From Caenorhabditis remanei (taxonomy: Eukaryota > Nematoda > Chromadorea > Rhabditida > Rhabditidae): a stretch of DNA of 64,000 bases. The notes beneath the pieces were generated by a model, which made no database searches, was not told the origin of the DNA, and saw only the letters and a list, made by a program, of their open reading frames with translations. The DNA lies in NCBI RefSeq assembly GCF_010183535.1, contig NC_071331.1, forward strand, positions 2,232,001-2,296,000, given 5' to 3'. Made by a program: the position numbers and the translations under genes. This document shows, one piece after another, positions 1 through 64,000 of this stretch; positions within the stretch are counted from its first letter, which is position 1, and every line of letters begins with the position of its first letter.

Positions 1-1
1 T

Positions 2-115
2 TATTCTGAAAACCCCCGTTTATTCTGAAAACCCCCGTCTATTCTTAAAACCCCCGTCTATTCTTAAAACCCCCGTCTATTTTTAAAACCCCCGTTAATT
101 CTTAAAACCCCCGTT
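2..115. repeat. 19-bp minisatellite
   Basis: Six head-to-tail copies of a 19-bp unit (consensus tattctkaaaacccccgty) with few substitutions. The array reaches the window edge, so it may extend further. The unit is not the nematode telomere repeat TTAGGC. Confidence 0.9.
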
Positions 116-1080
116 AAATCATAAAGAGCCATAACTTTAATAGCGTTCACCAAGTATTTTTTTTGTTGTTCGAGACGAGGCATTTTCTTAATTCTTCGAA
201 AGGTTTATAATTACAAAATTTAAAGCAACTATTTTAAAATGCCTAATTGTTTTGTAACCACAATAAATGGAGATATTTTTTGCAGAAACTAGAATAATGC
301 CCGCATTAGGAATCGCAAACTTTTACAATGATTGAAATTTGATTCGCCTGATTTTATGCCAAAAAATTCAATCTAGGTGAGACAAATGTGGCAAAATGCT
401 GGAATTACATAAATTGCGTTTTTGAAACAATAAATATTTTCCAGTCCGCGTTTCAGAACTACAATTTTTATTGTGTAGGTTGCTAACCTAATACCACTGA
501 TAAGTTATAAAATTTTTGTTTAGCAGAATCTGGTTATAAAGAAAGTCGTCATGGAATTGGGATTGCTTTGTATTTTTCCATAAAAATACAAACGATACTA
601 AAGCAGAACAATAAAATTTATAAATCAGGGATATCAGTAGTAGAGATATGCAAGGAATGGCCAGAAGTTTAGTAACATTTCAGTTTCTTCTTCCCATTAG
701 TTTTTTCACTGTTTTTAGATTATAAGAAAGTACTCGTTTTGTTAGTAATTTGTTATCTTAAGTTGGTAATTTTTTGCAGTCAAAAGATTCAGAACTTCAA
801 AAAAATTTTTGTGTTTTGTATGTTTGCTGAGTTTACTTATTCACAAAAAAGAGTGGAAAAGTTACCGGACTGTCGGAAGAACTGAAACAATAAAACTCTA
901 ACTGCTTCACTGAGAAAATGTACAAAAAAAGAAATCTCAAACTCATGACTGACGATTACATTTTTTTTTGTTTATCAATTTTGTTTCATATAAGAAATTT
1001 GGAGATCTTGCTCCTTCATCGGACCATAGGGTTGATGTTTTCGTACGAAAGGTTGTAAGAAAGAGTTTGTCAAAAATCGG
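116..1080. other. AT-rich intergenic stretch
   Basis: No coding or RNA gene recognised apart from one weak minus-strand 21U candidate at its left end, listed separately. Two further TTGTTTCA-type sequences (883-890 minus, 981-988 plus) lack a start site at the right spacing. Confidence 0.5.
365..430 (-). ncRNA. Weak 21U-RNA candidate (TTGTTTCA core)
   Basis: Variant core at 423-430 (minus strand) with a YRNT T at 385, spacing 38. Predicted RNA 365-385. The first core base differs from consensus. Confidence 0.35.
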
Positions 1081-1118
1081 TGACACCAGGGTGGAATCGA
1101 ACCACCGTCTACAGATTA
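1081..1118 (-). pseudogene. tRNA 3'-half fragment
   Basis: On the minus strand a T-arm (GGTGG TTCGATT CCACC) is followed by an acceptor-like GGTGTCA, but no D-arm or 5' acceptor strand pairs with it upstream. I read it as a truncated tRNA relic or tRNA-derived repeat end. Amino-acid identity cannot be assigned. Confidence 0.4.
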
Positions 1119-1189
1119 AGCAAAAGTAGGGAAAAGTTGGTTTTTTTCGTAAAAAGAATGTATCAATACCGAAGTAACATCTAAACTAT

Positions 1190-1400
1190 GTTGTGGTTCT
1201 CCTGTATTTGAAACGTTTATTGAATGTTATGGACGAATGAAAATATTGAAGCCAAATCTCTGTTTCAATTAAAACATAAAACATCTTCAGTATCACTATC
1301 TATTGATCATAACTTTATTTTTTCTATATTGTTCAAAATAGAGCAGTTGGAGAGGAGAATAAATTTAATCCCGCTCTGAAGCAACTATGGTGTTTCGAAA
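1190..1400. repeat. Fragment of dispersed piRNA-bearing block
   Basis: Diverged copy of a stretch also seen near 7260-7450, 26400-26470 and 39390-39610. It shares the sequence around cctatgttgyggttctcc and a motif-bearing flank. It holds the 21U locus at 1260. Confidence 0.6.
1260..1327 (+). ncRNA. Predicted 21U-RNA (piRNA) gene
   Basis: Exact Ruby core CTGTTTCA at 1260-1267 with an AT-rich spacer. TGAT places the 5' U at 1307, spacing 40. Predicted RNA 1307-1327. Confidence 0.7.
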
Positions 1401-1420
1401 AAAAATGAAAAATGGATTTT

Positions 1421-1486
1421 GTGTTTCACTATTATGTTTTATTTATAGCAAAATAACAACAGTGATACCAGAAGTTTGTTTTTTGG
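1421..1486 (+). ncRNA. 21U-RNA candidate (GTGTTTCA core)
   Basis: Variant core 1421-1428. TGAT places the T at 1466, spacing 38. Predicted RNA 1466-1486. Confidence 0.4.
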
Positions 1487-1489
1487 CAC

Positions 1490-2843
1490 GAACTTGGAGC
1501 TTAATAATAATTCGGTATCATCTTCATGGCGCTGATTCAGATATCGCTCACCTGCTCCCTCTTCCTCGGTATCCAGGTGAAACATAAAATTCAAATTGCT
1601 GTTTCGAGTCCGCAAACACGCCGGTATTAGCTCGTATATTTCGACAATAAACATCACTTAACAACATTATACAATGATGTTCCCAACGACTTGACCCATA
1701 TTGAAGAGTATTCACGGTTTCACTGTTATCTTTACTAATAATATTCAACAGATCTGTTTGTAAGTCCGTATGTCGCCGACTCTAGCGCCCTCTGTACTGA
1801 ACCGTTTGTAATGAAACTTAGACAGGTCGCTTGGAAATTTGTCCCTGATAATGCCCGAACTTTTCTTTTTTCAAAAATGTCAAATTTGACGTCTTCTGGA
1901 GACGATACCGATTTCAACGGTAAATGGCGTTGAGAAAATGAGAAAAGGTGTGTCCCGACAGGGTGGTAGAAGGCTCATCAACCTGATACTACTGACTCGA
2001 TATTTCTTGACTGCATTCTCGATGGCGCCCCAGCCGCGCGTATTTGGTGTAGCGGTCTACGCAGATGACTCTCACTCATGGGGTGATGAGTTCGTTCCCG
2101 CCAGGTCGATAAAAGTTTTTTGGTTTTTTATTTTGATAAGAACATAGACAGCCAGTATATGAAAGTTGTAAATAACTTCGTTACAGTCGAGATCAAATGG
2201 GTTAAATAGGTACCGTTTTTTTGGCACTATTCACACTGATAGCAGTTAACAGTAAGAATTTCTTCCGCAGCTTCGCGGGGGAGGGAGGCGGCATCGCCGA
2301 TCAGTAAAGAACTTTTAAAAGCAGTACTTTGGGTGCATTATACTTATGAAGAGGCAAATAAATGGAAGAACACTACTCAAGAAGTGATGGCGATTTGTGA
2401 ATAAGGGACTTTGTCAAAGCTCGGCTACCTTCAAAAAAGTAATGAATTCTAGAATGAGAGTTAAGTCAAAAAATAAGTCAAAAATTAAAATTTTAGATCT
2501 GAATGACCACTCGCTTTTTAGTGAGGGAAGACCACTTTTTCCCCCGCCATACCTGCTGCCCGTTGGGAAAGAAGGCGGTGGAAGGAAGAGTTATCAAGTT
2601 CCAGTTCATCTGTAGGAGTATTGTGAAATAGTTTCAGTGAAGGTTGTTCCGGTAAAGGTAAAGTAAAAAACCGCTTATTCTAAAATCCATACTCCTTCAG
2701 GATCGAAAAAAGAAGTTGTAATATAGAAGTATAAGAGAGAGGAACTGGAGAAAACTTTTTTCCTCTGTTACGTATCCTAAGATTCGAGTTTGCCATTAGA
2801 TCTCTCCTGATCGTTTTCAGCGAACGTATGGGTTTGTTATAAC
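1490..2843. other. Non-coding stretch with a decayed duplicated block
   Basis: No gene recognised and no piRNA core. The part from 2270 to 2720 is a diverged duplicate of 3790-4010; both contain gggaggcggcatcgcc and an aagttccagttc segment. The MITE at 2844-3768 lies between the two copies. Confidence 0.5.
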
Positions 2844-3768
2844 TACTCACGTAATTTCCAGGCAGTTAGCCGACGAAAACGGCTATTAGCCGTCGATTTC
2901 GGCGCGGCTGCCATATGTATACGGCAGCCGCGCCGAAATCGTCGGCTAACTGCCGTTTCCGTCGGCTAACTGCCGTTTTCGTCGGCTAACCGCCGTTTCG
3001 GTAGTTTCCTATCCTGAAAGGAATTCGCCATGTAGGTGCCGTTTACATGCCGTTTACACGCCGATACCGCGCTGCTTAGGTGCCAAATATTTCAAATATT
3101 TTGAAAGTCGATAATTTATTTAAGCGATTTAAAAGTGGAAGACGGCATTTTGTGTCAATTTGTGTGGCCTGAGTTCAAAAATTCGTTGGCTACTTTTCAC
3201 TTTTTTTCTCCAATTTTCTCCAATCAATTTCTCCAATCACTAAATGGAATTGATTCCATGTGCGCTAAATTTGAAATACTGATATGGGTCTGTATCATTT
3301 ATCCATGAAATCACAAAAGTGGCCGTTTTCCGAGAACTTCGACTCTTATTTTGCCCTCAGGTCATGTATCTGATCGTGCCGGAGAGCAAGCCACCTTAGT
3401 GATGACTCTGGCAAAATTTAGATTGGATTAATAGTATTTAAAATTCGTGTCAAAATATTATGAAAAAGCAGCAGCCGACATCTCACGACTTCCGCGTGCC
3501 ACTATGTTTAACGTGGTGCCAATTCGATGCCCACCAAGCAGCCACATGGGCGCCGTTTAGTTGCCAAACGCCACTTAGATGCCGGATACTCCCCGACTTG
3601 ACCTTATTTGCCGTTCCGATCCCATTTCGGTGCCACACCGGCTAACTGCCATTTACCTCGGCTAACTGCCATTTTTCACGGCTAACTGCCGTTTCCAGCG
3701 GCTAACTCCCGAAACTCGTGGCTAACTCCCAGATAGGTGCCACCCACGCGCCAAAAATTACGTGAGTA
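2844..3768. mobile_element. MITE with TA target duplication and GGCTAACTGCC arrays
   Basis: Terminal inverted repeats ACTCACGTAATTT and AAATTACGTGAGT are flanked by TA on both sides, as for Tc1/mariner-type elements. Subterminal arrays of a 16-17 bp unit containing cggctaactgccgttt occur at about 2860-3000 and 3640-3740. A GC-rich palindrome lies at 2905-2945. There is no transposase reading frame, so it is non-autonomous. Confidence 0.8.
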
Positions 3769-4519
3769 ATTGTTTTATTTTTTTTTACTGTGGGGAGGGA
3801 GGCGGCATCGCCACCGATCAGTAAAAACTTAAAAATTGATATCGGAATGATCACTCGCTGTTTGAGGTGGCAAAAAGAAGAGTGATCAAGTTCCAGTTCT
3901 TCTGTAAGATTATTTTGAAACAAGGATAACATACTAAGAAAGCTCATTGGTAAATTCAAAATCCGTTCATTCTAAATTCTATATTCCATCTGTATAAAAA
4001 AAGTAGTTGGGAAATTTTGTAGAATTGTGGTCTAAAAATGAGAGGTTTTACAATTGTGCTTTGTCGGAACGGACTGCTCAGCTAAGAAGCGCCGCAGGCG
4101 CTGTAAAACTGAAAAGGGTGGTGTAGGGAAGGAGGTTGAGTCGCCGTTAGGCGACGTAAACCGACTGGTTATAATACATTTGCAATACGTAACCAGAACA
4201 CTAAATTATCGGACGTTAGAAAAAATCTAGTGAAGTTCAAAGTGCATACTTTTACCATAGAAAGCTCTTTTCAAAATAGCGTCTCTGGATGGTTGTAAAA
4301 TTTACTAATTTATACGAACTATTGCTGGATCATTTTTGGCATAGCAAACATTAGATTATCTAAAACAAATTGACTTCAAATTACAACCCCATTCCCAAAA
4401 TTTCCAGAACTTCAATGGCAGTTCCAAGTAATTTCTGACATTGCTTTATCCCATTAATGAAACACAAAAACATAATAAACAATTGTCTCGAAATTCAAAT
4501 TCATTTTCAGAATTGTAAC
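3769..4519. other. Intergenic, decayed duplicate block
   Basis: 3790-4010 duplicates 2270-2720. The remainder has no recognisable gene. A minus-strand GTGTTTCA at 4458 has its nearest YRNT T at spacing 42 and is not called. Confidence 0.45.
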
Positions 4520-4827
4520 TCAAGCTTTATACAAATTAGGGAACTTATAATCGTCTGTCTCCTGAAGCCAATTATCCTCACTCCACTTTGTATTCTTCCT
4601 CTCCATCACGTGTACCGTATAGGCATGACGTGACTTATCCGAAGTGTTGGCTTCACTCTTATGAACAACTAATCCATGGATCAGAATCAAGGGTTCCTTG
4701 GAAATCGGGACATGTTGGAATTTGGATTGATCGTAGGATGGACGGGTGCCAATGAATTTGAGGAGTGGGCCCCGGTGATGTCATGGGTTCTAACGAATCG
4801 GTAGTCACAGGTGGATGTGTTTAGAGA
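4520..4827 (-). pseudogene. Phytanoyl-CoA dioxygenase-like (PHYHD1-type) last exon, copy 1
   Basis: Minus-strand C-terminal exon of a Fe(II)/2-oxoglutarate dioxygenase resembling animal PHYHD1. Readable pieces are YRFVRTHD, FIGTRPSYDQSKFQHVP, LILIHGLVVHKSEANTSDK and SRHAYT, then WLQETDDYKFPNLYKA and a stop. The VHKS histidine and the Arg before HAYT match the family's metal and co-substrate positions. A splice acceptor (caatttcag) precedes it. A 1-nt deletion around 4765-4780, relative to copy 2, breaks the frame. Upstream exons are not recognisable, so it is a relic. Confidence 0.75.
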
Positions 4828-5044
4828 CTGAAATTGTATTTTCCAATTATATTTCATGGTTTCAATGAAAACGTAAAAACTCAAACTTCGCCCCCTTCCA
4901 ATTTCCTTGTTCAAAACGTGAGTAGAAGTCGTGATCTTGATCTTCAACACCTCTTATCCGTTACCAATTGAGAAGAGCAGATCAAAACTTTGAAAACCTA
5001 AAAAAAATTGAGAAAATTCCAACCACTATAAAAAGCATACTTGT

Positions 5045-5250
5045 CAAAAATCGGGCCGGCCCGGCTGCCCGTCGGCGCCGATTCAAAAATGAAAAAAAAA
5101 ATTTTTTAACCGATTTTTTTTTGAAATTTTTCGAAAAAATAGAGTAAAAGTGCTTAAATTATTGTACACATTCATATTTTTATTCAATTTTGAATTTTTA
5201 AATGAAAAAAGAACTTACATCTACTGTTACGTTATTGCTTCATGTGAGAT
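5045..5250. repeat. GGCCCGGCC-type repeat remnant
   Basis: tacttgtcaaaaatcgg is followed by a GC-rich palindrome of alternating GGCC/CCGG and an AT-rich tail. The tail is shared with 13547-13690. It interrupts phytanoyl-dioxygenase block copy 1. Confidence 0.6.
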
Positions 5251-5259
5251 CTATTAATG

Positions 5260-5824
5260 TAATTTGAAGGTGTATTGCACAGAAACTTCTGGATAAATAG
5301 AAAAACATATCGACAATAACTTTATGCTATTCAATGGCCGCTGAGACATTAATCAATGAAAACTACAGGTCAAAATTCTAATGTGTGTATTCAGGAATAA
5401 GGCCATCCGACACTAAGAAAGGCTCATAATGGATCAAAAAATAAACAAGAAGTTACTGTTTCTTCATCAACAAATTGTGAAACGTTCGATTTTTGAAAAA
5501 TCTTGTTTTTGAAGCAGTCTCACTATTCTTCCCTGTCCACACAAAAATACGATGAGGAACAAATTTTACTGTTTTGGGTTCGTTTCATTCCGGAGACACA
5601 GAGAATATGCGATCACTAACATCCTCACAAAAATTGTTTATTGAGTTTTTACAATCTGAAATTTCGAACATCAAGATTTTAGCGAGATTGCGGAATGGGG
5701 ACACTTTCTTCTGCAGTAACTGAACATTTTCTGAAATCCGAATTGGCAGAGACAAAAATGTCAACCAACAAAGAATGATAACAAAAGTGGACACACAGAC
5801 AGAAACACCAAATCTGGAAACCTG
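5260..5824. other. Intergenic
   Basis: No gene, RNA or repeat boundary recognised. The short open frames are random and AT-driven. Confidence 0.5.
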
Positions 5825-5892
5825 ATGTTTCAAAAATGTCTTATCTGCAAAGAATTAGTTTTAGCAAATGATCGAACGTCGTTGAAATCATC
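5825..5892 (+). ncRNA. 21U-RNA candidate (ATGTTTCA core)
   Basis: Variant core 5825-5832. TGAT places the T at 5872, spacing 40. Predicted RNA 5872-5892. Confidence 0.45.
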
Positions 5893-6214
5893 CGAAAATA
5901 TTTAACATTATTGATTCTTTATTAAAAGTTGCAGTATATATGTATGTACTCCATGACATTTTCAATGACGCATCACTTTTTTGTTCTAATATTCAACCAA
6001 ACATAGATGAAATTAAACAATGCATTTCTCATTGCTGGATTACAAGTACTTGAAACCGAAATATTCTACAGGCTACACTGTATCTTGAGGCCGATTGAAA
6101 AGCTTAGAAACATATTGATAATCTTCTTAGAACCATGTATACTTAAATTTTTCGATTCAGTTACAACTAGAAAATATACGGTGGTTAAATGAAAACAAAA
6201 ATACACTTAAAATT

Positions 6215-6281
6215 GAACATGGAATTCAAAACAGAACAAAAGAAGTTTTTAATAAAAAAACATGAAGACGAGTTGAAACAT
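6215..6281 (-). ncRNA. 21U-RNA candidate (ATGTTTCA core)
   Basis: Variant core 6274-6281 on minus. TGTT places the T at 6235, spacing 39. Predicted RNA 6215-6235. Confidence 0.45.
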
Positions 6282-6414
6282 TGTACAATGTACGCAAGAG
6301 CTGAAAGATTTCTGATGTCTGAAGAATTGCACAATTCGCTCATCTCGTAGCAACAATCACATCCGCCAGAGCTACGAATGCCTTTTTGCAAAAATTGGGA
6401 AAAATGATGACTAC

Positions 6415-6475
6415 TGTTCCAGAAAGTTAACATTTCTTACTACAAATCACACTGTCCATTGATATTGTATCCCCA
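6415..6475. repeat. Block fragment shared with 23240-23290
   Basis: About 50 bp containing tgttccagaaagtta is repeated with few changes near 23240. It is part of the old block-duplication pattern of the cluster. Confidence 0.5.
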
Positions 6476-6564
6476 AAACATTGCATTAGAACTACTGTGA
6501 CCCAACAATAGAATATGTCGAAATTGTTTCGACTACATTTCAAAAATATTTCAAAACTACTAAA

Positions 6565-6680
6565 AGCATACTTGCAACGGGCCGGGGCGGGCCGTGACGA
6601 GAATTTCCACCCGAAGGCCCGGCTGAAAAATTTGAACTGAAATTTTGAACGAAAATTTGGATTTTTTATATTTTTTCCCA
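6565..6680. repeat. GGCCCGGCC-type repeat remnant
   Basis: A tacttgcaacgggccgggg segment with GC-rich palindromic core, related to the copies at 5045, 13547 and 33340. Confidence 0.5.
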
Positions 6681-7373
6681 AAAATGTCGAATTTTTGACT
6701 ATACTTCAGAATTCAATCAAAAGATAGTTATGCATCAAAAAATTGAAATTTTTAATGTAAAATTTCAAAAAAATTCAAAAAATTTGGTAAAAAACAGGTA
6801 AATTATTCATATGTCTGAAGTTTTTTGAAATTTCAAAAACAGGAAGTTTCCATTCACTATCTTACTGATAACACTCAATACCAACATTCAATTTACAGTT
6901 CCAAACAATTATGTTATTGAAACTCAATTTCAATAAAATAATCAAAGTAAAAACACTTTTGGAGTAGTAAGATCACGATGCTTTGAATTATTGGAATTTT
7001 TATTTATTAGTTTTCAAAAACTTGTAGAAACTGGTAAGTGTTTCAAGAGACTTAACAAAAACAAGTCATTGATGCCTGGCATAAAATAACATTAGACACG
7101 GTATTGAAAACCCTTTGTCATTACATCAATCCTTTAAAGTCATCGAATATGTTGCATGTAAAACAGTGATTATTATTTTGTTATTTCTAGCTGAAAAATA
7201 GGCAAAAATAGGTTTATTCTTTGTAAAATAACTGGTTATATTGCATATCTATACTAAAGTAACAGGCAACCTATGATGCAGTTCTCCTGTATCAAAAACA
7301 TAAATTGAATGTTATCGATGAAGAAATACGGAAATCGAAAATGTATGATATAATTTAAACATAAAATGACTTC

Positions 7374-7440
7374 AATTTTTATGAATTGTTCAAAGCAGAG
7401 CAGTAGTAGAGAAAAAGTACGGAATCTTATTCTGAAACAT
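7374..7440 (-). ncRNA. 21U-RNA candidate (ATGTTTCA core)
   Basis: Variant core 7433-7440 on minus. TGCT places the T at 7394, spacing 39. It is divergent to the plus-strand locus at 7481. Confidence 0.45.
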
Positions 7441-7480
7441 TATGACGTTTCGAAAAAATATATTATGTGAAAAAAATGTT

Positions 7481-7546
7481 CTGTTTCAGTAGTTTGTTTT
7501 ACTAATTTCAAAATAAAAACAATGATACAAGTACCTGATGATTGCG
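7481..7546 (+). ncRNA. Predicted 21U-RNA gene
   Basis: Exact core 7481-7488. TGAT places the T at 7526, spacing 38. Predicted RNA 7526-7546. Confidence 0.7.
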
Positions 7547-7771
7547 GACTTGAAATTTTGACCCGAACTTGGAGATGAATATACATTTTTATGGAATGAG
7601 ACAGCCTCAGAACGCTGAACAGCATCCGAACCTAACTTACCTTACCCTAGTTACAGACAGTGGAACATTGCAGGAAAATTTCTGATATTGCTTTATCAAA
7701 TTAATGAAACACAACAAAATCAGCAACAATTTTCTCAAAATTAGATTTCATTTTCAAAATCTCCTAGAAAC

Positions 7772-8075
7772 TCAAGCTTTATACAAATTAGGGAACTTAT
7801 AATCGTCTGTCTCCTGAAGCCAATTATTCTCACTCCACTTTGTATTCTTCCTCTCCATGTACCGTATAGGCATGACGTGACTTATCCGAAGTGTTGGCTT
7901 CACTCTTATGAACAACTAATCCATGGATCAGAATCAAGGATTCCTTGGAAATCGGGACATGTTGGAATTTGGATTGATCGTAGGATGGACGGGTGCCAAT
8001 GAACTTGAGGAGTGGTCCCACGGTGGTGTCATGGGTTCGGACAAATCGGTAGTCAGAGGTGGATGTGTCTAGAGA
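7772..8075 (-). pseudogene. Phytanoyl-CoA dioxygenase-like last exon, copy 2
   Basis: Same minus-strand exon as at 4520-4827. Its frame is intact from YRFVRTHDTTVGPLLKFIG through SRHAYTVH. Near 7855 a 5-nt deletion, relative to copies 1 and 3, shifts the frame before the conserved WLQETDDYKFPNLYKA tail. The acceptor caatttcag is kept. No intact upstream exons were found. Confidence 0.78.
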
Positions 8076-8430
8076 CTGAAATTGTATTTTCCAATTCTAT
8101 TTCATGGTTTCAATGAAAACGTAAAAACTCAAACTCCGCCCCCTTCCAATTTCCTTGTTCAAAACGTGAGTGAAAGTCGTGATCTTGATCTTCAACACCT
8201 CTTATCCGTTACCAATTGAGAAGAGCAGATCAAAACTTTGAGAACGAAATCTGAAGAAATTGAGAAAGTTCCAACCACTGGGGTCAACAAAGTTGCTTCA
8301 GATGTCGCCTCAACTGTGTTATCGATTATTTAAACAGTTTAACATTGAATTAATATCATAAAACAGTGTTTTATGCTACCATTGAAGATGCAATAAATTT
8401 AAACGTTATTCTCAAAAGCTCTCTTTGCAG

Positions 8431-8547
8431 ATATCCAAAGTATTTGGAACTCCTGAACTGATGGTTTTCGGCTCCCGCAATCTGCGCAAGGGCGACCGAT
8501 TGTACGAACTTCCATCAAATCCAAGGAAAAGGCGAGCATGGTGCTAA
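8431..8547 (+). pseudogene. Orphan 3' exon ending RKRRAWC, copy 1
   Basis: A clean acceptor (ctctttgcag) leads into 38 sense codons and a stop. Recognisable pieces are ISKVFGTPELMVFGSRNLRK and GDRLYELPSNPRKRRAWC. The frame is also open in the copy at 27163, with conservative differences. I do not recognise the family, and no upstream exon is visible, so it may be a gene-end relic. It could also be a living terminal exon of an unseen gene. Confidence 0.5.
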
Positions 8548-8686
8548 AGAAATTCCATACAGCTAATCCTATCGAATGCATCTCTTCGCCCAGACCTCAC
8601 TTTGGAAAATAAGCTTTTTGAAACGGACTTGAATTCTTGGAATCTAAGAACCCTTGTCGCGTGAGTAAACCCGGTTAGAAGATGTT

Positions 8687-8752
8687 TTGTTTCAAGTGCG
8701 TGATATATTGAATTACACTTTGGAGAATTGGTATTTTCTTTGGACATTTTCA
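8687..8752 (+). ncRNA. 21U-RNA candidate (TTGTTTCA core)
   Basis: Variant core 8687-8694. TGGT places the T at 8732, spacing 38. It is the paralogue of the exact-core loci at 12698 and 27416. Confidence 0.4.
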
Positions 8753-9089
8753 AATTCACTCATACACTCTGAAAATCAAATGACAAGGTATTGAGCTTTC
8801 CCAGTTGAGATTTTGCTCAATAACTGTCAGATCTTCATCATTTTAAAAGCGGGAAAAACAGTTCAAATGTGCAATGTTTCCAAACTTGGATAAATGTTGG
8901 ATAAAACTTGAATAAAAATTATCTTTCCTTCGCGGCTGCAGTCATGTTTTTCTTTAAAAGAAAATGAAATTTTCACAACAGATGTTTTCCGAACCATTCG
9001 TGATATTTACTTTTCATAAATATACATGTTGCAGTTCTGTAAGTGTTTATTGATAGTGACAGTTTTTTTGAGTTTACACAATTTTTTCA

Positions 9090-9156
9090 GTGTTTCATCA
9101 TTTCCTGTTTTAATCTGAATAGTCCAAAAAATTGGTTGAATGGTAATTTTTTAACA
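9090..9156 (+). ncRNA. 21U-RNA candidate (GTGTTTCA core)
   Basis: Variant core 9090-9097. TGGT places the T at 9136, spacing 39. Confidence 0.4.
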
Positions 9157-9408
9157 GTAAAATTGTGAATAACATTTAACAGTAAAATTGTGAAAATTTA
9201 TACATACGTTGCAATCTAATGTCTTGTGTCATTTTACTTTCATTGTCAGGTGCTGGTTACTCTATTTTGACATTTGTTAACAGTTTATTCACGTTTCATT
9301 ATTTCTTTAAAGAACGTTAGTGACAACAATTTTTCTGATCCATCCTCTGACCTTGATTCTTGCACTTATGTACCACGTTGTTTTTCTATTACAAAATGAA
9401 TAGGTTCA

Positions 9409-9476
9409 CTGTTTCAAGACCTTCATATCTTACTTTTGGCAGACATTTTTTATAGTACGAATCGTTCGATGATGAA
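9409..9476 (+). ncRNA. Predicted 21U-RNA gene
   Basis: Exact core 9409-9416. TAGT places the T at 9456, spacing 40. The paralogous site at 29609 has decayed to CTGTTCCA. Confidence 0.7.
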
Positions 9477-9529
9477 TAAATTTTCTGACTTACAGTTGCA
9501 AAATGTATACAAACAAAAACACAACTAAC

Positions 9530-9911
9530 TAGGGAAGGCCTTGGGGTGACCGTGGAGTTATGGAACGTGACCTATATTATTGGAAAGCTGAGAAAACGCT
9601 GATTCCAAATATATATTCAGTTTTTGCCCTCGAGGTTTGGTATTCGAGAAAAACAAGGTCAAAGTTCGGAAAAAAATGACAAATTATTGCCGTTTCAACA
9701 CGCGAAAATTGCAAAAAAAAATTAAAAATATTTATTTTTGCGTGTGAGAAAGGCAATAATTAGTCATTTTTCAAAACGTTGACCTTGTTTTTCTCGAATA
9801 CCAAACCTCGAGGGCAAAAACTGAATATATATTTGGAATCCGCGTTTCCTCAGCTTTCCAATGATATAGGTCACGTTCCATAACTCCACGGTCACCCCGA
9901 GGCCTTCCCTA
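9530..9911. mobile_element. Near-perfect palindromic MITE, 382 bp
   Basis: Arms start gggaaggcctygggg and pair along almost their full length around a centre near 9720. The element is flanked by TA on both sides. A transcript would fold into a long hairpin. No coding capacity. Confidence 0.85.
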
Positions 9912-10277
9912 GTAACCTCACCAATACACCAGTTTCATACGTGCTAGATTTGAAAACACAAAAACGTTATCACTATTGTGAAAAAGCGCTTGGAGGTTCA
10001 CTGTAGCTTCAACCGCAGAAAAATTGTGCGTTTTCTGAAAGGAAATAGTTAGCAGCAGTGAAAGTCGATTTGGTGTCTATCGGTTATTATTCATTTTTCA
10101 AATAAGACACCATTTTTTTATTGGAGAAGCTAATTCAAATCGAGAACAAACTGAAGCATATCATTCCTCAGAACTTATACATTATTTCAAAAAGGTTTCA
10201 AGTCCTCATTATATAAATCAATTCTCAATTTCAACTATTATCACAAGACAATTTTTTCAATCAAATCTGAAACCTGA
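9912..10277. repeat. Block fragment shared with 18660-18990 and 29700-29960
   Basis: Shared text includes cttcaccgcagaaaaatt-like and ttattattcatytttcaaat stretches. No gene. It is the left part of the piRNA block split by the foldback at 10278. Confidence 0.55.
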
Positions 10278-11851
10278 CATGGAATGACTCCCGACTGGCT
10301 CCACAAAATTTACGAATTTATTGGCTTATTTGATAGATTCTACAGAAAAAATGACAAATCTAATAGCTTTTCCGGTGACTGGACCTAATTTTCGAGATTT
10401 TCAGATTTTTAGAAAATCAGTTTTTTTTCAAAATTTTTTTTTCATCATTTTTTTTCTCAATGTTCTCCCATCTGGCGAAAAAAGCAAAAACAAGTAAAAA
10501 ATAGAGAATTTCATAGACTTTTCGATAGGCTATGGAAATTATTTTGGTCATGTTCCTACTTTGACCAGACCCCCGAAAACTGAGAGTCAAAAAAAATAAT
10601 TTTTTTTGTGAAGGCGTTGGACTGTTTTAAAAAGCTTTAAAAAATAGAAGAACTCATGCAAACAAATTTTTCAAAAAAAAATTTGGGGGTAATCGCGAAG
10701 AAAAAAGAAATAAATTTTGTTGAAAATTTCGGTTTTTCAAGATTTTGATGGGTATAGGAAATATGCGATTTCTTCCGTTTAAGCTTTGAAAACGTTGGTA
10801 TATTTAAAGAAATTATTAACCACAAACTTTTAAAACCTGTATCAAAAAGTTTGAATGTTTTCTGATCAGTTTCCAATTCGTAGCAGAGGCTCATAAAATG
10901 CATTCTTTTGAGGTGGTGAAAATTTCAGAAGCTTACAACGTGCTTTAAACGTCAGATAAACGACTGTTGTTTTGAAAACATGCTTAAAATGAAAGATTCA
11001 ACAAATTCGGACACTTTAAACAAAAATTTTAATTTTAATTTTTTTTGAAAATTTCATAAGGGGGGACCACATGAAATTTTCATGAAAAATGAAAATTTTA
11101 AATTTTTGTTTAAAGTGTCCGAATTTGTTGAATCTTTCATTTTAAGCATGTTTTCAAAACAACAGTCGTTAATCTGACGTTTAAAGCACGTTGCAGGCTT
11201 TTGAAATTTTCACCACCTCAAAAGAATGCATTTTTTGAGCCTCTGCTACGAATTGGAAACTGATCAGAAAACATTCAAACTTCTTGATACAGGTTTTAAA
11301 AGTTTGTGGTCATTAATTTCATTAAATATATCAACGTTTTCAAAGCTTAAACAGAAGAAATGACATGTTTCCTATAACCATCAAAATCTTGAAAAACCGA
11401 AATTTTCAACAAAATTTATTTCTTTTTTTTTCGCGATTACCCCCAAATTTTTTTTTGAAAAATTTGTTTGCATGAGTTCTTCTATTTTTTGAAGCTTTTT
11501 AAAACAGTCCAACGACTTCACAGAAAAAATATTTTATTTTGACTCTCAGTTTTCGGGGGTCTGATCAAAGTAGGAACATGACCAAAAAAATTTCCATAGC
11601 CTATCGAAAAGTCTATGAAATTCTCTATTTTTTACTTGTTTTTGCTTTTTTCGCCAGATGGGAGAACATTGAGAAAAAAAATGATGAAAAAAAAATTTTG
11701 AAAAAAAACTGATTTTCTAAAAATCTGAAAATCTCGAAAATTAGGTCCAGTCACCGGAAAAGCTATTAGATTTGTCATTTTTTCTGTAGAATCTATCAAA
11801 TAAGCCAATAAATTCGTAAATTTTGTGGAGCCAGTCGGGAGTCATTCCATG
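10278..11851. mobile_element. 1.57-kb foldback element with TGA target duplication
   Basis: Two arms of about 780 bp pair from catggaatgactcccgactg at the left end to its complement at the right, with a very short centre near 11064. TGA flanks both ends (10275-10277 and 11852-11854). The unoccupied sequence cctgagctgaaat is preserved in the paralogue at about 18990. The family is unassigned and the open frames inside have no domain. Confidence 0.85.
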
Positions 11852-11875
11852 TGAGCTGAAATTCTGTGACACTGA

Positions 11876-11883
11876 TGAAACAG
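11876..11883 (-). promoter_or_regulatory. Orphaned Ruby core, 21U region displaced by foldback
   Basis: Exact core on minus, but only 24 bp separate it from the foldback end at 11851, so the predicted start position falls inside the transposon. No YRNT T lies at spacing 38-40. The intact paralogue is 19015. Confidence 0.75.
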
Positions 11884-12444
11884 GATTTAATATTTCAAAG
11901 TCATAATAAGCTTCATTGCGGGTTTCACAAGCAGTGAATATAAATCAAATATATGACACTCCTTCTTTTAGAAAACCCAAGGAGTAGTACTTCTCAGATT
12001 TTTTCTATATTGTAACGATGTCCTATTTCAAAAAAATTGCCGATTTAGAGGAGCATATCCAAACTTTGGGAACGCAACATAAAGAAAATTAAGAACATTT
12101 CAACCACTATGGTCAAAAGCTTCAGCAGTGGTCAAAAGCTTCAGCAGTGGTCTCAACTGTGACATCGATTTTCAACATGTACATATGCAACGATTTAATA
12201 GAATAGTCGGTTCCGGTTTCAAACAGTAGATTTAAGAAACCGATCTGTTACACTTGGTTAAATCATTATTCGCTTTTGTCAAAATGTGAAAAAAATGCAG
12301 CGAAAAGTTCGATAAACTTCGATGTCTCCAATATTCGATATTTTCACACCTGAATAACACATTAATTTTATGAAATCAGTGTCTAATGCTAGCACTGAAG
12401 ATGCAATAAATTTTAATGTTATTTTCAAAAAGCTCTCTTTGTAG

Positions 12445-12565
12445 ATATCCAACGTGTTTGGTACTTCTAAACCGACGGTTTTTCGGCTCCCCCAATATGC
12501 AAAAAAGCCACCGATCGTGCATATGTATTTCCTTCAAATCCAATGAAGAAGCGAGCTAGTTGCTA
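12445..12565 (+). pseudogene. Orphan 3' exon, degraded copy
   Basis: Aligns to 8431-8547 after the acceptor-like tttgtag, but substitutions and small indels destroy the frame. The tail gaagcgagctagttgctaa is recognisable. Confidence 0.55.
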
Positions 12566-12697
12566 AAAAAATTCGACGCTGCGAACGCATCAATCGCTCA
12601 GACCTCACCTTTCAAAATAAGCTTTTGAAACGGATTTGAACTTTTTGAAATCTAAGAACCCTTGTCGTCAAGTGAGTTAACCCGATTAGAAGATGTT

Positions 12698-12763
12698 CTG
12701 TTTCAAATGCGTAATACATTGTCTTCTTTTTTTTGATTCTGATTTTTTCGGAAATACCATTAA
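12698..12763 (+). ncRNA. Predicted 21U-RNA gene
   Basis: Exact core 12698-12705. TGAT places the T at 12743, spacing 38. Confidence 0.7.
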
Positions 12764-12975
12764 CAAAATCTTACTGTAGTGATCGATAGAGCATCTTCTG
12801 AAACCTGAAACTTTATGTTAAAAGTACGTCTAACAGAGTGAGTTATCTATTATTGTTCTAAATTTTCTCAAAAATTTTTTTCATGAGCTGATTTTGTCGA
12901 TATATTGTATTAAAGTGATCGCTGAGATATTTAGGTAATTCTCCTTGTTAGAAGAGCATTTTTGTATTTGATGGC

Positions 12976-13042
12976 AGTATGCATTATCCAATCATATCAA
13001 ATTTTAATAACTCGTTCCAAAGTAATGTTTGACTTGAAACAG
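12976..13042 (-). ncRNA. Predicted 21U-RNA gene
   Basis: Exact core 13035-13042 on minus. TGAT places the T at 12996, spacing 39. Its paralogue at 28539 carries a mutated core. Confidence 0.7.
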
Positions 13043-13546
13043 TTTTAAATGTTTAAATGACTAATTAGGTCGTATGTTCAATAATATAGGTTGTTTGAAT
13101 CGTACGTTACAACATTCTAGTATCCAGTAAGTAACTAGATCCCTAGATATTCATTGATAGAAACATCAATGAGAAAAAATTGAACGTTTTGGCCATTATT
13201 AAAACACGAAACGGGTATCCACATACTTCTTACAATTCTTTCAGCAAGATCAATATAAATGCTGTGTCACCATGTTTTTAAGAAGCTCTAAGAATGAAAG
13301 CAACAATGCCATCATGCAAGAGATAAATTTTGAAAAAAAATCATATGACTGTGGAATTTTTTAAACCACTTTAAAAAAATTTAATTCACTCCTTCACTCT
13401 GAAAATTAAACGTCAAGAATATTTAATACCTGTATCATGCATTTCCAGTTAAGATTTTGCTCAAGAAATTCAAATATGTAATGTTTCCAAACTTGAATAA
13501 ATGAAAATAACCTTTCTTTGGTGGCTGGAATTTTGTTATTATCAGA

Positions 13547-13690
13547 CTTGTCAAAAATCGGCCCGGCCCGGGCCGGGCCGAGATTTAAAAATGGGTACCC
13601 ATTTTCACAAATTTTTTCTTGAAATTTTTCGAAAAAAAGAGTAAAAATGCTTAAATTATCATACATATTCACATTTTGATTCAATTTTAA
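13547..13690. repeat. GGCCCGGCC-type repeat remnant
   Basis: acttgtcaaaaatcggcccg leads into a GGCCCGGGCC palindrome and an AT-rich tail homologous to 5045-5250. Confidence 0.6.
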
Positions 13691-14017
13691 ATGTTTACTC
13701 GAAAACTATACTTTTTTTCAAAAAAGTTCAAAAAATTTCCAAAAATTCCCAAAAAAAAGTTCAAAAAGATTTAAAAAAAAGTTCAAAAAGATTTCAGGAC
13801 CTTTCTGGATTTCGGGGACACGTGACTGATAACGTCGCGTGATGGTCGGGCAGTGGAATTTTTGATTTTAGCAAGCAGAAAATAGGGATATAGATGTCTG
13901 AATTTAGTGAGAATGAGGGTCCGTTAGGCGGAAAAGAGGGGTGGAGCCTTGAGCACGCAGCTGCTAAGGCCACGCCCCCTTAGGGTGTTTATGCACAGGT
14001 GCGCTAAAAATAAGGGT
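13691..14017. other. Flank downstream of the tRNA-Val gene
   Basis: Low-complexity a/t tracts, then a GC-richer 13790-14000. A run of five A's (14006-14010) reads as a Pol III TTTTT terminator for the minus-strand tRNA. Confidence 0.45.
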
Positions 14018-14089
14018 GATCTCGGGCGGGATCGAACCGCCGACCTTCTGTGTGTTAGACAGATGTGATAACCACTACACCACGAGACC
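14018..14089 (-). tRNA. tRNA-Val (AAC)
   Basis: A full 72-nt cloverleaf on minus. Acceptor GGTCTCG pairs with CGAGATC with one G-U pair. The D-arm holds the A-box. Anticodon stem TCTGT/ACAGA encloses loop CTAACAC with anticodon AAC. T-arm is GGCGG TTCGATC CCGCC. No intron. A TTTTT terminator follows. All expected elements are present, so it is probably functional. Confidence 0.95.
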
Positions 14090-14980
14090 GAAAGAATGAG
14101 GTCGACAGGGAGTGGAAGAGCACGGTAAAAAAGGGGGAGGCTTGGGAGAAAAAAAAGAAAAGAGTGGGTAGGTTCCGGGTGGCTCCAAGCCACTGGCTCA
14201 AGGGTATTATGAGTTGTACTTTCCCCGAAAATAAGAATATCACAAAACACACACTGCCCTAACTCAAAAATTCCCAAAATCCGCAGTTTCTGAACAGAGT
14301 ATATTTTGCAGGGTTCTGACTTTTACTAATTTTTTGGCGGTTTTCCATAAAAGTCCAAAATTTCTGGCGGGCGCCATGGAGTCACAAACAGTCTTATAGG
14401 GCCAGTTTTCATCAATAATATAAATCAGCCCTAAGGCTTCATTTTTGTAGTTGACTACTTTTTTGAAAAATCAATTATTGGAGAGTTATACTTATTTCTA
14501 AAGCTACGACACTGTCAGAGCGTACAGGAGTAGGTCTTGTTGGGACATACCTCGAGGTGTATTAGGGATACCAAAAACTAAAGTTTCGCATTATTTTATC
14601 TGTTTAAGCTGACAGTGAAAATGCAATATTTTTTCTGAAAGAAATATGTTTCGAAAAAGTTATACAATTTGTCCAAAGTGAACATTAACTAATATTTCCA
14701 TCAAATTGGTTTCTTTAAGTTAAAAATCTAGTTCCGATGATTTGTTGATTAATTATATAATTTCCGGATAACTGGTACTTCACAGATTAGAAGAATTGGA
14801 ATAGTTTTAATTATAAAGTAAACTTTTTACTGATAAGTGAAAACAGAAGATAAAACAAAAATCTCTATAACAAATAAGCTCACTTATACATGTTGGTTTC
14901 GCAAGTTCATTTTTGATTATTTAATATTTTCTTTCTTTCATAATTGTCACATGTCTGGTAGCTATTTCATTTCTAAATTG
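14090..14980. other. Intergenic
   Basis: No gene or piRNA core recognised. 14100-14280 is purine-rich flank upstream of the tRNA. The rest is AT-rich and unplaced. Confidence 0.45.
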
Positions 14981-15047
14981 TTATATGTTCACGGAGAAGA
15001 AACACAAACCACAGTTGGTTCCCACTGAAATTCTGTTTCTGAAACAT
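14981..15047 (-). ncRNA. 21U-RNA candidate (ATGTTTCA core)
   Basis: Variant core 15040-15047 on minus. TGTT places the T at 15001, spacing 39. Confidence 0.45.
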
Positions 15048-15216
15048 GTGAAATAAGTGTGGTGAAGAAGCTTAAAACGATTAGCACCAAACAGAAAAAA
15101 ACTTGTATCCTCCATTTCGAAGAACCGTCAAGACATTGTTGAATAGCTCTGAGTCACTGGTTGTTCATTATCTGTTACTTAGAATTTTCAAACATTGTTG
15201 TTAGTGCTAATCAGTA

Positions 15217-15283
15217 CTGTTTCAAGTCTTTATCAAAATCGGTAAAGTACAATTCGACTTAATTATACTGAATTCCAAGGTAA
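15217..15283 (+). ncRNA. Predicted 21U-RNA gene
   Basis: Exact core 15217-15224. TAAT places the T at 15263, spacing 39. Paralogue of the locus at 20333. Confidence 0.7.
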
Positions 15284-15406
15284 TTCAAAATTCTTCTTCC
15301 CATCCAGACAGATGTATCATTTAATTCCTTATTTCTTTATAATTCCTTATTTCCCGGTTTCCTTTTCTCAGGTTTAGTCTCGTGAGGGACTTTATCTGAC
15401 CTCCAG

Positions 15407-16156
15407 CAGTGTGTGCACTCGATATTTTTTTCTCGAGAGATATCTCGAGAGATTCCTCGAGAGATCTCTCGAAATTCTCTCGAAAGATTCTCGAGAGATT
15501 TTTGAGTCTCTCGAAATCTCTCGAGAGATTTCTCGAGAGATCTCTCGAGAGATTTTTGAGAGATTTCGAGAGATTTCGAGAGATAACTCAAAGACTGCTC
15601 CAAAAAGAGCACAGTGCGAATTTCGACTCTGGGACATTGCAAACGGACATTTCGATACCAGACAATTCGAAACCGAACATTTCGAAACCGGTGAAACACG
15701 AATACCTTTTATTTTTGAAAAAAATGTATTAATGTGGTTCCAAGGGTCCGGGATTCGACACCGGCCATAGTATAACATTTTTGCATTCTGTTTTTGGCTT
15801 TTTGGTACAAATCTGACAACCAACGGGTTCGACTGCCAATGGTAAAAATTTTTTTTTGTTTTTTTTTCGTTTTCAGCTTTTTGATACCAATCTGAAGACC
15901 ATAGTTTGATCCCCACTGCGGAAAATGAATAGTTTATTCATTTTTCACCGGTTTCGAAATGTCAGGTTTCGAAAACTAGGAAATAATCTGTCAAAAGATT
16001 GATTTCTCTCGAGAGAAATCTCTCGAGAAATCTCTCGAAAGATCTCTCGAGAAAATCTCGAGAGAAATCTTTCGAAAATCTCTCGAGATATTTTCGAGAG
16101 ATCTTTCGAGAGATTTCTCGAGAGATCTCTCGAGATGCCCTCGAAGACACACACTG
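15407..16156. mobile_element. hAT-like MITE with TCTCGAGAGAT arrays
   Basis: Terminal inverted repeats CAGTGTGTG and CACACACTG are flanked by a perfect 8-bp target duplication ACCTCCAG (15399-15406 and 16157-16164), as expected for hAT. Both subterminal regions are arrays of the self-complementary decamer-like TCTCGAGAGA (about 15433-15590 and 16005-16135). Long reading frames here come only from the repeat and are not genes. Confidence 0.9.
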
Positions 16157-16224
16157 ACCTCCAGTGACATTTTACTGTATATTTAAATAGTTAAATAAAA
16201 TATCAAATATCAAATTTCCCTCCC

Positions 16225-16345
16225 TGAAGACCTCTTTTCCTGATGAAGAATAAGAAGTTGAGCCCCCGTCTCCATCCCGAACAGCTGCCCATTTTCATTT
16301 CTGTGAGCCAGTTGGTTCACAACTTGCGCATGTGAAAAAGGAACG
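16225..16345 (-). pseudogene. Unidentified gene fragment, copy 1
   Basis: The minus-strand frame AQVVNQLAHRNENGQLFGME through TGAQLLILHQEKRSSGRE stays open and is well matched in the copy at 20435-20552, with mostly single-residue changes. This suggests coding ancestry. The family is not recognised, and conserved non-coding DNA is an alternative. Confidence 0.3.
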
Positions 16346-16513
16346 ACGGATCAACTAGTAGGAATTTGAAAGAAAAGGGAAATGAGGGCTTTTGAAATAA
16401 AATATGGAGATAGAAAAGCTTTTAAAAGAACTCTCTGAATAAAGAAACGTTTGTTCTTTCAAAATGTGGAATATATTCAGGGAACCAGAAACAGGAATAA
16501 TATTAGAAAAATA

Positions 16514-16579
16514 ATGTTTCAAATTGTGTTGAGATGAGAAAAAAAGTTATCACAGTAATAAATACACGCTTTAATAAAA
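16514..16579 (+). ncRNA. 21U-RNA candidate (ATGTTTCA core)
   Basis: Variant core 16514-16521. TAAT places the T at 16559, spacing 38. Paralogue of 20660. Confidence 0.45.
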
Positions 16580-16742
16580 AAAATGTGGTAAAATTCTGCT
16601 TAAACACAGTTTCTGAAATGTTTCTGAAATTCTGAATTTATAAAACCACGTTCTTTCATTCTGGACTGTTAAACACTACTGCTTCATTCTCAACACATTA
16701 GCTTTTCTCATTTTAGAAAAAACAATTTGTTTTTCCCATCGG

Positions 16743-16810
16743 TATGCATTCGCCAAACTCTAATTGAAATTTTCCAGTATTAATGTATTCATGGTACACT
16801 TTTGAAACAG
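16743..16810 (-). ncRNA. Predicted 21U-RNA gene
   Basis: Exact core 16803-16810 on minus. CAAT places the T at 16763, spacing 40. Confidence 0.7.
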
Positions 16811-17225
16811 CGGAAATAAACATGTTCTTCTTATTTTGCAAACAATTTTTTAGGTACCTGTGCAACATATAATTTTGAAATCGATATGGGAAATTGGGTC
16901 AGAGAAACCCACAAGTTTTGAATTTGTATTTATTAGAAAAGTTAATCCAAGGATCAGATTATTAAGTTTGTTTATCACTTACTAATGACGTAGTCGTGAA
17001 ACGTCAGAAAAGGATCAGTTCCTATTGGAAATTTAGAGAACACTAATACCGAACTCTAGAAAATCCAGAAACCCCATTAATTTTTTTCAAGACATTACTA
17101 TTTTATTTGCTTTTCAAAACATAAAAATATTTTGTCAATTGAACAATGTTCAGTCAATTTTAAATCTTATAGTATGTCGAAACAAATTAAATTTTGTGAA
17201 GCTTCTAGTAGATTAATGGATTTCA

Positions 17226-17292
17226 CTGTTTCAATCATGGCACTTTTCTATATTTAAGTGGTTTTTTATGATAAGCGAATGTTCCTTCCATT
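17226..17292 (+). ncRNA. Predicted 21U-RNA gene
   Basis: Exact core 17226-17233. TGAT places the T at 17272, spacing 39. Paralogue of the transposon-split locus at 21172. Confidence 0.7.
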
Positions 17293-18230
17293 CACAGATC
17301 AGTGAAGACAAGAATCAACCTTCAGCCCGTTGTTCAAGAAGTTCAGTTTTGAAAACGATTTGTTCTTTCAACCACTGGTTCAACACTTTTTGAATAATTC
17401 AGTTCAATGTCCGTGCGTGCGATGTTTCCTTATCTCCACTAAATACAAAATTTTCTAAACCAACCCATTTCTCCTTCCTAGACCTGTGAACATGTTGAAT
17501 GCACCTGTTAAACATATTCTCTCCTCTTTTTTCAATTCGAAAAATCTGCAACTAGTTTTGTTCGTTCGAAAGTGTCATATGGTCAACATACGTGCTGAAT
17601 AAGAATACCCCATGTGTTTTTGGAATGACAACAGACACACGGATGGACGGAATAAGAGAGGACTTGCTTTTACATATGTACTGTGGCAGATGCGTTAACA
17701 CATGGATTTAAGGGAAAAGAAGAGAATTGGAATTGGTAAATTTTGGTATGAACGGATGAAAAAAAAGAAAAAAAATTGAGAGGCATTTCCGACGATTGCG
17801 GCAAATGCAATTTTCAAAACTTGCTTTTGACGCCGGTTTTTATCATTTTCATTCATTTTCAATATATTTTCTACTGCGCTTGACGCCGGTTTGGAAATGA
17901 AAACCTGCGATGAAAGCAAGTTTAGGAAATTGCTTATCATACAAAATTGTTCAATCTGGTCATTTCGAGCAATGGAACCCAATATCTCATTGTATTTTTC
18001 TAATTTTAGGTAGAAATTTCTCACCACTCCCTTATACGGAATTGTAATTTTACTTTAGTTATCTTTTTTATTGACCCTAAATCATCTTGGTCACTGATTT
18101 ACCCAGATTGAATCGTTTCCATAATTTTATTTTTCTGTACCGGAAGACAAAAAATGAAAGACAAAGTGCTAAATCCCGCTCTTACTTGGTTTCTGTGTAG
18201 TTATGTACTGATAAAAAATGTCAAATAAAA

Positions 18231-18297
18231 CTGTTTCACATGGTGCTGAAAGCAAATGTTACGAGATAATTACCAATGAGGTGGACAAACCGCAAAA
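18231..18297 (+). ncRNA. Predicted 21U-RNA gene
   Basis: Exact core 18231-18238. CAAT places the T at 18277, spacing 39. Confidence 0.7.
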
Positions 18298-18403
18298 TTA
18301 AATTGTACAATCGTAGTAGAAAAATTAAGGATGAGCAAACAATTTAAAAAGTAAATCGTTTGTGATAGCTTCTCTGACCTCAAAACAAGAAAATTGGTTT
18401 ATA

Positions 18404-18470
18404 CTGTTTCAACACAATTTTCAATACAATGAGTTTTGAGCCAGCTTAATGGGTTTGGTTTTCATCTCTT
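18404..18470 (+). ncRNA. Predicted 21U-RNA gene
   Basis: Exact core 18404-18411. TAAT places the T at 18450, spacing 39. The flank is shared with the locus at 25071. Confidence 0.7.
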
Positions 18471-18955
18471 CTTCTAATTGGCTACATTTAAAAAAAACTG
18501 GTGGTAGCATAGTTACAATTTTGATTTAGAAAATGGATCCTCATGAACCATTAAAAATGCCAGAAATACTAAAAACTTGTAGAAACTGGTGAGCGTTTCA
18601 AGAATATCTCGACGTCATTATCAAAAGCAAGACATTGATTGAATAGCCAATTATAACATTAACATAAGTATTACATTCAAAACCGGAAAGAAAAGTTAGC
18701 AGTTTTCATTGTTAAAAGGCACCTGGCAGTACACTCCTTGTAGCTTCACCCGCAGAAAAATTACGCGGTTTCTGAAAGACGATAGTCAGCAGTTTTGAAA
18801 GCCGATTTAATGTATAGGTTATTATTCATCTTTCAAATAAAATATCTTTTTTTTCAATTGAGAAAATAATAGAAATAGAGAAGAAGAGACTCATACCCCA
18901 GAACATTTGCACTACGTAAAAAAGGGTATTGAGTTTTCATTATATAAATCAAAAT

Positions 18956-19022
18956 GAATTAAGGCCATTGTATCGATCATAATTGAAACCTGAGCTGAAA
19001 TATTATGAAACTGATGAAACAG
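18956..19022 (-). ncRNA. Predicted 21U-RNA gene
   Basis: Exact core 19015-19022 on minus. TGAT places the T at 18976, spacing 39. This is the uninterrupted paralogue of the locus split by the foldback at 10278-11851. Confidence 0.72.
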
Positions 19023-19316
19023 GGTTTAATATTTCAAAGTCATAATAAGCTTCATAACTGTTTTCACAAGCATTAAATATAAATCAAATAAATGCCACTC
19101 CTTCTTTTTGAAGAAACCAAGGTATACCTATCATTTTTTTCTATAGTATAACCAGAAGGTGAAACGAGAATTCATTATTATCTATAATTTCTGAAGTATC
19201 ACTAAAAATTGGCTAAGACGGCTGCAAAGTTACGTGATTACTCTCTAGCTCTGAATAACTGAAATATATCATTTTCAATTGAAAAGGCAAAATAAAATGC
19301 TTTTTGGACGGTATAT

Positions 19317-19384
19317 CTGTTTCACAAAAATGAGTTGTTTCCAATTTCAAAGTTCAAGGTTACTACAAAGTTATTCTGATAGAT
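19317..19384 (+). ncRNA. Predicted 21U-RNA gene
   Basis: Exact core 19317-19324. TACT places the T at 19364, spacing 40. Confidence 0.68.
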
Positions 19385-19637
19385 CGTTTTTGGAAAAAAA
19401 GAGACAATTTCCGTTAAATCAACCATTTGGAGTTTTGACGTTTTTCTAACCTATATGAAACTGTCGTAATCTAGCATTTCACCGAAAAAAATCTATTTTT
19501 CTTGACCAAAGTGGTCATCTGCACACCTGCAACCCCATCGTCAAATTCTTCCCTTTTCGTGAATAGAAAGCACCAAACCTCAAATATATCAAATATGTAA
19601 CACACTTTCTGAAAGAGGTTTTCAGAAATTCTTTTGT

Positions 19638-19704
19638 CTGTTTCAAACAACTAATATCAGAAATTGATAAATCGGAGCGGCAGTATACTACAATAGGAGT
19701 ATCG
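19638..19704 (+). ncRNA. Predicted 21U-RNA gene
   Basis: Exact core 19638-19645. CAGT places the T at 19684, spacing 39. Confidence 0.7.
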
Positions 19705-20332
19705 GTACTATCGTAACATCCTACATTTTCTACGAACCATTTCGAACTGTTGGGTGATTTATTTAGCGATATTAAGAGAAATAACAATGAAATGGAGAAA
19801 TCGACAGAATAATCAGTTTTCAAAACAGAAAATAAATACAGTCTCTAAAAACATGCGAAGAGATTGGAAAACATCAAAAATCAGATTATTCTAATGAACT
19901 TGGTAGATCCAATTTTATTTATCATTTACTCTGAACTAACCAGTGTGTATCTTTGACTTGTTCATCTGCACCATTTAGGATCGGATGACTGAAATTTCTC
20001 ATGATGGTCAGTTCTATTTTTAGGCGTGCGCAGGTTCATAAATTCAGTACAAAGCTGTAATAATAAATGTTTGCCTTTTCTTCACTCGACGTACCACAGT
20101 TTTGTTTTATCAATTCTTGGATGAAATAATTCTGGAAAATTAATTTTTCTATTTATGTTTGGATACGTCATCGGTCTTTCTGTTCATATTTTCATTAAAA
20201 AAAGACACACGACAGAAAAAATGTATCCTATTTTTCAAAGAACCGTCAAGACATTGTTGAATAGTTTTGAGTCACTATTGCGTGGTTATTTTTACTTAGA
20301 ATTTTCAAAAGTTGATGATTGTTAATAGCATA

Positions 20333-20397
20333 CTGTTTCAGGTACTTTAATATCGGCAAAGTAAAATTCGACTCAATTGAATTTTCAATTCAAAATT
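20333..20397 (+). ncRNA. Predicted 21U-RNA gene
   Basis: Exact core 20333-20340. The best start is CAAT with T at 20377, spacing 37, one shorter than the rest. Confidence 0.6.
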
Positions 20398-20434
20398 CGT
20401 CGTCCCATCCAGACAGGTATATCTTTTCCCTCCC

Positions 20435-20552
20435 TAAAGACCTCTTTTCCTGATGAAGAATAAGAAGTTGAGCCCCCGTCTCCTTCCCGAACAGCTGATC
20501 ATTTTCATTTCTGTGAGCCAGTTGGCTCACAGCTTGCGCAAGTGAAAAAGGA
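20435..20552 (-). pseudogene. Unidentified gene fragment, copy 2
   Basis: Open minus-strand frame AQAVSQLAHRNENDQLFGKE through TGAQLLILHQEKRSLGRE, matching 16225-16345. Confidence 0.3.
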
Positions 20553-20659
20553 ACGACGGAAAATCTTTCAAATTTGAATGTTTAGGAAACGGAATGTTTG
20601 TTCTTTCAAATTGTGGAATATATTTAGGGAACCAGAAACAGGAATAATATCAAAAAATA

Positions 20660-20725
20660 ATGTTTCAAATTGTGTTGAAATGAGAAAAAATTTTGCCACA
20701 GTAGTTACCGCGGTGCTCCTACTGG
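20660..20725 (+). ncRNA. 21U-RNA candidate (ATGTTTCA core)
   Basis: Variant core 20660-20667. TAGT places the T at 20705, spacing 38. Confidence 0.45.
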
Positions 20726-20753
20726 AAATTTAGATAATTCTAGCACTGAAATA

Positions 20754-20996
20754 TACAGTAGCGAGCATAAGTGAGCACCCTTTCGTACTTTCATATGTAA
20801 TGCTGTTGAATCGTGTCCGTTTTGCATAAACTTTTTTTTTGAAAGAAAGCCAAAATATTCAGCAATAAAAAAATGTGTTTTTTGAAAAATTTCCGTTAGA
20901 AAATAACGGAATTTGAGAAAAAATGGGAATGAAACAATTTTTGAGTGAAAAAAATTTTTAAAAACGAAAGTGTGTTCACTTATGCTCGCTACTGTA
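20754..20996. mobile_element. MITE with CAGTAGCGAGCATAAGTGA ends
   Basis: Perfect inverted ends cagtagcgagcataagtga and its complement, with TA at both sides (Tc1/mariner-like). 243 bp, AT-rich interior, no coding capacity. Absent from the paralogous block near 17050. Confidence 0.85.
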
Positions 20997-21171
20997 GCAA
21001 ATCCAAAAACTCTATAACATTTTTAAGTCAATACTATTTCATTTACTTTTAAAAACTGAAATACTCTGATTAATCGATTTGAAGTCATCTCCCTGAACCT
21101 GTTTGAAAAAAATGTTAGCATTAGGAAACCGATTAAATTTTGTGAAGTTTCTGGTAGAGTAAAGCATTCCA

Positions 21172-21181
21172 CTGTTTCAAT
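21172..21181 (+). promoter_or_regulatory. Ruby core split from its 21U by a hAT-like MITE
   Basis: Exact core at 21172-21179. The 8-bp target GTTTCAAT (21174-21181) is repeated after the element at 21659-21666. This leaves CCGTTTCA at 21657-21664 in front of the original downstream sequence, where CGTT puts a T at 21702, spacing 38. Confidence 0.8.
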
Positions 21182-21658
21182 GGCTCCGCGACAATTCGCA
21201 ACTGCGACATTCCGCAACTGCGACATTTCACAACTCACGTAGGTTACGCAACTGCGACACTTCGCAACTGTTCATTTCGCAACTGCGACATTCCGCAACT
21301 ATGACGTTTCGCAACTGCGACATTTCGCAACTACGACGTTTCGCAACCATAGAACTAGCAATAGTTTGACCTAGTTTTGTCAGAAAAAGGGACAGACAAC
21401 TTTTTCTTCTATTTAGTTGTTTTCAAATATGTTCCTAAACATTTTGGTACACTCAACATTTTTAGCTGACCCAAATATGCGAATTCCCAGTAGTTGCGAA
21501 ACGTCGTGGTTGCGAAATGTCGTAGTTGCGGAATGTCGCAGTTGTGAAATGGCTAGTTGCGAAATGTCGCAGTTGCGAAGTGTCGCAGTTGCGAAGCATA
21601 CGCGAGTTGCGAAATGTCGCAGTTGCGGAATGTCGTAGTTGCGAATTGTCGTGGAGCC
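21182..21658. mobile_element. hAT-like MITE with TTCGCAACTGCGACA arrays
   Basis: Ends GGCTCCGCGACAATTCGCAA and its near-complement lie inside an 8-bp duplication GTTTCAAT. Arrays of a 15-16 bp unit (cgcaactgcgacattt) run in at about 21190-21350, and inverted at 21490-21650. No transposase. It is inserted in a piRNA promoter core. Confidence 0.9.
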
Positions 21659-21751
21659 GTTTCAATGAGGGCAATTTTTTATTATCAATTTTTTTTGTCG
21701 TTTATATAAATTAAGTTCCAAAATATATTTGTTCCTTCAAGTTTTCAACCA

Positions 21752-21819
21752 CTGTTTCAACACCTTTTGAATAATTTGCTTTGATGTCAGTGCGATGTTC
21801 TCATACGAATCAAAATTTC
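21752..21819 (+). ncRNA. Predicted 21U-RNA gene
   Basis: Exact core 21752-21759. TGTT places the T at 21799, spacing 40. CGAT with T at 21796 is an alternative. Confidence 0.65.
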
Positions 21820-22069
21820 AAAACCAACCCATTTCTCCTTCCTAGACCTGTGAACATGTTGAATGCACCTGTTATACATATTCTCTCCTCTTTTTCGAAA
21901 ATTCTGCAACTAGTTTTGTTCGTTCGAAAGTGTCATATGGTCAACATACGTGCTGAATAAGAATACCCCATGTGTTTTTGGAATGACAACAGACACACGG
22001 CTGGACGGAATAGAAGAGGACTCGCTTTTACATATATACTGTGGCAGATGCGTTAACACATGGACTAGA

Positions 22070-22660
22070 GGGGAAAGAAGCGATTTTGAATTTGGAAAAT
22101 TTGGAATGAACGGATGAAAACAAAATTCGAGTAAGACAAGACAAACTGTAGTTATTTTTAAGCTCCTTAGAAACTATTTTCATCAAATTCTGAAAAAAAA
22201 CTGTTTCTCGAAATTTATTTCCCGAGACAAAACGATCTCAATTAATGGAGTCTAAGATATATGTTTTTAAAAGTTTTGCAAATTCAAATAATCATCATCG
22301 AACGATTTCTCTCATGTCTTTTTTTTACTTTCCTGTTTTATTTCAAAGTAAACGCAAAAAATATTGTTGCTGGGCAAATTAAAAAGGTGACACATTCCAA
22401 GTATAAACTGATAGTAAAAAGGTTGTTTCTTGTTTTTCTCTACAATACAGGTATTTCTTGAATGCAAATCATCAGACGGAATCTTAATGATGTAATTCAA
22501 ATCTTAGAAACAGCAATACTTTTTTTCCGATTTCTGACAGATCTTTCTTGAAACCACTTGAGCAGTTTCTCACGGAAATTTTGAGTATTTTTTACAGTTA
22601 AATGACTTTTTCTCAATAATTTCACTAAAGTTATATTTCATAAAAGTGTAAATAGTTAAG
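22070..22660. other. Intergenic
   Basis: AT-rich, no core, no repeat boundary, no credible coding sequence. Confidence 0.45.
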
Positions 22661-22663
22661 TTT

Positions 22664-22731
22664 TCAGAAAAATTAATTGAAGAAATATAAACTTTCCATC
22701 AATCAAACTATTTTTCATCACTGTGAAACAG
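22664..22731 (-). ncRNA. Predicted 21U-RNA gene
   Basis: Exact core 22724-22731 on minus. TATT places the T at 22684, spacing 40. The flank resembles the locus at 38215. Confidence 0.68.
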
Positions 22732-22739
22732 AAACGGTA

Positions 22740-23450
22740 TCAAAACAAAATCCCATCCAGACACAGGTTTGTTTTCATCCCATATAATCATATCAGCCCA
22801 TATATTATTGTCAGAAAAAAGTGATCTAATAATAAAACAATTCTGAAACTGCTGAAAAACAACACCGTTGCTCAGTCCTACTTTTTGACTGGAATTTTGT
22901 GTGATTGTTTTTTTGTGCTACTTTATAAACTCAAGTGCTAAAAAGAATGTATGCAATAAAATCGTCTTGATTGCTCTTGTAAAGAGTACAACAAATGAAA
23001 CTTCTGAAAAATTTCTGTTACCAACTATTAATATAAGTTTCGATCAAAAACATTAAATCAATTTTCTTCTCATACAGAAGTTAAAAATTTTCTGATCTAG
23101 TATCTCACAATTTGATAATCTCATTACAACAATAACATCCCCCAACGCTGCAAGTGTATTTTTTGCAAGAGTTGCAAAATTGATGGGAGCAAAATTAGGC
23201 GAGTAAAGAAGCACCAAGAACTATGTTATTGAAAAATTCCTGTTCCAGAAAGTTAAAATTTCTTACTCCAAAATCACATTGTCCATTGAAACGAGCAATG
23301 AATTATATCTGCGTGAAAACAGCGACTTAATGAGGCTTTGAACAACGAACAAATGAATCTGTTCACAAAAGCATATCTATTGAAGACCCGTTTAATGTCT
23401 GCAACCCACATTGGCCAACCATCTACATATGTAAGTGGGGAAAAATAATT
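22740..23450. other. Intergenic
   Basis: No gene or core recognised. 23240-23290 repeats 6415-6475. Confidence 0.45.
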
Positions 23451-23516
23451 CTGTTTCACAAACTTGGTTTATACAACTTCATCAATCTCCAGCAGTGGTC
23501 TGGTCATATTTTGTTC
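23451..23516 (+). ncRNA. Predicted 21U-RNA gene
   Basis: Exact core 23451-23458. CAGT places the T at 23496, spacing 38. Confidence 0.68.
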
Positions 23517-23519
23517 GGC

Positions 23520-24063
23520 AAAAATGAATGTTTCCGCCATTTGAAACTTATTACATACTTTTAATTTTTCTTGTAGAGTTGATCAAAATTGTATAAAACA
23601 TTTTTGAAAGTGACTAAAAGAGATTTTCTGAAGTTTTTAGTAAATACCATGCTTTTATTCACTAGAATTTCATTTTCAATTTTTAATGCTATTATTATTT
23701 TACCAATCGAATCAACAAATAACATTGTAAAGAAACAGGAACATGTTTATTTAACTTTTTTTTACAACCGAAACATTTTATGACTTGAATTCCCTATTGA
23801 AAGGTATTTAAAACGTCTCATCATGAATGTAAAAAAATAAATGTAATCAAAACCATTAATCTAATTCTTTAAAACGCGATTGTTTAGAAGAGATGCTTTT
23901 GATTAAGCATGCTCTCTTAATTTTGTAGTTTGAAGGAGACAGAAGCAGAGGAAAAGTTGAAGCTGGGATGGTTTTGTATAAAGGTCGATGCTATGGTTAT
24001 TCTTTTGCTTTCAGAATTGCTGGTTGACTTATGGAAATACATACACCCTGATTGTTATGGTTA
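23520..24063. other. Intergenic
   Basis: AT-rich. A 64-codon frame at 23589-23783 has no domain and is treated as chance. Confidence 0.4.
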
Positions 24064-24071
24064 CTGGAATC

Positions 24072-24462
24072 TAGGCTTTCCATCCGGACGGGCGTTTCTG
24101 CGGCCGGCCCTCGCCCGCCCGGGCGGTGACCCGCCCGTGCCCGCCCTAGCCCGCCCTAGGGTAGACTGGCGTGATGAAATTTATCTCTTTAATTTATTTT
24201 TTGCACAGTTTCAATCGTAGTTTGTCAACAAAAAACCTATAGCGCTGTCTTCCTAATTAAAAAAAAAGAAAACAAAAAAGTTTGCAGCAAAAAAGTTCGA
24301 ACTCTGGAGGAGCAGATTCAAAAACAAGGTTGTTAACCACTAGACCAAGCCTTCGCTTGAAGAGAGAGAGGGGAAAGGGGGGTGAAGAAAGGAGGGTGTC
24401 ACGCTAATAAAATAGAGGCGGTAGGGTCGGGCGGGCATTTCGTCGCCCGGATGGAAAGCCTA
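24072..24462. mobile_element. hAT-like MITE carrying a tRNA-like segment, copy 1
   Basis: TAGGCTTTCCATCCGG ends with GC-rich CGCCCG subterminal repeats. The flanking 8-mers are CTGGAATC (24064-24071) and ATGGAATC (24463-24470), 7 of 8 identical. It is inverted relative to the second copy 42 bp to the right. Confidence 0.82.
24294..24355 (-). other. tRNA-like segment with A- and B-box
   Basis: On minus, A-box-like TGGTCTAGTGG (24337-24347) and B-box-like GAGTTCGAACT (24294-24304) have tRNA spacing, but the cloverleaf stems do not pair well. It is a degenerate tRNA or tRNA-derived promoter carried by the MITE. Confidence 0.55.
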
Positions 24463-24504
24463 ATGGAATCAGGAAAATTACTGGAAAGAGTATGTTCTCA
24501 AGAG

Positions 24505-24930
24505 TAAGCTTTCCATCCGGGCGGCAAAATGCCCGCCCGACCCGCCCTAGGGCGGGCGGCGACCCGCCCTAAGGCGGCCCTACCGCCTCTCTTTTCTTTG
24601 CGTGACACCCTCCTTTCTTCACCCCCCTTTCCCCTCTCTCTCTTCAAGCGAAGGCTTGGCCTAGTGGTTAACAACCTTGTTTTTGAATCTGCTCATCCTG
24701 AGTTCAAACTTTTTTGCTGCAAACTTTTTTGTTTTCTTTTTTTTTATTAGGAAGACAGTGCTATAGGTTTTTTTTGACAAACTACGATTGAAACTGTGCA
24801 AAAAATAAATTAAAGAGACAAATTTTATCACGCCAGTCTACCCTAGGGCGGGCTAGGGCGGGCACGGGCGGGTCGCCGCCCGGGCGGGCGAGGGCCGCCC
24901 GCAGAAACGCCCGTCCGGATGGAAAGCCTA
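24505..24930. mobile_element. hAT-like MITE carrying a tRNA-like segment, copy 2
   Basis: TAAGCTTTCCATCCGG to CCGGATGGAAAGCCTA, with a perfect 8-bp target duplication CTCAAGAG (24497-24504 and 24931-24938). Opposite orientation to copy 1, so the two together form an 860-bp inverted repeat. Confidence 0.88.
24650..24716 (+). other. tRNA-like segment with A- and B-box
   Basis: A-box TGGCCTAGTGG (24657-24667) and B-box-like GAGTTCAAACT (24700-24710), followed at once by a T-run. Possible Pol III unit, mirror of 24294-24355. The stems are weak. Confidence 0.55.
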
Positions 24931-25070
24931 CTCAAGAGAACATGACCATTATAAAAATCACGCAGAAAGTAAAAAAGAGGGAATTTAATGGTGCGTCTAA
25001 AATAGCTAAAAAAAAGCAGTTGACTTGTGGACTTGCAGGCTTTCCAGATTTCGTAAGTATATGGTTTCTA

Positions 25071-25137
25071 CTGTTTCAACACAATTCTCAATACAATGAG
25101 TTTTGTGTCAGCCCAATAGATGATCTTTTGGCGCTAT
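25071..25137 (+). ncRNA. Predicted 21U-RNA gene
   Basis: Exact core 25071-25078. CAAT places the T at 25117, spacing 39. Confidence 0.7.
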
Positions 25138-26205
25138 AGACATGTTGGATAAGATAAAACTGGTGGTAGCATAGTTAGGATTTTGGTTTAGTAAAATGAT
25201 TATCGAGAAAACTGAAGCGTGATTATAAACGCTACAAATATCAGGAAGAAAAATCAACATCGAAACAGAATGATTTGTTATCAAAGAGAACATTTGTAAG
25301 GCATTATGCATACCAAACAAGAATTAACCCTGGTGCGAAATTTCACAGATAGTTTCTAGCCAAAAGTGACATGTGATTCGAAAAAATTGCTTCATCCAAT
25401 GATTAGTTCGACCGGTTGCGAGTCCGCGCGTCGTTGCAGCCCCGCCGTGACAACATAAATGATTCATATAGTTTTATGAAGACTGAAAAACAGGAAGTTT
25501 TCGTATACTATATTAGTGATAACATTCAATACCAACATTCAATTTACAGTTCCAAACAATTAAGTTATTGGAACAAATGAGATTTCGTAAGTTCTGATTT
25601 TCTCGACAAAATTTGAATAATGCAATCACAGAGATAATACTTTTTGAGAGGTGAGATCGCAATCCTTTGAATTATTGGAGTTTGAGTTTGTTTGTTTTCA
25701 AAAACTTCTAAAAACTGGTGAGTGTTTCAAGAATATCTTATCAAAAACAAACCGGTAATGACTGGACACTATAAAATTAAACACGGATTCTAATAGGGCC
25801 AATATCATGTTCATTGTATGCAGTGGGGAATTTTATCGACAAAAATAATTAGTCACCCCACGAAACTGGAAAGTGTATTCATATAAACCCGTTTTTTTGC
25901 AAATTCTGATAAGAAAAGAGTAAAAATGCAAAAAGCTGAAAACTCTATCGGAAAAAGTAAAAAGGAACATTTCCAAGACTGTCGTTTACAATTTTTTGGG
26001 CTTTACGAGTTTTATTTCATCTCTAAATTAAGCATCTTACTAAAATGATATTTTGTATAAATTCACGGTTAGAAACGGACCTAAATTAAAAACTTGTATT
26101 TGTTCATTAATTGTTTTAAATGAGTTCCAGTTATTTTTGGGCTCGAATAATTGTTCTTTGAATAGAAACAATAAAATTGATATAATTTTTGTTTTAAGAA
26201 AAGTC

Positions 26206-26273
26206 CTGTTTCATTAATATTCAACCACAAAAAGACTATCAAACCAATCCATTGGACTCATCAAATGTGTTGT
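26206..26273 (+). ncRNA. Predicted 21U-RNA gene
   Basis: Exact core 26206-26213. CATT places the T at 26253, spacing 40. The paralogue at 39216 has a GTGTTTCA core. Confidence 0.68.
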
Positions 26274-26376
26274 ATGTAAAACAGTGATAATTGTTCTGCC
26301 ATTTCTAGGAAAAAATAGACACTCTGCAAAAAAGGGAAACGTGTCATGTTATTTGTAAAAGAATTTATGCAAAATG

Positions 26377-26442
26377 CATACCGAACTAGCCAAAGTACCA
26401 AAGTAGCTAACCTATGTTGCGGTTGTCCAGTATCTGAAACAG
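26377..26442 (-). ncRNA. Predicted 21U-RNA gene
   Basis: Exact core 26435-26442 on minus. TGGT places the T at 26397, spacing 38. Confidence 0.66.
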
Positions 26443-26526
26443 TAATTGAATATTACCGATAAATGGGAATACTGAATTCGAACTCTGACTTCAAATTACT
26501 ATTCCATTCCCGAAAATTCCAGAAAC

Positions 26527-26802
26527 TCAAGCTTCATTCAAATTGGGGAACTTATAATCCTCTGTCTCCTGAAGCCAATTATCCTGACTCCACTTTGTGT
26601 TCTTCCTCTCCTTCACGTGTACCGTATAGGCATGACGTGACTTATCCGAAGTGTTGGCTTCACTCTTGTGAACAACCAATCCATGGATCAGAATCAAGGA
26701 TCCCTTGGAAATTGGAACATGTTGGAATTTGGATTGATCGTAGGTTGGACGGGTTCCTATGAATACCCGGTGGTGTCATGGGTTGGGACGAAACGGTGGA
26801 GA
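26527..26802 (-). pseudogene. Phytanoyl-CoA dioxygenase-like last exon, copy 3
   Basis: Minus-strand exon with acceptor caatttcag and tail WLQETEDYKFPNLNEA then stop. The central HGLVVHKSEANTSDKSRHAY region is readable. The segment between the acceptor and PTYDQSKFQHVP is shortened relative to copies 1 and 2, so the exon is broken. Confidence 0.72.
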
Positions 26803-27030
26803 CTGAAATTGTATTTTCCATTTCTATTTTATGGTTTCAATGAAAACGTAAAAACTCAAACACCGCCCCCTCCCAATTTCCTTGTTCAAAACGTGAGTAG
26901 ACGCCGTGATCTTGATCTTCAACACCTCTTATCCCCGTTACCAATTGAGAAGAGCAGATCAAAACTTTGAGAACGAAACCTAAAGAAATTGAGAAGATTC
27001 CAACCACTATGGTAAAAAAAAGTTGCATCA

Positions 27031-27096
27031 GCAGCGGGCCCAACTGTGTTATCGACTATTTAAACAGTTTAACATTGAATTAATATCATGAAACAG
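27031..27096 (-). ncRNA. Predicted 21U-RNA gene
   Basis: Exact core 27089-27096 on minus. CGAT places the T at 27051, spacing 38. In the paralogue at about 8361 the core is changed (tcataaaacag). Confidence 0.68.
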
Positions 27097-27162
27097 TGTT
27101 TTATGCTAGCACTAAAGATGCAAGAAAATTTAAATGTTATTCTCAAAAATCTCTCTTTGCTG

Positions 27163-27279
27163 ATATCCAAAGTGTTTGGAACTTCTCAACTGATGGTTTT
27201 CGGCTCCCGCAATCTGCGCAAGGGCGACCGATTGTACGAATTTCCATCAAATCCAAGGAAGAAGCGAGCTAGTTGCTGA
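27163..27279 (+). pseudogene. Orphan 3' exon ending RKKRASC, copy 2
   Basis: Open frame ISKVFGTSQLMVFGSRNLRK ... EFPSNPRKKRASC then stop, matching 8431-8547. The acceptor is mutated (tttgctg instead of tttgcag), so it could not be spliced the same way. Function unknown. Confidence 0.5.
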
Positions 27280-27415
27280 AAAAAATTCGACGCAGCAAAT
27301 CCGATTGAATGCATCTCTTCGCCCAAAACTCACAAAATAAGCTTTTTGAAACGGATTTTAACTTTTTGAAATCTAAGAACCCTTGACGCGTGAGAAAACT
27401 CGGTTAGACGATGTT

Positions 27416-27481
27416 CTGTTTCAAATGCGTAATACATTGGAATATATTTTGGAGAATTGTTCATTTTTGTCTTCTTTTTTT
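27416..27481 (+). ncRNA. Predicted 21U-RNA gene
   Basis: Exact core 27416-27423. TGTT places the T at 27461, spacing 38. Paralogue of 12698. Confidence 0.66.
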
Positions 27482-27870
27482 GAGGTTCTGGTTCTCTCGT
27501 AAATGAAATTAAAAAAATCTAACCATAGAGATCAAATGAGCATCTTCTGAAACCTGAAACTTCATATTCAAAGTACGTCTGACAGAGTGAATTTCCTATT
27601 ATTTTTCGAAATTTTCTTTTCAAAACTAATTTTCATCGAAATGCTTTGGGAAAAAGTAAGACACGGAAGCCGCCCGGACACTTGTGGAGCTCATAACTCA
27701 TTTTCTACTGATTTTCAGATATGGGTCCAAGAGACTTTCATTCTTTTTATGAAAATTTGATTCAATTTATGTAAAAAGTGAATATTATATTTTTCCAGTC
27801 AAGAGGTTTTTCCTGATTCAATAATAACTTAAAATTGGGTTTCGACAATTCAAGTAATTGCTGTGGTGTA

Positions 27871-28422
27871 TAAGGCTTCCATTCGGTCCAATTTTTGCCC
27901 GACTTGACCGACCGCCGACCCGACCGACCCCCGACCGACCGATCGCCGACCTACGCAATTTTTTCTGTCTGCATGCGCCATATTTGACGACAATTTTTGA
28001 AAAAAGAAATGGGCTCAAAATTGGCATTTTTACGAACGAGAATGACAAAAATGGAATAAATTTGGACTAATTTAAACAGAATTAGTGTTTCCAACAATAT
28101 TTAATACCAATTTTCGGTGATAGTTCAATTTTTAATGAACACTGGTTTATCTTTTGGATTTTCGAAAATCACTTGAAATTCGTTAAATTTTTCAAAGCGA
28201 ATCATGTTTTGACATAATTGTCAGCTCACTTTTCGCAAATTGAATTTCGAAAAATTCTGATATTTTGTGAAAAAATTATTAAAATTTAAACTTCCGCCAA
28301 TGAATACGCAAACACTTCACGCACAAATGCGGACCTCGGTCGGGTCGGTCGGTCGGCAGTCGGTCGGGTCGGCGGTCGGTCGGCGGTCGGACCGAACCCG
28401 ACTGGACCGAATGGAAGCCTTA
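27871..28422. mobile_element. hAT-like MITE with GGTCGG arrays
   Basis: Perfect ends TAAGGCTTCCATTCGGTCC and complement, with an 8-bp target duplication GTGGTGTA (27863-27870 and 28423-28430). Subterminal arrays of CCGACCGACC/GGTCGG type. Ends resemble the 24-kb MITEs (GGCTTTCCATCCGG), suggesting one superfamily. Confidence 0.9.
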
Positions 28423-28429
28423 GTGGTGT

Positions 28430-29177
28430 ATACACAGGTGATTGTACTTGCTAGAAGAGTATTTCTATATTCGATGACGAAACTTCGTTAGTCAGATGAA
28501 TGAAATTTTAAAACCTTGTTCCAAAATAGTGTTCGACTTGGAACAGTTTTAAATGTTTCAAATTAATAATTAGAACGTGAATTCAATAGTATAAGTTTTT
28601 GAGTCTCAAGTTATCACATTCTAGTATCCAGTAAGTAACTAGATTCTTGGCAATTCGTTGATAGAAAATTCAATGAGAAAAAATTGAACGTTCTGGTCTT
28701 AATTACAACACGAAGCGGGAATCCACATACTTCTTACAATTCCTTCAGCAAAATCAATAAAATTGCTGTGCCACCATGTTTTAAAGAAGCTCTAAGCATG
28801 AAAGTAGCAATTTCACCATGCAAAAGATAGATTTTGAAAAAAATCATATGAGTGTGGAATTTTTTTAAACCACTAAAAATTTTTTTGAAGTCACTCCTTC
28901 ACTCTGAAAATTAAACGTCAAGAATATTACAATATCTGTATCAAGTTTTTCCCAGTTAAGATTTTGCTCAAGAACTGTCAAATCTTCATCTTCTTAAAAT
29001 AGGACAGAACAATTCAAATATGCAATGTTTCCAAACTTGAATAAATGAAAATAACCTTTCTTTGAAGGCTGGAATTTTGTTATTATACATTTAAAAAATC
29101 AGATTTTCACAACAAAGCTTTTCCGAACCATCCGTGATATTTACCTGTTCAATTAGTTTTGATAAATATATTATCAA
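28430..29177. other. Non-coding block remnant
   Basis: Paralogous to about 12940-13540. Contains the decayed core TGGAACAG at 28539-28546 and an ATGTTTCA at 28553 without a start site. Confidence 0.5.
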
Positions 29178-29283
29178 AATAAAAAAGTTCCGCCATTTTT
29201 TCTCACGTCAGAATGCAGACTCAGTAGTAACTTCGAACTAAGCCCGCAATTGTCGTGAGAAAAAAAGTCGTAACTTTTTTATT
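29178..29283. mobile_element. Small palindromic MITE
   Basis: aataaaaaagttccg and ttttttctcacg pair with cgtgagaaaaaa and cgtaacttttttatt. About 105 bp. Confidence 0.55.
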
Positions 29284-29334
29284 TCGACAATAAAGTTAGA
29301 AGTTTTATTGATATTTTTTTCTGTTTTGATCTTA

Positions 29335-29402
29335 AATCCGCCGTTGGTTGCAAAAATGGTTGAATGGTAACATTTCTCCGAAACATTAACATTGTGAAAC
29401 AG
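29335..29402 (-). ncRNA. Predicted 21U-RNA gene
   Basis: Exact core 29395-29402 on minus. CATT places the T at 29355, spacing 40. Confidence 0.68.
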
Positions 29403-29990
29403 TTTTTTTTCTGTTGCAAACTAATGTCAATTGATGTTATTTTACTTTCAGTTGCTATCCATTTAATTCTCAAATTTGTTAACAGTTTATTCACGTTTCA
29501 TTATTTTTTCAAAGGTGGTCAGTTATAACAACTTTACTGATCCATCTATTGAAGTTGATGATCACATTTTCCATTTTTCATTTTTCTATTTCAAAATGAA
29601 AAAGTCCACTGTTCCAAGACCTTCATACTTCTGGCAAACACAATTTTATTAGTTGTGCCATTCTCTTCTCAGCTCGATGAATAAGTACAACTAACGTCAC
29701 TACTATAATAAGTCTTGCATTTGAAACCGAGAAAAAAGTAAGCAGTATTGAGAAAAAGCATCTGGAAGTTCACTCCTTGTTACCAGCTTTGAAAATCTAT
29801 TTAGTGCGTATCGTTCTTTTTTTTTGAAATAAAACACTCTTTTTTCCAATTGAGGAAATAATAAAAAAAGAGCTGCATAACTCATAAATTTTGCATTACT
29901 TCAACAAGGGTATTAAATTCTCATTATATAAATCAATTCTTAATTCGGTCAATCCCATCTGAAACCTGAACAAAAAAATTATAACACTGA

Positions 29991-29998
29991 TGAAACAG
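29991..29998 (-). promoter_or_regulatory. Ruby core without a clear start site
   Basis: Exact core on minus, in the paralogous context of 19015, but no YRNT T at spacing 37-42. Possibly a dead locus. Confidence 0.5.
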
Positions 29999-30295
29999 AA
30001 TTCAATGTTTCAAAATCATACTAAACTTCATTACGATTTTCACGAGCTGTTAGAATACAATCAAACTAAATTTCCAACTTATGATTACTATTTATATCAA
30101 ATGTTGCCATTTTTTCTATATTATCCAGACGGTGAAACTGAAATTTATAATAATCAAAGATACAAAATAACAGAAACGATTTATTTATGATCTGCAGCCT
30201 GGATGTTGACACAGAGATTCTTACAATTAATCTCTAGTTAAATATTCACGGTTTCTGATAGTTGGTTTTTTTGTGTGTACATTTTAAGAAATAAT

Positions 30296-30625
30296 TATTG
30301 AGTTGCCCGCGTACGAATACGGGGTGAAAGGGTCCTGATAAAAATAGACGACGAAAACACAGTTTCTTGTAATAAATTTACTTTACTTCAAGAAAATAAA
30401 ATAAAAAAGCAATAACTTACAAAACAAAAGTCAAAAGCACCAGCGCTAAAATCAAAACTAACTCTGAAAGCCAACCGACTCCAGAAAACTACTTGTTGGC
30501 ATCCACGTGAACTGACCCGCTGAGGTTATGGTAGGCGCGTGAGGATTTAGCGGAGTGTCGTTGCGTATTTTATGTGAGGACTCGGAGAACTACAGGGTTA
30601 TGAGGGTACCTTGCCACACGCAACT
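30296..30625. other. GC-richer insert of unknown origin
   Basis: Composition differs from its surroundings. It contains gtgaaagggtcctgataaaa, a poly-A-signal-like aataaa and a segment around gaactgacccgctgagg. It could be part of an LTR or other retroelement, but no terminal repeats or target duplication were seen. Confidence 0.3.
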
Positions 30626-30649
30626 TGTTTTGTTGATAAAATTGCATGT

Positions 30650-30960
30650 ACAGTACCGCTCAATAGGATATGAAGTTTTGGTTTTTCGGCCCTAACTTGT
30701 TTCAAATTGGTCGGATTGACCTGAAACGTTGGGAAAACATTTATTGCAGAGTTTTCCTTATATTTGATCAACATTCTTTGTGAAAAATCATGTTTTACAA
30801 GTTTTTTGTGAAATTTTCGAAAATCACAAAAATTCGAAAAATCGCATATTTTTTTAGCCTAGTTTCGAGAAATAATTGAGTTTTTAAAGTACTATTTTGT
30901 ATGAAACATTTCTGTAGCAGTGAACTTTACGACGAAATGGGCATTCTCCGATTCTAAGAT
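30650..30960. mobile_element. Possible MITE, left end only
   Basis: Begins tacagtaccgctcaatagga, an end type typical of Tc1-like MITEs, then AT-rich DNA. No convincing right end. Confidence 0.3.
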
Positions 30961-30987
30961 TACAGAATGTCCATCATTTTTGTCAAT

Positions 30988-31054
30988 CAGATTACTGCGG
31001 TATACATATTGAACCACAACTGAACTTTTCCACATTGATACATATCTGAAACAG
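30988..31054 (-). ncRNA. Predicted 21U-RNA gene
   Basis: Exact core 31047-31054 on minus. CAAT places the T at 31008, spacing 39. Confidence 0.7.
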
Positions 31055-31097
31055 CTAATTGTAAAAAAGGTTCCTTATTAAGAACCCCATGAAACAG
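31030..31097 (-). ncRNA. Predicted 21U-RNA gene overlapping its neighbour
   Basis: Exact core 31090-31097 on minus. TGTT places the T at 31050, spacing 40. The start lies inside the core of the next locus downstream (31047-31054). Confidence 0.66.
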
Positions 31098-31541
31098 TAA
31101 ACCTTGTGTAATACTTCTTTACTGTGAGTTTGGATGTCCGGTATATCAATAGGGTAGGTGCAACATCATGTACCCTGAGGTGCATGGTGTTTGAATTGTT
31201 CCGGACAAAACTATTTCTGACAAAAAATGCGGATACCTGTGTCATCATATGATATTCTGTGAGCCAACAATTTTCTAGTTTGATAGAAATGTTGGTATTT
31301 CGGAAACTTTTTCCTGTGTATGTCAATATTTTCTAAAGTACGTAATTAAAAATTGACTCTGAATAAAACCTTTCTGAAACTGTAGCCTTCATAATCTCAT
31401 ACCAAGATAAGAACTCTACAAAACTGGAAACTTTTTTCTGGAGGTGTGAACTTAGTTTCCCATCATTCGATTTTCAACTTTTGTCTGCATGTGTGTTTAG
31501 ATATCCGGATGTCAGTTAATGAGAATGATCATAAATATATA

Positions 31542-31653
31542 CCAGAGTTGTCCGGAATACGGATTCCGGATTCCGAAATTCCGGGTTTTTTTCGCCATTC
31601 CGGTTCCGGATTCCGGATTCCGGGTTTCAAAAAATGTCATTCCGTACAACTCG
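31542..31653. mobile_element. GGATTCCGGATTCCG MITE
   Basis: Imperfect inverted ends (ccagagttgtccggaat and attccgtacaactcgg) around tandem gattccg units. About 112 bp. Confidence 0.65.
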
Positions 31654-31659
31654 GATCTA

Positions 31660-32280
31660 TACTATCCATCAATCATCGACCGAGATACTACTGATTAACG
31701 GCTACCTGAAACCGACAATTTCGTATTTTGATTTTATAGAAATAAGAAATGGAAATTAAAACTGAGTGAACTGTTCAAAATAATTTTTTAAAAATACGCG
31801 TCGAAAAAATTCACGATTTTTGATTTTTGGGTACTATTTTTCAGAAAATCAACGGTAGCAATGATCAACGCGTGACATGTAAACAGTTCGCTGTCTAGCA
31901 ATACTTTACGAGTAATTTGCAAATCGAGACGAACCGAAATAGAGTCTTGCATAAACTGCATGACGTTGTGTATCAATTAAATACGTGACAAAATTTTTCG
32001 GTTCCAAACAAAAGATGAGTTTGTAACCGGAAATTTCAAAATAATTGGCGTAACCTCCAATAAAAGAGTTCTGATTGTTTTCCGACCAAACAATTTAGAC
32101 GAGTGTCACATTACCTGTTTATTGAATGCGCTATGCCATAAACTACTGGAATCATCTGTCGCCTGAACCGCTCTGAATAATATCTGTGACAGCAACTTTC
32201 TTTTTGAGTTCATTTATTTTTGAATTTTATAATTATAGAACAACAAAAAAATTTCAAAAAATCAAAATCTTGTTTCTATC
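31660..32280. other. Intergenic
   Basis: No gene, core or element boundary recognised. Confidence 0.4.
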
Positions 32281-32281
32281 T

Positions 32282-32349
32282 CTGTACCTGTCCATAATTT
32301 TAATATTCGAGTTTTATATTGAAAATCATATATGCTAACCATGAAACAG
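32282..32349 (-). ncRNA. Predicted 21U-RNA gene
   Basis: Exact core 32342-32349 on minus. TATT places the T at 32302, spacing 40. Confidence 0.68.
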
Positions 32350-32372
32350 ATGGTCATATATTGTTGAAACAT
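32305..32372 (-). ncRNA. 21U-RNA candidate (ATGTTTCA core)
   Basis: Variant core 32365-32372 on minus. TGAT places the T at 32325, spacing 40. Overlaps the exact-core locus 23 bp away. Confidence 0.4.
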
Positions 32373-33339
32373 TTCATTCTGTCATTGGGTCAGTTTATTT
32401 AGATGTACACCAGCAGGAAATTCGCGGCTACGCCGCGATTTTCGCTGGATTCAGTTGACTTGAAATTTGTAAGTAGGAACTACTATAAATGTTTTTTCTG
32501 AATCCAAATAAGCTTTTGAGATGATGATTAAGGATGATATTCTAATGATTCACTCTCCCTCTACCTCTCTCGGTCACCCGCTGTTTTTTTTTCGGTTTTT
32601 GGAGGCAAAGCTGAGCCGAGGCCGCGGCCGCGACTTTCCTCGTTCATCGGTCGGCCATTTGACATGACAGCCTTGGAAATGTCACACTCCTCAGAAATCG
32701 GAAAGAATTCGACTCGGCATTACGGATCTCTCAGAGAAGACTTTGGATTCCCTCAACACACCCGTTGTCAATGGACCATAACTGAGGCGTCTAGAAACAT
32801 CTCTTGGAGATACTTGATTAAAAATCGAAGCGAGGCTACTGAAAACTCAAAAGTGAGACGATGTTACGTCTATTCATGTGCATGCACTGAAATTGTGACT
32901 TCGCCCCTCAGACTCCTCAGAGAAATATTTCATTTTTACATAGTTTTTCTGAGAATACAAACTTGGACAATCAAGATACACTTTTACTTCAGCGTTTTGT
33001 TTTTCTCCTAGAACAGAAGAAACATTTCTGGATACTTCTTCGAAAGGGTTGCTCTTCTAATCAGCTTTGTTGGTTGCTTCTCTATATTCTGTTTCACGAT
33101 TAAGATCGTTCGGCTCTATTCCATTTTAGATGTCCTTTGAAAGAGAGAAATATCCCTTGAAACACTTAGACGTTCGTTTAAGCATCCCAAAAAACATTCA
33201 GACGTCACAAAAATCGTTTGAAAGCCCGCCGAAATCAAAAGCTTTTCTGGAGACTTTCTAGAAGGTTTCTGAATATTTGAATTCCGGCCGAAATTCACAA
33301 CTTTTTTTCTAGAAGGTTCTGGCAGACTTGCAATGGGGA

Positions 33340-33400
33340 CGGATTTGAGAATTTTCACCGGACCGGCCCGGCCCGGTCGGCCCGTGTCACTGTACAAAAA
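33340..33400. repeat. GGCCCGGCC-type palindrome in H1
   Basis: ccggaccggcccggcccggt, of the same type as 5045, 6565 and 13547. Confidence 0.5.
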
Positions 33401-33591
33401 TTTCAAAATATGTTTTTTTTTGCAAAAAGTCGAATTTTCGACTATCTTTTAACAAATCTATAACCCTCAAGTTTACATAAGATTTTTGACTATTTTTGAT
33501 GAAAATTTCAAGACGTTCGAAACATTTTGTGAAAAATTGGTGCTCATTTTTTGACTCCGGGCGGGGCCCGTCCGATATTTTGCAAGTCTGG

Positions 33592-34115
33592 GTTCTAGAA
33601 GATTCCGGAATATTTGAATTCCCGCCGAAGCTCAAAAGTTTTTCTAGAAGTTTCTGGAAGATTCCGGAATATTTGAATTCCCGTCGAAGTTCAAAAGTTT
33701 TTCTAGAAGTTTCTGGAAGATTCCGGAATATTTGAATTCCCGTCGAAGTTCAAAAGTTTTTCTAGAAGTTTCTGGAAGATTCCGGAATATTTAAATTCCC
33801 GTCGAAGTTCAAAAGTTTTTCTAGAAGTTTCTGGAAGATTCCGGAATATTTGAATTCCCGTCGAAGTTCAAAAGTTTTTCTAGAAGTTTCTGGAAGATTC
33901 CGGAATATTTGAATTCTAAAATCGAATGTATTTCTGGAAGTTTCTAGAAGTTTCTAGAAGATTCTGGAAAAATCTAGAAACTTCGGGATCTTCTGGAAGG
34001 TTCTGGAAATTTTTGGACAGTTCTATTGACTTTTAAAACTGTCTAAAAGTTTTTAGATGTATCAGGGAGTTTTTAGAAGTTTCTAGAAGCTTCTGGAACA
34101 TTCTGGAAACTTTTG
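33592..34115 (-). promoter_or_regulatory. Heat-shock-element array in H1
   Basis: 59-bp units each hold six contiguous inverted nGAAn pentamers (TTCTAGAAGTTTCTGGAAGA then TTCCGGAA), followed by a further run of about eight at 33935-33970. This matches the HSF-1 consensus without gaps. Confidence 0.8.
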
Positions 34116-34817
34116 GGATTTCCTGGATGTTGCAGCCAAACTGGCTCAAATTTTTTGGAGTATTGTGTTAAGGTGCCCAGGGTGTCACAACTAAAGTATG
34201 GGCCCCGTATTTTCAGTTTGAATATGCTTTCCTGATTTTTCGGTTACTGTAGCTACAGTACCCCTTTAAGGATATGGCAGTGTGAAATCTGCAAAGTGTC
34301 TCAAGGAAAAGTACGGGACAACAGAGTTAACAAATTTAACAACGTACTCGATAAGTGGGTTTCGGAAACGTCCAAAATATTCAGGTTTGACTGTTAATGT
34401 TCAAGTCTTTGTAACTACCGTAATCCTACAGTAACTGGCCGAATTTTTTTTGGGTGTCATACTGAGGGGTCAAAGTTGTTACAACCGAAGTCGGGTCTCC
34501 CCTCGTTCTGTTTGGAGCCCTTTTTCATTTTTGGGTTACGGTAGCTACAGTAATCCTACAGTAATCTGACACCCGGGGTCCAAAAAACTGAAGCGCTCGG
34601 AGGTTCATGGGTATACCCCCAAACATCTTTTGAGACGGTTCAGAGAGAAAAAAGTTATTCAGGGAGAAGCGTCGGACGGACACACAGAACTATTCCATTA
34701 GTAGGAAGAAGATATGTACGTAACTACATCACCTAAATTCAGTTTGGAAAGATTTCTTATCATGTATTCCGTCCTTATTTCGTAAGGGTATACATATTAC
34801 CAATAGAATTACAATGT

Positions 34818-34884
34818 ATTGAACGAAATGCTCGAATACCGGATGACATATGATTTTTCTCTGAATATTGCAAGTTTGAAACAG
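34818..34884 (-). ncRNA. Predicted 21U-RNA gene (duplicated)
   Basis: Exact core 34877-34884 on minus. CGGT places the T at 34838, spacing 39. Twin at 46484-46550. Confidence 0.68.
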
Positions 34885-35221
34885 TGGTTTTCAAAGTTTC
34901 TCTGTATGTCTAAACTTCCGAAAATTCAGCTACACAAAAAATGTTTTTCGACAACTTTTTTTCTTTTTACCAAACGTCTAACTTTTTTAATGGGCGGTGC
35001 CAACTATAGCTCTACCGTAATCTAAGTATCTGTTTGTCGGTATTTTTACCCCAGGATGTCCATTTCTTATCGTTCAATTAACTCTATGTTTTTTTAAAGA
35101 ATCAAACCTCTCATCCCATTTTCGAAGAAAATCATCAAGTTTCTAAAACAGCGAATATTTTTGAAGGGGTTAACATAAAGCTATTATCCATTGATCAAAT
35201 TCTAGGAACTTCTGATTTTGT

Positions 35222-35289
35222 AAACTTCCGGCTGGGTGCAAATTGTTGAAATTAAAGAAGGTTGACAAATAAAACAGTTTCTGAAACAG
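35222..35289 (-). ncRNA. Predicted 21U-RNA gene (duplicated)
   Basis: Exact core 35282-35289 on minus. CAAT places the T at 35242, spacing 40. Twin at 46888-46955. Confidence 0.68.
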
Positions 35290-35670
35290 AGGAAGCTAGA
35301 GTTACAAATCTGATTTCGATCAACCTTCGGTATCAAAATATTTTACAGATTAAACATTTTGAAACCTAATTTGCTTGGAGTGTTGACAGAAAAAACAGCA
35401 TACTGCAATTTACCATGACCTGTACACGAAAGACTGACAAGGGAATTCACTTTCCGTACCCGTTCAGAATTTTCTATAAACTTGCGCACTGATAGTTTCG
35501 AGTCTGCTCTGAGCAATGATGATAGTCAAAAAGTGCAAAACTACCGAAAAAGTGGATTTTTTTGCTCCGAAAGTTTGCTCATTTTTCATCATAGAAAACG
35601 CGAGTGCCACTTTGGGAGGACTATCGGGTTTGTGAAGGCAACTAGCTGCCCTCTCGGTCGGCGGTTGAAT

Positions 35671-35729
35671 GGCCACGTGGCAGAGTGGGGGACTGGTAGG
35701 AGGAAGGTCCGGGGATCGAACCCTTCCCC
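35671..35729 (+). other. tRNA-like Pol III unit, left arm
   Basis: A-box TGGCAGAGTGG (35678-35688), B-box-like GGGGATCGAACCC (35711-35723) and an 18-T run directly after. Spacing is tRNA-like, but I cannot fold a full cloverleaf. Confidence 0.6.
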
Positions 35730-36240
35730 TTTTTTTTTTTTTTTTGCTTTTTAAAAACCGACTGTGGAAAGTTAATTACAGCTTTTTCGACCTATTCTAT
35801 GAAGTTTTTATTCCGTTTTGAACTATTTTCTACATTATCTGAACATTTGGAACGAAAAATTTTTTGAGAAAATTTTGTGTTCTCATGATCATTCGTTCAT
35901 GGTGGACACTCCTTTTTGCCAATTCTTTAATGAATCATGGTTTTTAAGTAGGTATGCCGGATTCTTGCTGTACAGGGCCTTATTCATTCTAAATAAATAT
36001 TTGGTTCGAGAGTAGATGAGAAAATTTGGTTGACAAGCTTTCAAAAATGAGCGGGTAGCCCATGAGGAGATGAACGAATGATCATGAGAACACAAAATTT
36101 TCTCAAAAAATTTTTCGTTCCAAATGTTCAGATAATGTAGAAAATAGTTCAAAACGGAATAAAAACTTCATAGAATAGGTCGAAAAAGCTGTAATTAACT
36201 TTCCACAGTCGGTTTTCAAAAAGCAAAAAAAAAAGAAAAA

Positions 36241-36299
36241 GGGGAAGGGTTCGATCCCCGGACCTTCCTCCTACCAGTCCCCCACTCTGCCACGTGGCC
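36241..36299 (-). other. tRNA-like Pol III unit, right arm
   Basis: Inverted copy of 35671-35729. The T-run on this strand is broken by one C. The two units would transcribe towards each other. Confidence 0.6.
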
Positions 36300-36645
36300 A
36301 TTCAACCGCCGACCGAGAGGGCAGCTAGTTGCCTTCACAAACCCGATAGTCCTCCCAAAGTGGCACTCGCGTTTTCTATGATGAAAAATGAGCAAACTTT
36401 CGGAGCAAAAAAATCCACTTTTTCGGTAGTTTTGCACTTTTTGACTATCATCATTGCTCAGAGCAGACTCGAAACTATCAGTGCGCAAGTTTATAGAAAA
36501 TTCTGAACGGGTACGGAAAGTGAATTCCCTTGTGAGATACTTAAAAGTATTCAGAATATTTTTGTTGACAACCAAATGTGCCTGAGTATCCAAAAAAAAT
36601 ATCGTCCAGGTACGCGAATGGTTCTTTTCCTAGAAATCTGATTAC

Positions 36646-36712
36646 CTGCAACAAGTTATCTAAGTATTGTCCAAAATTAATTTGATCTATTAATAAAACA
36701 ATTCTGAAACAT
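36646..36712 (-). ncRNA. 21U-RNA candidate (ATGTTTCA core, duplicated)
   Basis: Variant core 36705-36712 on minus. CAAT places the T at 36666, spacing 39. Twin at 48312-48378. Confidence 0.45.
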
Positions 36713-37620
36713 GTATATCATAAAGCAGTAAGGTTTTTAAATGTGTCTGTACTTCGCCAACAGTGCTGTATGACTAAGGATATCTTCCAACAAGAATTAT
36801 CGTAGTGAGCTTGTTAGATGTACTTAGGGATGAAACCGATCTGGAACGGAAATTATTAATTTTTTAAAGACAATTTTTCAACTTTCATGACACCAAGACT
36901 TCTGTTGTAACATAAAATCATTTTTTTCAAACAAGACATCTGAGAATGTTTTCACTCTTCTAGAAAACTTCCGTTTGTCTATTAGTCTGCCTGTCTATCC
37001 AGATTCTCCTGAGCTTAGAATTACTACCGTTTCTCAATAAACATGTAATTAGACAAGTATTTCAAACAACACTTTTGCGGTTATACCTCAAAAACAAACA
37101 AAAATATTCGCTTAAACCTGAACTGTCCCAAAATGAAATGACATTGAAACGGGGAACCTCGGTTATTCTGCCGGTCTGTCTATCTTTATGTCGGGGTGTC
37201 TATGGTCATCAATTCATTGTTGAAAAGAAATCAAAAAGTTGATCTAGTAAGATGCACTCTCTGACTCGTTCGATCACCCATAGTCACACGAAAAAAGTTG
37301 ACCATCTCCGATTTGCCCACCCTTCCGATCAGAGATAGTATCAAGTCTCCTTAGCAAATTGAAGTACTTTTTGGCCGGGTCCGTCACCTGGGTACCTAGG
37401 AAAATCAAAAAATTGATATTTTTCGAAAATTTTTCCTGAAGTAGTTAGGTATGAAATCTCAACGCGAAATTATTGTAGACACTATTTTAAGCACTTTTTG
37501 TGTTCAGAACAAAATTCCAGCTCAACACCTTCATTGTGAAAATTTTCTTAAATGAAGCCTTACTGAAACGGAACATTGAGTTAATCAGGGTCTGTGAATT
37601 TCCAAATGAGCTTTATTCAA
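36713..37620. other. Intergenic with TGTCTGT tracts
   Basis: No gene. It holds tgtctattagtctgcctgtc and ctgtctatctttatgtcggg, members of a tract that recurs upstream of minus-strand core-like sites (also 42160 and the right flank). Confidence 0.45.
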
Positions 37621-37686
37621 ATAATGAAGATTTCAAACAAAACAGTTTCAAAGAAATGTCTCTGGGATTTCTTAACTCTGAAACAG
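37621..37686 (-). ncRNA. Predicted 21U-RNA gene (duplicated)
   Basis: Exact core 37679-37686 on minus. TGTT places the T at 37641, spacing 38. Twin at 49287-49352. Confidence 0.66.
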
Positions 37687-38155
37687 GGAATATACTATTT
37701 TCGAAAAAACAGACCACTGTTTGGTTATCTGTTTGGTTGCCCAGGTATAGTTATCACTCCGCGTTTTTCATACAGTTCTGCACGTTTATTGAAAACACCT
37801 GAACTGTGTCTGAATAAAGCATTTCCGAAACTCTGAACTTCAAGATTTAATCATTTTATAGTTGCATACCCAACCGAACGTCCAAATGCCCCACATTCAG
37901 TAACTATTCTCGAATATAGCACTTCTGGAAATAGAAAACTACGATAAGGTGAGATACCAAATACCAATTCTCCAGGTGCAGACTAGTTTTTTCGAGATTT
38001 ATGCAATAGTGATTTTGCAGTATTCATAACAGTTCCTAGCAATGACTAAGCACTAAAGAAAATTTTGTGGATAATATTGTTACTGTTTTAAAAATGTCCA
38101 TAATCTCTCATTAATAACTTTTTTTGCATACGTGTATGAAATCTGAATCTTCAAT

Positions 38156-38222
38156 CAAATCAAAATATTTTTGCAATCAATCAAACTATTTTTTCATAGC
38201 CACCAGTATCAGTGTGAAACAG
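38156..38222 (-). ncRNA. Predicted 21U-RNA gene (duplicated)
   Basis: Exact core 38215-38222 on minus. TGAT places the T at 38176, spacing 39. Twin at 49822-49888. Confidence 0.7.
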
Positions 38223-39215
38223 AAAATCCTGTTTCCAGTTGGCCTGATGATTTAACGAAATTTGGTGGTGACAGTAACTTTGTTCACATATGTTGTCTAC
38301 AATCATTGAGGTTAGCACGAAGAACACAGTTTCAATATTTTTGTGAATAATTCTTGTTTATGTAATTGCTCTCTCAACACAATAGCAACGCTGAATCCGA
38401 AAATGTAGTAAAAAAATTAAAGATGAGCAAACAATTCAAAAAGTAAATACTATAAGGTTCTCTAACCTAAAAACCCACTGAAAACAAAAAAAAACCACAG
38501 AATTGTAATTAACAGTGTTACAAATATCGGGAAGAAAAATAAACATTGAAACGGAATGATTTGTTATCAAAGAAATTCTGCAAATGAAAATTTGAACCTG
38601 ACAAGAATTAATCCAGCTGCAAAACTTCCCAAATAGCGATTGCTTTAACTGATGATTCGCTCAATCGAGTACTGACACATCAAGAAATTATTCATATGTC
38701 TGACGTTTTATGAAACCTGGAAAACAGAAAGTTTTCGTTTACTATATTCCTGATAACACTCAATACCAACATTCAATTTACAGTTCCAAACACTTAAGTT
38801 ATTGGAACAAAAAAGGTTTCGTCAGTCACCAGATTTTTATCTACTTGATTTAAATAAAATAATCACAGAAAATGCACTATTTGTGAGATAAGATAGTAAT
38901 CCTTTGAATTATTGGAATCTGAATTTATTAGTTTTCAATAACTTATAGATACTGGTGAGTGCTTCAAGAATATCTCAACGCCGTTATCAAAAACAAGCCT
39001 TGCCAACTATAACATTAGACACGGTTTCTAAAAGGACTGAAATAAATGTATTATTTTACTAAAATATTAGTTTGTGTTAATTCACAGTTAGAAACGGACC
39101 TCAATTGAAAAACTGAATTTGTTCATTCAGACTTCATCAGTTCCTGTTGTAGTTTGAGCTCGAACATTTGGTTCTTTGAAAAGAAACAGCAAGATTAATA
39201 TAATTAAACAAAATC

Positions 39216-39283
39216 GTGTTTCATTAACATACAACGGGATCCTGTATATCAAACTAATCCATTGTAGTCATCAAATGTGTTGT
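39216..39283 (+). ncRNA. 21U-RNA candidate (GTGTTTCA core, duplicated)
   Basis: Variant core 39216-39223. CATT places the T at 39263, spacing 40. Twin at 50882-50949. Confidence 0.42.
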
Positions 39284-39529
39284 ATTTAAAACAGTGATAA
39301 TTGTTTTGCCATTTCTAGATGGGAAATATACAACAGTAGGGAAAAGTTGTTTATGATTTGACTTACCATGTCATACCCATACCAAAGTAACAGCTAACCT
39401 CTGTTGTGGTTCTCCTGTATCTGAAACGTTAATTGAATGATACCGATGAATGGAAATATTGAAATCGGATTCGATGTTTCAATTGAAACATAAAATGACT
39501 TCAGTATCTCTATCAATTGGTTATACCTT

Positions 39530-39597
39530 TATTTTTTATAAATTGTTCAAATAAAACAGTAGGAGAGAAAAAAGTACTGAATCTTGCTCTGAAACAA
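39530..39597 (-). ncRNA. 21U-RNA candidate (TTGTTTCA core, duplicated)
   Basis: Variant core 39590-39597 on minus. TATT places the T at 39550, spacing 40. Twin at 51196-51263. Confidence 0.38.
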
Positions 39598-39760
39598 CAA
39601 TAATGTTTCGAAAAGGTTTAAGACACTTGCTGACTCGTTCGATCACCCGTAGGCACACGAAAAACGTCAACCATCTCCGATTTGCCAATCATTTGTAGTT
39701 AGCTATGAAATCTCAACGGGATATTATTGTAGACACTATTTTAAGCAATTTTTGTGTTCA

Positions 39761-39764
39761 GAAT
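39761..39764. other. Deletion junction in unit 1
   Basis: GAAT is shared by both parents (51427-51430 and 53504-53507). To its left unit 1 follows unit 2 at offset 11666, to its right at 13743. A 2,077-bp deletion at a 4-bp microhomology explains this. Confidence 0.88.
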
Positions 39765-40557
39765 TTCGGCAGGAATTCAAATATTCCAGAACTTTCTAGA
39801 AACTTCTAGAAAAAACTTTTGAATTTCGGCAGGAATTCAAATATTCCAGAACTTTCTAGAAACTTCTAGAAAAACTTTTGAATTTCGGCAGGAATTCAAA
39901 TAATCCAGAACCTTCTAGAAACTTCTGGAAAAAAACTTTTGAATTTCGGCAGGAATTCAAATATTCCAGAACTTTCTAGAAACTTCTAGAAAAACTTTTG
40001 AATTTCGGCAGGAATTCAAATAATCCAGAACCTTCTAGAAACTTCTGGAAAAAACTTTTGAATTTCGGCAGGAATTCAAATAATCCAGAACCTTCTAGAA
40101 ACTTCTGGAAAAAACTTTTGAATTTCGGAAGGAATTCAAATATTCCAGAACTTTCTAGAAACTTCTAGAAAAACTTTTGAATTTCGGAGGGAATTCAAAT
40201 ATTCCAGAACTTTCTAGAAACTTCTAGAAAAAACTTTTGAATTTCGGCGGGAATTCAAATAATCCAGAACCTTCTAGAAACTTCTGGAAAAAACTTTTGA
40301 ATTTCGGCGGGAATTCAAATAATCCAGAACCTTCTAGAAACTTCTGGAAAAAACTTTTGAATTTCGGCGGGAATTCAAATAATCCAGAACCTTCTAGAAA
40401 CTTCTAGAAAAAACTTTTGAATTTCGGCGGGAATTCAAATAATCCAGAACCTTCTAGAAACTTCTAGGAAAAACTTTTGAATTTGGCGGGTATTCAAATA
40501 ATCCAGAACCTTCTAGAAACTTCTAGAAAAAACTTTTGAATTTCGGCGGGAATTCAA
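39765..40557 (+). promoter_or_regulatory. Heat-shock-element minisatellite, 13 units
   Basis: 59-60 bp units. Each contains (on minus) TTCTAGAAGTTTCTAGAAGG then TTC, five contiguous nGAAn/nTTCn pentamers. Two unit types (tattcc with actttc, taatcc with accttc) are interspersed, suggesting array shuffling. Confidence 0.82.
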
Positions 40558-41440
40558 ATTTTCGAGTTTTGCCGATAGTTCAAACGTTCTGGAAACATCC
40601 AGAAACTTCCAGAAAACTTTTAAAATTTGGCGGGCTTTCGAACGTTTTCTGTAACGTCTCAATGTTTTTGGGACGCTCAAACAATTGAAAGGACGTCTAA
40701 GTGTTTCAAGTGATATTTCTTTTTTTAAATAACATCTAAACTGGAATAGAGCCAAAAGACTTCAATCAAAAAACAGAATATAGAGAAGCAACCAACAAAA
40801 CTGATTAGGAGAGCAACCCTTTCGAAAAAGTGCCCATGAATAGATGTCTCAAGATCGTCTCACTTTTGAGTTTCCAGCAGCGTCGTTTCGATTTTTCATC
40901 TTTCTTCAAACACGTCGAAGAGATGTTTCTAGACGCTTTAGTTTTGGTGCATTGACAACGGGTAAGTAGAGGGAATCCAAAGTTTTCTCTGAAAACCCCG
41001 GAATGCCAAGATTAATTCCTTTGAAGTTCAGAGAGGTGTGACGGCCAAATTTGCAAAGCCGTCATACGGCCGGCAGAGAAAGGCCGCGGCCTCGGGTCAG
41101 CTTTGCCTCCAACAACTAAAAAAACAGCGGCCGGGTGAGCTGCTGTGAAACTGACTGAAATTTTGTGTTAGAGCCGGAATCAAGAATACCTATAGTGAAA
41201 AGGTCAGAAATCTTTTGTACCGCACCTAATGCTAAACGACAAAGCAGTGTCATTAAGAAGAAATAATGAAAAAACAGATAAGTCGAAACGAACAGTAAAG
41301 TTATAAGAACATTACATTACTTCATTCATCTCAAAAGTTTTTTTGGATTTAGAAGGAATTTTCCAGCAGTTTCCACTTACTTTCATTCAAGTCATCTAAG
41401 TCCAGCGAAAATCGCGGCGTAGCCGCGAATTTCCTGCTGG
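39765..41440 (+). mobile_element. Helitron H2, 5'-truncated
   Basis: Copy of H4 that lost its 5' end in the 2,077-bp deletion. The 3' hairpin and CTGCTGG followed by T (41441) are intact. Contains the GTGTTTCA at 40701, which has no useful start site. Confidence 0.85.
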
Positions 41441-42034
41441 TACTAACTAAGTAAGTGAAGATAGTAAGTGATGAACCCGACCTGGAACGGAAATTGTTAA
41501 TTTTTCAAAGAAAATGTTTAACTGTGATGGCACCAACACTGCTGTTGTAAAATGTAATTATTTTTTCATACAAGACATTTGAGAATGTTTTCACTTTTTC
41601 TGTGATGCACTCAAACGAAGTTTCATTCGAATGTTTGAAACATGACCCTTTTTGTTAAATCCCTATCAAAAACAGTAAATATTGATATTTTACCAGTGCC
41701 AGGAGCCATGACGTTCAGCTCATGGAGAGGCACCTGAAGGGGATATTAATTTTTTGTAAACAAACAACATAATATTTGTCGTGTCTTAGTTCTAAAAATA
41801 CCGTATTAACCACAATCGTAGTGAGTTTAGATTCTTTCAGTTAGGGATGAAGCCGACCTGGAATGGAAATTATTAATTTTTTAAAGGAAAATTTTCAATT
41901 TTTATAATACCAACAATGCTGCTGTAAAATTCAATTATTTTGTCAAAAAAGACATTTGAGAATGTTTTCACTCTTCTAAAAGAGTTCTGTTTGTCTATTT
42001 GTAATTCTCTTCACATTTTCTGAGCGGAGAATTA
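41441..42034. other. Intergenic between Helitron and piRNA loci
   Basis: Internal duplication: tgaacccgacctggaacgga near 41474 and tgaagccgacctggaatgga near 41849, also resembling 36832. No core except ATGTTTCA at 41636 (minus), which lacks a start site. Confidence 0.5.
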
Positions 42035-42101
42035 CTGTTTCAGAATATGCATGAAATAAACCAGGTATTTCAAACTATAGTCTATTGACTTAAACCTGAA
42101 A
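42035..42101 (+). ncRNA. Predicted 21U-RNA gene (duplicated)
   Basis: Exact core 42035-42042. TAGT places the T at 42081, spacing 39. Twin at 55778-55844. Confidence 0.68.
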
Positions 42102-42802
42102 CTGTCCCAAAATGAAATGACATTTTATGAAATGACATTTAAACAGTGAACTTCGATTATTCTGTCAATCTGTCTATCTTTATGTCCGGGTGTCTTTGGC
42201 TATCAATCTATTATTGAAAAGAAATCAACTCGTTTCACTTTAAAGAATTCAAAAAACAGTAATTTTATGAAGATTTTTCAATGCGAATTTTTGTTGTTAT
42301 GAAGAAAATTAGACATAAATTGAAGCTATACACAAATTAGGATCGGATGAAAGTTTTTTCCTATGATGGTCAGTTCCATGCTCTTTATTGTTCAGGCGTG
42401 GGCAGGTTTTTTAGTTCAGTACAACACTGTTAACTAGATTTATTAATGCAATAAAAATGGTGGGGACACTAGACTTTTGCTGTATCGATTCTTGGATGAA
42501 ATAATTCTAAAACATTAATTTATTAATGATTGGACACGCTATCGGTCTGTCTGTTTATATTTTCAACAAAAAATTTTAAGTTTTGTTTGTCTGTGTGTTT
42601 GTGTGCCAAGTATACGGTGAATTCAGATCGGAAAAATATTACTTGCATCCGAATACAACATTTTCGAAACAGTGAGTTTGTTCATAGAAATGCTGGTTTG
42701 TCGTGATTTTCAGTCTCTACTTCTACTTTTTTTTTAAATCGCAATCAATGATCAGTTTCTGAATGAACTCGACTCGAAAAAGTGAACTTTGGTTACTTTT
42801 TT

Positions 42803-42870
42803 CTTTTTTGGACGAGGTTTTCATTGAGATCAGGAGATCAGAACGATAACTTTGAATATGTCTGAAACAT
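42803..42870 (-). ncRNA. 21U-RNA candidate (ATGTTTCA core, duplicated)
   Basis: Variant core 42863-42870 on minus. CAAT places the T at 42823, spacing 40. Twin at 56546-56613. Confidence 0.45.
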
Positions 42871-43399
42871 ATAATGTTTTGTGAGACAATTGCCAGTTAG
42901 TGTGTCCGAATAACCTGATATCATTCTTAGATGCCCCTTTTAAGATTATATACTCACGTTTGAGATGAACGAACTGTTCCAGATTAGCCTTTTTCAATTT
43001 GAAAGGGTTTTGTTACAGTGAAATTGATTTGCCTTTTTCACAACAAAACGATTTTTCTGTCTGGTACCAAATTCATACACTAATATTTATTACCCCTAGG
43101 ATTAACCTACCATATGCAGTTATTTGATCTACCCACGGGGTGCCTAAGTTGCATAACAAACACCACTATGACATCACACTGTCCAAATAATCCGATGATT
43201 GGGATAGGTGAGGGATGACCACCACACTCGAATTTCAATCTCCACACCTAAGCCCTAATTGCTCGAGGATAATTGTGGCTTATGGACTTTCTTCCCCCAT
43301 TGTACGAGCGTTTATTGCGCAATTAGAAAGAGGAAAGTTGCAACAATGTACAAAACAGTTTGAATGTGGTTGAATAATAAAAAAGAAAAAAAGATTTCT

Positions 43400-43470
43400 G
43401 GAGGTATGGGGAATTGAACCCCAGCCCTCTCCCATGCTAAGGGAGCGCTCTACCACTGAGCTATACCCCC
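43400..43470 (-). tRNA. tRNA-Ala (AGC), copy 1
   Basis: A 71-nt cloverleaf on minus. Acceptor GGGGGTA/TACCTCC, D-arm GCTC/GAGC, anticodon stem CTCCC/GGGAG around TTAGCAT (anticodon AGC), T-arm TGGGG TTCAATT CCCCA. No intron. Downstream T-runs can terminate Pol III. Both copies are identical, so both may be active. Confidence 0.93.
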
Positions 43471-43548
43471 GCACATATCTGCGGCCGCCGGAAGGCGCTG
43501 ATAAGCGCGGCTTTTTGAGAGTTTTTGGGTGATATTTTCTTTTGGATA

Positions 43549-44027
43549 TACCGTAAAAACTGTATTAGAGCGACATGTCGCTTTATTTTTCAAACAGATT
43601 TTTGTTGTCGTTCTATTAGCTCAGCAGAGGGCTTACAACTGCGCTCCACCGAAATTCCCTTGAAAAATGTCTCTTTTTCTCTGCGTCTCTCAATTTCGCA
43701 CACTATTTTCTTCAGTTTCGGTAGAGCGCGGTTGTAAGAAGCGTGCTGTGCTAATATTAGAGGCTGTCGTTCTACTAGAGGTTGTCGTTTTATTTTTCGA
43801 ACGAAGTCCTGTCAGGTTCGATTTATGCGAATAAAAGTGAAATCAGAAGAAAAAAAAACATAAAATTAATGAAAAAGCAACGAAAACACCCAAAACAGGG
43901 TGTCGGTCTATTAGAGGTGTCGTTCTATTAGAGGCTGTCGCTCTATTTTTCAAAGCTTAAGTTTGCTGTCGTTCTATTAGAGGTGTCGTTCTATTAAAGG
44001 TGTCGCTCTAATACAGTTTTTACGGTA
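43549..44027. mobile_element. MITE with TACCGTAAAAACTGTATTAG ends
   Basis: Inverted ends TACCGTAAAAACTGTATTAG and complement, subterminal tandem tgtcgttctattagagg units, TA at both ends. A second MITE is nested in it. Twin at 57292-57770. Confidence 0.85.
43616..43755. mobile_element. Nested MITE, GCGCTCCACCGAAAT type
   Basis: Inverted arms ttacaactgcgctccaccga and tcggtagagcgcggttgtaa lie inside the 43549 element. A diverged copy lies at 44056-44180 just outside it. Twin at 57359-57498. Confidence 0.75.
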
Positions 44028-44055
44028 TTCCAACGGTCTTCAGTGAATTTTCATA

Positions 44056-44180
44056 TTAGCTCTGCAGAGTTCTTAAAACTGCGCTCCGCCGAAATGCTCT
44101 TGAAAAATGTCTATTTTTCTCAGAGCTCCTCCATTTCGCATACAATTTGTTTCCATTTCGGTAAAGCGCGGTTGTAACAA
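44056..44180. mobile_element. MITE, GCGCTCCGCCGAAAT type
   Basis: Related to 43616-43755: aaactgcgctccgccgaaat pairs with atttcggtaaagcgcggttg. Twin at 57799-57923. Confidence 0.72.
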
Positions 44181-44581
44181 TTTTCAGAAAAATGTTCCTG
44201 TTTCTACAAGTTCTCACAACTTTCTGATGATCTAGACAATACACTTGTTGCTGCTACAATGGTTGTGCGATGATACTATTCTCACAAACAAACCTAATTT
44301 TAACAATATTTCATTAATATTAATATTTTTCAACTGAAAAAAATGCGCTCCGTTGAACTTGTAAATTTTTTCCAAAATTCAAATCCTTCGTGAAATCGGT
44401 ATATTTTCGAAACTTTCCCGCTCTAAACTTTTACGATTACCACCTGTTACCCCCATCAAGGACTATGACACTAACTGGTTTGTACTTGAGATAAACAGAG
44501 GGCATACAGCAAGACAAAGGCAGTGAAAAAGAGAGGGGGTGAAGTTTGGTCTGTTTGTGTGTCCAGATGTCCAAACATTTT

Positions 44582-44649
44582 CTGTTTCAATATGCCGTGA
44601 AACACAGCTTTCAACGTGAGTGGTTTACTAAAATAACTATTACTAAAAG
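44582..44649 (+). ncRNA. Predicted 21U-RNA gene (duplicated)
   Basis: Exact core 44582-44589. TACT places the T at 44629, spacing 40. Convergent with the minus-strand locus 44599-44665, the two units overlapping. Twin at 58325-58392. Confidence 0.66.
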
Positions 44650-44665
44650 CAAATTCATGAAACAG
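44599..44665 (-). ncRNA. Predicted 21U-RNA gene next to a Helitron end (duplicated)
   Basis: Exact core 44658-44665 on minus. CACT places the T at 44619, spacing 39. The Helitron 3' end at 44672 lies only 6 bp upstream of the core. Twin at 58342-58408. Confidence 0.68.
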
Positions 44666-44671
44666 TAACAA

Positions 44672-46378
44672 CCAGCAGGAAATTCGCGGCTACGCCGCGA
44701 TTTTCGCTGGACTTAGATGACTTGAATGAAAGTAAGTGGAAACTGCTGGAAAATTCCTTCTAAATCCAAAAAAACTTTTGAGATGAATGAAGTAATGTAA
44801 TGTTCTTATAACTTTACTGTTCGTTTCGACTTATCTGTTTTTTCATTATTTCTTCTTAATGACACTGCTTTGTCGTTTAGCATTAGGTGCGGTACAAAAG
44901 ATTTCTGACCTTTTCACTATAGGTATTCTTGATTCCGGCTCTAACACAAAATTTCAGTCAGTTTCACAGCAGCTCACCCGGCCGCTGTTTTTTTAGTTGT
45001 TGGAGGCAAAGCTGACCCGAGGCCGCGGCCTTTCTCTGCCGGCCGTATGACGGCTTTGCAAATTTGGCCGTCACACCTCTCTGAACTTCAAAGGAATTAA
45101 TCTTGGCATTCCGGGGTTTTCAGAGAAAACTTTGGATTCCCTCTACTTACCCGTTGTCAATGCACCAAAACTAAAGCGTCTAGAAACATCTCTTCGACGT
45201 GTTTGAAGAAAGATGAAAAATCGAAACGACGCTGCTGGAAACTCAAAAGTGAGACGATCTTGAGACATCTATTCATGGGCACTTTTTCGAAAGGGTTGCT
45301 CTCCTAATCAGTTTTGTTGGTTGCTTCTCATTTTTTGACTCCGGGCGGGGCCCGTCCGATATTTTGCAAGTCTGGGTTCTAGAAGATTCCGGAATATTTG
45401 AATTCCCGCCGAAGCTCAAAAGTTTTTCTAGAAGTTTCTGGAAGATTCCGGAATATTTAAATTCCCGTCGAAGTTCAAAAGTTTTTCTAGAAGTTTCTGG
45501 AAGATTCCGGAATATTTGAATTCCCGTCGAAGTTCAAAAGTTTTTCTAGAAGTTTCTGGAAGATTCCGGAATATTTGAATTCTAAAATCGAATGTATTTC
45601 TGGAAGTTTCTAGAAGTTTCTAGAAGATTCTGGAAAAATCTAGAAACTTCGGGATCTTCTGGAAGGTTCTGGAAATTTTTGGACAGTTCTATTGACTTTT
45701 AAAACTGTCTAAAAGTTTTTAGATGTATCAGGGAGTTTTTAGAAGTTTCTAGAAGCTTCTGGAACATTCTGGAAACTTTTGGGATTTCCTGGATGTTGCA
45801 GCCAAACTGGCTCAAATTTTTTGGAGTATTGTGTTAAGGTGCCCAGGGTGTCACAACTAAAGTATGGGCCCCGTATTTTCAGTTTGAATATGCTTTCCTG
45901 ATTTTTCGGTTACTGTAGCTACAGTACCCCTTTAAGGATATGGCAGTGTGAAATCTGCAAAGTGTCTCAAGGAAAAGTACGGGACAACAGAGTTAACAAA
46001 TTTAACAACGTACTCGATAAGTGGGTTTCGGAAACGTCCAAAATATTCAGGTTTGACTGTTAATGTTCAAGTCTTTGTAACTACCGTAATCCTACAGTAA
46101 CTGGCCGAATTTTTTTTGGGTGTCATACTGAGGGGTCAAAGTTGTTACAACCGAAGTCGGGTCTCCCCTCGTTCTGTTTGGAGCCCTTTTTCATTTTTGG
46201 GTTACGGTAGCTACAGTAATCCTACAGTAATCTGACACCCGGGGTCCAAAAAACTGAAGCGCTCGGAGGTTCATGGGTATACCCCCAAACATCTTTTGAG
46301 ACGGTTCAGAGAGAAAAAAGTTATTCAGGGAGAAGCGTCGGACGGACACACAGAACTATTCCATTAGTAGGAAGAAGA
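44672..46378 (-). mobile_element. Chimeric Helitron H3
   Basis: The 3' half (44672-45329) is an H5-type arm and the 5' half (45327-46378) an H1-type arm, fused at the duplication breakpoint. It has proper ends on both sides, so it looks whole although it is a recombination product. Confidence 0.85.
45376..45781 (-). promoter_or_regulatory. Heat-shock-element array in H3
   Basis: Same six-pentamer units as in H1 but two fewer, followed by the same downstream TTCnnGAA run. Confidence 0.8.
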
Positions 46379-46483
46379 TATGTACGTAACTACATCACCT
46401 AAATTCAGTTTGGAAAGATTTCTTATCATGTATTCCGTCCTTATTTCGTAAGGGTATACATATTACCAATAGAATTACAATGT

Positions 46484-46550
46484 ATTGAACGAAATGCTCG
46501 AATACCGGATGACATATGATTTTTCTCTGAATATTGCAAGTTTGAAACAG
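46484..46550 (-). ncRNA. Predicted 21U-RNA gene (unit 2 twin)
   Basis: Core 46543-46550 on minus, T at 46504. Twin of 34818-34884. Confidence 0.66.
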
Positions 46551-46887
46551 TGGTTTTCAAAGTTTCTCTGTATGTCTAAACTTCCGAAAATTCAGCTACA
46601 CAAAAAATGTTTTTCGACAACTTTTTTTCTTTTTACCAAACGTCTAACTTTTTTAATGGGCGGTGCCAACTATAGCTCTACCGTAATCTAAGTATCTGTT
46701 TGTCGGTATTTTTACCCCAGGATGTCCATTTCTTATCGTTCAATTAACTCTATGTTTTTTTAAAGAATCAAACCTCTCATCCCATTTTCGAAGAAAATCA
46801 TCAAGTTTCTAAAACAGCGAATATTTTTGAAGGGGTTAACATAAAGCTATTATCCATTGATCAAATTCTAGGAACTTCTGATTTTGT

Positions 46888-46955
46888 AAACTTCCGGCTG
46901 GGTGCAAATTGTTGAAATTAAAGAAGGTTGACAAATAAAACAGTTTCTGAAACAG
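46888..46955 (-). ncRNA. Predicted 21U-RNA gene (unit 2 twin)
   Basis: Core 46948-46955 on minus, T at 46908. Twin of 35222-35289. Confidence 0.66.
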
Positions 46956-47102
46956 AGGAAGCTAGAGTTACAAATCTGATTTCGATCAACCTTCGGTATC
47001 AAAATATTTTACAGATTAAACATTTTGAAACCTAATTTGCTTGGAGTGTTGACAGAAAAAACAGCATACTGCAATTTACCATGACCTGTACACGAAAGAC
47101 TG

Positions 47103-48199
47103 ACAAGGGAATTCACTTTCCGTACCCGTTCAGAATTTTCTATAAACTTGCGCACTGATAGTTTCGAGTCTGCTCTGAGCAATGATGATAGTCAAAAAGT
47201 GCAAAACTACCGAAAAAGTGGATTTTTTTGCTCCGAAAGTTTGCTCATTTTTCATCATAGAAAACGCGAGTGCCACTTTGGGAGGACTATCGGGTTTGTG
47301 AAGGCAACTAGCTGCCCTCTCGGTCGGCGGTTGAATGGCCACGTGGCAGAGTGGGGGACTGGTAGGAGGAAGGTCCGGGGATCGAACCCTTCCCCTTTTT
47401 TTTTTTTTTTTGCTTTTTAAAAACCGACTGTGGAAAGTTAATTACAGCTTTTTCGACCTATTCTATGAAGTTTTTATTCCGTTTTGAACTATTTTCTACA
47501 TTATCTGAACATTTGGAACGAAAAATTTTTTGAGAAAATTTTGTGTTCTCATGATCATTCGTTCATGGTGGACACTCCTTTTTGCCAATTCTTTAATGAA
47601 TCATGGTTTTTAAGTAGGTATGCCGGATTCTTGCTGTACAGGGCCTTATTCATTCTAAATAAATATTTGGTTCGAGAGTAGATGAGAAAATTTGGTTGAC
47701 AAGCTTTCAAAAATGAGCGGGTAGCCCATGAGGAGATGAACGAATGATCATGAGAACACAAAATTTTCTCAAAAAATTTTTCGTTCCAAATGTTCAGATA
47801 ATGTAGAAAATAGTTCAAAACGGAATAAAAACTTCATAGAATAGGTCGAAAAAGCTGTAATTAACTTTCCACAGTCGGTTTTCAAAAAGCAAAAAAAAAA
47901 GAAAAAGGGGAAGGGTTCGATCCCCGGACCTTCCTCCTACCAGTCCCCCACTCTGCCACGTGGCCATTCAACCGCCGACCGAGAGGGCAGCTAGTTGCCT
48001 TCACAAACCCGATAGTCCTCCCAAAGTGGCACTCGCGTTTTCTATGATGAAAAATGAGCAAACTTTCGGAGCAAAAAAATCCACTTTTTCGGTAGTTTTG
48101 CACTTTTTGACTATCATCATTGCTCAGAGCAGACTCGAAACTATCAGTGCGCAAGTTTATAGAAAATTCTGAACGGGTACGGAAAGTGAATTCCCTTGT
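47103..48199. mobile_element. 1.1-kb foldback, unit 2 copy
   Basis: Twin of 35437-36533, with tRNA-like units at 47337-47395 (+) and 47907-47965 (-). Confidence 0.85.
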
Positions 48200-48311
48200 G
48201 AGATACTTAAAAGTATTCAGAATATTTTTGTTGACAACCAAATGTGCCTGAGTATCCAAAAAAAATATCGTCCAGGTACGCGAATGGTTCTTTTCCTAGA
48301 AATCTGATTAC

Positions 48312-48378
48312 CTGCAACAAGTTATCTAAGTATTGTCCAAAATTAATTTGATCTATTAATAAAACAATTCTGAAACAT
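48312..48378 (-). ncRNA. 21U-RNA candidate (unit 2 twin)
   Basis: Variant core 48371-48378 on minus, T at 48332. Twin of 36646-36712. Confidence 0.43.
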
Positions 48379-49286
48379 GTATATCATAAAGCAGTAAGGT
48401 TTTTAAATGTGTCTGTACTTCGCCAACAGTGCTGTATGACTAAGGATATCTTCCAACAAGAATTATCGTAGTGAGCTTGTTAGATGTACTTAGGGATGAA
48501 ACCGATCTGGAACGGAAATTATTAATTTTTTAAAGACAATTTTTCAACTTTCATGACACCAAGACTTCTGTTGTAACATAAAATCATTTTTTTCAAACAA
48601 GACATCTGAGAATGTTTTCACTCTTCTAGAAAACTTCCGTTTGTCTATTAGTCTGCCTGTCTATCCAGATTCTCCTGAGCTTAGAATTACTACCGTTTCT
48701 CAATAAACATGTAATTAGACAAGTATTTCAAACAACACTTTTGCGGTTATACCTCAAAAACAAACAAAAATATTCGCTTAAACCTGAACTGTCCCAAAAT
48801 GAAATGACATTGAAACGGGGAACCTCGGTTATTCTGCCGGTCTGTCTATCTTTATGTCGGGGTGTCTATGGTCATCAATTCATTGTTGAAAAGAAATCAA
48901 AAAGTTGATCTAGTAAGATGCACTCTCTGACTCGTTCGATCACCCATAGTCACACGAAAAAAGTTGACCATCTCCGATTTGCCCACCCTTCCGATCAGAG
49001 ATAGTATCAAGTCTCCTTAGCAAATTGAAGTACTTTTTGGCCGGGTCCGTCACCTGGGTACCTAGGAAAATCAAAAAATTGATATTTTTCGAAAATTTTT
49101 CCTGAAGTAGTTAGGTATGAAATCTCAACGCGAAATTATTGTAGACACTATTTTAAGCACTTTTTGTGTTCAGAACAAAATTCCAGCTCAACACCTTCAT
49201 TGTGAAAATTTTCTTAAATGAAGCCTTACTGAAACGGAACATTGAGTTAATCAGGGTCTGTGAATTTCCAAATGAGCTTTATTCAA

Positions 49287-49352
49287 ATAATGAAGATTTC
49301 AAACAAAACAGTTTCAAAGAAATGTCTCTGGGATTTCTTAACTCTGAAACAG
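49287..49352 (-). ncRNA. Predicted 21U-RNA gene (unit 2 twin)
   Basis: Core 49345-49352 on minus, T at 49307. Twin of 37621-37686. Confidence 0.64.
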
Positions 49353-49821
49353 GGAATATACTATTTTCGAAAAAACAGACCACTGTTTGGTTATCTGTTT
49401 GGTTGCCCAGGTATAGTTATCACTCCGCGTTTTTCATACAGTTCTGCACGTTTATTGAAAACACCTGAACTGTGTCTGAATAAAGCATTTCCGAAACTCT
49501 GAACTTCAAGATTTAATCATTTTATAGTTGCATACCCAACCGAACGTCCAAATGCCCCACATTCAGTAACTATTCTCGAATATAGCACTTCTGGAAATAG
49601 AAAACTACGATAAGGTGAGATACCAAATACCAATTCTCCAGGTGCAGACTAGTTTTTTCGAGATTTATGCAATAGTGATTTTGCAGTATTCATAACAGTT
49701 CCTAGCAATGACTAAGCACTAAAGAAAATTTTGTGGATAATATTGTTACTGTTTTAAAAATGTCCATAATCTCTCATTAATAACTTTTTTTGCATACGTG
49801 TATGAAATCTGAATCTTCAAT

Positions 49822-49888
49822 CAAATCAAAATATTTTTGCAATCAATCAAACTATTTTTTCATAGCCACCAGTATCAGTGTGAAACAG
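49822..49888 (-). ncRNA. Predicted 21U-RNA gene (unit 2 twin)
   Basis: Core 49881-49888 on minus, T at 49842. Twin of 38156-38222. Confidence 0.68.
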
Positions 49889-50881
49889 AAAATCCTGTTT
49901 CCAGTTGGCCTGATGATTTAACGAAATTTGGTGGTGACAGTAACTTTGTTCACATATGTTGTCTACAATCATTGAGGTTAGCACGAAGAACACAGTTTCA
50001 ATATTTTTGTGAATAATTCTTGTTTATGTAATTGCTCTCTCAACACAATAGCAACGCTGAATCCGAAAATGTAGTAAAAAAATTAAAGATGAGCAAACAA
50101 TTCAAAAAGTAAATACTATAAGGTTCTCTAACCTAAAAACCCACTGAAAACAAAAAAAAACCACAGAATTGTAATTAACAGTGTTACAAATATCGGGAAG
50201 AAAAATAAACATTGAAACGGAATGATTTGTTATCAAAGAAATTCTGCAAATGAAAATTTGAACCTGACAAGAATTAATCCAGCTGCAAAACTTCCCAAAT
50301 AGCGATTGCTTTAACTGATGATTCGCTCAATCGAGTACTGACACATCAAGAAATTATTCATATGTCTGACGTTTTATGAAACCTGGAAAACAGAAAGTTT
50401 TCGTTTACTATATTCCTGATAACACTCAATACCAACATTCAATTTACAGTTCCAAACACTTAAGTTATTGGAACAAAAAAGGTTTCGTCAGTCACCAGAT
50501 TTTTATCTACTTGATTTAAATAAAATAATCACAGAAAATGCACTATTTGTGAGATAAGATAGTAATCCTTTGAATTATTGGAATCTGAATTTATTAGTTT
50601 TCAATAACTTATAGATACTGGTGAGTGCTTCAAGAATATCTCAACGCCGTTATCAAAAACAAGCCTTGCCAACTATAACATTAGACACGGTTTCTAAAAG
50701 GACTGAAATAAATGTATTATTTTACTAAAATATTAGTTTGTGTTAATTCACAGTTAGAAACGGACCTCAATTGAAAAACTGAATTTGTTCATTCAGACTT
50801 CATCAGTTCCTGTTGTAGTTTGAGCTCGAACATTTGGTTCTTTGAAAAGAAACAGCAAGATTAATATAATTAAACAAAATC

Positions 50882-50949
50882 GTGTTTCATTAACATACAA
50901 CGGGATCCTGTATATCAAACTAATCCATTGTAGTCATCAAATGTGTTGT
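50882..50949 (+). ncRNA. 21U-RNA candidate (unit 2 twin)
   Basis: Variant core 50882-50889, T at 50929. Twin of 39216-39283. Confidence 0.4.
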
Positions 50950-51195
50950 ATTTAAAACAGTGATAATTGTTTTGCCATTTCTAGATGGGAAATATACAAC
51001 AGTAGGGAAAAGTTGTTTATGATTTGACTTACCATGTCATACCCATACCAAAGTAACAGCTAACCTCTGTTGTGGTTCTCCTGTATCTGAAACGTTAATT
51101 GAATGATACCGATGAATGGAAATATTGAAATCGGATTCGATGTTTCAATTGAAACATAAAATGACTTCAGTATCTCTATCAATTGGTTATACCTT

Positions 51196-51263
51196 TATTT
51201 TTTATAAATTGTTCAAATAAAACAGTAGGAGAGAAAAAAGTACTGAATCTTGCTCTGAAACAA
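51196..51263 (-). ncRNA. 21U-RNA candidate (unit 2 twin)
   Basis: Variant core 51256-51263 on minus, T at 51216. Twin of 39530-39597. Confidence 0.36.
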
Positions 51264-51430
51264 CAATAATGTTTCGAAAAGGTTTAAGACACTTGCTGAC
51301 TCGTTCGATCACCCGTAGGCACACGAAAAACGTCAACCATCTCCGATTTGCCAATCATTTGTAGTTAGCTATGAAATCTCAACGGGATATTATTGTAGAC
51401 ACTATTTTAAGCAATTTTTGTGTTCAGAAT

Positions 51431-52063
51431 AAAATGCCAGCTCAACACATTCATAATGCAATTTTTCAAAATATATGGAATTCTCGGATTTTTTCCATGA
51501 AATTGTTTTTATCTCGGCAGTGACCCGAGTAGACAGCGTTTTTTATTTGAAAATCAGAATCTAAATGAAATTCGGTAATGGAAACATTTTGTCCCTACTG
51601 GTATGAAAGAAGTATGAAAAAAACTTGGAATTTGATTTTTGAGCCATTCCGGTAAATTATTTTTGATGTTCAAAAACTATGGTTTTCTTCGTTTATCCAT
51701 TTAGTCATATCATTTTTCGTCATTTCCGATACAGTTTTCGATCACACCACAAAAAATATTCGAAAGAATTGAATTTTTTGAGTTTTTGAAATTTTTTCCT
51801 GAATTTAGTCATTCCAACTGAAATATTGAGGATAGCATCATAAAATTAGGAGAATATAATTAGAACATAATTTAGATTCAAAAAACAAAAACAATAAGTT
51901 TTTTGTTTATGGAATATCTGTCGTGTCTATCGGTGTGCTTTCCTGTATACAAATACCGTATTTACTCGAATAGACCGGCACCCCGAAAGTGAAGATTTCT
52001 TCATAATTATTTATCTTATTATAGAACGGGATTATTTGCTAGTAAAATCATATTGAGTTAAGA
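51431..52063. other. Unit-2-only segment left of H4
   Basis: AT-rich, no gene. From 51957 it contains a MITE end (accgtatttactcgaatag, then gaccggcacccc) without a matching right end. This may be a MITE cut by the Helitron insertion at 52063. Confidence 0.5.
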
Positions 52064-52693
52064 TCTTCTTCCTACTAATGGAATAGTTCTGTCTGTCCGT
52101 CCGACGCTTCCCCCTGAATATCTTTTTTCTCTCTGAACCGTTCCAAAAGATGTTTGGGGGTATAATCATAAACCTCCGAGCGCTTCAATTTTTTGGACCC
52201 TAGGTGTCAGATTACTGTAGGATTACTGTAGCTACCGTAACTCAAAAAATGAAAAAGGGTTCCAAACAGAACGAGGGGAGACCAGACTGGGGTGGTAACA
52301 TCCTTGACACCTCAGCATGACACCCAAAAAAAGATGGGTCGGTTACTGTAGGATTACGGTAGTTACAGAGTTTTGAAGATTAACAGTCGAATCTGAATAC
52401 CTTGGAAGGTTCAGATCCCCACTGATCGAGTACGTTGATAAATTGTTTAACTCTGTAGTCCCGTACTTTTCCTCAAGACACTTTGCAGGATTTCCACTGC
52501 CATACCCCTGAAAGGGTACTGTAGCTACAGTAACTCAAAAATCGGAAAAGCAGGTTAAAACTGAAAATACGGGGGCCATAATTTGGTTGTGACTCCCTGG
52601 GCACCTTAACACAATACTCCAAAAATTTTAGCCAGTTTGGCCGCAACATCCAGAAATTTCCAAAAGAATCCAGAATGTTCCAGAAACTTCTTG

Positions 52694-52749
<56 letters not shown>
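52694..52749. repeat. Poly(A) tract, 56 bases
   Basis: Uninterrupted A56 inside H4. The matching place in H5 (about 60440) has only a few mixed bases, so the tract is a private expansion or a sequencing/assembly product. Confidence 0.9.
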
Positions 52750-52751
<2 letters not shown>

Positions 52752-52959
52752 TCTAAAAACTTCCAGAGAGTTCTAGAAAATTTCAGAAATTAATAGAACC
52801 GTTCAAAAAATTCTAGACATTTCCAGAACCTTCCAGAAGATACCAGAAGATCCGGAAGTTTCAAGATTTTTCCAGAATTTTCTAGAAACTTCCGGAAACT
52901 TCCAGAAATACTTCCGATTTTAGAATCCAAATATTTGGGAATCTTCCAGAAACTTCAAG

Positions 52960-54302
52960 CAATATTTTTGAAATTCGGCGGGAATTCGAATATTCTGGAA
53001 CCTTCTAGAAACTTCTAGAGAAACTGTTGAATTTCGGCGGGAATTCAAATAATCCAGAACCTTCTAGAAACTTCTAGAAAAAACTTTTGAATTTCGGAGG
53101 GAATTCAAATATTCCAGAACTTTCTAGAAACTTCTAGAAAAACTTTTGAATTTCGGAGGGAATTCAAATAATCCAGAACCTTCTAGAAACTTCTAGGAAA
53201 AACTTTTGAATTTCGGAAGGAATTCAAATATTCCAGAACTTTCTAGAAACTTCTAGAAAAACTTTTGAATTTCGGCAGGAATTCAAATATTCCAGAACTT
53301 TCTAGAAACTTCTAGAAAAACTTTTGAATTTCGGCAGGAATTCAAATATTCCAGAACTTTTTAGAAACTTCTAGAAAAAACTTTTGAATTTCGGCAGGAA
53401 TTCAAATAATCCAGAACTTTCTAGAAACTTCTAGAAAAACTTTTGAATTTCGGCAGGAATTCAAATATTCCAGAACTTTCTAGAAACTTCTAGAAAAACT
53501 TTTGAATTTCGGCAGGAATTCAAATATTCCAGAACTTTCTAGAAACTTCTAGAAAAAACTTTTGAATTTCGGCAGGAATTCAAATATTCCAGAACTTTCT
53601 AGAAACTTCTAGAAAAACTTTTGAATTTCGGCAGGAATTCAAATAATCCAGAACCTTCTAGAAACTTCTGGAAAAAAACTTTTGAATTTCGGCAGGAATT
53701 CAAATATTCCAGAACTTTCTAGAAACTTCTAGAAAAACTTTTGAATTTCGGCAGGAATTCAAATAATCCAGAACCTTCTAGAAACTTCTGGAAAAAACTT
53801 TTGAATTTCGGCAGGAATTCAAATAATCCAGAACCTTCTAGAAACTTCTGGAAAAAACTTTTGAATTTCGGAAGGAATTCAAATATTCCAGAACTTTCTA
53901 GAAACTTCTAGAAAAACTTTTGAATTTCGGAGGGAATTCAAATATTCCAGAACTTTCTAGAAACTTCTAGAAAAAACTTTTGAATTTCGGCGGGAATTCA
54001 AATAATCCAGAACCTTCTAGAAACTTCTGGAAAAAACTTTTGAATTTCGGCGGGAATTCAAATAATCCAGAACCTTCTAGAAACTTCTGGAAAAAACTTT
54101 TGAATTTCGGCGGGAATTCAAATAATCCAGAACCTTCTAGAAACTTCTAGAAAAAACTTTTGAATTTCGGCGGGAATTCAAATAATCCAGAACCTTCTAG
54201 AAACTTCTAGGAAAAACTTTTGAATTTGGCGGGTATTCAAATAATCCAGAACCTTCTAGAAACTTCTAGAAAAAACTTTTGAATTTCGGCGGGAATTCAA
54301 AT
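52960..54302 (+). promoter_or_regulatory. Heat-shock-element minisatellite, 22 units
   Basis: Same 59-60 bp unit as 39765-40557, with five contiguous HSE pentamers per unit on minus. The largest array in the window. The last 13 units equal the H2 array. Confidence 0.83.
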
Positions 54303-55777
54303 TTTCGAGTTTTGCCGATAGTTCAAACGTTCTGGAAACATCCAGAAACTTCCAGAAAACTTTTAAAATTTGGCGGGCTTTCGAACGTTTTCTGTAACGT
54401 CTCAATGTTTTTGGGACGCTCAAACAATTGAAAGGACGTCTAAGTGTTTCAAGTGATATTTCTTTTTTTAAATAACATCTAAACTGGAATAGAGCCAAAA
54501 GACTTCAATCAAAAAACAGAATATAGAGAAGCAACCAACAAAACTGATTAGGAGAGCAACCCTTTCGAAAAAGTGCCCATGAATAGATGTCTCAAGATCG
54601 TCTCACTTTTGAGTTTCCAGCAGCGTCGTTTCGATTTTTCATCTTTCTTCAAACACGTCGAAGAGATGTTTCTAGACGCTTTAGTTTTGGTGCATTGACA
54701 ACGGGTAAGTAGAGGGAATCCAAAGTTTTCTCTGAAAACCCCGGAATGCCAAGATTAATTCCTTTGAAGTTCAGAGAGGTGTGACGGCCAAATTTGCAAA
54801 GCCGTCATACGGCCGGCAGAGAAAGGCCGCGGCCTCGGGTCAGCTTTGCCTCCAACAACTAAAAAAACAGCGGCCGGGTGAGCTGCTGTGAAACTGACTG
54901 AAATTTTGTGTTAGAGCCGGAATCAAGAATACCTATAGTGAAAAGGTCAGAAATCTTTTGTACCGCACCTAATGCTAAACGACAAAGCAGTGTCATTAAG
55001 AAGAAATAATGAAAAAACAGATAAGTCGAAACGAACAGTAAAGTTATAAGAACATTACATTACTTCATTCATCTCAAAAGTTTTTTTGGATTTAGAAGGA
55101 ATTTTCCAGCAGTTTCCACTTACTTTCATTCAAGTCATCTAAGTCCAGCGAAAATCGCGGCGTAGCCGCGAATTTCCTGCTGGTACTAACTAAGTAAGTG
55201 AAGATAGTAAGTGATGAACCCGACCTGGAACGGAAATTGTTAATTTTTCAAAGAAAATGTTTAACTGTGATGGCACCAACACTGCTGTTGTAAAATGTAA
55301 TTATTTTTTCATACAAGACATTTGAGAATGTTTTCACTTTTTCTGTGATGCACTCAAACGAAGTTTCATTCGAATGTTTGAAACATGACCCTTTTTGTTA
55401 AATCCCTATCAAAAACAGTAAATATTGATATTTTACCAGTGCCAGGAGCCATGACGTTCAGCTCATGGAGAGGCACCTGAAGGGGATATTAATTTTTTGT
55501 AAACAAACAACATAATATTTGTCGTGTCTTAGTTCTAAAAATACCGTATTAACCACAATCGTAGTGAGTTTAGATTCTTTCAGTTAGGGATGAAGCCGAC
55601 CTGGAATGGAAATTATTAATTTTTTAAAGGAAAATTTTCAATTTTTATAATACCAACAATGCTGCTGTAAAATTCAATTATTTTGTCAAAAAAGACATTT
55701 GAGAATGTTTTCACTCTTCTAAAAGAGTTCTGTTTGTCTATTTGTAATTCTCTTCACATTTTCTGAGCGGAGAATTA

Positions 55778-55844
55778 CTGTTTCAGAATATGCATGAAAT
55801 AAACCAGGTATTTCAAACTATAGTCTATTGACTTAAACCTGAAA
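55778..55844 (+). ncRNA. Predicted 21U-RNA gene (unit 2 twin)
   Basis: Core 55778-55785, T at 55824. Twin of 42035-42101. Confidence 0.66.
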
Positions 55845-56545
55845 CTGTCCCAAAATGAAATGACATTTTATGAAATGACATTTAAACAGTGAACTTCGAT
55901 TATTCTGTCAATCTGTCTATCTTTATGTCCGGGTGTCTTTGGCTATCAATCTATTATTGAAAAGAAATCAACTCGTTTCACTTTAAAGAATTCAAAAAAC
56001 AGTAATTTTATGAAGATTTTTCAATGCGAATTTTTGTTGTTATGAAGAAAATTAGACATAAATTGAAGCTATACACAAATTAGGATCGGATGAAAGTTTT
56101 TTCCTATGATGGTCAGTTCCATGCTCTTTATTGTTCAGGCGTGGGCAGGTTTTTTAGTTCAGTACAACACTGTTAACTAGATTTATTAATGCAATAAAAA
56201 TGGTGGGGACACTAGACTTTTGCTGTATCGATTCTTGGATGAAATAATTCTAAAACATTAATTTATTAATGATTGGACACGCTATCGGTCTGTCTGTTTA
56301 TATTTTCAACAAAAAATTTTAAGTTTTGTTTGTCTGTGTGTTTGTGTGCCAAGTATACGGTGAATTCAGATCGGAAAAATATTACTTGCATCCGAATACA
56401 ACATTTTCGAAACAGTGAGTTTGTTCATAGAAATGCTGGTTTGTCGTGATTTTCAGTCTCTACTTCTACTTTTTTTTTAAATCGCAATCAATGATCAGTT
56501 TCTGAATGAACTCGACTCGAAAAAGTGAACTTTGGTTACTTTTTT

Positions 56546-56613
56546 CTTTTTTGGACGAGGTTTTCATTGAGATCAGGAGATCAGAACGATAACTTTGAAT
56601 ATGTCTGAAACAT
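56546..56613 (-). ncRNA. 21U-RNA candidate (unit 2 twin)
   Basis: Variant core 56606-56613 on minus, T at 56566. Twin of 42803-42870. Confidence 0.43.
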
Positions 56614-57142
56614 ATAATGTTTTGTGAGACAATTGCCAGTTAGTGTGTCCGAATAACCTGATATCATTCTTAGATGCCCCTTTTAAGATTATATACTCAC
56701 GTTTGAGATGAACGAACTGTTCCAGATTAGCCTTTTTCAATTTGAAAGGGTTTTGTTACAGTGAAATTGATTTGCCTTTTTCACAACAAAACGATTTTTC
56801 TGTCTGGTACCAAATTCATACACTAATATTTATTACCCCTAGGATTAACCTACCATATGCAGTTATTTGATCTACCCACGGGGTGCCTAAGTTGCATAAC
56901 AAACACCACTATGACATCACACTGTCCAAATAATCCGATGATTGGGATAGGTGAGGGATGACCACCACACTCGAATTTCAATCTCCACACCTAAGCCCTA
57001 ATTGCTCGAGGATAATTGTGGCTTATGGACTTTCTTCCCCCATTGTACGAGCGTTTATTGCGCAATTAGAAAGAGGAAAGTTGCAACAATGTACAAAACA
57101 GTTTGAATGTGGTTGAATAATAAAAAAGAAAAAAAGATTTCT

Positions 57143-57213
57143 GGAGGTATGGGGAATTGAACCCCAGCCCTCTCCCATGCTAAGGGAGCGCTCTACCACT
57201 GAGCTATACCCCC
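57143..57213 (-). tRNA. tRNA-Ala (AGC), copy 2
   Basis: Identical twin of 43400-43470. Confidence 0.93.
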
Positions 57214-57291
57214 GCACATATCTGCGGCCGCCGGAAGGCGCTGATAAGCGCGGCTTTTTGAGAGTTTTTGGGTGATATTTTCTTTTGGATA

Positions 57292-57770
57292 TACCGTAAA
57301 AACTGTATTAGAGCGACATGTCGCTTTATTTTTCAAACAGATTTTTGTTGTCGTTCTATTAGCTCAGCAGAGGGCTTACAACTGCGCTCCACCGAAATTC
57401 CCTTGAAAAATGTCTCTTTTTCTCTGCGTCTCTCAATTTCGCACACTATTTTCTTCAGTTTCGGTAGAGCGCGGTTGTAAGAAGCGTGCTGTGCTAATAT
57501 TAGAGGCTGTCGTTCTACTAGAGGTTGTCGTTTTATTTTTCGAACGAAGTCCTGTCAGGTTCGATTTATGCGAATAAAAGTGAAATCAGAAGAAAAAAAA
57601 ACATAAAATTAATGAAAAAGCAACGAAAACACCCAAAACAGGGTGTCGGTCTATTAGAGGTGTCGTTCTATTAGAGGCTGTCGCTCTATTTTTCAAAGCT
57701 TAAGTTTGCTGTCGTTCTATTAGAGGTGTCGTTCTATTAAAGGTGTCGCTCTAATACAGTTTTTACGGTA
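57292..57770. mobile_element. MITE with TACCGTAAAAACTGTATTAG ends, unit 2 copy
   Basis: Twin of 43549-44027, including the nested MITE at 57359-57498. Confidence 0.83.
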
Positions 57771-58324
57771 TTCCAACGGTCTTCAGTGAATTTTCATATT
57801 AGCTCTGCAGAGTTCTTAAAACTGCGCTCCGCCGAAATGCTCTTGAAAAATGTCTATTTTTCTCAGAGCTCCTCCATTTCGCATACAATTTGTTTCCATT
57901 TCGGTAAAGCGCGGTTGTAACAATTTTCAGAAAAATGTTCCTGTTTCTACAAGTTCTCACAACTTTCTGATGATCTAGACAATACACTTGTTGCTGCTAC
58001 AATGGTTGTGCGATGATACTATTCTCACAAACAAACCTAATTTTAACAATATTTCATTAATATTAATATTTTTCAACTGAAAAAAATGCGCTCCGTTGAA
58101 CTTGTAAATTTTTTCCAAAATTCAAATCCTTCGTGAAATCGGTATATTTTCGAAACTTTCCCGCTCTAAACTTTTACGATTACCACCTGTTACCCCCATC
58201 AAGGACTATGACACTAACTGGTTTGTACTTGAGATAAACAGAGGGCATACAGCAAGACAAAGGCAGTGAAAAAGAGAGGGGGTGAAGTTTGGTCTGTTTG
58301 TGTGTCCAGATGTCCAAACATTTT

Positions 58325-58392
58325 CTGTTTCAATATGCCGTGAAACACAGCTTTCAACGTGAGTGGTTTACTAAAATAACTATTACTAAAAG
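58325..58392 (+). ncRNA. Predicted 21U-RNA gene (unit 2 twin)
   Basis: Core 58325-58332, T at 58372. Twin of 44582-44649. Confidence 0.64.
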
Positions 58393-58408
58393 CAAATTCA
58401 TGAAACAG
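58342..58408 (-). ncRNA. Predicted 21U-RNA gene next to Helitron H5
   Basis: Core 58401-58408 on minus, T at 58362. H5 begins 6 bp upstream. Twin of 44599-44665. Confidence 0.66.
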
Positions 58409-58414
58409 TAACAA

Positions 58415-61073
58415 CCAGCAGGAAATTCGCGGCTACGCCGCGATTTTCGCTGGACTTAGATGACTTGAATGAAAGTAAGTGGAAACTGCTGGAAAATTCC
58501 TTCTAAATCCAAAAAAACTTTTGAGATGAATGAAGTAATGTAATGTTCTTATAACTTTACTGTTCGTTTCGACTTATCTGTTTTTTCATTATTTCTTCTT
58601 AATGACACTGCTTTGTCGTTTAGCATTAGGTGCGGTACAAAAGATTTCTGACCTTTTCACTATAGGTATTCTTGATTCCGGCTCTAACACAAAATTTCAG
58701 TCAGTTTCACAGCAGCTCACCCGGCCGCTGTTTTTTTAGTTGTTGGAGGCAAAGCTGACCCGAGGCCGCGGCCTTTCTCTGCCGGCCGTATGACGGCTTT
58801 GCAAATTTGGCCGTCACACCTCTCTGAACTTCAAAGGAATTAATCTTGGCATTCCGGGGTTTTCAGAGAAAACTTTGGATTCCCTCTACTTACCCGTTGT
58901 CAATGCACCAAAACTAAAGCGTCTAGAAACATCTCTTCGACGTGTTTGAAGAAAGATGAAAAATCGAAACGACGCTGCTGGAAACTCAAAAGTGAGACGA
59001 TCTTGAGACATCTATTCATGGGCACTTTTTCGAAAGGGTTGCTCTCCTAATCAGTTTTGTTGGTTGCTTCTCTATATTCTGTTTTTTGATTGAAGTCTTT
59101 TGGCTCTATTCCAGTTTAGATGTTATTTAAAAAAAGAAATATCACTTGAAACACTTAGACGTCCTTTCAATTGTTTGAGCGTCCCAAAAACATTGAGACG
59201 TTACAGAAAACGTTCGAAAGCCCGCCAAATTTTAAAAGTTTTCTGGAAGTTTCTGGATGTTTCCAGAACGTTTGAACTATCGGCAAAACTCGAAAATTTG
59301 AATTCCCGCCGAAATTCAAAAGTTTTTTCTAGAAGTTTCTAGAAGGTTCTGGATTATTTGAATACCCGCCAAATTCAAAAGTTTTTCCTAGAAGTTTCTA
59401 GAAGGTTCTGGATTATTTGAATTCCCGCCGAAATTCAAAAGTTTTTTCCAGAAGTTTCTAGAAGGTTCTGGATTATTTGAATTCCCGCCGAAATTCAAAA
59501 GTTTTTTCTAGAAGTTTCTAGAAAGTTCTGGAATATTTGAATTCCCTCCGAAATTCAAAAGTTTTTCTAGAAGTTTCTAGAAAGTTCTGGAATATTTGAA
59601 TTCCTTCCGAAATTCAAAAGTTTTTTCCAGAAGTTTCTAGAAGGTTCTGGATTATTTGAATTCCTGCCGAAATTCAAAAGTTTTTTCCAGAAGTTTCTAG
59701 AAGGTTCTGGATTATTTGAATTCCTGCCGAAATTCAAAAGTTTTTCTAGAAGTTTCTAGAAAGTTCTGGAATATTTGAATTCCTGCCGAAATTCAAAAGT
59801 TTTTTCTAGAAGTTTCTAGAAAGTTCTGGAATATTTGAATTCCTGCCGAAATTCAAAAGTTTTTCTAGAAGTTTCTAGAAAGTTCTGGAATATTTGAATT
59901 CCTGCCGAAATTCAAAAGTTTTTCTAGAAGTTTCTAGAAAGTTCTGGAATATTTGAATTCCTTCCGAAATTCAAAAGTTTTTCCTAGAAGTTTCTAGAAG
60001 GTTCTGGATTATTTGAATTCCCTCCGAAATTCAAAAGTTTTTCTAGAAGTTTCTAGAAAGTTCTGGAATATTTGAATTCCCTCCGAAATTCAAAAGTTTT
60101 TTCTAGAAGTTTCTAGAAGGTTCTGGATTATTTGAATTCCCGCCGAATTTCAACAGTTTCTCTAGAAGTTTCTAGAAGGTTCCAGAATATTCGAATTCCC
60201 GCCGAATTTCAAAAATATTGCTTGAAGTTTCTGGAAGATTCCCAAATATTTGGATTCTAAAATCGGAAGTATTTCTGGAAGTTTCCGGAAGTTTCTAGAA
60301 AATTCTGGAAAAATCTTGAAACTTCCGGATCTTCTGGTATCTTCTGGAAGGTTCTGGAAATGTCTAGAATTTTTTGAACGGTTCTATTAATTTCTGAAAT
60401 TTTCTAGAACTCTCTGGAAGTTTTTAGAAGTTTTTGAAAGTTTCAAGAAGTTTCTGGAACATTCTGGATTCTTTTGGAAATTTCTGGATGTTGCGGCCAA
60501 ACTGGCTAAAATTTTTGGAGTATTGTGTTAAGGTGCCCAGGGAGTCACAACCAAATTATGGCCCCCGTATTTTCAGTTTTAACCTGCTTTTCCGATTTTT
60601 GAGTTACTGTAGCTACAGTACCCTTTCAGGGGTATGGCAGTGGAAATCCTGCAAAGTGTCTTGAGGAAAAGTACGGGACTACAGAGTTAAACAATTTATC
60701 AACGTACTCGATCAGTGGGGATCTGAACCTTCCAAGGTATTCAGATTCGACTGTTAATCTTCAAAACTCTGTAACTACCGTAATCCTACAGTAACCGACC
60801 CATCTTTTTTTGGGTGTCATGCTGAGGTGTCAAGGATGTTACCACCCCAGTCTGGTCTCCCCTCGTTCTGTTTGGAACCCTTTTTCATTTTTTGAGTTAC
60901 GGTAGCTACAGTAATCCTACAGTAATCTGACACCTAGGGTCCAAAAAATTGAAGCGCTCGGAGGTTTATGATTATACCCCCAAACATCTTTTGGAACGGT
61001 TCAGAGAGAAAAAAGATATTCAGGGGGAAGCGTCGGACGGACAGACAGAACTATTCCATTAGTAGGAAGAAGA
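58415..61073 (-). mobile_element. Non-autonomous Helitron H5 (2,659 bp)
   Basis: Minus-orientation copy very similar to H4, with the same ends: A on this strand before TCTTCTTCC, and CTGCTGG then T. Fewer minisatellite units and no poly(A) explain nearly all of the length difference from H4. Its 3' end faces that of H4. Confidence 0.9.
59300..60470 (-). promoter_or_regulatory. Heat-shock-element minisatellite, about 15 units
   Basis: Plus-strand reading TTCTAGAAGTTTCTAGAAGG then TTC in each unit, followed by more irregular TTCnnGAA runs to about 60470. Confidence 0.82.
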
Positions 61074-61074
61074 T

Positions 61075-62048
61075 AATTCTTCCGTTTTTCCCTTTAGTAT
61101 GTCTGTCTGTGTGTTCGGATGTCCAAATGTCTGTTCATGTCATTGTAATTTTAAGAGTCATCTGTCGTAACATTATGAATTGCACTTTTAACCTCAGACA
61201 GGGAAATATTATTTCGTATAACAATCACTCCAGGATAACGCAAGGTAGAAACAGTGAAACACATACAGGGAGAATTTATTGTGTCCGGAATGTCTCGATG
61301 TCCAAGTGATTTCCAGAAAACAAGAACAAGTTGTTATATTGGATGAACAATTTTCTGAATATACTGAAATTGTAGTCTTTTGTTAATTAGCTATCTGTCT
61401 GTATATTTGTGTTTCTGGATTTCCCGTTTTGCATTGTTCTATTAGGCAGGTCTTTTTAAATGCGATCGACACCAGAATCTACTTCAATTATTAATGAAAT
61501 TGATTTTACAATCTGTTCCAATTAATGTCATTCTCGTTATGAGATCTATGGAACAGTAACAGTCGCTTCAAAATTTGGCTTTTCTGTGATATCGCTTGTG
61601 TGTCCGAATGTCTTTCTATACATAAAAATTCGTCATGATCAAGATTGTCTGACTATCAGCTTCAACTGCGTAGGTCACATAACCGGTCACTTTGACAACT
61701 TTTAGAAACACTGAATTTCGGTGTGTCCTTAATTATTATTTTATTATTGCATCATTTTTTAATTGTTCCCTAATGTCATAATTTTTGAACAATGCTTTTC
61801 AGATTAGAACAATACGCAACCATTTGATGAAACTTACTTTTTGGAGATAAGACATTCTTGAAACATTAGGTTTCCAGAAGTGGTGTGTCTGTCTGTGTGT
61901 CCATTTGTGTTTGTTTTTGATGCCTGATAAAATGAAAAGGATATCACCAACACAACATCTCATACCTAACAAGACATTTGTAAAACAGGAAATTTAAAAA
62001 AAAATGTTGTGGCACTTTGTCTCTGTCAATAAGGATTTCAGAAAATAT
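61075..62048. other. Right flank with recurring TGTCTGTGTGTCCG tracts
   Basis: No gene. tgtctgtctgtgtgttcgga (61098), gtgtgtccgaatgtcttt (about 61602) and gtgtctgtctgtgtgtccat (about 61882) each follow a gaaacagt-like or aacagtaa-like site by roughly 15-50 bp. The arrangement resembles a decayed minus-strand piRNA unit. Confidence 0.45.
61799..61866 (-). ncRNA. 21U-RNA candidate (ATGTTTCA core)
   Basis: Variant core 61859-61866 on minus. TGGT places the T at 61819, spacing 40. Confidence 0.45.
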
Positions 62049-62116
62049 CTGTTTCAGTTACTACAGAAGAAAGTGTCCCTGTTCAGCTGTCTCACTGAAT
62101 AATTAAACCGGATTTC
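62049..62116 (+). ncRNA. Predicted 21U-RNA gene
   Basis: Exact core 62049-62056. CACT places the T at 62096, spacing 40. The only exact plus-strand locus in the right flank. Confidence 0.66.
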
Positions 62117-62318
62117 GAAGTCTCGAAATTTCAAATTGTAAAAACTCAAAAAGAGTAGTGTGGCCTAGCATATGTGAGAAAGTTACTGATTGCATATTTT
62201 CGTGTCTCCGAAGTGAAAGAATTCCAAAACAGTAAACTGTTGTTTGTCAGTATATTTGTATGTGTTGGTCCGAATTTCGGTACATATCTAATCATTAGTC
62301 AGTCTATAGAATCTTTGC

Positions 62319-62384
62319 GTAGCACAAGCCAAGGACGCATTATCAGAAGTCGTGGATGTTCTTGAACAGAGTCATTTGAAACAT
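62319..62384 (-). ncRNA. 21U-RNA candidate (ATGTTTCA core)
   Basis: Variant core 62377-62384 on minus. TAAT places the T at 62339, spacing 38. Confidence 0.43.
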
Positions 62385-62389
62385 TATTT

Positions 62390-62870
62390 TCCCATTTTCC
62401 ATTAACAAATGTGTAATGCTCGGTAATACTAAAAATTGTATTCATCTATGAGGACTGAACAAACGAAAATTAAACTAAACTTTCCATCGGTTGCTTATCA
62501 GATGAAATTTTTCCAAAACAGTATCTTTCGTATTCAGTGGAAAAATTCACTATGTGTGCTTCCAGACATCAATACCGCTTTTCCGTTGTTTTTATGGCAG
62601 AATGCTTTTCTAATGCCGTTTTGGTCTCCCGAATGATAACGGGCAGTCTTTTTTGCACACCAGGAGCCTTCAAATTGCTAAAATAATGCGTAAGTGCTGT
62701 TTCTCTCGAAAACACCGTTCAGAAACAGTACACTTTCACTATTTGGTGTGTATTAGGAACGTTCGATTTTTTAGAAACTTGTTTTTTTTTTCACGATTCT
62801 TGCCTGTCAATTCGATACTCTAATTCAGAGATGCACGGAAGCAATTTTCGGAAACGTAGAAGACGGAAGA
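62390..62870. other. Intergenic
   Basis: No gene. Weak cores (aaaacagta near 62517, agaaacagt near 62722) are too degenerate to call. Confidence 0.4.
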
Positions 62871-62936
62871 TAGAACACGAAAAATGAGGAAGCGTATTTC
62901 TTTCAGAAGTCAAATTTTCAGATATCTTTGAAACAG
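62871..62936 (-). ncRNA. Predicted 21U-RNA gene
   Basis: Exact core 62929-62936 on minus. CGCT places the T at 62891, spacing 38. Confidence 0.68.
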
Positions 62937-63165
62937 TAACTATAAAATTGTATTCAATAGTGCCGTTTTATTGGTAGTGTTTTAACTGTTGAGTTTTCAT
63001 TTAGATGGACTACTGCTTAGATATATTTTTGGTTTCAAATAAAAAAAGTCACGAAACAGTACTCATCACCCTTTTCACCTAATTGAGTGCCTGTCTGTGT
63101 GTCGGAGACTATCGGCTTGTTACCGGTCTATTTCAAGTTCTCTTTTTCTGGATGTAAATCACTCC

Positions 63166-63232
63166 GATTGTCTTTATTAGGCGTTATTGCTTGTCTTCAA
63201 AATCATTTCTTAAAAATATGCATCTGAAACAG
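63166..63232 (-). ncRNA. Predicted 21U-RNA gene
   Basis: Exact core 63225-63232 on minus. CAAT places the T at 63186, spacing 39. Confidence 0.68.
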
Positions 63233-63327
63233 GGAATTTCTAAACATTCGAGTGGTGTCATCACGTCCAATTATTTTTTGATTGTAACAAATTAAACCAA
63301 AAACCTGTTTCTCAGACCAAACTTTTT

Positions 63328-63393
63328 GTGTTTCAGAATCTGCTAATAACAACTTTTTCTTTTTTCTGCTATTCCGCGGATTTTTACACATAA
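63328..63393 (+). ncRNA. 21U-RNA candidate (GTGTTTCA core)
   Basis: Variant core 63328-63335. TATT places the T at 63373, spacing 38. Confidence 0.4.
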
Positions 63394-63692
63394 TTCTACA
63401 ATCCTCATGTTTTTCAACTAAAAACATTAGGAAACCGACCTATTTCAAAAATGATAATTTGGAAACCATGATTTTGCTTATTAAAAATGGATAGCGGTCT
63501 TTTCTAAATTTAAAATGGAAAGAACGAGGTGATGAAATACCACAAGTATTAACGGATGTTCCAAAACGGTAACTTTTGAGTTTCTGTTTTCAATGAATTC
63601 TTAGAAACGAACTGAGCGTAACAAATTAAACCAAAAATCTGTTTCTCAAATCAACATTTTTTCGTTTTTTGTTGTTCATACACTTTGCGAAA

Positions 63693-63759
63693 CTGACAGT
63701 GTGCTTAAATTAAACACACAAATTATAATTTCTCAATAAAACATACCTATCTGAAACAG
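63693..63759 (-). ncRNA. Predicted 21U-RNA gene
   Basis: Exact core 63752-63759 on minus. TGTT places the T at 63713, spacing 39. Confidence 0.68.
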
Positions 63760-63801
63760 TGAAATCCAAGAATTTGATATTGTCTTTTTTTTTTGAAACA
63801 G
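63735..63801 (-). ncRNA. Predicted 21U-RNA gene overlapping its neighbour
   Basis: Exact core 63794-63801 on minus. TGTT places the T at 63755, spacing 39, inside the core at 63752-63759. Confidence 0.66.
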
Positions 63802-63876
63802 TACATCGTATTGTTTTTGCGCATTTGTCAAGTATTTCAAATTTGTCCAGTAATTTCGAAATGCACTCTCAAAATT

Positions 63877-63944
63877 AGCACCCTCAATTCATTGCAAACA
63901 TGTCTTGTGAATTTTGGAATTGAAATAACATTTTCATGAAACAC
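63877..63944 (-). ncRNA. 21U-RNA candidate (GTGTTTCA core)
   Basis: Variant core 63937-63944 on minus. TGTT places the T at 63897, spacing 40. Confidence 0.38.
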
Positions 63945-64000
63945 TACTATTGTTTGATTATGATTTCTCTCCAAGCATTATACGTGAATCGTCAAACCAC

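Follow-up and report, generated by a model that had tools for sequence, protein, structure and literature searches.

The 64,000-nucleotide stretch of DNA analyzed here (the window), located at chromosome IV:2,232,001-2,296,000 of Caenorhabditis remanei PX506, is almost certainly a gene-poor part of the 21U-RNA (piRNA) cluster on chromosome IV of this species. Clusters of this kind are already known from related worms, and the window is an ordinary but clear slice. The piRNAs protect the germline; those of type 1 are 21 nt long, start with a 5' U, are bound by PRG-1 and are 2'-O-methylated, and their starts are defined by YRNT. The excess of cores, the phased YRNT and the A/T-rich extended motif support the earlier note's reading of the window as a set of putative Ruby-motif type-1 21U loci.

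Cores and phased initiators

Exact CTGTTTCA cores were found at 49 sites in the window, 23 on the plus and 26 on the minus strand, the first at 1260 and the last ending at 63801, as previously counted. Dinucleotide shuffles (100) give an expectation of 4.23 (sd 2.08), a figure replacing the approximately 2-3 given in the earlier note; the largest shuffle count was 12, none of the 100 shuffles reached 49, and the reversed octamer, taken as a control, occurs three times. The 8-nt core of type-1 loci (CTGTTTCA / NNGTTTCA) is therefore present in strong excess. Since seven of the 49 cores are recent copies arising from a tandem duplication, 42 distinct cores are left, which is also the number obtained when copies more than 70% identical (ungapped, 90 nt) are dropped. 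The distinct cores are mixed between the strands (21 plus, 21 minus; runs z -0.6) without any marked strand bias. Exact counting misses degenerate cores, with which the window is estimated to contain approximately 90 loci.

The strongest evidence is the phased initiator, which is independent of the core count. YRNT lies at +38 to +40 from 37 of the 42 distinct window cores (88%), as compared with a background of 19-22%, and its T occupies the place of the 5' U. When 106 distinct cores are pooled, 80 have YRNT at one of these offsets (25, 29, and 21% at +38, +39, and +40, respectively, versus about 7% at each offset among 1601 control sites); the 64 pooled cores from outside the window, in the left third of chromosome IV, include 43 that are phased. 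A peak at +38 to +40 amounts to a spacer of 37-39 nt, and an A/T-rich spacer within the range of approximately 35-42 nt separates the core from the predicted 21U. The core is surrounded by a position-specific, A/T-rich extended motif, the A/T fraction reaching 0.86 at +11 and +12 versus about 0.64 in controls, with a smaller rise in the remaining spacer. This arrangement of core and YRNT is the layout of a type-1 21U-RNA promoter. In the parts of the literature consulted, YRNT is named at SNPC-4-motif loci and at type-II loci, and the C. elegans promoter is described as having an 8-nt core and a spacer of approximately 35-42 nt (PMC3597512).

Since YRNT matches at +38 to +40 occur by chance at about 20% of sites, some of the single locus predictions are expected to be false. 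Five of the 49 cores (11876, 20333, 21172, 29991, and 33089) have no phased initiator. Phasing in the pooled set extends to several one-base variants of the core: CCGTTTCA at 12 of 19 sites, and CAGTTTCA at 35 of 59 sites but at only 5 of 18 within the window; no phasing was detected with TTGTTTCA in the pooled set. A lower second initiator peak was noted at +52 (19 of the 106 pooled cores), this being one of 95 offsets. A G+C drop of the pausing type after the 21U is weak here: the G+C fraction is 0.33 within the body and 0.29 at 21-27, followed by 0.31 at 28-48 and 0.34 far downstream; in narrower intervals it is 0.37 at 5-9 and 0.28 at 25-29, later recovering, a small effect given here without a significance test.

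In two pairs of window cores, 31047/31090 and 63752/63794, a predicted 21U start falls inside the next core. Tandem cores with gaps of 31-60 number 164 genome-wide, versus 24 in the control. A fixed tandem spacing was rejected as a general rule, as 81 chromosome IV pairs (100 places listed) had no clear preferred gap, with 3.3 pairs per gap at 33-35 and 2.6 elsewhere.

The cores might be a by-product of repeat families which happen to contain CTGTTTCA, without any promoter role. The seven duplicated cores fit this idea, and some further cores are older paralogues (11876/19015/29991, for example), but 42 cores persist when similar copies are removed and the initiator phasing spans distinct loci. 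In addition, all 49 fall outside the listed tandem arrays and palindromes, which cover 10.7 kb (16.8%) in a hand-made list rather than a full repeat annotation. This explanation is already disfavoured, and we regard it as extremely improbable.

Genomic distribution and other contents

The genome-wide count of cores was proposed in the earlier note as a check, an equal density everywhere being named there as a refutation. The count leaves the note's reading standing, with an uneven density: 19,000 cores in 130.5 Mb, or 1.46 per 10 kb, versus 7.7 per 10 kb in the window, which is 5.3-fold above the genome mean. The density off chromosome IV is estimated at about 0.7 per 10 kb. Chromosome IV makes up 20% of the genome, yet it carries 105 of 175 sampled core positions (cores followed, 20 bases on, by one of three 4-letter words, paralogous copies being kept). 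The reversed-octamer control had 18 of 124 positions on chromosome IV among those listed, and was drawn with two words, one of four letters and one of three, so that its match to the core sample is imperfect. The cores thus show the clustering in domains of chromosome IV that is typical of type-1 21U loci.

According to the 175-position sample, chromosome IV carries approximately 6.7 cores per 10 kb at 1-8 Mb, and 13 directly read stretches outside the window (1.39-6.98 Mb) hold 57 cores in 130 kb, or 4.4 per 10 kb. A cluster confined to the window was rejected because 12 of the 19 ten-kb stretches sampled outside it at 0.1-8.3 Mb contain 3-9 cores, the other seven containing 0-2. What had been described as a cluster does have dense cores on both strands, but it is only one slice of a multi-megabase core-rich domain, denser than its sampled neighbors.

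The region is rich in repeats and gene fragments. The longest stop-to-stop frame in the window encodes 181 aa and overlaps a low-complexity repeat. Pfam searches on 108 of the 115 distinct frames of at least 66 aa yielded only partial PhyH pieces (3 members) and a marginal DUF1689 match (E 0.0092, one of 108 members), which was taken to be due to chance. The statement that no intact protein gene is present holds as far as long open frames are concerned, but genes with short exons may occur, and the three tRNA genes predicted by Rfam at gathering scores mean that the absence of a protein gene is not the absence of any gene.

Whether the motif drives snRNA-type or other SNAPc transcription rather than that of piRNAs has to be considered, since snRNA promoters carry the SNAPc motif from which the Ruby motif derives (PMC6436959). 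However, the same Rfam search found no snRNA in the window, and the spacing and initiator match those of 21U loci, which makes this origin of the motif barely credible.

Duplicated and interrupted loci

The features of the window are given in the table below. The two copies of the tandem duplication are 99.95% identical over 6054 bp and 100% identical over 5569 bp.

Features of the window. Predicted loci rest on an exact core and the offset of YRNT, and all are predictions.
Feature	Coordinates	Strand	Core	Predicted 21U start	YRNT	Remarks
Predicted type-1 21U locus	1260..1327	+	1260	1307	+40	
Predicted locus	7481..7546	+	7481	7526	+38	
Predicted locus	9409..9476	+	9409	9456	+40	
Foldback element	10278..11851					~1.57 kb; inserted in 21U locus at 11876
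Core, interrupted locus	11876..11883	-				foldback element between core and initiator
Predicted locus	12698..12763	+	12698	12743	+38	
Predicted locus	12976..13042	-	13035	12996	+39	
Predicted locus	15217..15283	+	15217	15263	+39	
Predicted locus	16743..16810	-	16803	16763	+40	
Predicted locus	17226..17292	+	17226	17272	+39	
Predicted locus	18231..18297	+	18231	18277	+39	
Predicted locus	18404..18470	+	18404	18450	+39	
Predicted locus	18956..19022	-	19015	18976	+39	paralogue of interrupted 11876
Predicted locus	19317..19384	+	19317	19364	+40	
Predicted locus	19638..19704	+	19638	19684	+39	
Core only	20333..20340	+			+37 only	left out of phased count
Core, interrupted locus	21172..21179	+				477-bp element 2 nt downstream
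Palindromic element	21182..21658					477 bp; terminal inverted repeats 28/30; 8-bp target-site duplication GTTTCAAT
Core variant CCGTTTCA	21657..21664	+			+38	element end plus duplicated target site; T at 21702
Predicted locus	21752..21819	+	21752	21799	+40	
Predicted locus	22664..22731	-	22724	22684	+40	
Predicted locus	23451..23516	+	23451	23496	+38	
Predicted locus	25071..25137	+	25071	25117	+39	
Predicted locus	26206..26273	+	26206	26253	+40	
Predicted locus	26377..26442	-	26435	26397	+38	
Predicted locus	27031..27096	-	27089	27051	+38	
Predicted locus	27416..27481	+	27416	27461	+38	
Predicted locus	29335..29402	-	29395	29355	+40	
Core without phased YRNT	29991..29998	-				diverged paralogue of 19015 and 11876
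Predicted locus	30988..31054	-	31047	31008	+39	
Predicted locus	31030..31097	-	31090	31050	+40	start within next core
Predicted locus	32282..32349	-	32342	32302	+40	
Core without phased YRNT	33089..33096	+				
Tandem duplication	33711..59072					11.6 kb; copy 1 33711-45329, copy 2 45377-59072; 7 cores each
Predicted locus	34818..34884	-	34877	34838	+39	duplicate at 46543
Predicted locus	35222..35289	-	35282	35242	+40	duplicate at 46948
Predicted locus	37621..37686	-	37679	37641	+38	duplicate at 49345
Predicted locus	38156..38222	-	38215	38176	+39	duplicate at 49881
Predicted locus	42035..42101	+	42035	42081	+39	duplicate at 55778
Predicted locus	44582..44649	+	44582	44629	+40	duplicate at 58325
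Predicted locus	44599..44665	-	44658	44619	+39	duplicate at 58401
Predicted locus, copy	46484..46550	-	46543	46504		
Predicted locus, copy	46888..46955	-	46948	46908		
Predicted locus, copy	49287..49352	-	49345	49307		
Predicted locus, copy	49822..49888	-	49881	49842		
Predicted locus, copy	55778..55844	+	55778	55824		
Predicted locus, copy	58325..58392	+	58325	58372		
Predicted locus, copy	58342..58408	-	58401	58362		
Predicted locus	62049..62116	+	62049	62096	+40	
Predicted locus	62871..62936	-	62929	62891	+38	
Predicted locus	63166..63232	-	63225	63186	+39	
Predicted locus	63693..63759	-	63752	63713	+39	
Predicted locus	63735..63801	-	63794	63755	+39	start within next core

Among the five cores that have no phased initiator, 11876 and 21172 are interrupted by repeats: both have no YRNT at +36 to +43 as they stand, and both are phased when the empty site is joined (YRNT at +39 and +38, respectively). 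The arms of the foldback element are 96% complementary, and the TGA found on either side of it is read as a 3-bp target-site duplication. Further copies of this element, and full-length copies of the 477-bp element, are present on several chromosomes. Insertion of the latter duplicated its 8-bp target, GTTTCAAT, and a core variant was thereby formed anew at 21657. It is possible, though rather doubtful, that a 21U promoter struck by a transposon can be restored in this way. If the variant at 21657 is transcribed, target-site duplication of the core would allow piRNA genes to outlast insertions, and it may also copy cores.

These interruptions, the diverged paralogue at 29991 and the many repeats and gene fragments of the region might also suggest that the loci are former 21U genes in a decayed and silent part of the cluster. 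The fact that a core and a phased initiator are kept at 37 of 42 distinct sites, a proportion above the 43 of 64 pooled elsewhere, argues against decay, which we consider very unlikely.

Proposed mechanism and comparison with known clusters

As part of a 21U-RNA cluster, the window would carry mini-genes that are independent of one another, number in the dozens and lie on either strand, each with its own 21-nt product and each consisting of a CTGTTTCA-type core, A/T-rich flanks and a YRNT 38-40 nt downstream, the T of which would be the 5' U. By analogy with C. elegans, a SNPC-4/PRDE-1/TOFU-4/TOFU-5 complex would bind the core, RNA polymerase II would start 2 nt before the U and produce a capped precursor of approximately 26-28 nt, and trimming would yield 21U-RNAs for the Piwi protein PRG-1. 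Caenorhabditis-type clusters lie in H3K27me3 regulated chromatin. As regards the predicted loci, we infer their transcription, processing, PRG-1 loading, targets and chromatin state.

The analysis provides controlled, sequence-only evidence for 21U promoters with an initiator fixed at 38-40 nt in the left part of C. remanei chromosome IV, a list of predicted 21U starts ready to be compared with reads, and two natural experiments in which repeats were inserted between core and initiator. The near-identical duplication of seven loci and the interrupted loci bear on how worm piRNA genes arise, break, and persist.

The 21U-RNAs of C. remanei have been profiled by small-RNA sequencing, as cited in a review (PMC6468775), the consulted part of which describes their features as largely identical to those of C. 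elegans and their numbers as 2-3 times as high as in C. elegans and C. briggsae. In C. elegans, transposons have been described that integrated downstream of 21U motifs (Bagijn et al., 2012, reported in part of PMC3597512). The repeats at 11876 and 21172 likewise lie just downstream of a 21U core; unlike the cases described there, the target-site duplication at 21172 copies GTTTCA and re-forms a core beside the old initiator.

The type-1 clusters of C. elegans occupy two regions of approximately 3 Mb on chromosome IV. They share with the window the 8-nt core, the A/T-rich spacer, the YRNT initiator, the use of both strands, the gene-poor DNA and the same-named chromosome; they differ from it in belonging to another species, and the loci of the window are predicted ones. 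In contrast to the two regions of C. elegans, a coarse sample suggests that C. remanei chromosome IV has at least four core-rich stretches, at approximately 1.4-8, 9.5-12, 19-20.5, and 23-24 Mb.

Core density in the window and along chromosome IV

The exact octamer CTGTTTCA, the core of the type-1 21U-RNA (piRNA) promoter, occurs 49 times in the window (23 on the plus strand and 26 on the minus strand), as the earlier note had counted. The excess over chance claimed there holds, but the expectation of 2–3 cores was too low: the mean over 100 dinucleotide shuffles was 4.23, with a maximum of 12. The reversed octamer, taken as a control, occurs three times, and 42 distinct cores are left once seven copies due to a tandem duplication are dropped. 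The genome-wide count which the earlier note had set as a check also bears out a dense cluster: the 130,466,896 bases of the genome carry 19,000 cores versus 6,781 reversed octamers, and the core density amounts to 1.46 per 10 kb versus 7.7 in the window.

The distribution among chromosomes was sampled on cores with a short word 20 bases downstream, paralogous copies being kept in both the sample and the control. Chromosome IV, which makes up 19.8% of the genome, holds 105 of the 175 sampled cores (60%), versus 18 of the 124 control positions among the matches listed (of 126; 14.5%). The sampled cores on this chromosome are dense at about 1.4–8, 9.5–12, 19–20.5, and 23–24 Mb and sparse in between, and 20 of its 10-kb stretches at 0.1–8.3 Mb (one within the window) carry 0–9 cores each, 73 in total. 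Since this sample and these stretches are core-rich around it, the window is a slice of a multi-megabase core domain, denser than the average of its sampled neighbors. At positions 2,232,001–2,296,000 of the chromosome, it lies within the left arm, since this arm ends at 8,639 kb in C. remanei PX506, according to Table 1 of PMC10461856.

Outside the window, tandem cores 31–60 nt apart are concentrated towards the right-hand side of chromosome IV (18.8–20.3 and 23.1–23.6 Mb). Among the matches listed, 39 of the 81 pairs on this chromosome lie at 18–20 Mb and 17 at 23 Mb, which suggests, as judged from these pairs, that the right-hand clusters are denser.

Promoter layout and insertions at two cores

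Type-1 21U-RNAs begin at a YRNT initiator. In C. elegans, about 35–42 nt of A/T-rich DNA separate the core from the 21U (PMC3597512). YRNT has been described at SNPC-4-motif and type-II 21U loci (PMC6468775). We analyzed a pooled set of 106 distinct cores, 42 from the window and 64 from the other 19 chromosome IV stretches, drawn from 115 sites with sufficient flank after the removal of copies more than 70% identical. The T of a YRNT lies at +38, +39, and +40 after the core in 25, 29, and 21% of these cores, respectively, versus about 7% per offset at 1601 scrambled-octamer sites, and 80 of the 106 have at least one such YRNT, versus a background of 22% (p = 6e-32). In the window only, 37 of the 42 distinct cores are phased in this way (p = 7e-20), or 44 of the 49 with duplicates included, versus 20% of random window positions. 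The flanks of the pooled cores show a position-specific A/T pattern (A/T 0.86 at +11 and +12), and G is almost missing at −2 relative to the core. As read from the DNA, the promoter layout of 21U loci is present at the phased cores of the window, which mark predicted loci.

The five unphased cores are those at 11876, 20333, 21172, 29991, and 33089; that at 20333 has a YRNT at +37. The core at 11876 and its initiator lie on either side of a foldback element, about 1.57 kb long, whose TGA on each flank can be read as a 3-bp target-site duplication. With the flanks joined, the site aligns to its paralogues at 19015 and 29991 and has a YRNT at +39, as does 19015; no phased YRNT is present at 29991. 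At 21172, a palindromic element of 477 bp with terminal inverted repeats (28/30) and an 8-bp duplication (GTTTCAAT) is inserted 2 nt past the core, and joining the flanks places a YRNT at +38. Because the duplicated target site contains GTTTCA, CCGTTTCA is now present on the far side of this element, and the initiator has kept its position at +38. The chance of both joined empty sites having an initiator being about 4%, these initiators support the idea of interrupted 21U loci rather than proving it. Both element families have further copies on several chromosomes, the best 40 candidates having been scored.

Genes, repeats, and the tandem duplication

The claim that the window carries no intact protein gene stands as far as long frames are concerned, the longest stop-to-stop frame (181 amino acids) overlapping a low-complexity repeat; genes with short exons may still be present. 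The Pfam scan covered 108 of the 115 distinct frames of at least 66 amino acids, seven being omitted in arrays near 15.3–16.2 and 21.4–21.7 kb, and matched PhyH pieces in three frames and, marginally, DUF1689 in one. Three related segments (4517–4997, 7764–8245, and 26524–26972) look like gene fragments, and the PhyH (phytanoyl-CoA dioxygenase) match at 4523–4780 corresponds to the C-terminal end of the domain only.

All 49 cores fall outside the arrays and palindromes that we listed, which amount to 10.7 kb; the chance of this is about 1e-4 when all 49 are treated as independent and uniform. The TTCTAGAA palindromes of the satellites resemble heat-shock elements, and 31 of the 200 exact TTCTAGAAACTTCTAGAA copies in the genome lie in the window. 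Helitrons bearing HSE have been described in Caenorhabditis, in a paper whose main text does not mention remanei (PMC6927752).

Predicted tRNA genes and repeats in the window
Feature	Position	Remarks
tRNA-Val (AAC)	14015–14089	Predicted
tRNA-Ala (AGC)	43399–43470	Predicted; within tandem duplication
tRNA-Ala (AGC)	57142–57213	Predicted; duplicate copy, within tandem duplication
Further large palindrome	35434–36536	
Further large palindrome	47100–48202	
Further large palindrome	24072–24930	
59–60 bp satellite	33593–34098	Dense TTCTAGAA palindromes
59–60 bp satellite	39641–40598	Dense TTCTAGAA palindromes
59–60 bp satellite	45318–45764	Dense TTCTAGAA palindromes
59–60 bp satellite	52747–54341	Dense TTCTAGAA palindromes
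59–60 bp satellite	59259–60492	Dense TTCTAGAA palindromes

The 11.6-kb tandem duplication by which seven cores are doubled (33711–45329 and 45377–59072) shows 99.95% identity over 6054 bp and 100% over 5569 bp, and is either very recent or consists of two haplotypes assembled together. The second copy is about 2.1 kb longer, the added stretch (about 51431–53503) containing a satellite and an inverted copy of the sequence at 60.4–61.1 kb.

Core variants and likeness to C. elegans

In C. elegans, 21U production involves USTC binding, transcription initiation by Pol II 2 nt upstream of the U, a short capped precursor, and loading onto PRG-1 (PMC6468775, PMC6436959). By analogy, each locus in the window would be an autonomous piRNA gene, and we infer that transcription and PRG-1 loading would occur at these loci. 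The clustering of 21U loci on chromosome IV is already known in C. elegans. C. remanei 21U-RNAs have been sequenced previously (PMC6468775), and no cluster map of this species is evident in the titles and abstract openings of the papers listed for remanei 21U-RNAs or piRNAs, a scope outside which most subscription papers fall.

In the pooled set, the one-base core variants CAGTTTCA, ATGTTTCA, CGGTTTCA, CCGTTTCA, CTGTTTTA, and CTGTTTC[CGT] are phased, GTGTTTCA is weakly phased, and TTGTTTCA is not phased (11 of 49 versus a background of 26%). Within the window, CAGTTTCA is barely phased (5 of 18) and ATGTTTCA is phased (16 of 23). Exact and variant cores, minus the 20% expected by chance, give an estimate of about 90 21U loci in the window, duplicates counted. 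The C. elegans core NNGTTTCA with a 5' C has been linked to male piRNAs (PMC7884074), and the phasing of the C. remanei variants is in broad agreement with the core described there.
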